Shown here piece by piece: positions 1 through 64,000 of a DNA stretch of 64,000 nt. The DNA is from Polytrichum commune (taxonomy: Eukaryota; Streptophyta; Polytrichopsida; Polytrichales; Polytrichaceae): positions 23,992,001 to 24,056,000 of the forward strand of contig OX485804.1 in NCBI GenBank assembly GCA_950295325.1. The letters run 5' to 3'. Within the stretch, counting starts at the first letter, position 1; each line of letters opens with the position of its first letter. The notes under the pieces were generated by a model that was not told the DNA's origin, searched no databases, and saw only the letters and a program-made list of their open reading frames with translations. The position numbers were made by a program, and so were the translations under genes.

Positions 1-1678
1 GTGTTATTCTGCCCTGTAATTTAATCCTAAGCATAATATTTATACTTAGTGCACCAAATTATCTTTCCAATGATCTAAAAATCACTCTAATCGGATAAGA
101 AATGCAAAAGTTATGAGGGTTGGAAGTGTGAGGTCGATTCAACCGACCCTTCCAACCCACCTATCTACCTTCTAACTTCAAAAATTCATAGCACATTCCT
201 TACTACTTGGATCTAGGCTTTCCTTATACCATTGGAAAGCTATGAACAAGCTCTAACTAGAAAAATTATGACATCAGCAGGTTAAGCTAATAGAAATTCA
301 GCGGACTCCTTGTAACACAGCAGTCAATCAAGAAGGCTTAAACTATGTATCTCGCCTTCAACAATTCATATCTAATTCAAATCTTAGTCAAATCAAACGT
401 TCTATATGACCCTGGAGAGATATTAAAAAGATGTATTTGATAAAAATATGTGATTAGAAAGGTAAGCCGAAGTGAACCCAGCAGGTCCTCTGTAATGCAG
501 CAGTCAACCAAAAGTTCTCAAACTATGTGTCCCATCTTGCACAATTCATATCTAATTCAAATCATGCTCAAATCAAATGTTCTAAGCCATTTTGGAAAGC
601 TACACAAAAGTTCTACTTGGGAAAAATATAATTTCTTGGAATTAAAATTCCTATTGGGCTCGCAGGTCTGATCCAGCAGCCGCTACCCACAAGACCACCC
701 AGTTTTTCTACTCCATCTTTGAAAATCCATAACTAATTGTCATCTCAACCAAATCACAAATGGGAAACGGCTATGGATAGCTATATGAAATCTCTCTAAG
801 AGAAAAAATGATAAGTATCTTGTTCTAGCTTTTGAACTAAGCCTTCAGGGCATTGGCAGATGAGGTCTATAATGCCTCTACTCAAAACTCTACCATCCAA
901 CCTACCTCTACAAAAGAAGGAATAATTTTGTTGGTGTGTTAATAAACACACAACCTAACTAGGAGAGAGAGAGTAGAGGAGGTTCTCAAGCCTTTCTTTT
1001 AGACCATTGAGAATACATGCTAAAGGATTTTTTCCTAACTACATTGAAGCAGGGCTTCGCCCAAAAACTAGAGAAAGAGAGAGAGCTACAAGGTGGAAGG
1101 AGGGGTTTTTTAAACCCTCTCACAAAAGGGTTGGACCCCTCCTCCACCGGATCCATTTTTCAAACCCTTTCCCGAAATTTTGGCTCGGGGGTTTTCCCGG
1201 TTGAGGTTGCCACCCTCTCGCCGAGGTGGCTCCGACAAAAAACCTTTAGAAATCTTTCTAATTTTTCCGCCATCGAGTTGGCAAGGGGGCAAGTGGGCAA
1301 GTATCCCCCTTGCTCTCTTTCTTTTTTTCTTCAAAATTCTTCACGCCGATTTTATCTTCTTACGTAAAACACCTCCAATAGTCTTGTGTGCCTCACACTA
1401 ACTAATAAACTAACACTTGCTTAGCTAGCATCTACTAACATTTGCTTAATAACTAGCATCTACTAATATTTGCTTAGCTAGTTGTTTTTACTAGCTAGCA
1501 CATTTTTTCTACTTTGCTATCTTCTAGCACTACTTAGTTTCATTTTGACCTTCCTTCTTCTAGGCTAAATGCTAAATGAACTAATTTTCCCTAAATTCCC
1601 TATCAATTCTAACTTTTAATCCTAACATTCTAACTAAAAGTGATCCCGCAGAGTGGTGGACCACTCAAAGGGTTCACA
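1..1678 (-). repeat. LTR of family B, inverted copy, cut by the window edge
   Basis: Read on the minus strand this begins TGTGAACCC at 1678 and matches 40304-41982 almost base for base; I saw a one-base length difference in a T-run and a few substitutions. It runs off the left edge, so full length is unknown. Its inner neighbour 1679-1683 (TATGG) is the reverse complement of CCATA at 47719-47723, which makes it one end of an insertion whose other end is 45 kb away. The short reading frames inside it have no recognisable product. Confidence 0.85.
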
Positions 1679-1683
1679 TATGG
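1679..1683. repeat. Target-site duplication half (TATGG/CCATA)
   Basis: Five bases next to the LTR end at 1678; the partner copy is CCATA at 47719-47723. Removing the insertion and one copy rebuilds a normal satellite unit. Confidence 0.75.
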
Positions 1684-3378
1684 CCACTGTGCCCACTGTG
1701 AAATCTTGGTTCCGAGAGGGTGCACCATTTCAGATATATATCAAACCCAAAATCTACACCTCAAATCTGAAACCTCTCAAATTGGCCACCTAGCCCACCC
1801 TAATATGGCCCCTAAAAATTTATGAAATTTGGAAAAACTTCAAATCCTAGTATACACCTGATTTCAGAATCATCTAATATGGTCCCGAACACTTTTAAAC
1901 AAAAAAATCCGAATCCACACCTGATTTCAAAATCCCGTAATAAGGCCCCTAAAAATTTATGAAATTTGAAAAACATTTATGAACTTCAAAGCCTAGTCTA
2001 TACCTTATTTCAGAAAATTAAAATATGGCCCCGAACACTTGTAAACTACAAAGCCAACACCACCTAATTTCAGAAAATTTTAATATGGCCCCGAACACTA
2101 TAAAACCAGAAACATCACTCTAAACTTGATTTCAGAAACTTCAAAATCTAGCCACCGTGCCGACCCTCTCGGAACCGAGAGGGTGCCACACTCAAACATA
2201 TTGAAATTCATAACTACAATAAATGTTTAAATCCTCAAATATGGCCCCACATATATAACCAAATACCGATCCTACACCTCATTTCAGACAATCAAATATG
2301 TTCAAAATACTTTCAATTCAGAAACTCGAGCCCACACATGATTTCAGATTTATCATAATTGGCCACCTAGCCCACCCTCTCGGTTCCGAGAGGGTGCCCA
2401 TTTCACACTAATATACATATTGAAACTCAAATATACACTACATTTTGGAATCTCCAAATATGGCCCTCCCACGTATAACCAAATACCGACCCTACATCCG
2501 AACCAAAAACCAGACTCTACACTTGATTTCAGAAAATGTCCAATATGGCCCCGAACACTTGTAATAAGGCCCCTAACAATTTATGAAATTTGAAAAAACT
2601 TTATGAACTTCAAAGCCTAGTGTACACCTGATTTCATAATCATCTAATATGGCCCCGAACACTTGTAAACTAATAATCCGAATCTACACCTGATTTCAGA
2701 ATCCCGTAATAAGGCCCTGAAAATTTATGAAATTTGAAAAACATTTATGAACTTCAAAGCCTAGTCTATACCTAATTTCAGAAAATTAAAATATGGCCCC
2801 GACCACTTGTAAACTACAAAGCCGACAGTACACCTGATTTCAAATTTTTTTAATATGGCACCGAACAATGTAAAACCAGAAACATCACTCTAAACTTGAT
2901 TTCAGAAACTTCAAAGTTTGGCCACAGTGCCCAACCTCTCGGTTCCGAGAGGAAACTCAATACTACACTAGATTATAGAATCTTCAAATATTGCCCCCCC
3001 ACGTATAACCAAACACCGACCGTACACCCGAAACAGAAACCAGACTCTACACTTGATTTCAGAAAAAATCAAATATGGCCCCGAACACTTGTAAACTAGA
3101 AAGCCGACACTACACCTAATTTCAGAAAACTTCAAATATGGCCCCTGGAAATTCATGTACTTGAAAGTCGAATGCACACGTGATTTTAGAATCCTCTAGT
3201 ATGGCCCCTGGAAATTTATGAACTTGAAAAACACCTATAAACTTGAAAGCCAAATCTACACCTGATTTCAGAATCCTCTAATATGGCCCCGATAAATTGT
3301 AAACTAAGAAGACAACACTACACCTGAATTAAGAATTACAAATATGGTCCAAATATTATAGTTTTTGGAGTTGCTTAC
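1684..3378. repeat. Palindrome satellite, intron of gene M
   Basis: No coding sequence. Degenerate units contain 'CACCTGATTTCAGAA', 'ATATGGCCCCGAACACT' and a palindrome made of CACCCTCTCGG, a two-base centre (AA or TT) and CCGAGAGGGTG. It follows a GTAAGC donor (reverse complement at 3373-3378) of the last left-half exon, so it is the first part of an intron that resumes at 47724-48545. Confidence 0.85.
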
Positions 3379-3714
3379 CACTCCAGAGGGGACCACAGGG
3401 GATTGAAGGTCCAAATCATTCATCCCAAATCAATCTTCAGCGATGTAGAAATCGTAAGTGTGTGCCCAATTAAAAACAGTTCTGGAAACAGAGGCACTAG
3501 CACAATGGGCAAGCACAAGGACACCATGATCATAGAGGTTAGATTTCGCAAATGCAAAAAAACACTCATAATATGATTCATGGAGTTTGTTCCAAGCAGG
3601 AACATCAGTGGAGATGTTGGGCACCGGCAAATTCTCGGGAACGTCTGCGAAGAGCAAATCGAGGCCCTTGTGAGTTGTAGTCAAGGTGTTCACACGGGAA
3701 CGATCTGTCCCAAC
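3379..3714 (-). CDS. Gene M exon: methyltransferase motif IV-like segment
   Basis: This 112-codon exon, phase 0 at both ends, reads 'GLDLLFADVPENLP' near its start. It has the placement of the catalytic (D/N/S)PP(Y/W) motif of DNA amino-methyltransferases (hydrophobic strand, then D-x-P), but the residues are DVPE rather than DPPY, so catalysis is doubtful. It continues with 'YDHGVLVLAHC', like the later strand of that fold. A TGA interrupts it after 'YIAED'; the frame stays open after it (FGMNDLDLQSP) up to the donor, so a former Trp codon is likely. In beta-class enzymes motif IV precedes the FxGxG motif, and the FxGxG-like motif is on the other side of the inversion at 48546-49093. Confidence 0.6.
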
Positions 3715-3808
3715 CTGCAATTAAAATCTCATGAGAGAACAAGACGAAAGAAAATAAGAAGCAAATCAAAAGAGAAGTTTGAAAAATGACGAAAGGAAAG
3801 ATACAAAC

Positions 3809-4470
3809 CTTGGCAATGAACTCCTGGATGCGGGTATATGCTGGGAGGGGACCTCCTGCAACCTCAGAATCCAGCATGAGTTGCACCATGTCCACATTTT
3901 TTATGAGGGCAAGAGTGTTAGGGGAACCCGAAGAGGTGGCACTCGTATCCAAAAGAGAGAAGAGAAGTGCCACTGTGAGAAGGAGTAGCAACAGTTTGTG
4001 GACGAAAGGCTGAGGGAGTGCCAGAGGGGGCAGCTGATGGAACAACAGAAGGAGTCCTAGATGGACTCCGTATGAAGGTGGATGGCTGAATGGGGGTCTT
4101 TAAAGCAGACCGAGTGACAAGTTGTGAAGTTGCTTGAGTGGCGGTATTCTTTGGTCTGCCCTTTCTTTTTGGTGCCTTGGGCGGAGGAGGAGGAATCTCA
4201 ACGATGTCGGGCTCCTCAAAGGGGATAATGCTCAGTTCGGGAGCAGTACTCACAATGCTGGCAAAAAGACTATTCTCTTCCGCAGGCACAAATCCTCCAG
4301 AACAATCCAAGTACCATCCCCCAGCCTGCAAGTGAGACTCCGGAAACTTTGCAACTTGAATGGCCGTATACACACAAAGAATGGAGTTGACATCCACCCA
4401 ATCTACAAGGAAAGTTGGCAAGCAGGAAGAAGGCAGGGCTTTCTTCACAACGAGCTCACGGTGAATGAAC
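3809..4470 (-). CDS. Gene M exon: low-complexity Pro/Ser/Thr linker
   Basis: The exon begins 'FIHRELVVKKALPSSC', carries a Pro-rich run with a basic AT-hook-like 'PKRKGRPKN', then a Ser/Thr/Pro-rich linker. Near 4000 the open frame shifts by one base: the first frame ends '..GYECHLFGFP' at 3918, and the other frame continues '..TSATSSGSPNTLALI' to the splice donor at 3808. Only the second frame gives the phase needed by the next exon. A sequencing error, a genuine indel or an unnoticed micro-intron could explain it. Confidence 0.6.
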
Positions 4471-4561
4471 CTGGAAAATAAAGAAAATCAGAAACTAAAA
4501 AGGTGGCGGAAAGGAAATGAAATGAAAACAAAACGGACTAAATGAAAACTCAAAATATTAC

Positions 4562-5100
4562 CGATAAGCGACGCGTTTGATTGATATGGGGCCTTCATCA
4601 AATTCCATGAGATCAAGGCCTTTGACAAATTTGAGGTCTCCCTTGTTGTCAAAATAAACCAGAAATGCCTTGTCCCACAAAATCAGCCTCCAATGTTCAA
4701 CATAATTCGCCGGTTGCAAAATATCCTCCGTGGAACCCCAGTCGATTTCAGCGGAACACTCATTCTCAAATGAAGCAATTTCAGCCTCAACCCCCTTCTC
4801 CAACTATAACAAGAAAGAAAAATGGTTAGAAATGTAAAGTAGAGAAATGAACAAATAGATGGAAAAAAGTTGTAGATGCACCTGAGCCCAAAAAGAAGCT
4901 TTATTGAGCCAGTTTTCGAGGACTTTCTCCCGAAGAGGGAGAGACGAGGGAAATTTGTTCTTCTCTTTGACCTCGGGAGTGGAATTCCACCACCGAAGCC
5001 ACTTGGCCTTATAATGAGCATCCACATGTGTGGTGGCCACCTTCTGGAGTTTCTCTATTGTCATATCTGTGACGAGGAAGGTGGAAAAATGACGGTCAAT
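4562..5100 (-). CDS. Gene M exons 5100-4882 and 4803-4562
   Basis: Two exons separated by a 78-bp intron with a TTGTTATAG acceptor. The first starts 'IDRHFSTFLVTDM' and contains 'KAKWLRWWNSTPEVK'; the second starts 'LEKGVEAEIASFE' and contains 'FLVYFDNKGDLKFV'. They are predicted soluble, mixed charged/aromatic sequence; I recognise no named domain. Phases 0 and 2 match their neighbours. They lie just downstream of the 2.3-kb satellite intron. Confidence 0.6.
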
Positions 5101-7403
5101 CTGCAACATATAAGAGTGATTTGTTAAGAAGAATTAAGTCAACCATGTTACCGACTTACACCTGATTTCAGAAATCTCCTAATCTAGCCCCGAACACTTA
5201 CATACAAATATGGCCCCCACACTTATAACCAAACACCGACCCTATACCCGATTTCAGAAACTCAAAACATGGCCCCAAAACAGACTCTACACTTGATTTC
5301 AGAAAATATCAAATATAGGCCCGAACACTGTAAAACTAGAAACACACTCGAAACCTGATTTCAAAAATTTCAAAATATGGCCACAGTGCCCCCCCTCTCG
5401 GAACCGAGAGGGTGCCCCCCTTGATACATATTGAAACTCAAAACTAGACTACATTCTAAGATCATCAAATATGGCCTCACATTTATAACCAAACACCGTC
5501 CCAACACTTCATTTCAGAAACTCAAAACATGGCCCAGACAACATGAAAACGAGAAACCCGACCCTACACTTCATTTCAGAAAATCAAATATGTACAAATT
5601 ACTTTCAATTCAGAAACTCGAGCCCACACATGATTTCAGATTTGTCAAAAACGGCCACCTAGCCCACCCTCTCGGAACCAAGAGGGTGCCCATTTCAGAT
5701 ATATATCAAACCCAAATCTAGACCTGAAATCTGAAATCTCACATAATGGCCATGTAGCCCACCCTCTCGGTTCTGAGAGGGTGCCCCATTTCACAGTAAT
5801 GTCAAACTCGAAACCACACTTAATCACCTACACCCGATTTGAGAAACTCAAAATTAGGGCCCCGAATATTTATAAACTGAAATTAGACTCTAGAGTTGAT
5901 TCAAGAAAATGTCAAATATGGCCCCGAACACTGTAAAAACAGAAACACCACTCAAAACTTGATTTCAGAAACTTCAAAATCTGGCCACCGTGCCCACCCT
6001 CTCGGAACCGAGAGGGTGCCACACTCAAACATATTGAAATTCATAACCACACTAAATGTTTAAATCCTCCAATATGGCCCCACATATATAACCAAATACC
6101 GACCCTACACCTCATTACAGACAATCTAATATGTTCCAAATACTTTCAATTCAGAAACTCGAGCCCACACATGATTTCAGATTTGTCAAAAATGGCCACC
6201 TAGCCCACCCTCTCGGTTCCGAGAGGGTGCCCATTTTACACTAATGTCAAATCAAAATCCACACACTCGCCTACACCTGATTTCAGAAACTACACTATTT
6301 GGCCACCTAGCCTACCCTCTCGAATCCGAGAGGGTGCCCCATTTCAGATATATATCAAACCAAAATCCACACTAATTCGCCTCCACCTGATTTCAGGATC
6401 TCAAATTATGGCCCCGAACACTCCGAGAGGGTGCCACACTCAAACATATTGAAATTCATAACTACATTAAATGTTTAAATCCTCAAATATGGCCCCACAT
6501 ATATAACCAATTACCGACCCTACACCTCATTTCAGACAATCAAATATGTTCAAAACACTTTCAATTCAAAAACTCGAGCCCACACCTGATTTTAGATTTG
6601 TCAAAAATGGCCACCTAGCCCACCCTCTCGGTTCCGAGAGGGTGCCCATTTCATACTAATGTCAAACAAGAATCCACACTAATTCGACTGCACCTGATTT
6701 CAGATTTATCATAAATGGCCACCTAGCCCACCCTCTCGGATCCGAGAGGGTGCCCATTTCACACTAATGTCAAACCAAAATCCACACACTCGCCTACACC
6801 TGATTTCAGAAACTACACTATTTGGCCACCTAGCCCACACTCTCGGTTCCGAGAGGGTGCCCCATTTCACACTAATGTCAAACCAAAATCCACACAATCG
6901 CCTACACCTGATTTCAGAAACTACACTATTTGGCCACCTAGCCTACCCTCTCGGTTCCGAGAGGGTGCCCCATTTCAAATATATATCAAACCAAAATCCA
7001 CACTAATTTGCCTACACCTAATTTCAGGATTTCAAATTATGGCCCCGAACACTCCGAGAGGGTGCCACACTCAAACATATTGAAATTCATAACCACACTA
7101 AATGTTTAAATCCTCAAATATGGCCCCACATATATAACCAAATACCGACCCTACACCTCATTTCAGACAATCAAATATGTTCCAAATACTGTCAATTCAG
7201 AAAGTCGAGCCCACACATGATTTCATATTTGTTAAAAATGGCCACCTAGCCCACCCTCTCGGTTCCGAGAGGGTGCCCATTTCAGATATATATCAAACCA
7301 AAATCCTCTCACTAGGCCATGTAGCCCACCCTCTCGGTTCCGAATACATATTAAATGAAAAATCAAATATGGCCAAAATCATGGCGAAGAGAGAAATGTT
7401 CAC
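5101..7403. repeat. Palindrome satellite, 2.3-kb intron of gene M
   Basis: The intron lies between the donor GTGAAC (minus, 7403) and an acceptor GTTGCAG (minus, 5101). It is filled with palindromes (CACCCTCTCGG, AA/TT, CCGAGAGGGTG) joined by spacers such as 'CACACTAATGTCAAAC' and 'CACCTGATTTCAGAAAC'. Both centres occur. I see no gene in it. Confidence 0.85.
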
Positions 7404-8529
7404 CTCATGGAAGAAATCATCACCGTTGTCCTTGTGGGCGACGGAAATGAATTTCTCAAAATTCCTGGTGCGAATGCTTTTGATCAACCTATCCTGGGCC
7501 TTTGTCATAGCTTCCCATATTTCTGGAGAAGTTCTAAGAGCCTTTGGAGTGGCCTCACGGTACAACCTTGCCGCGTTATCCGCAGCGTTGGATATCTCCC
7601 TCTAAAATAAACATAAAAGGATTAGGAACCAGCATGACCTGAAGACATGAACATTTGAGGGGAATAAAGAGAAAAATACCGTGTATAAGAATTTGACGAA
7701 GACGTCTATCGTAAGGGGATACCAAGTAGGAGTCTTTTCCATCTTGGACTCGCACATCTTGTAGTCTACGATGGAGAGGAGGTCTTTAAATTCTTCCAGC
7801 TTCATCTTTCCAAACGTCCGAATGCGAAGTAACTTTGCTGGGAGGTTGTCCTTAACATGGTCATGCTCCGTGGACCTACAACGAAGAAAATGTAAGAGGA
7901 AAACACTAACGAAATAAATACAAACACATGAATATAAAATGCCAAACTCACCAGTTTATGTCATTCATAGCATTCAGAAAAACGGCGGTGCAGTTTCTTG
8001 GATCCACGACGATACAGTCAGCAGAGATATGCCATTCTTTGTCCAACGGGTGATGCTTGTTGATGTGCCTCCACCAAGCTGTCAAACAATGGTTCCCCTC
8101 CCACACGAAGAACATTTTGCCCACAAAATGAGCAAGGTCTGAGTCTCTTTGGAGAATGGCATCAAATTCTGAATTGGCCTCCAGCCATAATGGACTCCAA
8201 GTGGCCTTGATGTCATCGGAGACGTGAAGGACTTCATCGAGATTGTTGTATACGGAGACGTACATAGCTCGATCACCATCACGATATCCCATAACAAATT
8301 CGTTTTCCAAACGTGCGACATCAACGTCGTTGATGGGACGAACAAGAGGAAGAGATTGCAGGCGACACAATGGAATAGAAAATCGTGACTTCCCAATAGG
8401 TTTGAATCGAACCCGGTGAATCACGGTGTTCGAGTCTTCCTTCTGTGATCTTCGAATCAAGAGCTCAGTCTCCTCTGGATTTGACTCTGCTAGTGGACGT
8501 AGGTAGTCTGAAACAGCCGGTACATCAAC
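7404..8529 (-). CDS. Gene M exons 8529-7952, 7875-7680, 7601-7404: ParB-like region
   Basis: Three exons joined by 76- and 78-bp introns with good GTGAGT/GTATTT donors. The first contains 'VRPINDVDVARLENEF' and, further on, 'FFVWEGNHCLTAWWRHI'. That layout resembles the ParB/Srx fold: an opening 'l.V..I.dvd.Le.eF' and a later G-N-H-R..A box, here GNHCLTA. The Arg of GNHR is replaced by Cys. In bacteria and phages ParB-like domains are often fused to amino-methyltransferases, which fits the methyltransferase-like exons downstream. The other two exons ('KMKLEEFKDLLSIVDYK' and 'SPEIWEAMTKAQDR') are helical and not recognised. Exon 8739-8623 upstream is acidic (DQEVQLVPP..LDDLSQEE). Confidence 0.5.
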
Positions 8530-9303
8530 CTAGAGAACAAGTCAATCCAAGAATAAGAAGTTAACCCCATAACCAAACAAACAATCAAAACATCAACAAC
8601 AAAAGTTACAAGAATGAATCACCTCTTCCTGTGAGAGATCATCAAGAGCCGCAGCAATCACCACAGGAGGCACCAATTGAACTTCCTGGTCCTCCATTGA
8701 TTCCCGCCGAGATGCAGTGAGATCTAGTGATTGTGATGCCTGCATACATACAACACATCTTAACACAACGAATCACCTCAATCCAGAAAATGGCCACCCT
8801 GCCCACCCTCTCGGAACCGAGAGGGTGCCCCATTTCAAATTTATGTAAAAACCGAATGTACACCTCATGTGAAGTCTCAAATTATGCCCACATAGCCCAC
8901 CCTCTCGGACCCGAGAGGGTGTCCCATTTTGATACAAAACTGAAATTCGAAACTACACCTGAAATCTCAATTATCATAAATGGCCACCCTGCCCACCCTC
9001 TCGGTTCCGAGAGGGTGCCCATTTCACACTAATGTCAAACAAGAATTCACACTAATTCAATTGCACCTGATTTTAGATTTATCATAATTGGCCACCTAGC
9101 CCACCCTCTCGGTTCTGAGAGGGTGCCCATTTCACACTAATGTCAAACCAAAATCCACACAATCGCCTACACCTGATTTCAGAAACTACACTATTTGGCC
9201 ACCTAGCCTACCCTCTCGGTTCCAAGAGGGTGCCCATTTCAAATATATATCAAACCAAACTCTACACCTGAAATCTTAATCCTCACAAAATGGCCACCTA
9301 GCC

Positions 9304-10130
9304 CACCCTCTCGGTTCCGAGAGGGTGCCCATTTCACACTAATCTCAAACCAAAATCCACACACTCGCCTACACCTGATTTCAGAAACTACATTATTTGG
9401 CCACCTAGCCTACCCTCTGGGTTCCGAGAGGGTGCCCATTTCAAATATATATCAAACCAAACTCTACACCTGAAATCTTAATCCTCACAAAATGGCCACC
9501 TAGCCCACCCTCTCGGTTCCGAGAGGGTGCCCATTTCACATTAATGTCAAACCAAAATCCACACAATCGCCTACACCTGATTTCAGAAACTACACTATTT
9601 GGCCACCTAGCCTACCCTCTCGGTTCCGAGAGGGTGCCCATTTCAAATATATATCAAACCAAACTCTACACCTGAAATCTTAATCCTCACAAAATGGCCA
9701 CCTAGCCCACCCTCTCGGTTCCGAGAGGGTGCCCATTTCACACTAATGTCAAACCAAAATCCACACAATCGCCTACACCTGATTTCAGAAACTACACTAT
9801 TTGGCCACCTAGCCTACCCTCTCGGTTCTGAGAGGGTGCCCATTTCAAATATATCTCAAACCAAACTCTACACCTGAAATCTTAATCCTCACAAAATGGC
9901 CACCTAGCCCACCCTCTCGGTTCCGAGAGGGTGCCCATTTCACACTAATGTCAAACAAGGATCCAAAATAATTCACCTGCACCTGATTTCAGATTTATCA
10001 TAATTGGCCACCTAGCCCACCCTCTTGGTTCCGAGAGGGTGCCCATTTCAAATATATATCAAACCAAACTCTACACTTGAAATCTTAATCCTCACAAAAT
10101 GGCCACCTAGCCCACCCTCTCGGTTCCGAG
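9304..10130. repeat. Higher-order satellite: 202-bp dimer
   Basis: The palindromes begin at 9304, 9411, 9506, 9613, 9708 and on to 9910: alternating 107 and 95 bp, so a 202-bp dimer repeats. One spacer type has 'CACACTAATGTCAAACC', the other 'CAAATATATATCAAACC'. The units are more alike here than elsewhere, as expected for recent local amplification. Confidence 0.85.
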
Positions 10131-13100
10131 AGGGTGCCCATTTCACACTAATGTCAAACCAAAATCCACACAATTGCCTACACCTGATTTCAGAAACTAC
10201 ACTATTTGGCCACCTAGCCTACCCTCTCGGAACCGAGAGGGTGCCCCATTTCAGATATATATCAAACCAAAATCTAAACCTGAAATCTGATATCTCAAAT
10301 AATGGGCACCTAGCCCACCCTCTCGGGTGCCCATTTCAGATATTATTCAAACCAAAATCTACATCTGAATTCTGAATCCTCACAAATTGGCCACCTACCC
10401 CACCCTCTCGGTTCCGAGAGGGTGCCCCATTTTGATACAAAACTCACATTCGAAACTACACTTGATTGCAGAGAGGGTGCCCAATTTCACACTAAAATCA
10501 AAATCGAATGCACACTTCATCGCCTACACTTAATTTCAGAAACTTAAATTATGGCCCCGAAATCTTCTAAGCTGAATAGTACCCTTACACATGATTTCAG
10601 AAATTGAGAAATATGGCCCCGAACACTGTGAGACCAGAAATATCACTCTAAACTTGATTTCAGAAACTTCAAAATCTGGCCACCGTGCCCACCCTCTCGG
10701 AACCGAGAGGGTGCCACACTCAAACATATTGAAATTCATAACCACACTAAATGTTTAAATCCTCAAATATGGCCCCAGATATATAACCAAATACCGACCC
10801 GACACCTCATTTCAGACAATCAAATATGTTGAAAACACTTTCAATTCAGAAACTCGAGCCCACGCCTGATTTCAGATTTGTCAAAAATGGCCACCTAGCC
10901 CACCCTCTCGGTTCCGAGAGGGTGCCCATTTCAAATATATATCAAACCAAAATCTACACCTGAATTCTGAATCCTCACAAAATGGCCACCTAGCCCACCC
11001 TCTCGGTTCCGAGAGGGTGCCCATTTCACACTAATGTCAAACAAAAATCCACACAATCGCCTACACCTGATTTCAGAAACTACACTATTTGGCCACCTAG
11101 CCCACCCTCTCGGTTCCGAGAGGGTGCCCCATTTCACACTAATGTCAAACCAAAATCCACACAATCGCCTACAACTGATTTCAGAAACTACACTATTTGA
11201 TCACCTAGCCCATCCTCTCGGTTCCGAGAGGGTGCCCCATTTCAGATATATATCAAACCAAAATCTAAACCTGAAATCTGATACAAAAGTCACATTCGAA
11301 CCTACACTTGATTGCAGAGAGGGTGCCCAATTTCACACTAAAATCAATATATATTTACACTTGATTTCAGAAAATGATAAATATGGCCCCGAATACTGTG
11401 AAAGCAAAAACACCACTCTTTTGCCTGATTTCAGGTACTTCAAAATTTGGCCACTGTGCCCACTCTCTCGGTTCCGATAGGGTGCCCCACTCATACATAT
11501 TGAAATTCATAACTACATTAAATGTTTAAATCCTCAAATATGGCCCCACATATATAACCAAATACCGACCCTACACCTCATTTCAGACAATCAAATATGT
11601 TCAAAATACTTTAAATTCGGAAACTCGAGCCACACCTGATTTCAGATTTATCATAAATGGCCACCCTTCCAACCCTCTCGGTTCCGAGAGGTTGCCCATT
11701 TCACACTAATGTCAAACAACAATCCACACTGATTTCAGAATTATCATAACTGGCCACCTAGCCCACCTTCTCGGGTCCGAGAGGGTGCCCCATTTCACAC
11801 TAATGTCAAACCAAAATCCACACACTCGCCTACATCTGATTTCAGAAACTACAATATTTGGCCACCTAGCCCACCCTCTCCGTTCCGAGAGGGTGCCCCA
11901 TTTCACACTAATGTCAAACCAAAATCCACACACTCGCCTACACCTGATTTCAGAAACTACAATATTTGCCCACCTAGCCCACCCTCTCGGTTCCTAGAGG
12001 GTGCCACATTTCACACTAATGTCAAACCAAAATCCACACAATCGCCTACAACTGATTTCAGAAACTACACTATTTGATCACCTAGCCCACCCTCTCGGTT
12101 CCGAGAGGGTGCCCCATTTCAGATATATATCAAACCAAAATCTACACCTGAAATCTGAATCCTCACAAAATGGCCACCTAGCCCACCCTCTCGGTTCCGA
12201 GAGGGTGCCCCATTTCAGATATATATCAAACCAAAATCTACACCTGAAATCTGAATCCTCACAAAATGGCCACCTAGCCCACCCTCTCGGTTCCGAGAGG
12301 GTGCCCATTTCACACTAATGTCAAACAAAAATCCACACAATCGCCTACACCTGATTTCAGAAACTACACTATTTGGCCACCTAGCCCACCCTGGTGCCCA
12401 TTCCACACTAATGTCAAACAAAAATCCACACAATCGCCTACACCTGATTTCATAAACTACACTATTTGGCCACCTAGCCCACCCTGGTGCCCATTCCACA
12501 CTAATGTCAAACAAAAATCCACACAATCGCCTACATCTGATTTCATAAACTACACTATTTGGCCACCTAGCCCACCCTCTCGGTTCCGAGAGGGTGCCCC
12601 ATTTCACACTAATGTCAAACCAAAATCCACACAATCGCCTACAAGTGATTTCAGAAACTACACTATTTGGCCACCTAGCCTATCCTCTCGGTTCCGAGAG
12701 GGTGCCCCATTTCAGATATATATCAAACCAAAATCTACATCTGAATTCTGAATCCTCACAAATTGGCCACCTACCCCACCCTCTCGGTTCCGAGAGGGTG
12801 CCCCATTTTGATACAAAACTCACATTCGAACCTACACTTGATTGCAGAGAGGGTGCCCAATTTCACACTAAAATCAAAATCGAATGCACACGTCATCGCC
12901 TACACTTGATTTCATAAACTTAAATTATGGCCCCGAACTCTTCTAAGCTGAATAGTACACTTCCACATGATTTCAGAAAATGAGAAATATGGCCCCGAAC
13001 ACTGTGAAACCTGAAATATCACTCTCAACTTGATTTCAGAAACTTCAAAATCTGGCCACCGTGCCCACCCTCTCGGAACTGAGAGGGTGCCACACTCAAA

Positions 13101-13710
13101 CATATTGAAATTCATAACCACACTAAATGTTTAAATCCTCAAATATGGTCCCACATATATAACCAAATACCGACCCTAAACCTCATTTCAGACAATCAAA
13201 TATGTTCAAAATACTTTCAATTCAGAAACTCGAGCCCACACCTGATTTCAGATTTATCATAATTGGCCACCCTGCCCACCCTCTCGGTTCCGAGAGGGTG
13301 CCCATTTCACACTAATGTCAAACCAAAATCCACACAATCGCCTACACCTGATTTCAGAAACTACACTATTTGGCCACCTAGCCTACCCTCTCGGTTCCGA
13401 GAGGGTGCCCCCATTTCAGATATATATCAAACCCAAATCTAAACCTGAAATCTGAAATCAAATATGTTCAAAACACTTTCAATTCAGAAACTCAAGCCCA
13501 CACCTGATTTCAGATTTGTCAAAAATGGCCACCTAGCCCACCCTCTCGGTTCCGAGAGGGTGCCCATTTCAGATATATATCAAACCCAAATCTAAATCTG
13601 AAATCTGAAATCTCACATAATGGCCATCTAGCCCACCCTCTCGGTTCCGAGAGGGTGCCCCATTTCACATTAATATCAAACCCAAATCTACACCGGAAAT
13701 CTGAAATACC

Positions 13711-14110
13711 ACCTGATTCCGAGTCTACACCTGATTTTTGAAACTTCAAATGTGGTTTTGGGTTTTGCTTCCCACCAGATTCCTTGTCTACACCTGATTC
13801 CAGAAACTTCAAATATGCTCCCGAACACTTCCCACCTGAATCCGAGTCTACACCTGTTTTCAGAAACTTCGAATATGGTCCCCAACACTCCACACCAGAT
13901 TCCGAGTCCACACCTGTTCTCCGAAAGTTCGAATATGGTGCCGAACTCTTCCCACCTGATTCCTAGTCTACACCTGATTTCAGAAATTTTAATTATGATT
14001 CCTATTCCCACCTGATTCCGAGTCTACACCTGATGTCAGAAACTTCAAATGTGGTCGCGAACACATCCCACCAGATTCCGAGTCTAGACCTAATTTCAGA
14101 AACTTCGAAT
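13711..14110. repeat. 60-bp tandem repeat
   Basis: Units start 'CCCACCTGATTCCGAGTC' and recur at 13771, 13831, 13891 and 13951, then 14007 and 14067, nearly all 60 bp apart. They share 'CACCTGATTTCAGAAACTTC' with the satellite but lack the GC palindrome. Confidence 0.85.
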
Positions 14111-14356
14111 ATGGTGCCGAATACTATTGAGCCATAAACTGGACCCAACACCCTAAAGTGTACCGAGAGGCCGCCCCTTCAGGTCTTCCCATCCGACCGT
14201 CATTTCGAATCTTCATTCCCCCCGCCCAATCTGAAACTCGACTCTACACCTAATTTCAGATTTTTCTAATATGGCCCAAATAGTAACAAAATCTGCCCAC
14301 CCTATACGACGTGACATGCCTCCGGCTCCCCCACAAATCAATATCTCAGTTTTACT

Positions 14357-14740
14357 TCAATTGTCATATGTGACATCCAATACAAGCTTACTGTGCTTAT
14401 TGAGTCTTCTCTTGTCTCTTCCCTTGATCGAGTTGCTCTGATTAGAATTGGTGCGATGCTCGCTCTCTGCCATTGATGGTGCGCGTGAACCACTGTCGTC
14501 CCCTTCTTCCTCGATTGGTTTCAAATTCATATGCGGATTCGTAGATCCTATCTCATCCACATGACACTGCTTGCTCAAATCTGAAGGAGTCCCTCTTCCC
14601 TCTATGCTCGTTAGATCTTTTTTCTTAAGTTCTCTCCGTTTCCTTTGTTTCGAAGTGCTGAAACTCGTGCCTCCCTTTCTCCTCTTCCGCTTTGTGGCTA
14701 CATCGATTGTGGGAACTGTATTGTCACTTGGTTCCTTCAT
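14357..14740 (-). CDS. Basic, nuclear-type protein segment; probable first exon of gene M
   Basis: ATG at 14740 opens a 127-codon frame with clustered basic stretches (KRKRRKGG, KQRKRRELKKKD), likely nuclear localisation signals, then an acidic/Ser-rich tail. It diverges from the transposase gene with 199 bp between the starts. A donor such as CTT|GTATTG near 14384 would be phase 0 and would join the phase-0 exon at 8739 across the satellite intron; an alternative GTAAGC donor at 14391 has the wrong phase. The link to gene M is inferred from strand, order and phase. Confidence 0.5.
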   Translation of the reverse strand: MKEPSDNTVPTIDVATKRKRRKGGTSFSTSKQRKRRELKKKDLTSIEGRGTPSDLSKQCHVDEIGSTNPHMNLKPIEEEGDDSGSRAPSMAESEHRTNSNQSNSIKGRDKRRLNKHSKLVLDVTYDN

Positions 14741-14939
14741 GTGTACGTCCCGGTCCCCCAGTAATTCCCTTACTCTTGCTCTCTACTCTCTATGCATCGC
14801 TCTACTCCACACCAAAAAGGACCATTCATTCACCTTCTCTTGTTTTTATACTGTGGGTAGATGATATTTAGGGTTTTGCGATGCCTAGGGTTTAAGTTCC
14901 CTTAGTGGACGTCTTTTACTGTGCTCCTTCTCTTTCTCC
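14741..14939. promoter_or_regulatory. Divergent promoter with two telobox motifs
   Basis: These 199 bp separate gene M exon 1 (minus) from the transposase (plus). A telobox-like TTTAGGGTTTT lies at 14867-14877 and a second, CTAGGGTTTA, at 14885-14894; a TTTTTATA box is at 14843-14850. Teloboxes are known in plants in promoters active in dividing cells. The transposase ATG follows a CT-rich leader at 14940. Confidence 0.45.
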
Positions 14940-17900
14940 ATGGCTTCCTCATCCACTGTGCCCTCTGTGTCAGAAATGGTTGAGCTCCGTGCCAATGGCC
15001 TCGGAATCCCTATTCTTTTCCCCATAGATGCAAATGGTTTTGCATCTGTCTCTTCACTTCACCTTAGTATCAGATTCTCGTTGCAAGATAGTACAATCTG
15101 GGTCGAACGCGAGATTTATGATACTGCTACTTCTCTTTTGTCATTGACCATGCGTGAGAATCCTAGGGTTGCCGATAGCAGCTCGTCAATGTGGGAACTC
15201 TGCGCTGGTAAATACAGGGTGAACGGACTCCCATGTCCTTCCACGAATGTATCCGCAAATATCCGTACCCCTCCCCATTCCTCTGCGTCCACTTTCAATA
15301 CTCCTCCCTTGGTCAATGTTAAGACTGAGCCCGGTACGCAGACTGTCATACATCTTTCCGATTCCTCCGACGGTGATGATCCCCCCGTTTCCACTCCCAT
15401 TCACAAGCCATCCCCATCCTCCGTCCGTTCCACCTTTGTTACCTCGCCTCCTCCGTCTTCTCTTCCTCCCTTTCCAGGCAAACCCCCGAATTCCATGCTT
15501 CAATGTCTACGTTCCCTGGCTTCCATGCCCGGTAGGAAGAACATCCTCAAGAAGCTGGATTATGACACCTTACAAATTGAGGAGGTCAATTTCCTCCCCC
15601 CTCGCTTTGATGGTGATATTATGTTTGTCCTACCCCCACTCGGTGTCTCTTCCTCTCATAAGAAGGCACAATCCATGGACGGCATGGACAAACGCTATGA
15701 CGGCCATGTTTGGACTAAGACCCAGACCACCAATATCACCAATGACATGGGCCTTGCTTTTCGCTCCTCCAGTTGTGTTGGCCACCTCCAATGCCAAAAT
15801 CCTCTTTGCGATTACCTACAACGTGCTCATCGGACTTCTTCGGTCAATGATACTGATTTCGACGGATTCACCAAAGAGCCCTTCCCCGTTGGTGGACCCT
15901 TGCCTTTGGGATCCACTCTCATATGCCGGATATGTAAGGAGCCTCCCAAATGCATTGCACCATGTCATGCCAAAATCTTCTACGTCCACGGCAAAGGCAC
16001 CACTCAGCGTGCTTGTATTCATCTAGGCAACCATCATCATCCCGTCAAGGTTGGCAATTGCAGAGATAGCCAACAGCGCATCGACGCCCTCATCGAGGAG
16101 CACGTCGAGCGGACGCCCCAAGCCACTCATAGCAAAATAGTCCTCGAAGCCAGCAAGGACCTTGTGGGTGAGTTCCTCCTCCGCAATGATAGTGATCCTC
16201 ATCACCTTTTCTCGTTGGAAGAACTTGAACCAGTTTTTGATCGTTGCAAGGAGTTGAATTCCCCCCACCTCCGTAACAAGGTTACCAATTTCAAATACTT
16301 ACGTAGGTTAGGGGTTATGGATGGAATCGCCAAACTTCGAGGTGTCAGCAACTGGGCCTATGTCCAGCGTAATCAATTCCCGGGCCAGGGTGACGAGAAG
16401 GACAAAGTTTTCGTCTTCAAGATGTCCGAGGTCGGCCATGGTAGTGGGGTCGACTTGGTTAGGCGTATGCAACCTGGTGGGGATCTCGAGCATGCTTGGA
16501 TGATGTCTGACCATGTCAAACGCGTCGCCAAGTGGACCACCATGGCCTGCCACGTATACGACGGTACCTACCAGCGCATCATGACCATCGCTTGCTGCGA
16601 CTTCCAATCCGAGGACAAGGATGCTCAAGAGAGGCCGAGACTAGGTACCTAGCTATCAAGGCTTGGTGGTCTTCGTCGAATTGTACAAGTGAAGACGGTC
16701 TCAAGCACCTCCAGCTATGGCTTGCTTTTTGGCACTTCCGCTACCTTCAATGGGGTGGTTTCATGGAACTGGTACCTCTCCCTTATCTTTCCTTCTTGTT
16801 TTTTCCTTTCATTATTTTCATCTTTCTGTGCTCGCTCTAATACTACATTTTTTCAATCAGGAAAAGGTATTGACCCCAGACCAGTTGGCCGAGATGCCGT
16901 CGTGCAATCTTGCGGAGTCCGTCCACAACAAGTGGCTTCAAGCCTCCGGCAACAAGGGTGGAGACCTATATGTTGCTACCGTGGACGACTACATTCGCGC
17001 CTTCTTACAAGTTGTTGCATACTTCCAATTCCTTAAAGGTGGAGTTGGCGGTGATGGTCCAAGCAAAGAAGAACTCAAGCTTAGGGGAGCTCAACGTCGA
17101 GCTCAGCGTACTGGCGACCCCACAGTGTTGCAGAAGGTGTTGCTTGACATGCCTGGTGGGGAAGAATTTTGCACTCGCGATCCACACCTTGAAGGTGCCG
17201 AGGTGTTTGGATCGCAGAAGCGAAGACCCGACACTCCAATTGGCGATGATGGCGAGACCCACCGCCCTGATACCGTCAACTTCTCTTGCCTTCCCCCCGC
17301 GAAGCGCATCACTCGATCTCAACCTGTACCACTACCTACTATCATTGAGGAGTCTTCCCCGTGTGTTCAAGAGGTTCAAGTGCCTTCTCCAGCAGGAATT
17401 GGTTTTCAGCGTGTCACTGCCGTACAAGAAACTAAAGTAGATGTCTCTCTTTGGCATATTGCCCGCATATCCCATACCTCAGGAAAGTCTTGTTGGGCTA
17501 ATCATGCTGGCACGAAAAAGAAGTGCACCGCAAGAATCATCACCAATAATAAGAGCGTCCTTGCACCGACCTACACCGGTATGTGGCATCATTACACACT
17601 CCAAGCGGAGAAGAGAATAGAATTCGTCTTTTGCCCAGATGACATCGAGCGTTGTGTAAAGGGCCCTCGTCGGAAATAGGTCATGCCGTTCTCTGCTGAT
17701 GATCAGAAACCTCCTATTCCCCCAATTTGGCCCGTCAAGATTGGGACCAACCTCACCCGTTCGGAGATCTTCGCGCTTGAAAACGCAGGTTTTCAACTCC
17801 CACCAAAGGAACGCATCACACCAACTCGACTCTTCACCAATTCCGCTCCCCCACTGGATATGTTTGGAATCCGTATTCCAGACAACCCAGACTTCATCCC

Positions 17901-18318
17901 TCCGATAAGATTGTCCAAGGTTGTTCGACGATCCACCAGCGCACCTTCGGCAAAGCAGAGGCAGATGGTTGCCTCTGCTGAAGTTATGCATGGTACTGTT
18001 CTGAAGTTAACAATGATCCCTCAACCGGGATTTGGTTGCATTATCACTCTGCAGTCCAAGGCAGAACCGCAACCCCCCATCTACCAAGTGACAGTTAGTT
18101 GTCTTCCAGAGTGCAATTGCGCATTCTTCTTGGATATGATTTCCAAGTTCGGCCGCAAACGAAATCCTTATCTGAATTGTAAGCATCTCTATTACATCTT
18201 CATCAAGGTTTCTAATTTGGATCCTGAAGTGAATTTGTTCATTCATACCCCGACCTTTAGCTTCAATGAAGTCAAACTCATCCTCGAAGGGGGTCTTTTG
18301 ACACATTCTACTTCCTAG
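14940..18318 (+). pseudogene. Mutator-like (MULE) transposase, internally deleted
   Basis: The first frame (14940-16652) has a Ser/Pro-rich N-terminal region, then a Cys/His cluster (SSCVGHLQCQNPLCDY; ACIHLGNHHHP) like the WRKY-GCM1/FLYWCH-type finger of MULE transposases, then 'HVYDGTYQRIM', the first catalytic Asp region. Near 16632 the frame shifts by one: the reading continues as 'SREAETRYLAIKAWW' to a GGTACC donor at 16772. An 89-bp intron ends at 16860, and the frame resumes with 'EKVLTPDQLAE..CNLAESVHNKW', the late part of the DDE domain. TAG at 17677-17679 interrupts the same frame, which reopens at 17683 and ends with a SWIM-type zinc finger (CNC, then CKH). The segment that should carry the second Asp and the Glu is missing, so this copy is inactive. 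Assignment to MULE rests on the SWIM finger, the N-terminal finger and the DGTY box. Confidence 0.65.
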
Positions 18319-18489
18319 AATTCATCTCAGCCTACCAATACATTGTGTCCTACTAGACGTGCCAATTGTGAACATTATGTGAACTCATAATTGTTTGCTA
18401 TAATAAATAAAATCCCATGCATTGTTTTTATTCCCTTCAAGATCTTTTATTACAATACGGAATTGTATCAAGCATGCCTACTATGTCTA
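18319..18489. other. 3' flank of the transposase gene
   Basis: Short non-coding AT-rich stretch with AATAAATAAA near 18402-18411, a possible polyadenylation region for the transposase transcript. Confidence 0.35.
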
Positions 18490-19010
18490 TCAACTATACT
18501 TCCGTGTTTCCATCCTCCTACATGCTTCGGACTTATTTTCGTCGTCCCTTCTTGATGGAAGTGGACCCGGTCGAAGCAAATCAACGTACGAAACCGTTTT
18601 ATCCCTCATTCGATCCTTCAATGGACGACGATACGGTGATAATCCTCTCATTCTATCGCGAAACGACAAAGACCTCGAACATTCGCCTACCATCTTGACT
18701 TCATGCTCTGTGTCGATTGCCTTGTTTTCATTCAAATTAGCCGCATCATTTGCCTCACTATTTCCTCCTTCTCCTGCACATCACCTCGACTTTTATCTTT
18801 TTTTGCATATCGTTTCTGCTCCTCCTGCATCCTCCACCTCCATGCTTGTGTGGACTGCGAAAATGGAGTGAGCTCATAGTCATCACTATGTTGATTTCCA
18901 GCACCTATGTCATGTTCCGACGATGTATTAAAGGGAACATGGGGATCTCCTAGACTTCTAATATCTTTCTCCCATCCTAGGCCAGCAAACATGTCTCTCT
19001 CCTCTCCCAT
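18490..19010 (-). CDS. Hypothetical charged protein, two frames
   Basis: A minus frame from ATG 19010 encodes acidic/Ser-rich sequence followed by a charged helical stretch (QEEQKRYAKKDKSRGD) and stops at 18732. The overlapping frame to 18490 continues with '..HEVKMVGECSRSLSFRDR'. The two may be one gene with a frameshift or unseen intron. It lies inside transposon T, tail to tail with the transposase. No homology recognised. Confidence 0.3.
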
Positions 19011-19460
19011 TGTGTGTATATGTCTCTACATCCGTATTGGATGCGAGTATAACTTATGTTCTCATTTATATACAGCTGAAGATAATATCACAAACAATAA
19101 TTGTTGGAGTCCAAGTTCTAGAGTTGACTCACACATAGAACAAAGACAAAATTGATGGAATAAAAACGAAGCAAGTTGATCGCCCTTTGTATTTTGATTG
19201 ACTCATTCTTCAATTATACCAACCTCCATATAATTATTCTCATTCGTTATTTCTTGGTTCATCATTGGTTTTATCATATATTTTTCTGTTTTATCTTAAT
19301 TTTATCTCTTCCTGATTTCCAAATGTAATGAGACCCTTTCAAATTTAGGGCCTTTTGATATATTTTTTGACCTAAATATTCCACGAAAATAGGTTACAAT
19401 TTTATTCTATTTTTAAGAGAATCTAGAATATACTGAGAATATTCGACACTTTTTTAATGC
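19011..19460. other. Sub-terminal AT-rich region of transposon T
   Basis: Non-coding. Fragments such as CCACGAAAATAGG (about 19380) resemble CCACGGAAATAGG just inside the other end (about 49720), suggesting a longer, degenerate terminal repeat. Confidence 0.4.
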
Positions 19461-19532
19461 TTCTAAATTTAATTCCTTTCCGCTTTCCGCTCTCTACATC
19501 TCCGCTCTCCACATCTCCGCTCTACGTTCACA
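19461..19532. repeat. Terminal inverted repeat of transposon T (transposase side)
   Basis: TTCTAAATTT, then several CCGCTCT/CCGCTTT units, ending CTCTACGTTCACA. The same series, with fewer units, ends at 49805 (CTCTACGCTCACA). In the pre-inversion order the two face each other. Confidence 0.6.
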
Positions 19533-19576
19533 TAGCTGTGTCGTCCGGCCCACTTATTATCTACATGTGAGCACCC

Positions 19577-20222
19577 ATATCTAAAAGGACTTAGAATAGC
19601 ACGACATAACAAAGCATTACACCTCATCACTCAATCACTACAAGCCAATAAGAACACTAGGTTCCTCACTTTGACTAATGCAGGCCACATTAACAACCAA
19701 CCAAAAGAACAAACAGTACCGGAATGGCTACTCCAATGCACATGCCACCAGAAACCATGCCAATGCCAAGTTTAACTTAGACCATATATTCTATGCATGA
19801 TTGGAACCCCAAACCAAACATCATTGCCTATATCCCCATCAACTAATCACATAGTACAATTCATTGAATTCACATATTGTCATGATAGATTTCCCGAACA
19901 AGCCATCACACAAAAACACGCCAAATATGACCCACTAAATAGCACCATCCAAAATAACGGATGGACCACCAACCCTCTTATAACCATCACGGCGGGAGTA
20001 AGAGGAGCCATACATGAACACTCCATTGACAAACTCAAAAAATTAAAAATCCCAAAATCAACATAAAAATCCTTATGAAGGTCATACACCAAAACGCCAT
20101 TAAATACCTCACCTATCTAGTACTAAAAAAGAGGAAACTAGACAACAAGCAAACACTTGTCCCCCACCTTAAAACTGGACTACTAGTGCCCCCTTCCAGA
20201 GCCCACCCCCCAAAGGAAGTAT
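19577..20222 (+). pseudogene. LINE (non-LTR retrotransposon) 3' fragment, reverse transcriptase C-terminal region
   Basis: A plus frame reads 'ARHNKALHLITQSLQA', 'QCTCHQKPCQCQV', a stop, then 'EFTYCHDRFPEQAI', 'PLITITAGVRGAIHEHSI'. After a one-base shift near 20055 it continues 'LMKVIHQNAIKYLTYLVL' and ends at 20222. This combination (small Cys cluster, 'K..KY..L', '..P(L/V)..ITAG.R', 'H..AIKYL.YL') matches the region after the reverse transcriptase core of LINE-type elements as I remember them. It is 5' truncated, with a nonsense codon and a frameshift. Recognition is from memory of the family, not a search. Confidence 0.45.
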
Positions 20223-20551
20223 AAAACCGTACATTTGCACCACGGATTACCGTGATCAATGTTAGGCCAACAGGCTCAAATTCACACTGGTATACCTATG
20301 CAGGCGTTATTTTTCCTTTTCTTTTCTTATTTTATTAAACCGTCATGTTAAAAGAAACATATGTCTTTGCCGTAATTCATGAATGAAATACCCATCGTCT
20401 CTTTTAGTGTTTTGATAGCAATGTTGTCTTTTATATCTTTCTCTTTTGCCCCTAAGAGGGGGCTGCCATAGCTTGCATTTGGAAGCTTCCCTATCTAACT
20501 TTCTTTAGCACAAAAATCCAAACGAAGAGTCAACACTTCGCATTTTGATAA
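20223..20551. other. Non-coding, probable LINE 3' tail
   Basis: Includes a T-rich tract around 20308-20340. No gene seen. Confidence 0.3.
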
Positions 20552-20556
20552 CTTGC

Positions 20557-21979
20557 TGTGAGCCCAAAATGGGCCCACATGTTTGTTTTAACTCTTGTAA
20601 ACCATTACAAGTGATGTTTTAGTGTTTTATGATTATTTACAAAAATATAAAAAGAGTAAAGCTTGAAAGAAACTAGGTTTAAGCATTAGGCTCATTTGGA
20701 GTGGATTGATTAAAAATGTAATAGTAAAAGGAAGCTCCATAGTTGGTGAGCGTAGTAGATAGAGACCCAAGGGTAGTTAAATGAATGAATTAGGACCTTT
20801 GGTGTTTGTTTTAGGAAAATGGCTCAAGAGATAAGATGAGAGCTTACAAAGTAGGAGGAAATTTCGAAGGCTTATCGTGAGCCTTGAGGGTGCTCACCTC
20901 CTCAAACTCATTATTTAAGACCTCGTTCTTCCCTCACTCCTCCTCTCTTTCCTTCGTGCTCCTTGGCACCCCACGTGTTATAAGTGTGGGTGCGTGGGAA
21001 GCAAGATAGGAACACGTGTGTGTGCATAGGTGTAAGGTTAGGAGCCAAGGCTAGTTGGCCTTGAAGAGGGCTTGACCTCTTGTTAGTAATAATTGGGGAT
21101 GAATGATTTAAAGTTCAATTTATGGCTTTGTTTGAATACTTGGATTTATATTGATTAGCCTTATATTTATGCGGATGTGCAAAGTCTTTTATTGGAGCAT
21201 TTAGTTTTGTTGGATTTCATATGAATTTTTGAGAGCCAAAAAACCAAGACTATGTCCAAACTTCCAAAAACTAGTGAAAAAGTGCAGATTCAAAGGGAAT
21301 AGCGTAGGATTGCGACCATATACTTTTTGGCAGTAAAAATATTATTTCATATTCATATAGAGGACTTTATTACCTATCCATGGATACCAAGAACTCATTT
21401 TTTGGACTTCATATGAATTTTTGAGAGCCAAAAAACCGAGACTATGTCCAAGCTTCCAAAAAAATAGTGACACACTCTTATAGTTTTTGACTTATGATGT
21501 TTAGACTTAAAGTGTTGGATTCATTAGGTAGGAAGGGGTGTGTGTAACTTTTGAATGTATTGGTGATTGATCATTGAGGTTGAATTTAGTAATGGAATGT
21601 GAAGGCCTGTGAAGGAGAAGCCACCATAAGTTACACAAGTATTTGTTAATATTTAAACTTATGTGCTTCATGGAATCAACAAGCGAAGGTTCGTGCAGTA
21701 GTGTGGAATCAACGGCGAGGACTTGATTCACATGAGGGAAATTATTGAAGGCAGGCGTAGCCAAGGCGACCGGGTGGACATTGGAGAAGGCTAAGGATGT
21801 GACCTTACCCGAAGTTAAGGAATATAAGATGACATAGTGTGGGATTAGTCAAGTTATGTATATTCAAAGGGTATATTGGAATCATACATTGAATTACCGA
21901 GGGAGGATTTTTTACGTGTCATTATAACTTTTCCACTCGGGCTAGGACGAAATCGAAGGGTGGGGAATTTTTTGTGACA
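20557..21979 (+). mobile_element. Solo LTR, diverged relative of element A's LTR
   Basis: It begins TGTGAGCCCAAAA and ends GTGACA, flanked by CTTGC at 20552-20556 and 21980-21984. The core (about 20870-21090: 'CTTATCGTGAGCCTTGAGG', a TTATTTAAGAC TATA-like box, 'GTTATAAGTGTGGGTG') is clearly related to the minus-strand reading of element A's LTR, but diverged. At 1,423 bp with no internal region it is a solo LTR from LTR-LTR recombination. Confidence 0.85.
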
Positions 21980-21984
21980 CTTGC

Positions 21985-23594
21985 TAACACTTTACAAAAT
22001 GGGGTATGAAGGCCAAAGGGATTGCAAACATAGACTTTATGAACTTTTATAGACTTTATGGACTTTTTGCAAAAATATTGAATTATTGCATAGTCCAAGC
22101 TATTGAATCATAATCATGGGTCCAACAAGGAATGACATGCATATGGTTGCACGAGCTTAATCCAAGTTGGATTGACCTAGATATTAATTCATGTGCATTA
22201 GTGCAACGGGTGGGGATGACAATGATTCAAGGTAGTGCACCTACAAAAACATACATTACAAGTGTCAGATGGTGAAAGAAAAGGGTTCAAGTTGTTGGAT
22301 GGTGGAATCCTACAATCAACCAACTAAGGTAGACGGGTCTTAACTTTCAACCCTTAACAACTCACAGTTTTTTACCCTTTCAAGTAAATTGCTTATCTTA
22401 GTGTTGCAAGCAGTGATTAATGACTGTGTTAGATGACCTTTGGAGATGGTCCCAATTGGCAAATTTTGAGCAATAGGGCACATTTGCATGTGCCAAAAAA
22501 ATATTTGAAAACCGGTTCAATGATATGTGCAATCAGGTTGCCCCGTGCTAATTTATAGACATTCCACATTATGTCATATATTTGTTGCAGTGGCGGTAAC
22601 AAACCATGTAGATTTTACCATGATTGCCATACAAGTTGATACACAATGTTATGAGATTGATACACAATGTGGATAATAAGATTTGACCCATAATAAACAT
22701 GGGTAGACATATAACCTATTTGTGAAGGCAACCTAATTTCACATGTCAGTGTTGATGAAGTTTTGTTGGATCCCTCTTCACATGGAAGTGTGCATTAATT
22801 TTTTTAGAAACAGAAGTTATTGACTAACACATGGGATAGTTGAAGTTTAGGAGGGGAATTTGCATGCCCCTCTTTTCCGGGACCTATAAATTGACTTTAA
22901 CTTGAGCAAAAACATGAAAATCTCCAACACGCATGTTGATGTGGTCTCAATTTTTTTTTAAATTTTGATGGATGTTTCAATGGTGCCATATTCTTATTAT
23001 TCAATCCTTGTATGAAGAGTCATGATTTATGAACTTATTTTCATTTCTCTAGCATCTCAAGATTAGGAATTAAATTAATCTAGTCATGCAACATTGAAAG
23101 TGGTTAAGTGTGAGGACGTCCACATTCCAACTTGCATGTTGGGCAAAAAAAAATTTTTTTTACTATCTCACATTTTGCCGATGCTCCACAAGATAGTGCA
23201 AAACCCAAAAGATGCTTGAAGATGTTGGCAAACTCTACTTTGCTTAGCTGGAACAACTAGTACATGGAAGTGTGCCCTTAGTGTCCCCACCTATACATGG
23301 CTTTGCCATGGAAACCTCCTCCTCGTTAACCAATACATTCCCCACATACGACAACAACAAAGAACCCCTACTCACATTTCAACACACCCACCACACCACA
23401 AATACCCACCTTCCTCCAACAACTCCCTACAACATTCCTCCCTATTTGCACCACCTATCCCACCACACACACTCCTCATACAAAGGAACATACATCAAAA
23501 TCCCAAAAGCATGGCACATAAACCCCCCTCCCTATCGCAACCCTTTTAGCTCCCCTTAACTTATCTTCACCGTATCTCAACTCTAACGGGTGTC
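21985..23594. other. AT-rich non-coding DNA, nothing recognised
   Basis: No convincing coding sequence. The 95-codon Pro/His/Thr-rich frame at 23272-23559 has biased composition and no recognisable domain. Confidence 0.4.
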
Positions 23595-23801
23595 ATGAGT
23601 GCTAAGTTGCTAACCTTGCACATCCCACACACGTGTATGGTTAGCTCCCCATACCTTGGACCTCCAAGCTCATAGGTTGGTGACCAAACCCTCCTACCCA
23701 TGCATCTGGGGTTCTCCCCTTAGTAAGTAACCATTGGTTAGGTGTAAATTTTTGTTTATGGAAGTTCAATCTAGAGTTGGTCATCACGTTGCCGGAGCAA
23801 C
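23595..23801 (-). repeat. Old, diverged family-2 LTR fragment (continues at 27997-28031)
   Basis: The order 'GCTAAC..TAGCTCC..CCAAACCCTCCTA..GGAAGTTCAATC..CATCACGTTGCCGGAGCAAC' parallels the minus-strand family-2 LTR at 53750-53945. The reading resumes at 27997 with 'ACTATAACAACCCAAAGCAT', matching 'ACTACAACAACCCGAAGCAT'. The fragment is split by the element at 23802-27991 and then by element C at 28032. Confidence 0.6.
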
Positions 23802-26800
23802 TGTGAGCCCAAAAAATGTGCTCACATGTTAATTAACCTTAACACAAATTTTGGGAAATGAAAATGCAAATTAAAGAGGTCAACCTCACCCTTAAAAAGA
23901 GGTAAAATGAAATAAACTAAAATAAAAAGGGGTAAGTGCAATTAAAAGTGCGTGGGAGGGTGGAGCCTTAGAAGGGGGAAGGCCAAGGAGAGAGGCCAAA
24001 CCCATTTTTTTCTTCGGGCGGCCCGAAGATGCCGGGCAACGCGAGAAAAAAAAGGAAAGTTGGAGGGGTCTCGGGAGGTAGGAAGGAGGGGGCTCATTAG
24101 GCAAGGGAGAGAGAGAGAGAGAGACAGGGGGGGCATGGTGTGGAAGCCCTGCCAGAATGGAGAGGAGAACGTTGAGAGGTGCAGAAGAAGAGAAGGGGAG
24201 AAGGGGAGAAGGGCAAAGGCATGCGGAAGCCCTACCGGAGTGTCGAATTTTTATTTATTTATTTTTTCTGTCTCGGGGACTCTGTAGTGGACAGGGTTTT
24301 AGGACAATGTTGGCTTGAGGTGGAATTGTCAATGCTAGACAATGAGGAATCTGCAGTGTGGAGCAAGGCTTCGAGGCCTAGTGTGGAAGACAAAAGATTC
24401 TTGTGGTGCGGCTCGGAGAATGGTGGAAGCTGGACAACAACAATCAATACAGAGATTGGTGAGGTGAGTTGGGTAAGGCCTTAACAAATTGGATGTTTTG
24501 GTATCAAAATATTAGAGAGAATAAGAAAAAAAACAAAGAATGAAACAGAAGGGAAACCCAAAATAGGACTAGGATTAGAAATCCATGCTCTAGGAATGGA
24601 GGAGAAGAAGGAAGCAGATAGATCAAAAGGGATTAGCGCTGCTAGAAGGATTGCGAGTAGGCGGAGTTGGGATCAGGGGTTGCAGTAGGGATTCGGTTCT
24701 TCTTTAGTTGCTTGAATATGATTTGATGGCTGTGTCCCGGAGCACACACGGGTAGAACTGTGACCCATGAGAGGGTATCAATGAAGGGAGGTTAGAGCGA
24801 TATAAGGTCATTAATCGAAGCTATAAAGTGATGGGAGGTGAGTTAAGCCAGACAACGGTCTACAAGATTTGGATGCATGTGTTGAGGGCTCGGGGCCAGA
24901 CCGCACATGTTGGCGCCTTTCGGTGCCACACGAAGACAGGGTGCACGGCAATCACTGGAGTCACAGGTAGCTACGATTATGAAAGGTTGGTGTGAAGGTT
25001 TAATTTAACTATTTTATCAAATTAACCTACTATTAATAATAAATAGAAAATAGATAGTAAATATTATGTCAGTTGGTTAAATTGAGAGTTAGAAATTAGC
25101 TTAGCAAATAAATCTTAATAAAATAAGCGGAAATATATTATTATAAGACTATTTCGGAATTAACTTAGCTAAAGACAATAATCGAGTGATTGGTAAGGCT
25201 AAAGATTTAGGATATTTCGAATCCAAAATGACTACGTGATAAAACGATTAAAGAAGTGAAGTAAAACAATATTGACTAGTAAGAATACTCCTTTGAGTTA
25301 GCCGATTCGCCTCGACGAGGATAACTCCAATTTGACAAGTGTCTTTTGACACTATTAGGTCAAAATGAGATGAAGTTTTTTGAATAGAAAGAATTGACGG
25401 TGACTAAGAGAATCTAATACGAAGGTGGACGTGGCAATGCAAAATACTGCGAAAATGTTCAACTCCATTACATGAAACAACCCTATTTAAGGGGCGTCGA
25501 AGCTTCCTTCAACATCACCATTTTTTCATTTTGGGAGTTATTCCTAGGTCTTGGTCCTTTAGAAACCCAACCCCCTTCAAACATAGTCGTTTTTTTTTCA
25601 ACCCAAGCATTTCCGACTTCGATCAACTCTTAATCGAAGGACATATTGTTAGTGTTTAGTAGTTTGAGTGTTTGTGTTCCTTGAAAATGAGTAGGTTGTT
25701 CTTATTATTGAAATAAAATATTTTCCTATAATTTATTTAGTCTTATCTTTTTGTATTCAAATTACATCCTAATCTCTCGTTCCTTGTTAATGGAATAAAA
25801 TTAGTTCATATAGAATATTATATTAGTTAGTATTTTGAACCAAAAAGATATAGCATATTTCAAAAGTTTGTCACGTCTTACCTTTAAGTTCAATTCCGAT
25901 GTATCTTATATGCATAGATAGATGTTAAAGTCTTCTTTCTAGCAAAAATATTTTCACTGAAATCTAAATATTTTCTAGAAGTTATGAGCGTTTCCGTGAG
26001 ACAACTTCTATTGTGGTCCTACTAACTTTATAGCTTCACCCCAGCTAGCTGGAGAATCCGTTTTCAATAATTTTTATATTTCTAGATAGGTCTTAAAGTT
26101 ATCTTTCTATTTATATTAGTTTCATTAAAATCTAAAATTTTGACTAAAAGTTATAAGCATTTTCGTGAGGCAGCTCACATAAACCTCATTTCTTCATATT
26201 TCTTCTTAAATAGTTAGAAGTTCTAAAATATTATATTAATATTTGGTCTCCTTTGTGTTGAATTTTAGTAGTTGAACTATATTAGAAGGGTTTAGATTGC
26301 CAATTCCAAGGTAACTAAGCTTAGATTGGGTTAATTAGATGTTTAGAAGGCTAACTACAACATTTTCATTTACAAGACTTTCGAACCTTAGAAAATGTTA
26401 TTTGTGAACTAAGGGTAAGCAAGATTCAACTCTTTGGCTTGGAAACCAAGGGGGTGCCTACTTTACCTCACAGTTGGGCTTAAGGCAAAAAACTGAATGA
26501 TTCATTTGGGGCTCCCAACATCCACCCATGTGTCTAACCGTGCCCAATTGTTGGTCACCCAACTGTCAAACCCACCCTTGCATGAATCGTAAAGGACTCA
26601 AGGCAAAATGAATTGTTGAAAATGCTGGAAAAATTAGGTTAGGTGGTTACATGCCGAATCATGGTTGTTGTTGGTCCGTCTAGATGGGTCAGTTAGGAAT
26701 AATTACTAAGTATCATTCGTTAGGGTGCCTTCATTGGAGGGTACCTCACCATTAGAACATGGGCCTGATTCGGATGAGGGTAATTGAAGGATTGCCAAGG

Positions 26801-27991
26801 TGAGAATGGATTACCATTCTAGTTTTCCCTAGAGATTGTCAACCAGTTGTTCATGGGGTGGATCACTGAGGAAAGTTGGGGGTCATGACAAGTAGAAGAA
26901 TCCAATGCCAATTCAAAAAATTCATTCATCTTGCTACTTCAGTGCGTGGATTGTGGGAGACTGGCACGGAAGGCCATGTGCTAACTTTAAAGTTTGTGAA
27001 GTCAACTAGGACTGATAAAGAGAAGTTAGGACTATTGTGGTTGCACATGCGCTATCATGCTTGCGGACGTCTTAGGAACTAGGTGAGTTCCGCCCTTGGT
27101 GGGCGGCCGGAGGCAAGAGCATTTGGGAAAGTGAAATGCCTCCCGAGACTAAGCACTAAGATCTGTGCGGGTGGGGAAGGTATCCAATGGTTGGGTTATA
27201 TGCTTCTTGATTTTAGGGGTATGTGTTTGTCACTAAGTCTAAGTCTCGGTCACTTTAGGTCTGTTGCTTGGAATTGTTGTGGGATTGTGTGGAAAAGGAA
27301 GGAGATGGTGGAGGAGGCGATCGGCTGCTAAACAAGGAGGTCACCCAAGTTGGAGGAGACCGAGGATTGGGTGGGGCAGGTGGCGCAAAGCTCCGGTGGT
27401 CTGTGGTGTGGACAAGACCAGGGGCAGGAGATTCATGAACTGGTCAACTGCTCATTTTCTTGGGCTATGGTAGGTGTCTGTTAATTCGCGTGAGCCGGAC
27501 CAAGGGACGATGTGTGCGGGTAATGCCGTTTAAGCTAATGTGGTGGGTGGCAGGGCCGTAAGTCCCAAAGAGCTGAGTGGGGTAGGGAAGGCCAACAGTT
27601 GTGGCAGAAGGAAGGATTAACACTTGCAGGCCGGGGCAATGGCCAATAAAGAGGGAATGAGCTAAACATTGGAGAATTGCTAACAATTGTGCCTTTAGGG
27701 AGCGGTGTAGTGTTTGAGTAGGTGCAGCAAACAAACATGTAGGCTAGGTTGTGGACATTTATAGAAGTTGGGGGGGTAATTAAGCTTGGGGTTGTTAATG
27801 ATGAAGGATGTAACTCAAGCATTTGTAAATGCTGGCACAAATTAATAACAAAGGTTGTTATACACACACTATTGCTCTCACCATCAATTGAAATGAAGCT
27901 GCACATGTGAATGGTGAACTTGGTCGTGTGAAGAGGAATCCTCCACCCGGACTAGGATGCAATTAAGGGTGATTGATGATTCTTGCTCATA
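23802..27991 (+). mobile_element. Family-A-related retroelement insertion without recognisable ORFs
   Basis: It starts TGTGAGCCCAAAA at 23802 and ends GCTCATA at 27991 (final CA apparently mutated to TA), flanked by GCAAC at 23797-23801 and 27992-27996. The end region 'CACCCGGACTAGGATGCAA' resembles the end of the solo LTR at 21979 (CACTCGGGCTAGGACGAAA). At 4.2 kb without a gag-pol frame it is either a very long solo LTR or a non-autonomous element. I could not define internal LTR borders. Confidence 0.6.
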
Positions 27992-28031
27992 GCAACACTA
28001 TAACAACCCAAAGCATATTTGGCAACTAGGC

Positions 28032-28234
28032 TGTGGGAGTCCAAATTCGACGGAAAGACGGAAATACGGAAATACGGATTCCCTTTCCGTATTTTACCTT
28101 GCTTATCTGAAGATAATAGGGTCTCTCAGGATAAAATTACATGTACTAGGAAATAGGGTATTCTAACTCCGCTTTGTGCGATAAAACGACTTAAAATAAG
28201 TACTATGACCGGTCCGTCAATTTGGATTAGCGGA
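28032..28234 (+). mobile_element. Element C, first part (interrupted by element A)
   Basis: It begins TGTGGGAGTCC right after the old LTR fragment and carries short repeats (ACGGAAATACGGA) and pairs of CCGTATTT/AAATACGG. It continues at 39358 after element A is removed. Possibly the start of an LTR; class not determined. Confidence 0.4.
28230..28234. repeat. Target-site duplication of element A (GCGGA)
   Basis: An exact copy is at 39353-39357, immediately outside the other LTR. Confidence 0.95.
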
Positions 28235-30188
28235 TGTGAGGCCAAACCCCCCACCCTTAAGCGTCCGTAGTCCGAGTAGTGGGTTTGGGCTCACATTCCT
28301 CCGCGGTATTGGATTTGGACTTGGATGAGTCCATAGTGCAAGGTTCACCCTTCAAGTGGTCTTGGATTTAATTGGTGTCTCCATACCGTACATAAGCCTT
28401 TAAGTATTAAGAAATACTTATGTGACTTATGTCAATCTCTCCCTCGCACCTTTGGTCTTTGCTTCCTTTGTCTTGCCATCGCGAGAGTGCTCCACATTCT
28501 TCATTAATTTGTGCACGTGGTTTATTTTTAAAGAGAGGATGCAAGTGTTAAAAAAAACACTATTCTCTATAGTCAATCTCAAATACATTTACTTGTGAAA
28601 GCCACACATAACACTAACTAGCATAATGTAACTAACTACTTGTCTATGAGCTAATTAGGTAGGCTATCTACTAAGCTCCTTCATGAACCCATCTCTTTAC
28701 TTTCTAATTACATAAACCTAGCTCCTTCATAAACCTAGCTCCTTCATAAACCCAGTTTCTTAGCTTCTAACTAAACAAACCCAGCTCCTTCATAAACCCA
28801 GCTCCTTCATGAACCCAGCTCCTTAGCTTCTAACTAAACAAACCCAGGTCCTTCATAAACCCAGCTTCTTAGCTTCTAACTAAACAAACCCAGCTCCTTC
28901 ATAAACCCAGCTCTTTACTTTCTAACTAAACAAACCCAGCTCCTTCATAAACCCAGCTCCTTTATGAACCCACAACTTTGTAGTTGTAATCCCCAACTAC
29001 CTCACTAATTATTCAAGCCCTTAACTAATCTTCCTACCTAATTTCCCTAATTCTACTAACAACCCCTTTCTAATCACACAATTCTTCTCTAATCCTAAAA
29101 TCCTAAAATCCTAGAGAGGAGAGGGGGAGAGAGAATTTCCTAACTTCACTAAGACTAACTAATCCACACAAGTATATTTTTGCACTCATCACAACATCAA
29201 GTGCTCAACTCTTAAACATGGAACTTGCAACCACGTGTATTCAAAACATGAACTTTAAGTACCACAAATTGGAATCATGAATTAACTTTAAAATCCTTCA
29301 CGTCAACACTAATTCTACCAAGAGGTCAAGCCCTCTTCAAGGCTAACAAGCCTTGGCTCTCAAACTAAAAACTAAGCACACACATGTGCTCCAATATGGC
29401 TTCCCACACCCACACTTATAACTCGTGGGGTGCCTTGGAGCACAAAGGAAAGAAAGGATGAGTGAGGGAAGAATGAGGGATTATATAGTAAGCTTGAGGG
29501 GGTGAGCACCCTCAAGGCTCACGATAAGCCCTTGAGATTTCCTCCTACTTAGTAGGCGCCAATCCTATCTTCTAAGCCTTCCTCCCTCAAATGATCAACA
29601 AGGATCCTAATTCGAACATTTAACTAGCCTTGGCTTTCTACCTACCACACTTTACCAAACTTGGGATGCTTCAACCCAAACTTAGCCTCCTTCGCTTTCC
29701 GCCGCCATAACTTTCTCCCCTTACTTTCCCAAATCGTCGCTCACCACTTAATTCAAACCACGATGCTTAACTCGTGATTTGATTGGTGCTTTGAGAATTT
29801 GCTTATCCTCCACCTTGCATTCTTCCTTGGGCCTTCCCCATTAAGTGGCCATGATGAGGTGGTCCACTTGTGCGCTCCATGTGATCCTCCATTCATCCCA
29901 ATTCGAATGCACTTGCCTCTTGAGTCACTTTGGTTGTCTCCATCCATTTGTACTAGCCTACTCACTAACTACTCAATCCAAGTTCTCCTTACCTATCCTC
30001 ATTCACTCAAATCCTTCCGAAGGTAAAAACACAATAACAACTCACATCCTAGCCTCTTACAACATGGTACTTCTAAGACTAACATTTCACTCTTTTTATA
30101 TTTTTGTGAAGTAACATGCTACTTCAAAGTGCATCAACTAACGTTTCAAGGGTCTAAGACTAAATGTGGGCACCCTTTTGGGCTCACA
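28235..30188 (-). repeat. 3' LTR of element A
   Basis: On the minus strand it runs from TGTGAGCCCAAAAGGG to TTTGGCCTCACA. A TATA box (minus, ACTATATAATCCC) lies at about 29482-29494, followed by a CT-rich stretch. The small frames within it recur unchanged in the other copies and are not genes. Confidence 0.95.
28667..28970. repeat. Minisatellite within the LTR of element A
   Basis: Repeated 'AGCTCCTTCATAAACCC' and 'TTAGCTTCTAACTAAAC' units. The same block occurs at 37831-38134. In the solo copy at 55572 much of it is missing. Confidence 0.85.
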
Positions 30189-30249
30189 TAATTGGCGACC
30201 ATCGGGGGATGAATCCAAACATCTCTTGCTCCAAGGGTAAGTTGCCTAG

Positions 30250-33200
30250 TCAAGCTCGGTACTCCTTACATCTACTTCCCGATGTACGGGTAGGAAAGAG
30301 CTCACCATTCAACGTTTCCAATTGAATTGAATTATTAGGAAAGACCTCATAGACAAGGTAAGGTCCTAACCATACCGCATTGAATTTCGCCGGAAATTCA
30401 AGCTTTCGTGTGTCTTGAATCATGACCATCATTCCCGGTGTTAGGGCCCTTCTCTTATGTCGTTTGTCGAAAGTAATCTTTCTCCTTCTTTGGGTTGCCT
30501 CAATATGTTGAGCCGCCATTCTCCTCCCTTCGTCAAGTGCTTCCAAATCGGTTAGTCGATTTCGTAAGGATTGACTTTCGGTAAGTCTCGTACTCACGGC
30601 CACCCTAAGTGACTCGACTTCATATTCGATTGGTAGTGTCGCTTCAAGACCATAGACTAAGGAAAATGGTGTAGCACGCGTAGTTACCTTATAGGTTGTA
30701 CGGTATGCCCAAAGTGCCGCCGTTAGTTTCGTATCCCAATCCCGCTTCGAGTCTATAACCGTCTTGCGTAGTATACTCACCAAAATTCCGTTAACCCTTT
30801 CCGTTTGTCCATTGGTTTGTGGGTGGTAGGGAGTAGTCTTCCGGTGATCAATTTTAAATTTCTCTGTCATCTCTCGAATCAAGTCATTCAAAAAGTGAGT
30901 ACCCCTATCGCTTACTAGGATCTTCGGCACCCCGAACCGCGAAATTATGTTTTCGTACATAAATGTTGCCGCGTGTTCCGCCGTGTCGGTCTTCACCGCT
31001 TTGGCTTCCGCCCACTTGGTGAGGTACTCGGTTGCCACCACAATATATTTCATTCCTTTTGAAGATTGGGGATGGACCTCACCCACATAGTCGATGCCCC
31101 ATTTTTCGAAAGGAATTAAGGGTAATGATACATGTAAAGGCATCTCCATTCTAAGGTCGTTTCGGGCATACCGTTGGCAAGCGTCGCATTTCCTTACATA
31201 GTTATGGGCGTCCTTAAATAGTGTAGGCCAAAAGTAGCCCGCTCTAAGTATTTTTTTCCCGGTGAGTTGACCCGAGAAGTGACCGCCGCAAGCGCTATCG
31301 TGGCAAGCGATTAAAATCGCTTCAACCTCCGTTTTTGACACGCATCGTCGTAAAATACCATCGGACCCCCTTCTAAACAACCTATGGCCCACTACAACAA
31401 ATTGCCTACTATTTACCCTCACCTTCCTTCTCTCTTCTTTTGTCCACTCTTTGGGCAACTTGTGGGTTGTTAGAAATTCCACTATGCCCGCATACCACTC
31501 CGGTGTAGAAGTGACCACAAAGAGGCTATCATCTACTAACATATCATTTACCGGATTTTTTCCTATCTCCTCCGACAACCTAGACAAGTGGTCCGCTTGT
31601 AAATGCATACGACCCGGTTTATATTCCACCGTGTAGTCGAATTCTTCTAATAACAAAACCCACCTAGCTAACCTACCACTTAACTCCGCCTTGTTAATTA
31701 GATACTTGATAGCCATGTGGTCAACAAAAAATACAACCGGGTTGCACATGAGGTAATGCCTAAACTTTTTAACGGAAAACACCATGGCTAGGCACTCCCT
31801 CTCCGTTGTAGAGTAGTTTCTTTCGGCGGGGGTCAATTGCTTACTCGCATAAGCTATAGGTTGATCCTTCTCTTTTTCTCCCGTTGCTTGACAAAGCGCA
31901 CTCCCTATTGCCACATTACTAGCATCACAATAGACGTGAAAAGGTTTACCCCAATTGGGTGGTATCAACACCGGATAGGTGCTCAACCTATCCCGCAATT
32001 CCTCAAAGGCTTTTTGACAAGCATCCGTCCACTCGAATTTGACATCCTTTTTGAGCAAATGGGTAATGGGCACCGCTATCTTTGAAAAATTAGGAATAAG
32101 TTCCCGGTACCATCCCACATGTCCTAACAACTTAGAGATCCCCTTGGAATTGGTTGGAGTTGCCAAGTCGCTTATGGCCGCAATCTTATCCGGATCGGGT
32201 TTTCTACCTTTCTCACTAACAACATAACCCAACAACACTCCCTTATTCACTCCCAAAAATGTCTTATCCGGGTTCAATGCTAACCTCATCTTCCTACACC
32301 TAACCAATGCCTCCCTAACACAATGTAGGTGATCATCCACATTACTTTGTGTGCTAAAATCGTCCACAAAGACGGTCATGGATTTGAACAACAAGTCGGT
32401 GAAGATATACATTACTAATCGTTGGAAAGTAGCCGGGGCATTACATAACCCAAATGGCATCACTACCCACACAAAAGTACCCCAAGGTGTAGTAAAAGCC
32501 GTTTTATGGATATCTTGGAGGGCTATGGAAATTTGATTATAACCCGCATACCCATCCATAAAGGTATATCGCGAATGACCTCCAACCTCCTCAAGCAACA
32601 AGGTGATAAAAGGTAAGGGGAAGTGATCCTTTTGTGTGCACGAATTCAATTTCCTATAGTCGACACAAACCCTTAATTTCCCATTTTTTTTCTTTACTAA
32701 GACCATAGGAGAAACCCAATCCGTGATTTCCACCGGCTTGATAAACCCGGCCTTCAATAACCTTTCCAATTCCGCTTTCACCAACAATTGCAATTGAGGA
32801 TTCATCCTCCTCTCCTTTTGTCTAATTGGCCTCGCCCCCGGAATTAAAGGAATCCGGTGCTCTACCATTTCCCTAGGAATTCCCTTAAGCTCATCGTAGG
32901 ACCATGCAAAAGTATCACTAAACTCATCCACCAAATTGCTATACTCCCTAACCTCTTTCTCCCCCAATTTGGAGCCCATCTTCATTTGTCGGGTTTTTCC
33001 ATTCTTTAATTTCACATCCACGTACCGCCAATCCGCTTCCGACACATGTGCTTGTTCCTCTTTGTTCCGATACCAATCGGAAGGCACATTGGGGTAATCT
33101 TTCACATCTTGACCTACAACTATCCCCGTAGACGTGGTCTTGAAATGTAAAGGCTCCTCCAATTTCGATGACTCAATAATCACATCCTCCTCTTGAGTCC

Positions 33201-36200
33201 CATCTACATGAATTAAACTAACCTCACCCTCTTCCACGTCATCTACCCAAGGTGTTAACCCACCGCTAATCCACTCTTCCTCGGTGAGCACCTCACATGG
33301 CTCCAACAATGAGCCCTCTCCTAAACTAACACTAGGAAATTCACTCCCTAAGCCTACTTGGTGAAATGTAACCATTACATCAACCTCGGACTCGGGGTAC
33401 TCCCTTAGCCATTGGGCATAATCCCCATTATCCCCATAATTGTAAAAATTAGGACCTAGACTTCCCGAGCCCGAATCTATAACAACCCTTTGACCTTCGG
33501 GATGGACGACTCCCACCAATGCCTTGCCAATCTCATTCTCGTTTAAGTCATCAATTTCCTTCTCCAATGGCAAATACATCTCCTTCTTCATCCATCCTTC
33601 TAATGAACCAATGGACACTATGACCCTATTACCCTCCGGACCATAAGTGATGGATGGTTTAGGTCCACCCCAATTGACCATAGCATTCGCCATCCGCAAC
33701 CAAGGCCTACCTAGCAAAATGGGGAAGGTGTCCTTGTTGGAGTGCATTTTAATGACATGGAAGGTGACCAAGTACTCCTCACCTCCCGTAGTCATTCTAC
33801 AATCCTTGATCATCCCCAAAGGCGTAGTCGAACTTTGATTTGCCATATTTATGACCAAAGGTGAAGGCCCCGTGAGTCCAAGTCCCAATTTTTTCATAGT
33901 ATCCTCCGGTAGTATATTTAGACTACTCCCTCCGTCGACTAGCACATTAGGAACCACCTTATCTACTATAACAACTTCTATTTCTATAGCTTTCACGTGT
34001 CTTCCACCTTGTGATTGGATCCTAGCGGCTATTTTAGCTTTCACCTTCCTCATCCTCTTGTGTACCGGCATTCCCTCCTTTAATGTTTTCCTTGCCGTGG
34101 GTGAAATTTCCAATAGTTGGCCGAAAGTAATATCCGCCTTGAGTGTACTAAGGTCCGCCCACAAGTCGTACCCGGTAGATCTTTCCACCTTAGAATTACC
34201 CACTACGTCGAATTCGTCTACGGGAACCCCCGGTCCTTCCCATTCACCCACATCGCTATTATCCAAGTCATGTACCGCATTAGTCCTCTCCCTATCTTGT
34301 AAAATTATATTTTCCCTCTCCACATCCTTAGTAGCTCTTCTAGCTACCCTATCCAACTCGGAGAGATTAATCTCTTCATCCGAAGAGTAATTTCCTTGCT
34401 CTCCTATTCCTACCTCCAACGGGGCATCCCCTCTCCTAGCCCTAGTAGTTACCGCTAGTGCAGGTGCTTCTTCAACCACACCCTTACCCTTCACTAACTC
34501 ATATGTAATAGCATTGGTGTGAGGAGGCCATTGACTTTGCTCCTCTCCAATTCTCGTTGGGAGAGGAAGCATGTCATCACATGTGGCCTCCAACACTCCA
34601 TCCATGAACCTAACATCTTGGGAGTTAGATGGTCCCGGATCCGTTGGAGGCGCTTGTCTCCCGTTACTACCATTAGGTGGAACTCCTTGTCTATTTTGTA
34701 TTGGAATGTAACCGGTTGTAGTTTGCAAGCCCGCCGGTGGATGAAAAGTTTGCCTAGCATTACTATGGTCATAGTATAAGTTAGGTGGCCTAAGTTCATT
34801 GGCCGGTACTCCTTGTGGCCTAGCACCTCGCATATTATCCCTTGCTTGTTGTTGTGGATTAGCCACCGGGTAAGGGACATTAATTATTTTGTCCGGTTGG
34901 CGACACGTATCCGAGGGATGACTTCCTCCACAATTGCTACAATTAAACTCTTGACCTTCGGACCAACATTGTCCTTGAGCGTGCCACCTTTCACAAAAGG
35001 GATGAAATTCCTTCTTCTCTAAATTTTGGCCACCTTGCCCTCTAGGTTGTGGTCCTCTATTGCTTCCATTTCCATAGTGAGGTGGCGCTTGACCTCGTTG
35101 ATTTTGTTGAGGTGGGTTACCGTTTCCTCTTTGGTCACGGTTTTGTCCACTTCTACAAAATTGACGCGTGTGGCCCGGTTGGCCACATTGGACACACCAT
35201 AATCCGGAAGAATGCCTACCCGACTCAACCGGGGGTGGAGGCCCCGGTTGTTGACTCCGGATCATTAATGACATTTGATCCGTGAGGCTTTGCATTTGTT
35301 TTATCATAGCCTCTTGGAATCCTAGTTGGCTAGCACCTAGTCTTCTCTCTACCTCCTCCAAGTGTGGATCCGTTCTAGGGGCCGGTAGTGCCAAAAGAGG
35401 TGCCGGTTCCCTAACCGCTAAAGGTCGGGGACCGGTGTCCACAATGGCATATGGAATTTGGTTCTCATACTTAGCGGGTTCTACCGCTACCACCCTAGGG
35501 CGTATGGGGATGAATTGTGGGATCAATTCATCCTCCCTTCTCCATAGCCTTTCGTGATCTTTATCCAAGTTTTCAATATCTCTAGCCGCACGCTTGGCAT
35601 CCGCCAAGGTCAAGGGATTCCTTTCTAGAACACCCCTAATAGTTCCGGACTTAAAAAACCCTTGAATGAAAAATTGCTTTAGCGTGTCGTCGTTGAGCAT
35701 GGTACCCACAAATCTAGTGCACACTAAATCAAACCTCCTAATGTAAGCCGAAATTTCTTCCTCCCTTCCTTGCTTCAATGACGACAATGCCCTTAATGCG
35801 GTACTTTGACCCACTTCCGGCCTAAATTCGTTAAGAAACTCCCTTTGTAATTGTTCCCATCCCCTAAAATGTCCCTCGGCATGATCCCGATACCATTCAT
35901 AGGCTTCCCCCTCTAGAGTGGTAGGAAACCACACTAACCAATAACCCGGGTCGGTTATGAGGAAGCTAGCCAACCGTTCGATATACCGTTCCATGTGCCG
36001 AGAGGGGTCCTCATCCTTGGTCCCATAAAATTTAGGGAGATGAGATGGCATATCCATCGCCGCTAAATTTTGTGGAACCACAATTGGTAGGCCTCTTGGC
36101 CTAACCAATGGGTCTATTGGAGGTATAGGAGGTATGGGCGGAATTGGGGGTATGGGTGGTGGATCCATCCCCCGTTCCTCGGCCATGGTGACCGGTGAAC

Positions 36201-36489
36201 TATTCAACAATCCCCTATCAACTTCTACCGGGAATTCTTCTCTAAGTGTGTAATTTTCCGAAGAAGTTTCACCACTCAATTTGGAGGGAGTGATCTCCTC
36301 TTCAAGTTGAGCTCCAAGTTCTAAGGTGTCTAGAATTGACCTAGTCCTAGGTTCGACGTTCAAACAACTCTCTATTCTAACATTATCTTGTTCTAATCTA
36401 TCACTGATTTTAGAGGACCGCCTCTTTCGAGTAGATTTCTCTAGTCCTACTATCAAACTTGGTTTTTGTGAGCGAGTCCTACCTTGCAT
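30250..36489 (-). CDS. Gag-pol polyprotein of element A, 2079 residues
   Basis: A single uninterrupted frame from ATG 36489. Order: a gag region (about residues 150-310, 'WYRDHAEG..GWEQLQREF'), a CCHC knuckle at 432-445 (CVQCGQPGHTRQFC) and a second Cys/His box, an aspartic protease with 'VDGGSSLNIL' (Asp about 852; DGG rather than D(S/T)G), reverse transcriptase with FVDD (Asp 1376-1377), RNase H ('VYCDASN', Asp about 1522), an integrase HHCC finger, and the D1800-D1861-E1897 triad with the canonical 35-residue spacing. There is no chromodomain or envelope-like ORF. The stop is only 61 bp from the 3' LTR. With no lesion in 6.2 kb it should be autonomous. Confidence 0.95.
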   Translation of the reverse strand: MQGRTRSQKPSLIVGLEKSTRKRRSSKISDRLEQDNVRIESCLNVEPRTRSILDTLELGAQLEEEITPSKLSGETSSENYTLREEFPVEVDRGLLNSSPVTMAEERGMDPPPIPPIPPIPPIPPIDPLVRPRGLPIVVPQNLAAMDMPSHLPKFYGTKDEDPSRHMERYIERLASFLITDPGYWLVWFPTTLEGEAYEWYRDHAEGHFRGWEQLQREFLNEFRPEVGQSTALRALSSLKQGREEEISAYIRRFDLVCTRFVGTMLNDDTLKQFFIQGFFKSGTIRGVLERNPLTLADAKRAARDIENLDKDHERLWRREDELIPQFIPIRPRVVAVEPAKYENQIPYAIVDTGPRPLAVREPAPLLALPAPRTDPHLEEVERRLGASQLGFQEAMIKQMQSLTDQMSLMIRSQQPGPPPPVESGRHSSGLWCVQCGQPGHTRQFCRSGQNRDQRGNGNPPQQNQRGQAPPHYGNGSNRGPQPRGQGGQNLEKKEFHPFCERWHAQGQCWSEGQEFNCSNCGGSHPSDTCRQPDKIINVPYPVANPQQQARDNMRGARPQGVPANELRPPNLYYDHSNARQTFHPPAGLQTTTGYIPIQNRQGVPPNGSNGRQAPPTDPGPSNSQDVRFMDGVLEATCDDMLPLPTRIGEEQSQWPPHTNAITYELVKGKGVVEEAPALAVTTRARRGDAPLEVGIGEQGNYSSDEEINLSELDRVARRATKDVERENIILQDRERTNAVHDLDNSDVGEWEGPGVPVDEFDVVGNSKVERSTGYDLWADLSTLKADITFGQLLEISPTARKTLKEGMPVHKRMRKVKAKIAARIQSQGGRHVKAIEIEVVIVDKVVPNVLVDGGSSLNILPEDTMKKLGLGLTGPSPLVINMANQSSTTPLGMIKDCRMTTGGEEYLVTFHVIKMHSNKDTFPILLGRPWLRMANAMVNWGGPKPSITYGPEGNRVIVSIGSLEGWMKKEMYLPLEKEIDDLNENEIGKALVGVVHPEGQRVVIDSGSGSLGPNFYNYGDNGDYAQWLREYPESEVDVMVTFHQVGLGSEFPSVSLGEGSLLEPCEVLTEEEWISGGLTPWVDDVEEGEVSLIHVDGTQEEDVIIESSKLEEPLHFKTTSTGIVVGQDVKDYPNVPSDWYRNKEEQAHVSEADWRYVDVKLKNGKTRQMKMGSKLGEKEVREYSNLVDEFSDTFAWSYDELKGIPREMVEHRIPLIPGARPIRQKERRMNPQLQLLVKAELERLLKAGFIKPVEITDWVSPMVLVKKKNGKLRVCVDYRKLNSCTQKDHFPLPFITLLLEEVGGHSRYTFMDGYAGYNQISIALQDIHKTAFTTPWGTFVWVVMPFGLCNAPATFQRLVMYIFTDLLFKSMTVFVDDFSTQSNVDDHLHCVREALVRCRKMRLALNPDKTFLGVNKGVLLGYVVSEKGRKPDPDKIAAISDLATPTNSKGISKLLGHVGWYRELIPNFSKIAVPITHLLKKDVKFEWTDACQKAFEELRDRLSTYPVLIPPNWGKPFHVYCDASNVAIGSALCQATGEKEKDQPIAYASKQLTPAERNYSTTERECLAMVFSVKKFRHYLMCNPVVFFVDHMAIKYLINKAELSGRLARWVLLLEEFDYTVEYKPGRMHLQADHLSRLSEEIGKNPVNDMLVDDSLFVVTSTPEWYAGIVEFLTTHKLPKEWTKEERRKVRVNSRQFVVVGHRLFRRGSDGILRRCVSKTEVEAILIACHDSACGGHFSGQLTGKKILRAGYFWPTLFKDAHNYVRKCDACQRYARNDLRMEMPLHVSLPLIPFEKWGIDYVGEVHPQSSKGMKYIVVATEYLTKWAEAKAVKTDTAEHAATFMYENIISRFGVPKILVSDRGTHFLNDLIREMTEKFKIDHRKTTPYHPQTNGQTERVNGILVSILRKTVIDSKRDWDTKLTAALWAYRTTYKVTTRATPFSLVYGLEATLPIEYEVESLRVAVSTRLTESQSLRNRLTDLEALDEGRRMAAQHIEATQRRRKITFDKRHKRRALTPGMMVMIQDTRKLEFPAKFNAVWLGPYLVYEVFPNNSIQLETLNGELFPTRTSGSRCKEYRA

Positions 36490-37398
36490 TCCATAAGAAT
36501 CGATCGACCCTCACTTGACCACACATAATCCTAGCAATTCCCCTCTTAATATTTTCACTTGTCTTGGTGTGGTTATAATTTTTTTAGGAGGTGAGGAAAA
36601 GAACCTGCAAGCCCACTTAGGTGAAAGAATCCCAATAGGGGATAGGTATGTTCATGTTAATTTTTTGGTTAAGTCGGAGCATCACCTCCGCACCTTCCCG
36701 CAAATTAACACTCACCACAATACCGATTGTGAGGGGGTGACCTTCCGAGTAGATTATGTTAAAAGTCGAGGCTTCACCCTTCAACTTCTCACACCATCCA
36801 CAATTCGGGAATTACCCTCTACAACGGATAACAACAATCACGAGTACAAAAGGCATTCCTTAATTAGTTAATGAGTTCACTTTGAAGAAATAAACATACC
36901 TTGAGCAATCGCATCCCCCTGTGAGTTAGCACTCCCCTCAATCGTGACTCAATGTAACAACACCATAAACTTTGTGAAATATTAATTTAATCTAGAGCAT
37001 GAAATGACAACTCCCAAAACTTTGAGACTCACCCCGAGGTGAGTGTTAAAGTTCAATGTCCTAAGGTGAATTTACCCTCTAATGTTTTAATGAGCTACTC
37101 GGTTATAGGTTCCTTTTAAGTTCTTAGCAAATCCCCAAAAAGGTTGAGGACGTACCTTCGCCGCGCTCCTTCCTCAAAAATGAATTTGCGTAATTGACAA
37201 TGCAATTCATTCCAAGGAATAGTTGAAATACAATGAATTCAAATGTAACCCAAAGAGAGAATACTTACCGAGTTTCGGGTGCTCCTTCCCTTCTCTCAAG
37301 TTTGTGTCTCCAATTTTTCCTAGTTGCCTCCAAGTCTCCTAGTCGCCTCCAAGTCTTGTAACTACCTTCCGCTTCGCTCCCGGTGGACACACCAATTA
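36490..37398 (-). other. 5' leader of element A
   Basis: About 900 bp between the 5' LTR and gag, without a sense gene. The antisense frame at 36515-36871 has no recognisable domain. Confidence 0.6.
37377..37394 (-). promoter_or_regulatory. Primer-binding site of element A
   Basis: Four bases from the 5' LTR, the minus strand reads TGGTGTGTCCACCGGGAG. The TGG start and position are those of a tRNA primer site. From memory the first 11 bases resemble the 3' end of plant tRNA-Arg(UCU); the tRNA is not certain. Confidence 0.7.
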
Positions 37399-39352
37399 TG
37401 TGAGGCCAAACCCCCCACCCTTAAGCGTCCGTAGTCCGAGTAGTGGGTTTGGGCTCACATTCCTCCGCGGTATTGGATTTGGACTTGGATGAGTCCATAG
37501 TGCAAGGTTCACCCTTCAAGTGGTCTTGGATTTAATTGGTGTCTCCATACCGTACATAAGCCTTTAAGTATTAAGAAATACTTATGTGACTTATGTCAAT
37601 CTCTCCCTCGCACCTTTGGTCTTTGCTTCCTTTGTCTTGCCATCGCGAGAGTGCTCCACATTCTTCATTAATTTGTGCACGTGGTTTATTTTTAAAGAGA
37701 GGATGCAAGTGTTAAAAAAAACACTATTCTCTATAGTCAATCTCAAATACATTTACTTGTGAAAGCCACACATAACACTAACTAGCATAATGTAACTAAC
37801 TACTTGTCTATGAGCTAATTAGGTAGGCTATCTACTAAGCTCCTTCATGAACCCATCTCTTTACTTTCTAATTACATAAACCTAGCTCCTTCATAAACCT
37901 AGCTCCTTCATAAACCCAGTTTCTTAGCTTCTAACTAAACAAACCCAGCTCCTTCATAAACCCAGCTCCTTCATGAACCCAGCTCCTTAGCTTCTAACTA
38001 AACAAACCCAGGTCCTTCATAAACCCAGCTTCTTAGCTTCTAACTAAACAAACCCAGCTCCTTCATAAACCCAGCTCTTTACTTTCTAACTAAACAAACC
38101 CAGCTCCTTCATAAACCCAGCTCCTTTATGAACCCACAACTTTGTAGTTGTAATCCCCAACTACCTCACTAATTATTCAAGCCCTTAACTAATCTTCCTA
38201 CCTAATTTCCCTAATTCTACTAACAACCCCTTTCTAATCACACAATTCTTCTCTAATCCTAAAATCCTAAAATCCTAGAGAGGAGAGGGGGAGAGAGAAT
38301 TTCCTAACTTCACTAAGACTAACTAATCCACACAAGTATATTTTTGCACTCATCACAACATCAAGTGCTCAACTCTTAAACATGGAACTTGCAACCACGT
38401 GTATTCAAAACATGAACTTTAAGTACCACAAATTGGAATCATGAATTAACTTTAAAATCCTTCACGTCAACACTAATTCTACCAAGAGGTCAAGCCCTCT
38501 TCAAGGCTAACAAGCCTTGGCTCTCAAACTAAAAACTAAGCACACACATGTGCTCCAATATGGCTTCCCACACCCACACTTATAACTCGTGGGGTGCCTT
38601 GGAGCACAAAGGAAAGAAAGGATGAGTGAGGGAAGAATGAGGGATTATATAGTAAGCTTGAGGGGGTGAGCACCCTCAAGGCTCACGATAAGCCCTTGAG
38701 ATTTCCTCCTACTTAGTAGGCGCCAATCCTATCTTCTAAGCCTTCCTCCCTCAAATGATCAACAAGGATCCTAATTCGAACATTTAACTAGCCTTGGCTT
38801 TCTACCTACCACACTTTACCAAACTTGGGATGCTTCAACCCAAACTTAGCCTCCTTCGCTTTCCGCCGCCATAACTTTCTCCCCTTACTTTCCCAAATCG
38901 TCGCTCACCACTTAATTCAAACCACGATGCTTAACTCGTGATTTGATTGGTGCTTTGAGAATTTGCTTATCCTCCACCTTGCATTCTTCCTTGGGCCTTC
39001 CCCATTAAGTGGCCATGATGAGGTGGTCCACTTGTGCGCTCCATGTGATCCTCCATTCATCCCAATTCGAATGCACTTGCCTCTTGAGTCACTTTGGTTG
39101 TCTCCATCCATTTGTACTAGCCTACTCACTAACTACTCAATCCAAGTTCTCCTTACCTATCCTCATTCACTCAAATCCTTCCGAAGGTAAAAACACAATA
39201 ACAACTCACATCCTAGCCTCTTACAACATGGTACTTCTAAGACTAACATTTCACTCTTTTTATATTTTTGTGAAGTAACATGCTACTTCAAAGTGCATCA
39301 ACTAACGTTTCAAGGGTCTAAGACTAAATGTGGGCACCCTTTTGGGCTCACA
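37399..39352 (-). repeat. 5' LTR of element A
   Basis: Same length as, and apparently identical to, 28235-30188; the promoter TATA box is at about 38646-38658 (minus). Confidence 0.95.
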
Positions 39353-39357
39353 GCGGA

Positions 39358-40303
39358 CCATGTAAACATGGCCCGAACCGTTGGTCCGGACCAAGTAACG
39401 GACGCGCCAAGATTACCCAACGGACCGGAAGTAGCGGTTACAACGGGTTTATGACGGTTGAGGGAAAAACCGTCGGAAAACAGTTGTAACCGTTTTCCGT
39501 TAAACCAAACAGTAACAGGGGAAGGAAGAGGGAGGAGGGATATTTAAGGGTCCCTTCCTTCTCCTTCCCACTTTTTTCTGATTCATAAACGACGAAATTG
39601 CTGAGAGAACGAGTGGTGAGGTTGTTGTCATTTCGAGCCGCCAGTAGGTGGATTGCTGGGACTCAACACTTTTCGGTCACCGGCAATTGGCTTGCCGGGA
39701 CCCTGTAGCAGTTAGACGGAAGAGAGGAAATCCGGAAAAGAGAGAGAGTCTGCAAACCGGAAGGTTAGAGAGGAGAGAGTTTCCGTACTTGAGATGGAAG
39801 TTGAGAAAAGAAAGGAAGATGCCGGAAACACGGGAAGAAGATCAGAGGGAGCTCATCCCGATCCCGCTCAAAGCTCTCATACCTGCAATTCCAAGGGAGG
39901 GCCGGGAATTGCAGGAGCTAGCGGAGGATCTCCGGGTTATGGGCTGTGCGGGATTGCTTGCCAAACCCTGGAACCTCCGAGCGGAAAACACCCTCCGGGA
40001 ATTTAAATTTGAGAGAGGTAATCAGTGGTTAGGGACCAAGAGGAGGGATCCGGATAATTGGACTCCGGATGTGTGGAATAGGGTTTACGGGTTCCCGAGG
40101 GGAATTGCAGAGGGATGGGCCGGCCGCCGCGATGGCCTATTCGCTGGGAAGTTTAGAGGGGACGCGGACCCAAAGGACGGATTCCACCTCGGGAATTGCC
40201 GGAATCTGAGGGAGCGGAGAGTGTTAGAGTTTCTCCTACCCATCCTTAATCCGGACAAGCCAAAGCGGATTAGCCTCACCATGGCTAACACCCTGTTTGG
40301 TGC
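39358..40303 (+). mobile_element. Element C, second part, with an unrecognised ORF
   Basis: Continuation of 28032-28234 after element A. It has a promoter-like stretch (GGATATTTAAGGGTCCC near 39538) and then an ORF interrupted at 40303 by the family-B LTR, preceded by GGTGC (possible target duplication, 40299-40303). The rest of element C should lie left of the window if the inversion is correct. Confidence 0.5.
39648..40303 (+). CDS. Unknown conserved-looking protein, truncated by the family-B LTR
   Basis: The frame opens upstream and reads charged N-terminal sequence, then a denser region with 'WTPDVWNRVYGFPRG', 'GLFAGKFRGDADPKDGFH', 'RRVLEFLLPILNPDKPKR' and 'TMANTLFGA', cut at the LTR start. 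The Trp/Gly-rich motifs look like a folded domain and I have an impression of similar ORFs in bryophyte repeats, but I cannot name it. The true start is uncertain; an ATG at 39817 (MPETREEDQREL) is an alternative. The last 16 residues of the open frame are LTR sequence. Confidence 0.5.
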
Positions 40304-43144
40304 TGTGAACCCTTTGAGTGGTCCACCACTCTGCGGGATCACTTTTAGTTAGAATGTTAGGATTAAAAGTTAGAATTGATAGGGAATTTAGGAAAAATTA
40401 GTTCATTTAGCATTTAGCCTAGAAGAAGGAAGGTCAAAATGAAACTAAGTAGTGCTAGAAGATAGCAAAGTAGAAAAAAATATGCTAGCTAGTAAAAACA
40501 ACTAGCTAAGCAAATATTAGTAGATGCTAGTTATTAAGCAAATGTTAGTAGATGCTAGCTAAGCAAGTGTTAGTTTATTAGTTAGTGTGAGGCACACAAG
40601 ACTATTGGAGGTGTTTTACGTAAGAAGATAAAATCGGCGTGAAGAATTTTGAAGACAAAAAAGAAAGAGAGCAAGGGGGATACTTGCCCACTTGCCCCCT
40701 TGCCAACTCGATGGCGGAAAAATTAGAAAGATTTCTAAAGGTTTTTTGTCGGAGCCACCTCGGCGAGAGGGTGGCAACCTCAACCGGGAAAACCCCCGAG
40801 CCAAAATTTCGGGAAAGGGTTTGAAAAATGGATCCGGTGGAGGAGGGGTCCAACCCTTTTGTGAGAGGGTTTAAAAAACCCCTCCTTCCACCTTGTAGCT
40901 CTCTCTCTTTCTCTAGTTTTTGGGCGAAGCCCTGCTTCAATGTAGTTAGGAAAAAATCCTTTAGCATGTATTCTCAATGGTCTAAAAGAAAGGCTTGAGA
41001 ACCTCCTCTACTCTCTCTCTCCTAGTTAGGTTGTGTGTTTATTAACACACCAACAAAATTATTCCTTCTTTTGTAGAGGTAGGTTGGATGGTAGAGTTTT
41101 GAGTAGAGGCATTATAGACCTCATCTGCCAATGCCCTGAAGGCTTAGTTCAAAAGCTAGAACAAGATACTTATCATTTTTCTCTTAGAGAGATTTCATAT
41201 AGCTATCCATAGCCGTTTCCCATTTGTGATTTGGTTGAGATGACAATTAGTTATGGATTTTCAAAGATGGAGTAGAAAAACTGGGTGGTCTTGTGGGTAG
41301 CGGCTGCTGGATCAGACCTGCGAGCCCAATAGGAATTTTAATTCCAAGAAATTATATTTTTCCCAAGTAGAACTTTTGTGTAGCTTTCCAAAATGGCTTA
41401 GAACATTTGATTTGAGCATGATTTGAATTAGATATGAATTGTGCAAGATGGGACACATAGTTTGAGAACTTTTGGTTGACTGCTGCATTACAGAGGACCT
41501 GCTGGGTTCACTTCGGCTTACCTTTCTAATCACATATTTTTATCAAATACATCTTTTTAATATCTCTCCAGGGTCATATAGAACGTTTGATTTGACTAAG
41601 ATTTGAATTAGATATGAATTGTTGAAGGCGAGATACATAGTTTAAGCCTTCTTGATTGACTGCTGTGTTACAAGGAGTCCGCTGAATTTCTATTAGCTTA
41701 ACCTGCTGATGTCATAATTTTTCTAGTTAGAGCTTGTTCATAGCTTTCCAATGGTATAAGGAAAGCCTAGATCCAAGTAGTAAGGAATGTGCTATGAATT
41801 TTTGAAGTTAGAAGGTAGATAGGTGGGTTGGAAGGGTCGGTTGAATCGACCTCACACTTCCAACCCTCATAACTTTTGCATTTCTTATCCGATTAGAGTG
41901 ATTTTTAGATCATTGGAAAGATAATTTGGTGCACTAAGTATAAATATTATGCTTAGGATTAAATTACAGGGCAGAATAACACTTTATATTTTAATTGTTA
42001 ACTAAGGTACGCTTACTACCAAACTAGTTACAAAGAAGGAGGCAAGGTCGACGCTCGGAAAGTGGAGCAAGGAAGGAGGTAGCGGCTCGGCCTACATCAA
42101 GCCCAAATCAACCGAGGAAAATTGAGGTAAATTAACTAACCTTAAGCCTTCCATTTAGGATTGGAGGGAGCACGGCTAAGGTACGCATCTCTAAACCCAC
42201 TCACCTATCTCGTAAGGTCAAGTGGCTTGACCACTTGACCGCCAAGGGAGTACCCAATTCCATTGTTTTCGGGGCCCTTGGTATGTTTTGTGGTAGTAGC
42301 TTCATTTATTAGCAAGTTTCGTGTGTGGTAAGTCGGATTAATCACCGACACGACCACTCTGAATGTTGTTGGTGGAAAGGTGGGGTTAATGACCCGCGAA
42401 TCCACTATTATGTTGTTGGCCCCATAGATTGGGAGTAATGGCCCCAATTTATGAAGATTGCGCAACAGGTTGAACCTACAGGTCGCCCGTCACCCTGGTC
42501 CCATTTAGTTGCATTTCGTGGTCTATCCAGTGTAAACACATTTAACAATCAAAACATACAAAATAAATCGTAAACCCTTGTTGGCAAGAGACCCGAGGTA
42601 AGGGGTGATGCCTAATATGTTAATGTAGTAAGTTAGGACGTGCAAACAAAAGTAAGTAATTAAGAAGGAATTTGTGTGAAGGGTGGGACTTAGGCCAAGT
42701 TCCCCCGCTTAGAAAACTAAATAGAACTAAATAAAGAAATAGGAAGAATTGAATGGTCCATCAAATTGTCGTTATTCCGTTCGTTGAGTTAGGGTGGTAT
42801 GAGTCACACCCGGTTGGATATATCAGAACCATCCCAATTCACAAATTAGGATTGCCTTGGTTTCAAGGCTGGTGCGTCTGCGCGTAGAATAGGTTGTAGG
42901 TTAAGGTTAGAACTAGATATGAAATTGGTTAGTGGAGTTTAAAGCCACACTAGTAAAAAACTAAGGCCTAACCTCCGGAGGTACTACGACGCATATTTAA
43001 TCTCCCTTAAAAATCTAACTACTCACGTTATACACCTATCATCCGGGTTCGGCTTGGGCGCCTGCAAATGCAGGCCACCTTCACCGAAGGGCTTGTGTGA
43101 TACTTTTAGGCTCCCTCGAAAGGGGGTGGCCCAAAAGTACCACA
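40304..43144 (+). repeat. 5' LTR of the family-B gag-protease element
   Basis: It starts TGTGAACCC at 40304 and ends GTACCACA at 43144, directly before a primer-binding site. The first 1,679 bp are the inverted match of 1-1678. It could alternatively be two abutting pieces: a 16-bp near-perfect inverted pair lies at 43095-43110 and 43129-43144. Confidence 0.65.
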
Positions 43145-43148
43145 TAAT

Positions 43149-43166
43149 TGGTGCGTCCGCCGGGAG
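43149..43166 (+). promoter_or_regulatory. Primer-binding site of the family-B element
   Basis: TGGTGCGTCCGCCGGGAG, four bases after the LTR end, 15 of 18 bases like the site in element A. Confidence 0.7.
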
Positions 43167-43282
43167 GGTGGATGCCCCTGCCATACTCGGATAATATTTC
43201 TTTGAGTACTTATACGTTTAGACTAAGAGAAGAAGAGTTTAGTCCAATAGAAGTTAGTCATACGTCATGGGCCACATGTGCT

Positions 43283-46200
43283 ATGGTTAGTACTAGGGGA
43301 CGATCGTACGACACCCCAACAACAACAACCGCATTTGCATCGGAGGCAACACCAGGTAAGAGGTCGAAGAACGAACCACCAAAACCCGGAAAGACTAAGG
43401 AAAATAAATATCAAGGTCTAGGTCCAGAGTCCGAGCGCGAGAGGGAGAAATCCCCCACCCCACAAAGTCCGGTTAGGGTGGCACGACCCCAACTCATGGC
43501 GAATCCTTTGGATGCAATGATGGCTCCTAGAGGGCCTCCCATTGTAATGCCACAAGCATTAGCGCCAAGGGCGATGCCGAGTTATTTTCCGAAGTTCGGT
43601 GGCCTCCCGCATGAGGATCCTTCAACCCACATTGAACGATATATTGAGGTAATGTTGGCCAACGTGATAGCCGAAGACACGTACAAACTCGTTTGGTTTT
43701 CTACTACGCTAGAGGGTATAGCGTATGAGTGGTACCGATCCCACGATGAGGGGACATTTAGGGACTGGCGAGCATTGCAGACGGCATTCCTTAGACAATT
43801 TAGACCGGAAATGGGCCAACAAAGCGCACTCGTGGCGTTAACGAACATGCGGCAAGGCCCATCCGAGGGTATTACATCATACATCCGACGGTTCGAGACG
43901 GTGGTAACTCGTTATGTAGGAACCCTTCTCACAAATGACACGATTAAATTCTACTTCATACAAGGGTTCAACAAACAAGGTACAATCCGAGAAATTCTTA
44001 ACTCCAACCCTCAGGATTTGGAAGAAGCTAAAGCCGAGGCTAGGAGGATCGAAGGTGTAGACAAACAAAATGAGCGGATGTGGAATTGCACTATTGCACC
44101 TGTGCCAGCCTTCCTACCCACAACCTACATTCCTCCCGAGCAGAGTAAGCCTCCTCAGCTGGAGCCATCCCGACCGGATGCATACGCAGTCCACCGAGCG
44201 GCCCCGGTTCCTTTGGCTACGAGGCCACCCCCTGAGCTCTTAGCACTCCCTAGCCCTCCGAGCCACACCACAATCGAGGAGCTAGAACTTAGAGTTAAGA
44301 AGGCCAACGACGAGTTGAGGAGCGATGTCATGCAGTCGCTCAAGACCCTCACAGAGCAGCTAACAATGGCAATCACGTCTAGGCCCTTAGCACAACCAGT
44401 TCCGCCGGCCTCGGAGGCGGGTAATTATGGCACCAACATTTGGTGTCGTAATTGCAACAAACCTGGCCACAGTAATCAATTTTGCACGGAGCCTAGGTTC
44501 ACAGGTAACCTAGTAGCCCCACCCCCCCGTCCACAACAAGGCCACTCCCAGACTCAAGCCCGGAACAACGGTAAAGGAGTTTGTCCCACTTGCGGCAAGG
44601 TTCACATTTTGGGGCCAGGTAAGTGTTGGATCGAGACGGGGGTGGTCTGCAACCATTGTGGGGGTAATCACCCGGTCGATAATTGTCGTAGGATTCTCGC
44701 GGAGCGACCCTCCCATTACTCTCAGCTGAATCAACAACTTCCGGCATTCTTCTATGATAGGAATCAACAGAACCAAGGAGGAATGTCGGTTAATTATCAC
44801 CAAGGTAACCCTCAAAGCAATGGCCAACAAAACTACGGTCCACCCAACCACCAAAACCAAGGTAATAGGGGGAACAACTATCAAGGTCCACAAAATTTGT
44901 ACCCTCAAAACCCCCCAGCCGGTGGTAGGCAAGCCGACTCGAACTTGGTAGGAATGGTAAGCCAACAGTATGTCCCTCAGATGGGCTGGAACCAACCGAA
45001 TAGGTTCAACAATGGACCCCAAGTTGCACAACAAGGTAATACCTTCAATAACTCCCCTAATGAAGGCAACCCATTCTATGGGTACCAAATGAACCAAGGT
45101 CAGGCTTATGGTCTTAACGGTCAGTATACCGACAACCCTCCTCAACATCTTATGGGGAGTGGACAGGATACTAACCAACAATGGGCGCAAAACATGAATG
45201 GGCCTCCAACATCCCAAGGTCCCCTTAACCTTGGTCATGCACAAACCCAAGACGCGAGGTTCATTGATAACAATAGGGCGAGCACAAGTTGTTCAGCTCC
45301 ATTCCTTCCTATCCCAAACGATAGTCATAGCAACTTCATCTCTCACGAGCTAGCCGATTCTTCTTTACGGGCTATCCTGGTTCCCCCTAAAAAACTAAAG
45401 CAGAAAATAGACGTGGCAGTGGTCACTAGGGCTCAGAAGAGGGCACAAACCGTGATGGGTGAAGGTTCCGAGAAGTCGAATGAGTCTGAAAAGTCACCAA
45501 AATTCGCAGAACTTCCAGAGTTCTTGCAGAACGCAGCCCTTAAGGCTAAGGTTCCCACAACTTCCCTAGGGCCTAACCCGGATGACGAACCGGTAGAAGA
45601 GCCATTTCTGGAGGAAGAGGAAGACCTCTTCCGATTTGTGGATAGACGAGACGCATGGGGCAATGGCCTGCCCGCTAACTTCCCACCGAAACCCCGGCCT
45701 AGTCGCGCCTTTAACCCGGCCGAGGACTACGACCTTTGGTCAGACCTTTGTAGCCTACGAGCCAACATTTCTTTGGCACAACTAATTCAAGTAGCTCCCG
45801 CCTTAGGAAAGGAATTCAAGGAAGGAGCCACCCAGGTTAGGAAGGCTAAAATCCCAACGATGGCAGTTGAGGTCCGAAGAACCCCCCTAGGGGACGAAGG
45901 ACCAATCGAGGTGGAGGTTGAGATTATGGACAAAATAATCCCGCACACCCTGGTTGATGGGGGTAGTGGGATCAATATTATGCCACTCTCAACGTTGGAA
46001 AAACTTGGCCTCGAGCTCACTGGCCCTTCACCCTTTGTTATCAATGTCGCGGACCAAAGACAAGTCACCCCCCTTGGACAGGTAAAGGATTGCTTGATGA
46101 AAGTCGGGGGAGAAGTCTATACGATCACGTTTCAAGTTTTGAGGCTCCCTGTAACATCCAAAAGTTATCCGATACTTTTAGGTAGAGACTGGCTTCGGAG

Positions 46201-47188
46201 AGCAAATGCCACAACCGAGTGGTCTACGGGTACCTCCCAAATAACATTTGGGCCCCCTCACAACAGAACAACGACAAGAATTGCACTCCGTAAGCCTTCG
46301 ACAGAATTCACGGAATCCGACCTACCCAAGTCGAAGCCAGAACCCAACATAGTTTCGGTAGACTTAGCCAACCAAACATTGGGCATTAAGACCCATCTAG
46401 GCCCAGTAAAGGACATGGGTCCTGGCCTCTATGGCTGGGAGGACACAGGTGAGTTCACAGCATGGATGGAACTCAACCCGGAAGAAATTCCCAACCACAC
46501 CCAGGTATATGCGATCACCGCCACCGAGGACACGTCACGTGGACACACCGGATTCGTGCTCATAGCCGATGACCTACCGCTTGAGTCAATTTATTCCTTT
46601 GAGATTGATGGCACGCAACCTATAGTCCTAGAGGACCTCGTGCTCGAAGAAGATATTGTTCCATCCTTGCATTTCAAGAACACCTCTACCGGAATTCAGG
46701 TAGGCCATGATTTCGCGTCATATCCTTCGGTGCCAAACGATTGGTATAAAGGTCCAACCAACCAAATGCCGTTTGCCCTTGTATACGGGATTGAAGCAGT
46801 GCTCCCAATCGAGTTGGAGATCCCCTCTTTGCGAATTGCAGTTGATTCACGACTTACGGTAGCCAAGTCACTATCAGATAGGTTGCTAATGTTAGAGAGT
46901 CTTAGCGAGCGACGACGAGCTAGTGTGCAACATCTCGAGGCGATGAAACGGAGGCGCAAGGCCGTCTTCAACAAACGACACAAGGTAAGAACTTTGCAAC
47001 CCGGGACGTCGGTAATGCTCCAAGATGCGAGGAAACTGGAGTTCCCAGGTAAGTCTCACGCCTTGTGGTTGGGCCCTTTTTGGGTCACGAACGTGTATGA
47101 CAATAATTCGGTTCAATTGGCTACACTTGATGGCACATATTTCCCTACGCGAACTAACGGGGGTCGGTGTAAGTTGTATAATGTGTGA
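43283..47188 (+). CDS. Gag-protease polyprotein with reverse transcriptase/RNase H/integrase core deleted
   Basis: The open frame extends back to 43148, but ATG 43283 (MVSTRGR) parallels the start of element A's protein and is preferred. Gag has 'WYRSHDEGTFRDWRALQ', a CCHC knuckle (CRNCNKPGHSNQFC, cysteine codon at 44444), a second Cys/His box and a long Asn/Gln-rich region. A protease 'LVDGGSGINIMP' has its Asp at 45956. At about 46745-46765 the reading passes directly from 'SVPNDWYKG' to 'MPFALVYGIEAVLPIE'. In element A these points are separated by the reverse transcriptase, RNase H and integrase catalytic core. The C-terminal integrase tail is retained in frame to 47188. With no stop codon in 3.9 kb, the deletion product appears to have been maintained as a coding gene that would depend on a helper for reverse transcription and integration. 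Confidence 0.9.
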   Translation: MVSTRGRSYDTPTTTTAFASEATPGKRSKNEPPKPGKTKENKYQGLGPESEREREKSPTPQSPVRVARPQLMANPLDAMMAPRGPPIVMPQALAPRAMPSYFPKFGGLPHEDPSTHIERYIEVMLANVIAEDTYKLVWFSTTLEGIAYEWYRSHDEGTFRDWRALQTAFLRQFRPEMGQQSALVALTNMRQGPSEGITSYIRRFETVVTRYVGTLLTNDTIKFYFIQGFNKQGTIREILNSNPQDLEEAKAEARRIEGVDKQNERMWNCTIAPVPAFLPTTYIPPEQSKPPQLEPSRPDAYAVHRAAPVPLATRPPPELLALPSPPSHTTIEELELRVKKANDELRSDVMQSLKTLTEQLTMAITSRPLAQPVPPASEAGNYGTNIWCRNCNKPGHSNQFCTEPRFTGNLVAPPPRPQQGHSQTQARNNGKGVCPTCGKVHILGPGKCWIETGVVCNHCGGNHPVDNCRRILAERPSHYSQLNQQLPAFFYDRNQQNQGGMSVNYHQGNPQSNGQQNYGPPNHQNQGNRGNNYQGPQNLYPQNPPAGGRQADSNLVGMVSQQYVPQMGWNQPNRFNNGPQVAQQGNTFNNSPNEGNPFYGYQMNQGQAYGLNGQYTDNPPQHLMGSGQDTNQQWAQNMNGPPTSQGPLNLGHAQTQDARFIDNNRASTSCSAPFLPIPNDSHSNFISHELADSSLRAILVPPKKLKQKIDVAVVTRAQKRAQTVMGEGSEKSNESEKSPKFAELPEFLQNAALKAKVPTTSLGPNPDDEPVEEPFLEEEEDLFRFVDRRDAWGNGLPANFPPKPRPSRAFNPAEDYDLWSDLCSLRANISLAQLIQVAPALGKEFKEGATQVRKAKIPTMAVEVRRTPLGDEGPIEVEVEIMDKIIPHTLVDGGSGINIMPLSTLEKLGLELTGPSPFVINVADQRQVTPLGQVKDCLMKVGGEVYTITFQVLRLPVTSKSYPILLGRDWLRRANATTEWSTGTSQITFGPPHNRTTTRIALRKPSTEFTESDLPKSKPEPNIVSVDLANQTLGIKTHLGPVKDMGPGLYGWEDTGEFTAWMELNPEEIPNHTQVYAITATEDTSRGHTGFVLIADDLPLESIYSFEIDGTQPIVLEDLVLEEDIVPSLHFKNTSTGIQVGHDFASYPSVPNDWYKGPTNQMPFALVYGIEAVLPIELEIPSLRIAVDSRLTVAKSLSDRLLMLESLSERRRASVQHLEAMKRRRKAVFNKRHKVRTLQPGTSVMLQDARKLEFPGKSHALWLGPFWVTNVYDNNSVQLATLDGTYFPTRTNGGRCKLYNV

Positions 47189-47718
47189 CAGGTGCAACTA
47201 GCGGATTAAATGCGATGTGATACCTTTAGACCCAAAGCAAAGGCGGAGGGTTTCAAATTCCTGCAATAGGTGCTAGGTTAGAGGTCGGCCCTCCGTGGTC
47301 ATTGTTTGAAGGAAACCAGTAGGGGGACCTTCTTTCTTCAGCGCCTGGGAATTGCTCTTGTAGTCCGAACTCTCTCCGAAGAGGAAGGAAGCGGGTTGAA
47401 AGTTTTTTCTTCTATAGCTCCAAGTTGCTCCCGCAAGGCGGAGGGGGTGTCCTAGATAGACACAAACCCAGTCCGGTGGGGGAGTGTGGCGGCTTTGAAG
47501 TGTTTTTTGGCTTTAGTATAGTACTATCTTTTTTTTCTCTCCTCTTCACATCTTTAAACGGATAAAAGTGCAAGTAATAATAAGAAATAAAAAAAACAAA
47601 ACAAAAATATATGTGTAAGTGGTGGTGTGCATGCAGGTGACCGTGTACCCAGGATTGGCGTGCGAGCAAGAGCTGGTGTTCGTAGCGCTCGAACGAGCAG
47701 CTCCCCTGATGGCCGACA
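47189..47718 (+). other. 3' end of the family-B element, poorly defined
   Basis: No gene. A purine-rich GGTGGGGGAG at 47477-47486 precedes TGTGGCGGC at 47487, a possible polypurine tract and LTR start. The element ends GGCCGACA at 47718, before the CCATA duplication. Neither this start nor this end matches the 5' LTR (TGTGAACCC..GTACCACA), so the 3' LTR is truncated or belongs to another element. Confidence 0.4.
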
Positions 47719-47723
47719 CCATA
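47719..47723. repeat. Target-site duplication half (CCATA)
   Basis: Partner of 1679-1683 read on the other strand. Confidence 0.75.
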
Positions 47724-48545
47724 TAGTGAAGTTTCTGAAATAAGGCTGAGTGGTGTTTCTGGTTTAAAAGTGTTCGGGGCCGTATTTGATATTTTCTGAA
47801 ATGAAGTGTAGAGTCGGATTTATAGTTTACAAGTGTTCGGGGCCATATTAGATGATTATGAAATCAAGTGTAGACTAGGCTTTGAAGTTCATAAATGTTT
47901 TTCATAATTTCATAAATTGTTAGGGGCCATATTAGAGGATTCTGGAATCAGGTGTAGACTATGCTTTGAAGTTCATAAAGTTTTTTCAAATTTCATAAAT
48001 TGTTAGGGGCCTTATTAGGGGATTCTGAAATCAAGTGTAGATTCGGATTTTTAGTTTACAAGTGTTCGGGGCCATAAAAGATGATTCTGAAATCAGGTAT
48101 AGACTAGGCTTTTAAGTTCATAAATGTTTTTCAAATTGCATAAATGTTCAGGGGCCATATTAGAGGATTCTGGAATCAGGTATACATTCGGCTTTCAAGT
48201 ACATGAATTTCCAGGGGCCATAATCGAGGTTTTTTGAAATCAGGTGTAGCGTCCGCTTTTTAGTTTACAAGTTCTCGGGGCCATATTTGAAGTTTCTAAA
48301 ATCAGGTGTGAGGGGGTCACCCTCTCGGTTGGGTCTGACATCAGGTGTAGGGTCTACGAGGCCATTTTTGAGACATCTGAAATCAGGTGTACGTTCGAGT
48401 TTCTGATTTGAAAATATCATTTAACATATTTGATTATCTGAAATGAAGTGTACAGTCTGTTTTTCAGTTTATATGGTTTCGGGGCCATGTTTTGAGTTTC
48501 TGAAATAAGGTGTAGGGTCTTCTGAAATTGTTTTGAGTTTTTTAG
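47724..48545. repeat. Palindrome satellite, rest of the split intron of gene M
   Basis: Same units as 1684-3378 but in reverse orientation (AGTGTTCGGGGCCATAT, TTTCTGAAATCAGGTGTAG). It ends at an acceptor, TTTTTTAG at 48538-48545. Confidence 0.85.
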
Positions 48546-49398
48546 ACTCGGAAATTCAACATCAAGGTTCTTGTTCGTGCTAACTCCGTTCTCAAAGTGC
48601 GTGAGGAGGCTATGCAAGAGTATGGTTACAACCTCCAGCGTGATGGATGGTTGAATGCTTTCACCGATGAGAAGAGCCAGGCGATGCGCAGTGATGGGGT
48701 ACCTTGGCGAGGTGCTCGAGAAAAGCATCATGTTTTCTTCTCTATCCTCCTCGCTACTCTCACCGACAAGAATGATGTTATTATGGACTGGCAGTGTGGT
48801 GTAGGTACGCATTATCTTTCAGCATCATCCTTACTTTGAATTTTCCGTTATTTTTTCTTCATTAGTTTCATACTAACATTTTCCTTTTTTTTAGGTGGTT
48901 CGATTATAGCATGTCGCTCACTTGAACGGCATATTGTGGCGCTTGAGAGTGACCCCGTTATTTTCAATGCAATCCTTCTCCCCATGCGCGATTCCCAACC
49001 TTCGCGTACTCCCCGCTCAGTTGCCCCACCGTCTACCTCTATTTTTGATCCGCCTCAGAAGATGACCAAACGGGCATTCGGTTTTCTTTGTGCGTAAGTT
49101 TGCTTTATATGTTTTGTCATGTTTACCTTCATGTCATTTTCCCATGTTCATGTGTCTTCTCGTTTCTAATCTACTTGCTTGGGGGTTCAGAGTGTCAGGG
49201 GAGAACGCAGTCCTTCGTCGAGGCATGTGTTCAAGTCCTTCCAAGACGTTCGAGCTCCCTCCGTATGCTGATGAGTTTGCCAATGTTTTAGCGGAAGCTC
49301 CGTCTCCACCTCCTAGTCGCATCCGACCATTCAACAAGCTAGTATTGGATTTCCTAGATATAGAGGCTGAGGAGGGCGAAGATAGTGATAGAGGATAG
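48546..49398 (+). CDS. Gene M, right half: methyltransferase FxGxG-like domain and C-terminus
   Basis: Exons 48546-48804, 48895-49093 and 49191-49398 are joined by 90- and 97-bp introns (GTACGC..TTTTTAG; GTAAGT..GGTTCAG). Phases agree throughout, and the first exon starts phase 0, as the last left-half exon (3379) ends. It reads 'REKHHVFFSILLATL', then 'VIMDWQCGVGGSIIA', then 'RHIVALESDPVIFNAIL'. This is the typical C-terminal layout of beta-class amino-methyltransferases: a helix before, the FxGxG cofactor loop (here WQCGVGGS), then a strand ending in an acidic residue. The tail is Pro-rich and acidic (EAEEGEDSDRG). Similar domains exist in DNA N6-adenine and N4-cytosine methyltransferases; the substrate cannot be told here. 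Confidence 0.7.
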
Positions 49399-49750
49399 TT
49401 TGGAAACTCTATTTTATATGTATTGGTTTTTTTTATATATTTCCTAGGTTCATTTGTTGAATTTCCATGTGCATTTTGTAAATTCCCATTCATCTCCTTC
49501 TATATGTTTTATTGATGTTTGATTTCAATTGGTGACGTCAGCCCTAATTTAATATGAAAGTATTTGAAACCTATACTATAAGATGTTCGATAATAATTGC
49601 AATCTTCCACGCCTATAGGATCCGTTGGTTTCTCGAACACTTTTAGGTTATTATGTCCATGGGAATGGGATGCCTTTCCAACACATTGTATTCAAACTAT
49701 CTCTAATTCCACGGAAATAGGCACTGCTTCTCCTAAAATTACCCAATAAA
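49399..49750. other. 3' flank of gene M
   Basis: AT-rich, non-coding; T-rich tract at 49426-49440. It contains CCACGGAAATAGG, echoed near the other end of T. Confidence 0.4.
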
Positions 49751-49805
49751 TTCTAAATTTTCTGCTCCCCAATCTCCGCTCTCCGCTCTCCGCTCTACGC
49801 TCACA
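49751..49805. repeat. Terminal inverted repeat of transposon T (gene M side)
   Basis: TTCTAAATTT, CCGCTCT repeated three times, ending CTCTACGCTCACA; partner of 19461-19532. Confidence 0.6.
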
Positions 49806-50229
49806 CTACTAAGTTTCCCTAAGTGGGCCATGTGTCACGTTCGTTTCTATGGCATAGTGTACAATTGGGATTTTGATGTGTGAGGGGCCAGAATATGTTT
49901 TTCCTGTGGTTGCCCATGTATTGGGCATATCAGAATTTTAATGTTTGGTTGATTTGTGTATCTGGTACTTTGTCATTGTGCTAGAAGTGGTTGGAAAGTT
50001 TTTGGTTTATTTGGGTATTTGATAGCCATTTGTCTACGTATGGGAATTTATTTTTGGCTGCACTTATTTCTCAGTTTCCATGTTCTTTTATTATGAATGT
50101 GCAAAGGTTGCGGATGGCTCCATCGTGTGTGGTTGTTGGGCAGCTAGCTAGCCAATATGGGGTCGGGTGGGCTATGTGGATATGTGGGGTATTTGTTGGT
50201 TTTTCTTTGGTTGTCCCCTCGTTTGCTAG
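49806..50229. other. Unassigned DNA
   Basis: A plus frame at 49991-50229 is hydrophobic (GQLASQYGVGWAMWICGVFVG) and cut by the LTR at 50230. I do not recognise it and it may be chance. Confidence 0.25.
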
Positions 50230-51202
50230 TGTCGCGCACCTGTCCATGAGGAGTGCCCAAAACACTATGGGCACAAGGGGGACCCCGGAGTGACACCCGG
50301 GACTTGTGGCGCCATTGGTGAGAGGGCCCAAGTGATCCTAGTGTGGGTGAGGGCGCCGGGCGTTGGGAACGCCTCCCACCCAAGGAGATTAGGACGCATG
50401 AGGGTAGGGCCATAAGCTATGCCTAGCTTATGGCGTGGTGATTCTAGAATGCTCAAGCACACCTCAATCGGAGGTGTGAGCTAGGAGTTATGGCCATTTG
50501 AGTGGGGCGGTGTCCCGGGACAGCGCCCTGGTACAGCAGTGCCTGTGAGTGATTCCCAGGACTGCCAAGGTTCAAAGAGGCATAACTTCCTCAAGACTTG
50601 CCTGAATGGGGCAAGTGAGGAGTTCATCGGCATCTACATGAAGCGTAGATGAAGATGGAGTGGTCGGTTGGTAGCATCTAACATCACACAAGGAAGTTAT
50701 GATGGTCTGAAGCTGCTGGGGGCTTTTAGGCCCAGCAGCTAAGGGAAAAGGTCTGCTTGGCCCCAACTCTTGGTAGAGAGACAAGAGGTCTCTTGACGGT
50801 GGGGTAGGGGCACCGCGTAGAGTCCTAGAGGCTTATATGGGTGAGGTGGTGTGGCCTACCCAACCCGAGGCCGAACGGCACGGCCTCCATGGGAATTGGC
50901 CCAATGTGAGGCCATAGTTGCCTAGTACGCTTCGGGTTGTTGTAGTGTTGCTCCGGCAACGCGATGATCAACATGGGATTGGACTTCCATGGATGGAAGT
51001 CCACATCTAGGAATGAGTTACCAGTTAAGAGGTGGGTCCCGAAAGCAAAGTAGGAGGGTTGGTTCCCCTTCTATGAACTATAAGGTCCGGGGTAGGAGGA
51101 GCTAACCATTAGCATGGCGGTATGCGAAGGGTTAGCACTCGTAACCTTTGCTAGAAATGGAAATTGGCAAGATTTTTAAGGGGACTAGCAAGGGTTGCGA
51201 CA
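50230..51202 (+). mobile_element. Family-2 LTR copy (a), 5' LTR of a truncated element
   Basis: It runs from TGTCGCGCACC to GGGTTGCGACA. Unlike the other copies it is followed at once by a tRNA-iMet primer site, so it is a real 5' LTR. The five bases upstream (GCTAG) have no partner downstream, so the 3' part is lost. Confidence 0.85.
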
Positions 51203-51204
51203 CG

Positions 51205-51216
51205 TGGTATCAGAGC
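51205..51216 (+). promoter_or_regulatory. Primer-binding site, tRNA-iMet type
   Basis: TGGTATCAGAGC, two bases after the LTR: the standard plant initiator-Met primer site. Confidence 0.85.
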
Positions 51217-52457
51217 AGGGTTCCAATTTTTGAGCTAGCGCTTTGAGGGAAGCATGGCTATCAAATAAGCGGGTTATGATGGTGACCCGGGGTTTCCAAA
51301 AGGTTGTGAGGCTCAATTTGGAACAAAGATCATGTGTAAATGGAATTTGACCATACCATTGATTCTAATGACAATGGTGGGCATGATGGTGGATTCGGTA
51401 AGGAAAATGGTGGAGTCCTTTGAAAGGGCTCCCGCACACCTCAAAAAGCATTTGGGGCCTAGAATACCTAATGCACCCAAAACCTTGGAGGGCATTAACC
51501 CTTAAAAGAGGTTGCCCTGTGAGACGGCAGATGTAGAAATTCAGTATTTTGGGTGGTATTGCCTGTTGAAGGCTCTTATACGTTGCCACAGTCGCGAAAT
51601 TCCAGGGCCGAAATTTGCAGGTGGGTGGGCCCATGAGTGTGTAAGGGATCGGTGATGTTCTTTCTCAATTTGGGTATGCGCCGATTTTAGGACAATTCTC
51701 TAAGTGCGAGGGTGTGCGGTGGGTTGTGAAAACTCAATACGTATGCATATCGCTCCATATACGATGTCGAGCAGGGGTGTGGAAGTACGCCGTACTTGGT
51801 ATTCGGGGCGTCCTTGGTGGCCGATGTGACGTGCGAGAGAGAGTCTGCCGGTGACTTTGGTAACCGGTGCATCAGGTTACCAAGCCTTGCCCAGTACCTC
51901 TGTGACCTCATTGGCAAGGACCGTGGGTGCGTGGACGAATGGGAGCCCGTTGTGAGGATGGTTGTGACGTGGGTCTCATGTCCCATGACAGGGGCTTCCC
52001 AACCGGATTACTGGCCATGGAGTGCGGCACAGGGCGTTTCGCACACGGGTATGGTGCTCCGACAGACTACACTCACATGCACAGATAGATAGTTTGGGAA
52101 TTCAGAGTGACGAAGATATACAGATTGGCAAGCCAGGATCCTGTCCACAAACGAGAAAATCTATTTACATATGCTTGGCAGGTGAATTCAAGCATCCATA
52201 CATCCACATGTAGCCAGGGCGCATAGGGAGTGATGCACTCAAAAGCGCCAGGGGCAATCCAAAAACCTGACCATCCCCCCTACATCGCATAACTATGTAC
52301 AACAGTCTTTCCGTAAATGTTCGGGAGAACTACATATTCATCAAACCCCCCCTACTGCCGAAGGAGGATGTCTGTGACGCCGCGGCTCACAGAATACCCC
52401 AGTCGATGTCGCCTTTCCCGGCTGGAGCAGGTCTTCGGTTTCTGCCACCTCCAACGC
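51217..52457. other. Internal remnant of copy (a), then 3' flank of the B3 gene
   Basis: The part after the primer site has a short plus frame near 51380 (MVDSVRKMVESFERA) that could be a gag remnant. The rest, including the open frame 51796-52092, has no recognised product, and the point where the retroelement ends is not clear. Confidence 0.3.
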
Positions 52458-52655
52458 TCAGACCTTTCTCACCTCATATTCCAGTAAGCCAACCTTCTCG
52501 AATGTCAGCGTGTCGCCGAGCTCGAATGCGTTGGCGTTACAAAACCCTACGAAGCCCTTCGTGAATGAGCAGAACCTCTGCTTCTTGCTCGTATGCGTGG
52601 CTGTCTTCACCAGCCATGGCGATAGCGGGCCTTTCAGGGTGTACCACGTGCCTTC

Positions 52656-53638
52656 GAACCTATCGCGCACCTCTCCATGAGGAGTGCCCGAAACACCATG
52701 GGCACAAGGGGGACCCCGGAGTGACACCCGGGACTTGTGGCACCGTTGGTGAGAGGGCCCAAGTGATCCTAGTGTGGGTGAGGGCCCCGGGCGTTGGGAA
52801 CGCCTCCCACCCACAAAGACTAGGAGGCACAAGGGTAAGGCCATGAGCTATGCGTAGCTCATGGCGTGGTGATTCTAGAAAGCCCAAGAACACCTCAATC
52901 GGAGGTGTGAGCTAGGAGTTATGGCCATTTGAGTGGGGCGCTGTCCCGGGACAGCGCCCTGGTACAGCAGTGCCTGGGAGTGATTCCCGGGACTGCCAAG
53001 GTTCAAACAGGCATTACTTCCTCAATACTTGCCCGAATGGGGCAAGTGAGGTGTCCATCGGCATCTACGTGAAGCGTAGATGAAGATGGAGTGGTTGGTT
53101 GTTGGAATCAGACATCATACAAGGAAGTTATGATGGTCTGAAGCTGATGGGGGCTTCTAGGCCCAGCGGCTAAGGGAAAGTGTCCACTTGGCCCCAACTC
53201 TTGGTGGAGAGACAAGAGGTTGGTTGACGGTGGGGTAGGGGCCCCGCGTGAAGTCCTAGAGGCTTATATGGGTGAGGTGGTGTGGCCTCACCCACCCAAG
53301 GCCGAACGGCAAGGCCTCCATGGGCTTTGGCCTATTGTGAGGCCATAGTTGCCTAGTATGCTTCGGGTTGTTGTAGTGTTGCTCCGGCAACGCGATGATC
53401 AACATAGGATTGGACTTCCATGGATGGAAGTCCACATCGAAGAAATGGGTTACCGATTAAGGGGTGAGTCCCGAAAGCAAAGTAGGAGGGTTGGTTCGCC
53501 TCCTTTGAATTAATGGTCCGGGGTAAGAGGAGCTAACCATTAGCATGGCGGTATGCGAAGGGTTAGCGCTCGTAACCTTTGCTAGAAAAGAAAATTGGCA
53601 AGATTGCTAAGGGGGCTAGCAAGGGTTGCGACAGAACC
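52656..53638 (+). mobile_element. Family-2 solo LTR (b), inside B3 exon 3
   Basis: LTR 52661-53633 (973 bp; start mutated to TATCGCGC) flanked by GAACC at 52656-52660 and 53634-53638. No internal region. Confidence 0.95.
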
Positions 53639-54609
53639 CCTCCACGCCTTGAGATCGCCAATACGCAGTCGGCACATCCTGCGCCCACCCCATGTCGCAA
53701 CCCTTGCTAGGTCCCTTAATAATCTTGCCAATTTTCGTTTCTACCAAAGGTTACGAGCGCTAACCATTCGCATTCCGCCATGCTAATGGATAGCTCCTCT
53801 TACCCCGGACCAATAGTTCATAGGAGGGAACCAACCCTCCTACTTTGCTTTCGGGACTCACCCCTTAATCGGTAACCCATTTCCCCAATGTGGACTTCCA
53901 TCCATGGAAGTCCAATCCTATGTTGATCATCGCGTTGCCGGAGCAACACTACAACAACCCGAAGCATACTAGGCAACTATGGCCTCACAATAGGCCAAAG
54001 CCCATGGAGGCCTTGCCGTTCGGCCTCGGGTGGGTGAGGCCACACCACCTCACCCATATAAGCCTCTAGGACTTCACGCGGGGCCCCTACCCCACCGTCA
54101 ACCAAGCTCTTGTCTCTCTACCAAGAGTTGGGGCCAAGTGGACATTTTCCTTTAGCTGCTGGGCATAGAACCCCCCAGCAGCTTCAGACCATCATAACTT
54201 CCTTGTATGATGTTTGATCATAACAATCAACCACTTCATCTTCATCTACGCTTCACGTAGATGCCGATGGACTCCTCACTTGCCCCATTCGGGCAAGTAT
54301 TGAGGAAGTTATGCCTGTTTGAACCTTGGCAGTCCCGGGAATCACTCCCAGGCACTGCTGTACCAGGGCGCTGTCCGGGGACAGCGCCCCACTCAAATGG
54401 CCATAACTCCTAGCTCACACCTCCGATTGAGGTGTTCTTCAGCTTTCTAGAATCACCACGTCATGAGCTACGCATAACTTATGGCCTTACCCTTGTGCCT
54501 CCTAGTCTTCGTGGGTGGGAGGCGTTCCCAACGCCCGGGGCCCTCACCCACACTAGGATCACTTGGGCCCTCTCACCAACGGCGCCACAAGTCCCGGGTG
54601 TCACTCCGG

Positions 54610-57038
54610 TGTCGCGCACCTCTCCATAAGGAGTGCCCGAAACACCATGGGCACAAGGGGGACCCCGGAGTGACACCCGGGACTTGTGGCGCCATTGGTG
54701 AGAGGGCCCAAGTGATCCTAGTGTGGGTGAGGGCCCCGGGCGTTGGGAACGCCTCCCACCCACTGAGACTAGGAAGCATGAGGGTAAGGCCATGAGCTAT
54801 GCGTAGCTCATAACGTGGTGATTCTAGAATGCTCAAGAACACCTCAATCGGAGGTGTGAGCTAGGAGTTATGGCCATTTGAGTGGGGCGCTGTCCCGGGA
54901 CAGCGCCCTGGTGCAGCAGTGCCTGGGAGTGACTCCCGGGACTGCCAAGGTTCAAAGAGGCATAACGTCCTCATAACTTGCCCAAATGGGGCAAGTGAGG
55001 AGTCCATCGGCATCTACGTGAAACGTAGATGAAGATGGAGTGGTTGGTTGCTAGCCTTGGACATCATACAAGGAAGTTATGATGGTCTGAAGCTGTGGGG
55101 GGCTTCTAGGCCCAGCGGCTAAGGGGAAAATGTCCACTTGGCCCCAACTCTTGGTAGAGAGACAAGAGGTTGGTTGACGGTGGGGTAGGGGCCCCGCGTG
55201 AAGTCCTAGAGGCTTATATGGGTGAGGTGGTGTGGCCTCACCCACCCGAGGCCGAACGGCACGGCCTCCATGGGCTTTGGCCCATTGTGAGGCCATAGTT
55301 GCCTAGTATGCTTCGGGTTGTTGTAGTGTTGCTCCGGCAACGCGATGATCAACATAAGATGGGACTTCCATGGATGGAAGTCCACATCTAAGGATTGGTT
55401 ACCGATTAAAGGGGTGAGTCCCGAAATCAAAGGAGGGTTGGTTCCCCTCCTATGAACTAATGGTCCGGGGTTAGAGGAGCTAACCATTAGCATGGCGGAA
55501 TGCGAATGGTTAGCGCTCGTAACCTTTGCTAGAATTGAAAATTGGCAAGATTGCTAAGGGGGTTAGCAAGGTGTGAGGCCAAACCCCCCACCCTTAAGCG
55601 TCCGTAGTCCGAGTAGTAGGTTTGGGCTCACATTCCTCCGCGGTATTGGATTTGGACTTGGATGAGTCCATAGTGCAAGGTTCACCCTTCAAGTGGTCTT
55701 GGATTTAACTAGCTCCTTCATAAACCCAGCTCCTTCATAAACCCAGCTTCTTAGCTTCTAACTAAACAAACCCAGCTCCTTCATAAACCCAGCTCCTTCA
55801 TGAACCCACAACTTTGTAGTTGTAATCCCCAACTACCTCACTAATTATTCAAGCCCTTAACTAATCTTCCTACCTAATTTCCCTAATTCTACTAACAACC
55901 CCTTTCTAATCACACAATTCTTCTCTAATCCTAAAATCCTAAAATCCTAGAGAGGAGAGGGGGAGAGAGAATTTCCTAACTTCACTAAGACTAACTAATC
56001 CACACAAGTATATTTTTGCACTCATCACAACATCAAGTGCTCAACTCTTAAACATGGAACTTGCAACCACGTGTATTCAAAACATGAACTTTAAGTACCA
56101 CAAATTGGAATCATGAATTAACTTTAAAATCCTTCACGTCAACACTAATTCTACCAAGAGGTCAAGCCCTCTTCAAGGCTAACAAGCCTTGGCTCTCAAA
56201 CTAAAAACTAAGCACACACATGTGCTCCAATATGGCTTCCCACACCCACACTTATAACTCGTGGGGTGCCTTGGAGCACAAAGGAAAGAAAGGATGAGTG
56301 AGGGAAGAATGAGGGATTATATAGTAAGCTTGAGGGGGTGAGCACCCTCAAGGCTCACGATAAGCCCTTGAGATTTCCTCCTACTTAGTAGGCGCCAATC
56401 CTATCTTCTAAGCCTTCCTCCCTCAAATGATCAACAAGGATCCTAATTCGAACATTTAACTAGCCTTGGCTTTCTACCTACCACACTTTACCAAACTTGG
56501 GATGCTTCAACCCAAACTTAGCCTCCTTCGCTTTCCGCCGCCATAACTTTCTCCCCTTACTTTCCCAAATCGTCGCTCACCACTTAATTCAAACCACGAT
56601 GCTTAACTCGTGATTTGATTGGTGCTTTGAGAATTTGCTTATCCTCCACCTTGCATTCTTCCTTGGGCCTTCCCCATTAAGTGGCCATGATGAGGTGGTC
56701 CACTTGTGCGCTCCATGTGATCCTCCATTCATCCCAATTCGAATGCACTTGCCTCTTGAGTCACTTTGGTTGTCTCCATCCATTTGTACTAGCCTACTCA
56801 CTAACTACTCAATCCAAGTTCTCCTTACCTATCCTCATTCACTCAAATCCTTCCGAAGGTAAAAACACAATAACAACTCACATCCTAGCCTCTTACAACA
56901 TGGTACTTCTAAGACTAACATTTCACTCTTTTTATATTTTTGTGAAGTAACATGCTACTTCAAAGTGCATCAACTAACGTTTCAAGGGTCTAAGACTAAA
57001 TGTGGGCACCCTTTTGGGCTCACACAAGGGTTGCGACA
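54610..57038 (+). mobile_element. Family-2 solo LTR (d), nested in (c)
   Basis: TGTCGCGCACC..GTTGCGACA, flanked by TCCGG at 54605-54609 and 57039-57043. It is interrupted by a family-A solo LTR; without it, 971 bp. Confidence 0.95.
55572..57024 (-). mobile_element. Family-A solo LTR, nested in (d)
   Basis: 1,453 bp, flanked by CAAGG at 55567-55571 and 57025-57029. It is nearly identical to the LTRs of element A but 501 bp shorter, having lost a block that reaches into the minisatellite. Confidence 0.95.
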
Positions 57039-58016
57039 TCCGGGGTCCCCCTTGTGCCCATGGTGTTTCGGCCACTCCTCATGGAGAGGTGCGCGACACC
57101 CCAAGCATTTCGGAAGGGCTTCAGTGACAGGGCTTTGACGCTTCCTAATGACGAAGCTCTGGCTCCACCTACCATGGACCATATAATACGCAGATGGGTG
57201 GAGACAATTGGTGGGATTTGGGTTAGGGCCTTACAAGTCTGCCTCCGTCGTGGTTCTTCAAATGCGTCTTGCGTAGAGTCTTTTCGAATTGGGGCCGACT
57301 GCCGTTACTCTCTTCGTTCAGCACGCGCCGATTCGAGGGAAGGGTGTCGCTGTTGTCCACTGGGGGGGGCACGATGTCGCCACATGCGTGCTCTGAGGTC
57401 GCATCGACCACACGCTCCTTCGCCAGGGGCTGATAGTCTTCCATCGCGCTGCGTGCGTGGATGGCGACCACGAGTCTCCGCTCGTCGACGATTTCGAACG
57501 TCATGAATGCTCCGGCGCCGAGGTGCTGATCGGCGCAAAACTTTGCCCACCCGCCACCCACGGAAACGGCCGTAACTCCTCCGAATACATTGGTAGAACG
57601 TCGCAATTCCAGAGGCCACTCATTGACTGTGCTGATCGACGTCACCAACGCGCACTCCTCCCCGCCCGGCCAACCTGTTTCCGCAGTGAACGTCGCCGGG
57701 ATCTCCTGCGATAAACCCACAACATGCCCACAGTTAGAACATTGCCCAATTCCTCTCCCCAGCAACCATGTCAAAGCCATTACCTTGCCCACGCGTGATG
57801 CGGGGCTCTGCGCAATGGCAAGCGCAAAGGCAAACGAGGAATGTGCGGGTAACACTTCTGGTCAGGGCGCGATTCACACACAACCGCACAAAACAGGGAG
57901 CGTGTTCAAACCAGGTAGTTGCTGAAAGGTGGCGATCGCAGTGTCATCGCAAAATAGACCGCCCCTGCTTCGCCCAGCTCCCACATCACCTCTTCCGCCA
58001 ACCGCCGATCCGCCAT

Positions 58017-59849
58017 GGAGTTGTTGAATCTATGGCTCAGGGGGAGCCGGTGCCGAGCCGCGGCTGAGCAGGAGCGTCCCCAAAATTCGAGGCGGAATCG
58101 GGAACCAGCGCGGCACACCTCTTCCTGTAATGCCGTGGCCTCAGAGTGCAGAGTGGCGGATAGCCGGAGCAGTGTGTGGGATGTAGAACCTTAGCTGCAG
58201 TTGTGAGCAATGGAGTGCCCAGGCGCGAATTACTCGCTCGACGGGTTTCACATTATGACCAGATCGGATCAGGGTCATTATGACATCATGGGATTAGAGT
58301 CACTTCGACCATCATCTCTACACATGATAACATGGTCCATTAATGGCCATGTTATGATGATTGCACACCTGGTGCAGATGGGGGGTACTAGTAGCGTCAC
58401 GATCACCCTCCACCCGAATTGAGCTATATAGCGCGCGCTAAAAAGACCCGTCTGACTGGGTCCACAACAAGACGGACACCACAGGCAAAGAGAAATTCAA
58501 CAAAGCACCAACATAAGCTTGAGAACATTTGGCAGCTACTATTCGTGTTGGGGTTATGTCGCTGCAAATGTCCCTGCTGCGGCAGTTATGGAGTCCACCA
58601 AAAGTGTAGAATTGAGGAGAGAGTCAAATGGTTTGTTGAAACTCACCCAGCTAACTAGCTCTTCAAGGGGCACATCGAGTCCATGCCCATGTCAGCTATT
58701 GGCCCACTGTGCCATCTGTGGAAACAGGGGTTTGGTCTTCATTTTCTCGAATGATGACGCTGCACTTGATGCCTACTCACAATGCCAAGGACCCATATGA
58801 TGGAGTTCTCCCATAATGAAAATCCCCCTGCAATCATTGTGATTCAATTGCAGGCAACGAATTAATCATCGATGTAAAGGATGGAAATATGTTGAGGTTA
58901 AAAACATACCCTCCTCCAAAATTCAGGCCCTTCAACCTCGCCTGGCTATCACAAAAACGATCCATGGCCTCGAATCAGCTGTCTGTCTCGCGCAGTTGTC
59001 TGTGAACCCAAAGACTTCTCCCACAACTTCATCATCAACTGCCATTTCATGAGTCCCTGACTCGCCTCGTACACATCACTCCATCGAAACGCCCCAGATT
59101 TTGGAGTACGGGGGGTACTTGGAGTCTTCAAGTATGTTTGCTTGTCCTGTTGCACCTGGCAATCATCAACATTTCCATACGCAATAGTCAGGAGCATGTC
59201 CAGTACAGATACAGCTGCAGGGGAATACTTACAACATGGTCGATAGTCTGCCACATAGCCAGCGTAGCGCCGTAGTTGACCATAACTGACGTCACCCCAA
59301 AACCTTAATACCGCATGCAACATTTACAAAAATTGAGCATTTACAAGCAGAGTATTGCTTTGTCTGGTGACTGACAGAGGCGGGATGGAACGGTGACTTT
59401 CAAAAACAAGTCTGCGAGTTTGAGGGCCGGACTGAAATGGAAAATGTCCTTCATGTGAGATCGCAGAAGACCGACACCGGGTCCAAAATGCCCCTGTCAT
59501 GTGGCCCATACACATTCCAGAAACAACAGTTTCGGGGCCCAGACGCTCCCGACTGCACGCACATCTGTCTCTACGTTATCACCCATGACCAGGCCACTAC
59601 ACTGGAGTCTAACTGGAATGGGGCGATCGGCCACCCAAACTTGAGCGCCAAACAGTGCTGGTATTCGTGAAACTCAGAGTGAACGTCGTCGGTATCGGCG
59701 TGGAGAAGATTGGCCGCACTTGCTCTTCGCGGAGTCAGCGACCGCGCCGAGCTGCACACACACAACCTTCAAAGTACGCTCCGAAGCACCTTCCTACAAG
59801 GCCACCACACGTCTCCCACCTGTTAGATGTCGCACATGCATCCTGCGGA
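58017..59849. other. Region between the B3 and piggyBac genes
   Basis: GC-richer, without a secure gene. A minus frame at 58949-59323 has splice-like borders (CCTGCAG at about 59230, GCCAG|GTGCAA at about 59158) and ordinary composition, so it could be exons of an unrecognised gene. GACCC..GGGTC at 58446-58463 is a small hairpin. I could not locate piggyBac terminal repeats or a TTAA border. Confidence 0.3.
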
Positions 59850-62800
59850 CTATAACCTCTCGTGTTGAGCCTGGTAGCAAGTTTCCGGGCACATCCACTT
59901 GTTTCCACAAGCTGTGCAGAACCACTTCTGCACACGTCCACATATCACACAGCGCCTCTTCAATTTGGAACGATACAGTGTGTGGACAGCACGGGGGTGT
60001 CGCAGTCTCGGGTCTGGATGGACATGCCCTCTTCTACGGGCATGTATTGCCTCTGCAGCAAGGTACTTGCCCACAGCGATCTTGAAAGCCAAATGTGAGG
60101 TGACCGGCAATCCGAGGTCCTCCATTTGCTTCACCCAAGTCACATATGAATTCACCATGGTCTGATCCACGATGAGGTGAAAGATTTTCACCCACCACTT
60201 GTGGCACCTCAGCTGTGAGGAATAGTTGCCGCGGAGCTGGTCTGTAACATCGACACCGCGCATGTACTCGACGTACTGCCGGTGCATTGGAGAGGATGGC
60301 ACCACCAACTGGCCTTGAAGTCCCGGGATTCTCCGAAGAACCTTACTGTTCGGCTCCCAGGGGGCGGCTGCAGTGCTTAGCAGGGTGACCAGCTTCTTGT
60401 CCTGCCACAAGACTACGCCCATCTGTCGGTGCACGTGAGTCCATATAACCATAGATCCCCTCACATTGGTGTCAGGCTCCCGATAGACGCCGTCGGGCAG
60501 GTTCTTGCTGGTGCGCCGCACGGTGCCCGTGGCCCAAATCCCCTTGCACATCAGGTCATGGAAGAGGTTCACACTAGCAAAAAAGTTGTCGATCACTAAA
60601 CAGTGGCCCCGGTTTTCCAGACCCCTCACCATCCGCTCGACCACGTGATATCCCAAACCATGCGGCCCTGCCCCTGTTCCCTCTCCGAAGTAAACCTCCA
60701 TCTGCCAGACAAACCGGCTTTTGGAGCTCGCAAGCAGCCATACCTTAATCCCGAACCTTACGGGCTTGTCGGGCATGAATTGCCGAATGAAGCAGTAACG
60801 CCCTTTGTAGGGGATTACACACTCATCAACCGTTATCTCCCGCTCGAGGTTATAGATATCCTTTGAAACTTTGACAAACATTTCAACAAACCATCTTGTC
60901 TTGGCAATCCTGTCATACCTAGGGTCACTCACATCCCGCACTATACTAATGTTGTCAACCAGATGCAAACAGCGCATGATATCCTCCCACCTCTCTAAAG
61001 TCATGATGGACGAAATTAACGAACAGTAAAGGAAAGGTTGGCTTCGCATCCAGTATTGTCTAACGCTCGGGAGACGTTTGCAGCCCATGAGGATACAAAT
61101 TCCCAGCCATCCCCGAATGTCGGCGCGATTCACGTCCTTCCATGAAGGGCCACCCTTAGTGCGCGGCAATTCGTTATCCCGGGAAGGCAAAACTGCCCTT
61201 GCATACCTGTTGGTCTCAAGTACAACCCGATCCACAATCGCATTAGTCCAGTACATATCAAAAACCGTATGTGGCAGAGGAATGCCATTGGGCATAGGGG
61301 ACTTCAAACCTGGCATCGGGCCTGTGAAGTTGTCACGGGATCTAACGAAGTCCACGCTAGCTGAATTCCAGGATCCCTTCCTATAGTATTCGGCCAGCTG
61401 GTCAGTGTCCATGGGCACGGGTGTGAATGATTCCGGGCTCATGCACCACTGTTCCAGTCCGGGTGCGGGGGTGTCGCGCACCTCTCCATGAGGAGTGCCC
61501 GAAACACCATGGGCACAAGGGGGACCCCGGAGTGACACCCGGGACTTGTGGCGCCATTGATGAGAGGGCCCAAGTGATCCTAGTGTGGGTGAGGGCCCCG
61601 GGCGTTGGGAACGCCTCCCACCCACTGAGACTAGGAAGCATGAGGGTAAGGCCATGAGCTATGTGTAGCTCATAGCGTGGTGATTCTAGAATGCTCAAGA
61701 ACACCTCAATCGGAGGTGTGAGCTAGGAGTTATGGCCATTTGAGTGGGGCGCTGTCCCGGGACAGCGCCCTGGTGCAGCAGTGCCTGGGAGTGACTCCCG
61801 GGACTGCCAAGGTTCAAAGAGGCATAACGTCCTCATAACTTGCCCAAATGGGGCAAGTGAGGAGTCCATCGGCATCTACGTGAAACGTAGATGAAGATAG
61901 AGTGGTTGGTTGCTAGCCTTGGACATCATACAAGGAAGTTATGATGGTCTGAAGCTGTGGGGGGCTTCTAGGCCCAGCGGCTAAGGGGAAAATGTCCACT
62001 TGGCCCCAACTCTTGGTAGAGAGACAAGAGGTTGGTTGACGGTGGGGTAGGGGCCCCGCGTAGAGTCCTAGAGGCTTATATGGGTGAGGTGGTGTGGCCT
62101 CACCCACCCGAGGCCGAACGGCACGGCCTCCATGGGCATTGGCCCAATGTGAGGCCATAGTTGCCTAGTATGGTTCGGGTTGTTGTAGTGTTGCTCCGGC
62201 AACGCGATGATCAACATAGGATTGGACTTCCATGGATGGAAGTCCACATCTAGGAATGGGTTACCGATTAAGGGGTGAGTCCCAAAAGCAAAGTAGGAGG
62301 GTTGGTTCCCTCCTATGAACTATAAGGTCCGGGGTAGGAGGAGCTAACCATTAGCATGGCGGAATGCGAATGGTTAGCGTTCGTAACCTTTGCTAGAATG
62401 GAAAATTGGCAAGATTGCTAAGGGGGTTAGCAAGGGTTGCGACAGGGGGGCTCACTGTCATCTAAATTATCGACCTCGAATTCAGAGTCCGAGCTTTCAA
62501 ATGTATCACAAAACTCTGGGAGCCATTCGTCGCCACTAGAGTCCGTCTCAAGCCTCCCCATGTCCAGCCCACCGGCGGGGGTCACAGGTGCGTTAGAGGA
62601 GAGCAAATAGTCGGGTAGCCCAAGACTTACCTGCGGAAATGTATCCCTGGCTGTCGAATCCTGGGTACCATCGACACCCTCAGTTTCGCCGGGCGCATCG
62701 TAGTCATCGATGGGGTAGCATCCTCGTTGGCCGGGTATCCCAGAGATATTGATGTTCTTAGCCACATGCTCTGAGAGTCCGGGACCTGTGCCGCTCCCCA

Positions 62801-63090
62801 CCCCGCTCGCAGCTCCGTCCAAGTCAGCACTCCCATTCAGTTCAACAACCGCCCCACCAAGTACACCCCCGGAATCAGGCACAGGGCTGAAACAATGTTG
62901 CCTCTTCCACCATCCGTATCCATGTCCACCTTCGCTTCTGTAAGCCCGAACCAGAGGACCATCCGCCACTCTCACGTCATCCTCGTTGAGGTGGCACTCA
63001 TTGTCATACCCCCCCAGGTCGCACAACACCATCCTCATCCCAGTCGCGGCATGAACACCCTCCCCGATGACATCCCCCTGCGTCCACGAA
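59850..63090 (-). pseudogene. PiggyBac-type transposase gene, split by solo LTRs
   Basis: Coding parts are 63090-62445 and 61471-59850 on the minus strand, in frame once LTR (e) and one TSD copy are removed. The first part is acidic (SSGDEWLPEF, SSDSEFEVDNLDD), like piggyBac N-termini. The second has the three catalytic Asp regions: 'ITVDECVIPYKGR' (Asp at 60825-60827), 'CLVIDNFFASVNLF' (60588-60590) and 'MRGVDVTDQLRGNY' (60249-60251). A C-terminal Cys-rich zinc finger (CVICGRVQKWFCTACGNKW, then CPETC) follows. No frameshift or stop occurs in the catalytic part. The 5' end lies beyond LTR (f) or outside the window. PiggyBac cuts and pastes at TTAA; such genes are uncommon in plants. The leader of the open frame at 61655-61472 is LTR sequence and not part of the gene. 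Confidence 0.85.
61472..62444 (+). mobile_element. Family-2 solo LTR (e), inside the piggyBac gene
   Basis: 973 bp flanked by GGGGG at 61467-61471 and 62445-62449. It carries the perfect 22-bp palindrome around GCTGTCCCGGGACAGC and the other LTR hairpins. Confidence 0.95.
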
Positions 63091-64000
63091 TGTCGCGCAC
63101 CTCTCCATGAGGAGTGCCCGAAACACCATGGGCACAAGGGGGACCCCGGAGTGACACCCGGGACTTGTGGCGCCGTTGGTGAGAGGGCCCAAGTGATCCT
63201 AGTGTGGGCGAGGGCCCCGGGCGTTGGGAACGCCTCCCACCCACGGAGACTAGGAGGCACAAGGGTAAGGCCATGAGCTATGCGTAGCTCATGGCGTGGT
63301 GATTCTAGAATGCTCAAGAACACCTCAATCGGAGGTGTGAGCTAGGAGTTATGGCCATTTGAGTGGGACGCTGTCCCGGGACAGCGCCCTGGTACAGCAG
63401 TGCCTGGGAGTGATTCCCGGGACTGCCAAGGTTCAAACAGGCATAACTTCCTCAAGACTTGCCTGAATGGGGCAAGTGAGGAGTCCATCGGCATCTACGT
63501 GAAGCGTAGATGAAGATGGAGTGGTTGGTTGTTATGATCAGACATCATACAAGGAAGTTATGATGGTCTGAAGTTGCTGGGGGCTTCTAGGCCCAGCGGC
63601 TAAGGAAAGTGTCCACTTGGCCCCAACTCTTGGTAGAGAGACAAGAGGTTGGTTGACGGTGGGGTAGGGGCCCCGCGTAGAGTCCTAGAGGCTTATATGG
63701 GTGAGGTGGTGTGGCCTCACCCACCCGAGGCCGAACGGCAAGGCCTCCATGGGCTTTGGCCTATTGTGAGGCCATAGTTGCCTAGTATGGTTCGGGTTGT
63801 TGTAGTGTTGCTCCGGCAACGCGATGATCAACATAGGATTGGACTTCCATGGATGGAAGTCCACATTGGGGAAATGGGTTACCGATTAAGGGGTGAGTTC
63901 CGAAAGCAAAGTAGGAGGGTTGGTTCCCTCCTATGAACTATTGGTCCGGGGTTAGAGGAGCTAACCATTAGCATGGCGGTATGCGAAGGGTTAGCCACTC
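63091..64000 (+). mobile_element. Family-2 LTR (f), cut by the window end
   Basis: It starts TGTCGCGCACC at 63091, preceded by ACGAA; the last expected ~60 bp are outside. It interrupts the N-terminal part of the piggyBac gene. Confidence 0.9.

What the first reader, a model, noticed from the sequence alone, without database searches (positions are those of the whole stretch)
3379..49398. Gene M: a ParB-like plus amino-methyltransferase protein encoded inside a MULE-type transposon
The rejoined exons encode, in order, a basic nuclear segment, a ParB/Srx-like region (GNHCLTA box), a Pro-rich linker with an AT-hook-like motif, a DVP motif in the place of DPPY, and an FxGxG-like cofactor loop. 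That order is the beta class of DNA amino-methyltransferases. ParB-methyltransferase fusions are known in bacteria and phages; I know of none in a plant transposon. A self-encoded methyltransferase could mark or protect the element's own DNA, as an analogue of anti-silencing proteins of some MULEs. That role is inference.
Basis: partly seen in the sequence, partly recalled or inferred. Interest (0 to 1): 0.9.

Follow-up and report, generated by a model that had tools for sequence, protein, structure and literature searches.

The report
Transposon's own DNA-marking protein gene

Summary
Gene M is real. Its exons sit on opposite strands because 1,679-40,303 is inverted; undoing that restores a 10-bp target duplication, a 5-bp retroelement duplication and one sense for the repeats. 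The host genome (408 Mb) gave 150 scored exon-3 matches. In 18 of 20 fetched copies exons 3-12 lie in order on one strand; 46 of 77 transposase matches have gene M divergently within 20 kb (random 0.27). It belongs to a transposon, MULE-type by its ends (10-bp duplications in 3 of 5 copies tried). dN/dS between subfamilies is 0.11-0.20.

The C-terminal half has a beta-order amino-methyltransferase fold (hhalign 94%, 210 columns), but DPPY is replaced by D[VI]P[ED]N in 16 of 18 readable copies: catalysis is uncertain. ParB is unproven: no profile test supports it, though Box II reads GNHR in 18 of 20 copies. The window copy is dead.

New here: the three subfamilies sampled have different palindrome arrays in their noncoding DNA (core CGGWWCCG), matching the N-half in 20 of 20 loci; linkage could explain that. 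ParB-methyltransferase genes in algal transposons, with the self-marking idea, are already published. Best reading: a VANC-like self-recognition and protection protein.

The parts
49191..49398 (+). gene M exon 12 (C-terminus, stop codon)
   Evidence: acceptor and phase fit; matches in other copies in order
48895..49093 (+). gene M exon 11: rest of cofactor loop (motif I) ...GGSIIACRSLERHIVALESDP
   Evidence: hmmsearch 27.0 bits against phage-collection amino-methyltransferases, best reported shuffle 4.7
48546..48804 (+). gene M exon 10: region between the motifs and start of motif I (DWQCGVG)
3379..3714 (-). gene M exon 9: DVPEN in the place of DPPY (motif IV); holds an in-frame stop near 3430
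   Evidence: family profile aligns it to the DPPY motif of phage enzymes; readable in 18 other copies, none DPPY
3809..4470 (-). gene M exon 8: Pro-rich linker, KRKGRPK AT-hook-like motif; frame break near 3960
   Evidence: open across the break in the 4 copies printed
4562..4803 (-). gene M exon 7
4882..5100 (-). gene M exon 6
5101..7403 (-). gene M intron 5, with 11 palindromes
7404..7601 (-). gene M exon 5
7680..7875 (-). gene M exon 4
7952..8529 (-). gene M exon 3: candidate ParB/Srx-like region, Box-II-like WEGNHCLTAWW (GNHR in 18 of 20 other copies)
   Evidence: no ParB profile support
8623..8739 (-). gene M exon 2 (possible start codon inside)
   Evidence: found in 8 of 20 copies
8740..14340 (-). 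intron 1 / leader with 37 copies of CCCTCTCGGNNCCGAGAGGG (up to 3 mismatches)
14940..18318 (+). transposase gene, divergent from gene M; broken by a frame change near 16645 and an in-frame stop at 17677-17679; C-terminal CxC...CxH as in SWIM fingers (read by eye)
   Evidence: no transposase or SWIM Pfam hit
19475..19546 (.). transposase-side terminus with terminal inverted repeat
19547..19556 (.). 10-bp target site duplication, transposase side (rc TAAGTGGGCC)
   Evidence: 0 of 5000 shuffles
49758..49819 (.). gene-M-side terminus with terminal inverted repeat
49820..49829 (.). 10-bp target site duplication TAAGTGGGCC, gene M side
1679..3378 (-). left part of intron 9 (repeats, 3 palindromes); starts with 5-bp duplication CCATA
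47719..48545 (+). right part of intron 9, from 5-bp duplication CCATA
1..1678 (-). retroelement copy, 99.7% inverted repeat of 40304-41982: presumed site of the inversion
40304..47718 (+). gag-bearing retroelement inserted in intron 9 of gene M (not part of the transposon)

Best explanation
Gene M is the accessory gene of a MULE-type DNA transposon family (about 19.4 kb in one copy with both ends), divergent from the transposase. Shown: exon order, linkage to the transposase, ends, multi-copy state, purifying selection, amino-methyltransferase fold of the C-terminal half, and subfamily-specific palindrome arrays in the element's own noncoding DNA. Inferred: the N-terminal half (ParB/Srx-like Box II) binds the palindromes, probably as a dimer; the methyltransferase-like half is thereby held on the element and either marks its DNA (N4C or N6A) or, as the catalytic motif is altered, acts as a DNA- or cofactor-binding domain. 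The result is self-recognition that protects the element from host silencing or regulates it, working like VANC of VANDAL elements. The window copy itself is inactive.
For: Linkage: 46 of 77 transposase matches (the window's own pair included) have gene M divergently within 20 kb, 0 in another orientation, random 0.27. Ends: 10-bp duplications in 3 of 5 copies tried. Selection: dN/dS 0.11-0.12 (exons 3-7) and 0.15-0.20 (exons 9-11) for pairs between subfamilies with measurable dS. Fold: hhalign 94.0%, score 56.4 over 210 columns from motif IV to motif I, maximum of 60 column shuffles 21.8; single sequence, 0 of 100 shuffles reach the score. Arrays: 51 palindromes in the window, all inside the element parts; palindrome type matches the N-half subfamily in 20 of 20 gene loci (only one site per locus in the 6 B and 2 C pieces); the B type has 1,903 exact genomic sites, reversed control 0, and of the first 50 sites listed 49 lie within 30 kb upstream of one of three transposase copies. 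Subfamily B has an A-like C-half (dS 0.31-0.32 against A) but an N-half with saturated dS, and has the other palindrome. VANC targets likewise are same-sense motif arrays in introns and noncoding DNA (PMC5735166, passages).
Against: No binding, methylation or expression was measured. DPPY is absent in all 18 readable copies, so there may be no catalysis. ParB similarity is not significant in any test. The array lies next to the N-half, and the subfamily B transposase is also only about 71% identical to the window's, so array and N-half may be linked by position rather than co-adapted. Array conservation may partly reflect recent tandem amplification. 28 of 77 transposase matches had no divergent gene M match within 40 kb, and 104 of 150 gene M matches had no scored transposase within 20 kb; both lists are capped. 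Of the 4 copies printed in full, 3 hold a stop.
Confidence: 0.5

Rival explanations
1. The methyltransferase half is catalytically dead and gene M is purely a sequence-specific DNA-binding protein, a transcriptional or transposition regulator of the element.
For: D[VI]P[ED]N replaces DPPY in 16 of 18 readable copies, the other two being DISEN and DIPKN; none has a PP-aromatic motif. The change is shared by three subfamilies, so it is not decay of one copy.
Against: Motif I is strongly supported and conserved where readable; this half has dN/dS 0.15-0.20; the aspartate of motif IV is kept in 18 of 18 and one proline in 17 of 18.
Confidence: 0.35
2. The palindrome arrays are mere satellite growth inside the transposon and have nothing to do with the protein.
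For: Tandem arrays expand quickly; array and N-half are physically adjacent and could be inherited together; the arrays also hold other, non-palindromic repeats.
Against: Three subfamilies have different arrays, all built on palindromes with the shared core CGGWWCCG (one upstream region read for each of B and C); in the window the palindrome columns stay above average when the units are anchored on another word (mean 1.20 against 0.92 bits), though 31 of 51 units there hold a palindrome.
Confidence: 0.25
3. The split of gene M in the window is an assembly error rather than a real inversion.
For: The two breakpoints lie in 99.7% identical inverted retroelement copies, where assemblers also fail.
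Against: No read data were available to test it. The reading of the family does not depend on it, since other copies are collinear.
Confidence: 0.3

Closest known systems
ParB-methyltransferase accessory gene of transposon Sola1-1_Ec32 (Ectocarpus), and the green and red algal transposon proteins cited with it (PMC12477816: section 5, passages and part of the reference list read; its references 50 and 51 not held)
   Same: About 1,100 aa; predicted DNA-binding plus amino-methyltransferase parts; inside a giant DNA transposon on the strand opposite to the transposase; proposed to bind and modify its own transposon.
   Different: Different transposon type (10-bp duplications here; 4 bp for Sola is recalled); motif IV altered; ParB part not demonstrable by sequence; palindrome arrays are not mentioned in the parts read. 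Sequence comparison was not possible.
VANC anti-silencing proteins of VANDAL MULEs in Arabidopsis (PMC5735166, passages; PMC10398659, abstract)
   Same: Accessory gene in a MULE; short motif in same-sense tandem arrays in introns and noncoding DNA; arrays differ between relatives.
   Different: VANC is not known to me as a methyltransferase (recalled); here motifs are palindromes; effect on silencing not tested.
Phage ParB-N6/N4 methyltransferase fusions, e.g. WOVitA1 methylase (PMC12704722, passages)
   Same: Order: N-terminal ParB-like part, then beta-order methyltransferase.
   Different: About 400-460 aa with DPPY (9 sequences aligned); WOVitA1 has a recognisable ParB_N (E 9e-5, slightly below Pfam's cut-off). 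Gene M is about 1,060 aa, with introns, altered motif IV and no significant ParB score.
Bdelloid rotifer N4CMT and charophyte or dinoflagellate retrotransposon DNMTs (PMC8885841, passages; PMC5890265, abstract)
   Same: Methyltransferases tied to transposon control or carried by transposons in eukaryotes.
   Different: N4CMT is a host gene with a chromodomain; the retrotransposon enzymes are C5-methyltransferases.

Membership tests
MULE (Mutator-like) DNA transposons | target site duplication of 8-11 bp (PMC6446971) | tested here: met
   10 bp in the window, L043 and L044; L031 and L041 gave no complete pair
MULE (Mutator-like) DNA transposons | terminal inverted repeats | tested here: met
   GGACGACAC... 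and ...AGTTTCCC with GTAGAGCGG and GAGAGCGG repeats
MULE (Mutator-like) DNA transposons | transposase with MULE DDE domain, often SWIM finger | tested here: inconclusive
   No MULE or SWIM Pfam hit; CxC...CxH and NLAESVHN read by eye; MULE consensus recalled
beta-class amino (N4C/N6A) DNA methyltransferases | motif IV before motif I in one fold | tested here: met
   hhalign 94.0% over 210 columns; motif IV half of the window copy alone not significant
beta-class amino (N4C/N6A) DNA methyltransferases | catalytic [DNS]PP[YFW] (consensus recalled) | tested here: not met
   0 of 18 readable copies
beta-class amino (N4C/N6A) DNA methyltransferases | methylation activity | not testable with these tools
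   needs assay or modification map
ParB-CTPase fold | significant sequence or structure similarity | tested here: not met
   single-sequence AlphaFold model pLDDT 34, unusable
ParB-CTPase fold | Box II GxxR | tested here: met
   GNHR in 18 of 20 copies (window GNHC); motif named from PMC12704722
Transposon-borne ParB-methyltransferase proteins (PMC12477816) | in a DNA transposon, opposite strand to transposase | tested here: met
Transposon-borne ParB-methyltransferase proteins (PMC12477816) | sequence homology to the Sola1-1_Ec32 protein | not testable with these tools
   sequence not held; protein database switched off
VANDAL/VANC systems | motif arrays, same sense, in noncoding DNA of the same element | tested here: met
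VANDAL/VANC systems | protein homologous to VANC and removing silencing marks | not tested
   no VANC sequence was sought; effect needs bench work

The most novel reading that the evidence does not exclude
A eukaryotic DNA transposon family with its own parS-like self-recognition system: a divergent ParB-like protein loads on a subfamily-specific palindrome array in the element and carries an altered methyltransferase domain that marks or shields the element; subfamilies change identity by swapping reader and array while keeping the effector half.
Probability: 0.3. Interest if true: 0.9.

Novelty: new variant of a known kind. Interest (0 to 1): 0.7.

Why it matters
It would join two known themes, transposon-borne ParB-methyltransferases and VANC-type anti-silencing, and ask what a conserved methyltransferase fold without the usual catalytic motif does.

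Tried and rejected
Single-sequence AlphaFold of exon 3: pLDDT 34, no fold search made. ParB by profile: unproven. Motif IV half of the window copy alone against the methyltransferase HMM: not significant; 26 of the 354 shuffles reported (500 made) reach it. Relatives by the search for related loci, which sees close relatives only: none in viral contigs or genome contigs (made with the retroelement protein of 43148-47185, not with gene M); the A palindrome with five flanking bases: 0 in both collections. ParB region by tblastn in phages and plasmids: 10 records up to E 10, none annotated ParB, several without annotation. tRNA and Rfam: none. Literature: among the rows listed, PMC12477816 was the only paper found that reports a ParB-methyltransferase in a eukaryotic transposon (searches; 14 was on Marchantia 4mC, 79 on VANC; lists are capped at 8-20 rows); 21507349, 10.1002/bies.201500104 and 10.1016/j.cub.2025.04.044 are not held.
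Full report
What is there. On the minus strand of the window exons 2-9 of gene M run from 8739 to 3379, and exons 10-12 lie on the plus strand from 48546 to 49398. The nine introns checked have GT-AG ends. The 1,019 codons checked, without the end of exon 8 after the frame break, contain one stop; 1,000 shuffles give a mean of 49 and a minimum of 29. The copy is broken: a frame break in exon 8, an in-frame stop in exon 9, and the strand switch. The join of the basic ORF proposed as exon 1 to exon 2 could not be established; this was judged by eye on the sequence.

Why the exons are on two strands. Window 1-1678 and 40304-41982 are inverted copies, 99.7% identical. Flipping 1679-40303 restores four things at once: collinear gene M; the terminal inverted repeats with a 10-bp duplication TAAGTGGGCC, 14 bp outside the repeat core at both ends (0 of 5,000 shuffles); a 5-bp duplication CCATA around the retroelement 40304-47718 that sits in intron 9; and a single sense for two repeat words, 44 of 44 and 83 of 83 occurrences within the element (one further hit of the first word straddles the retroelement border). 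Real inversion and assembly error cannot be told apart here.

The family in the genome. The genome search answered after several busy replies. The window is G000:C2:23992001-24056000 of a 407.8-Mb genome. Exon 3 gave 150 scored matches out of 1,286 first-look candidates; the transposase gave 79 listed rows from 2,197 candidates, of which I used 77 and dropped two fragment rows. Of these 77, 46 have a gene M exon 3 within 20 kb in divergent orientation and none in another orientation; random placement gives 0.27. At 40 kb it is 49 divergent and 3 other. Seen from gene M, 46 of 150 matches have a scored transposase divergently within 20 kb, 0 in another orientation; the other 104 were not tested further, since most transposase candidates were not scored. 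Of 20 fetched copies 18 show exons 3-12 in order on one strand; L032 is cut by the end of the fetched piece and L035 shows nothing after exon 7 (in the two subfamily C copies the second half of exon 8 was matched only in the searches). Three of the four copies printed in full hold a stop. L043 and L044 have both ends with 10-bp duplications and the same termini as the window; L031 and L041 did not give a complete pair. L044 measures 19,379 bp from end to end. A MULE duplication of 8-11 bp and frequent SWIM fingers are stated in PMC6446971 (passages). No MULE domain was found by Pfam, so 'MULE-type' rests on the ends, a CxC...CxH pattern and a NLAESVHN stretch read by eye against a recalled consensus.

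The C-terminal half. Single sequence: PDB phmmer hits DpnA at E 0.0077 over motif I; NCBIfam CcrM E 0.0015, far below its curated cut-off; PHROG methyltransferases E 0.00026 and 0.0027; Pfam N6_N4_Mtase only E 0.11 with this half, nothing with the whole protein. tblastn in phages up to E 10 gave 39 records; of the 20 listed, 18 match this half and carry methylase or methyltransferase annotations, best E 0.003. Against a profile of 18 amino-methyltransferases from the phage collection, hhalign gives 92.0% over 64 columns at motif I, and no shuffle of 100 reaches the score; hmmsearch gives 27.0 bits against a best of 4.7 among the 255 shuffles reported (500 made). The motif IV half of the window copy alone is not significant (26 of 354 reported shuffles reach it). 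With the family alignment (19 rows) the match is 94.0% over 210 columns and includes motif IV, in beta order; the maximum of 60 column shuffles is 21.8 against 56.4. But DPPY reads DVPEN, DIPEN or DVPDN in 16 of 18 readable copies and DISEN or DIPKN in two. The altered motif is therefore a family trait. Whether such a domain methylates DNA is unknown.

The N-terminal half. No library or profile test supports ParB; no family; only unrelated structures at E above 1; 35 of 100 shuffles score as high; nothing reported for the core region; for the longer piece 152 of 280 reported shuffles reach it., allowing for an insert: 196 of 200 shuffles score as high; 0.13% with the family alignment, although the optimum places GNHRLTAWW on Box II; none of 10 records annotated ParB. 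Against this stands the stretch VWEGNH.LTAWWRH, the same in all 12 rows, with R in 18 of 20 copies (W and Q in two, C in the window), which fits the GxxR of Box II (PMC12704722, passages). I treat ParB as a plausible but unproven lead.

Selection. dN/dS for pairs between subfamilies with measurable dS is 0.11-0.12 in exons 3-7 and 0.15-0.20 in exons 9-11; the linker exon 8 is looser, 0.28-0.60. Four close pairs have few changes and ratios from 0.25 to 1.5, which I do not interpret. Subfamily B has an N-half whose dS against A is saturated while the C-half has dS 0.31-0.32 against A and 0.46 against A2, so the two halves have different histories: a module exchange.

The arrays. The window element has 51 copies of CCCTCTCGGNNCCGAGAGGG with up to 3 mismatches (33 exact), 37 in intron 1, 11 in intron 5, 3 in intron 9, and none elsewhere in the 64 kb; 49 of 51 stand in the gene M sense by their flank. 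In subfamily B one region upstream of exon 3 (L055) holds 49 copies of GAGGCCTCGGATCCGAGGCCTC (43 exact), in C one region (L056) holds 8 of AATCCCACGGATCCGTGGGATT. Over 20 gene loci the palindrome type always matches the N-half: 12 of 12 A or A2, 6 of 6 B (one site each in the piece held), 2 of 2 C (one site each), with no foreign type. Genome-wide the B palindrome has 1,903 exact sites and its reversed control none; the list shows only the first 50 sites, all on C1, and 49 of them lie within 30 kb upstream of one of three transposase copies. The A and C counts could not be obtained. The three share CGGWWCCG and differ in the outer arms. Anchoring on another word, the palindrome columns still carry more information than the rest (1.20 against 0.92 bits), though 31 of the 51 units hold a palindrome and the alignment is rough. 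Of 20 arm substitutions 10 fall on the 4 of 18 CpG bases (P 0.006; 7 are C to T or G to A), as expected if the arrays had been 5mC-methylated.

How it probably works. VANC proteins of VANDAL MULEs bind short motifs arrayed in one sense in introns and noncoding DNA of their own element and remove silencing marks (PMC5735166, passages; PMC10398659, abstract). Gene M has the same layout. I infer that its N-terminal half reads the palindrome and that the methyltransferase-like half marks or shields the element. Steps shown: linkage, fold, selection, arrays. Steps inferred: binding, marking, effect on silencing. The main weakness is that array, N-half and transposase are neighbours and could have travelled together.

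What is known. The Ectocarpus study (PMC12477816; section 5, passages and part of the reference list seen; [quoted passage not shown] So the kind is known. New here, as far as the listed rows of searches and the passages seen go, are the MULE-type setting, the family-wide change of the catalytic motif, the module exchange and the subfamily-specific palindrome arrays. Membership in the ParB-methyltransferase class is likely but was not tested by sequence.

Noticed in passing
28235-39352: Complete Ty3/gypsy element with identical 1.95-kb LTRs and a 5-bp duplication GCGGA: a very recent insertion beside the transposon.
   Followed up: partly
59850-61658 (minus): Transposase ORF of 602 aa, Pfam DDE_Tnp_1_7 E 4e-69, which I recall as the piggyBac family.
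   Followed up: no
50229-64000: Several copies of an about 970-bp repeat, direct and inverted, around that ORF, including a 1.9-kb self-inverted stretch at 52712-54613.
   Followed up: no
G000 contig C4, 41-59 Mb: 44 of the 150 exon-3 matches lie in these 18 Mb (6.7 expected), many with stops: perhaps a low-recombination or sex-linked region.
   Followed up: partly
G000: Seven contigs of 42-78 Mb hold 406.1 of 407.8 Mb, suggesting n = 7; I recall n = 7 for Polytrichaceae mosses, a guess only.
   Followed up: no
L041-L046: Subfamily B copies are compact and nearly identical in the 3' part compared (about 98-99.9%), and same-score matches recur: a recent burst.
   Followed up: partly
40304-47718: The retroelement in intron 9 has TG..CA ends and a 5-bp duplication but no terminal direct repeat was found.
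   Followed up: no
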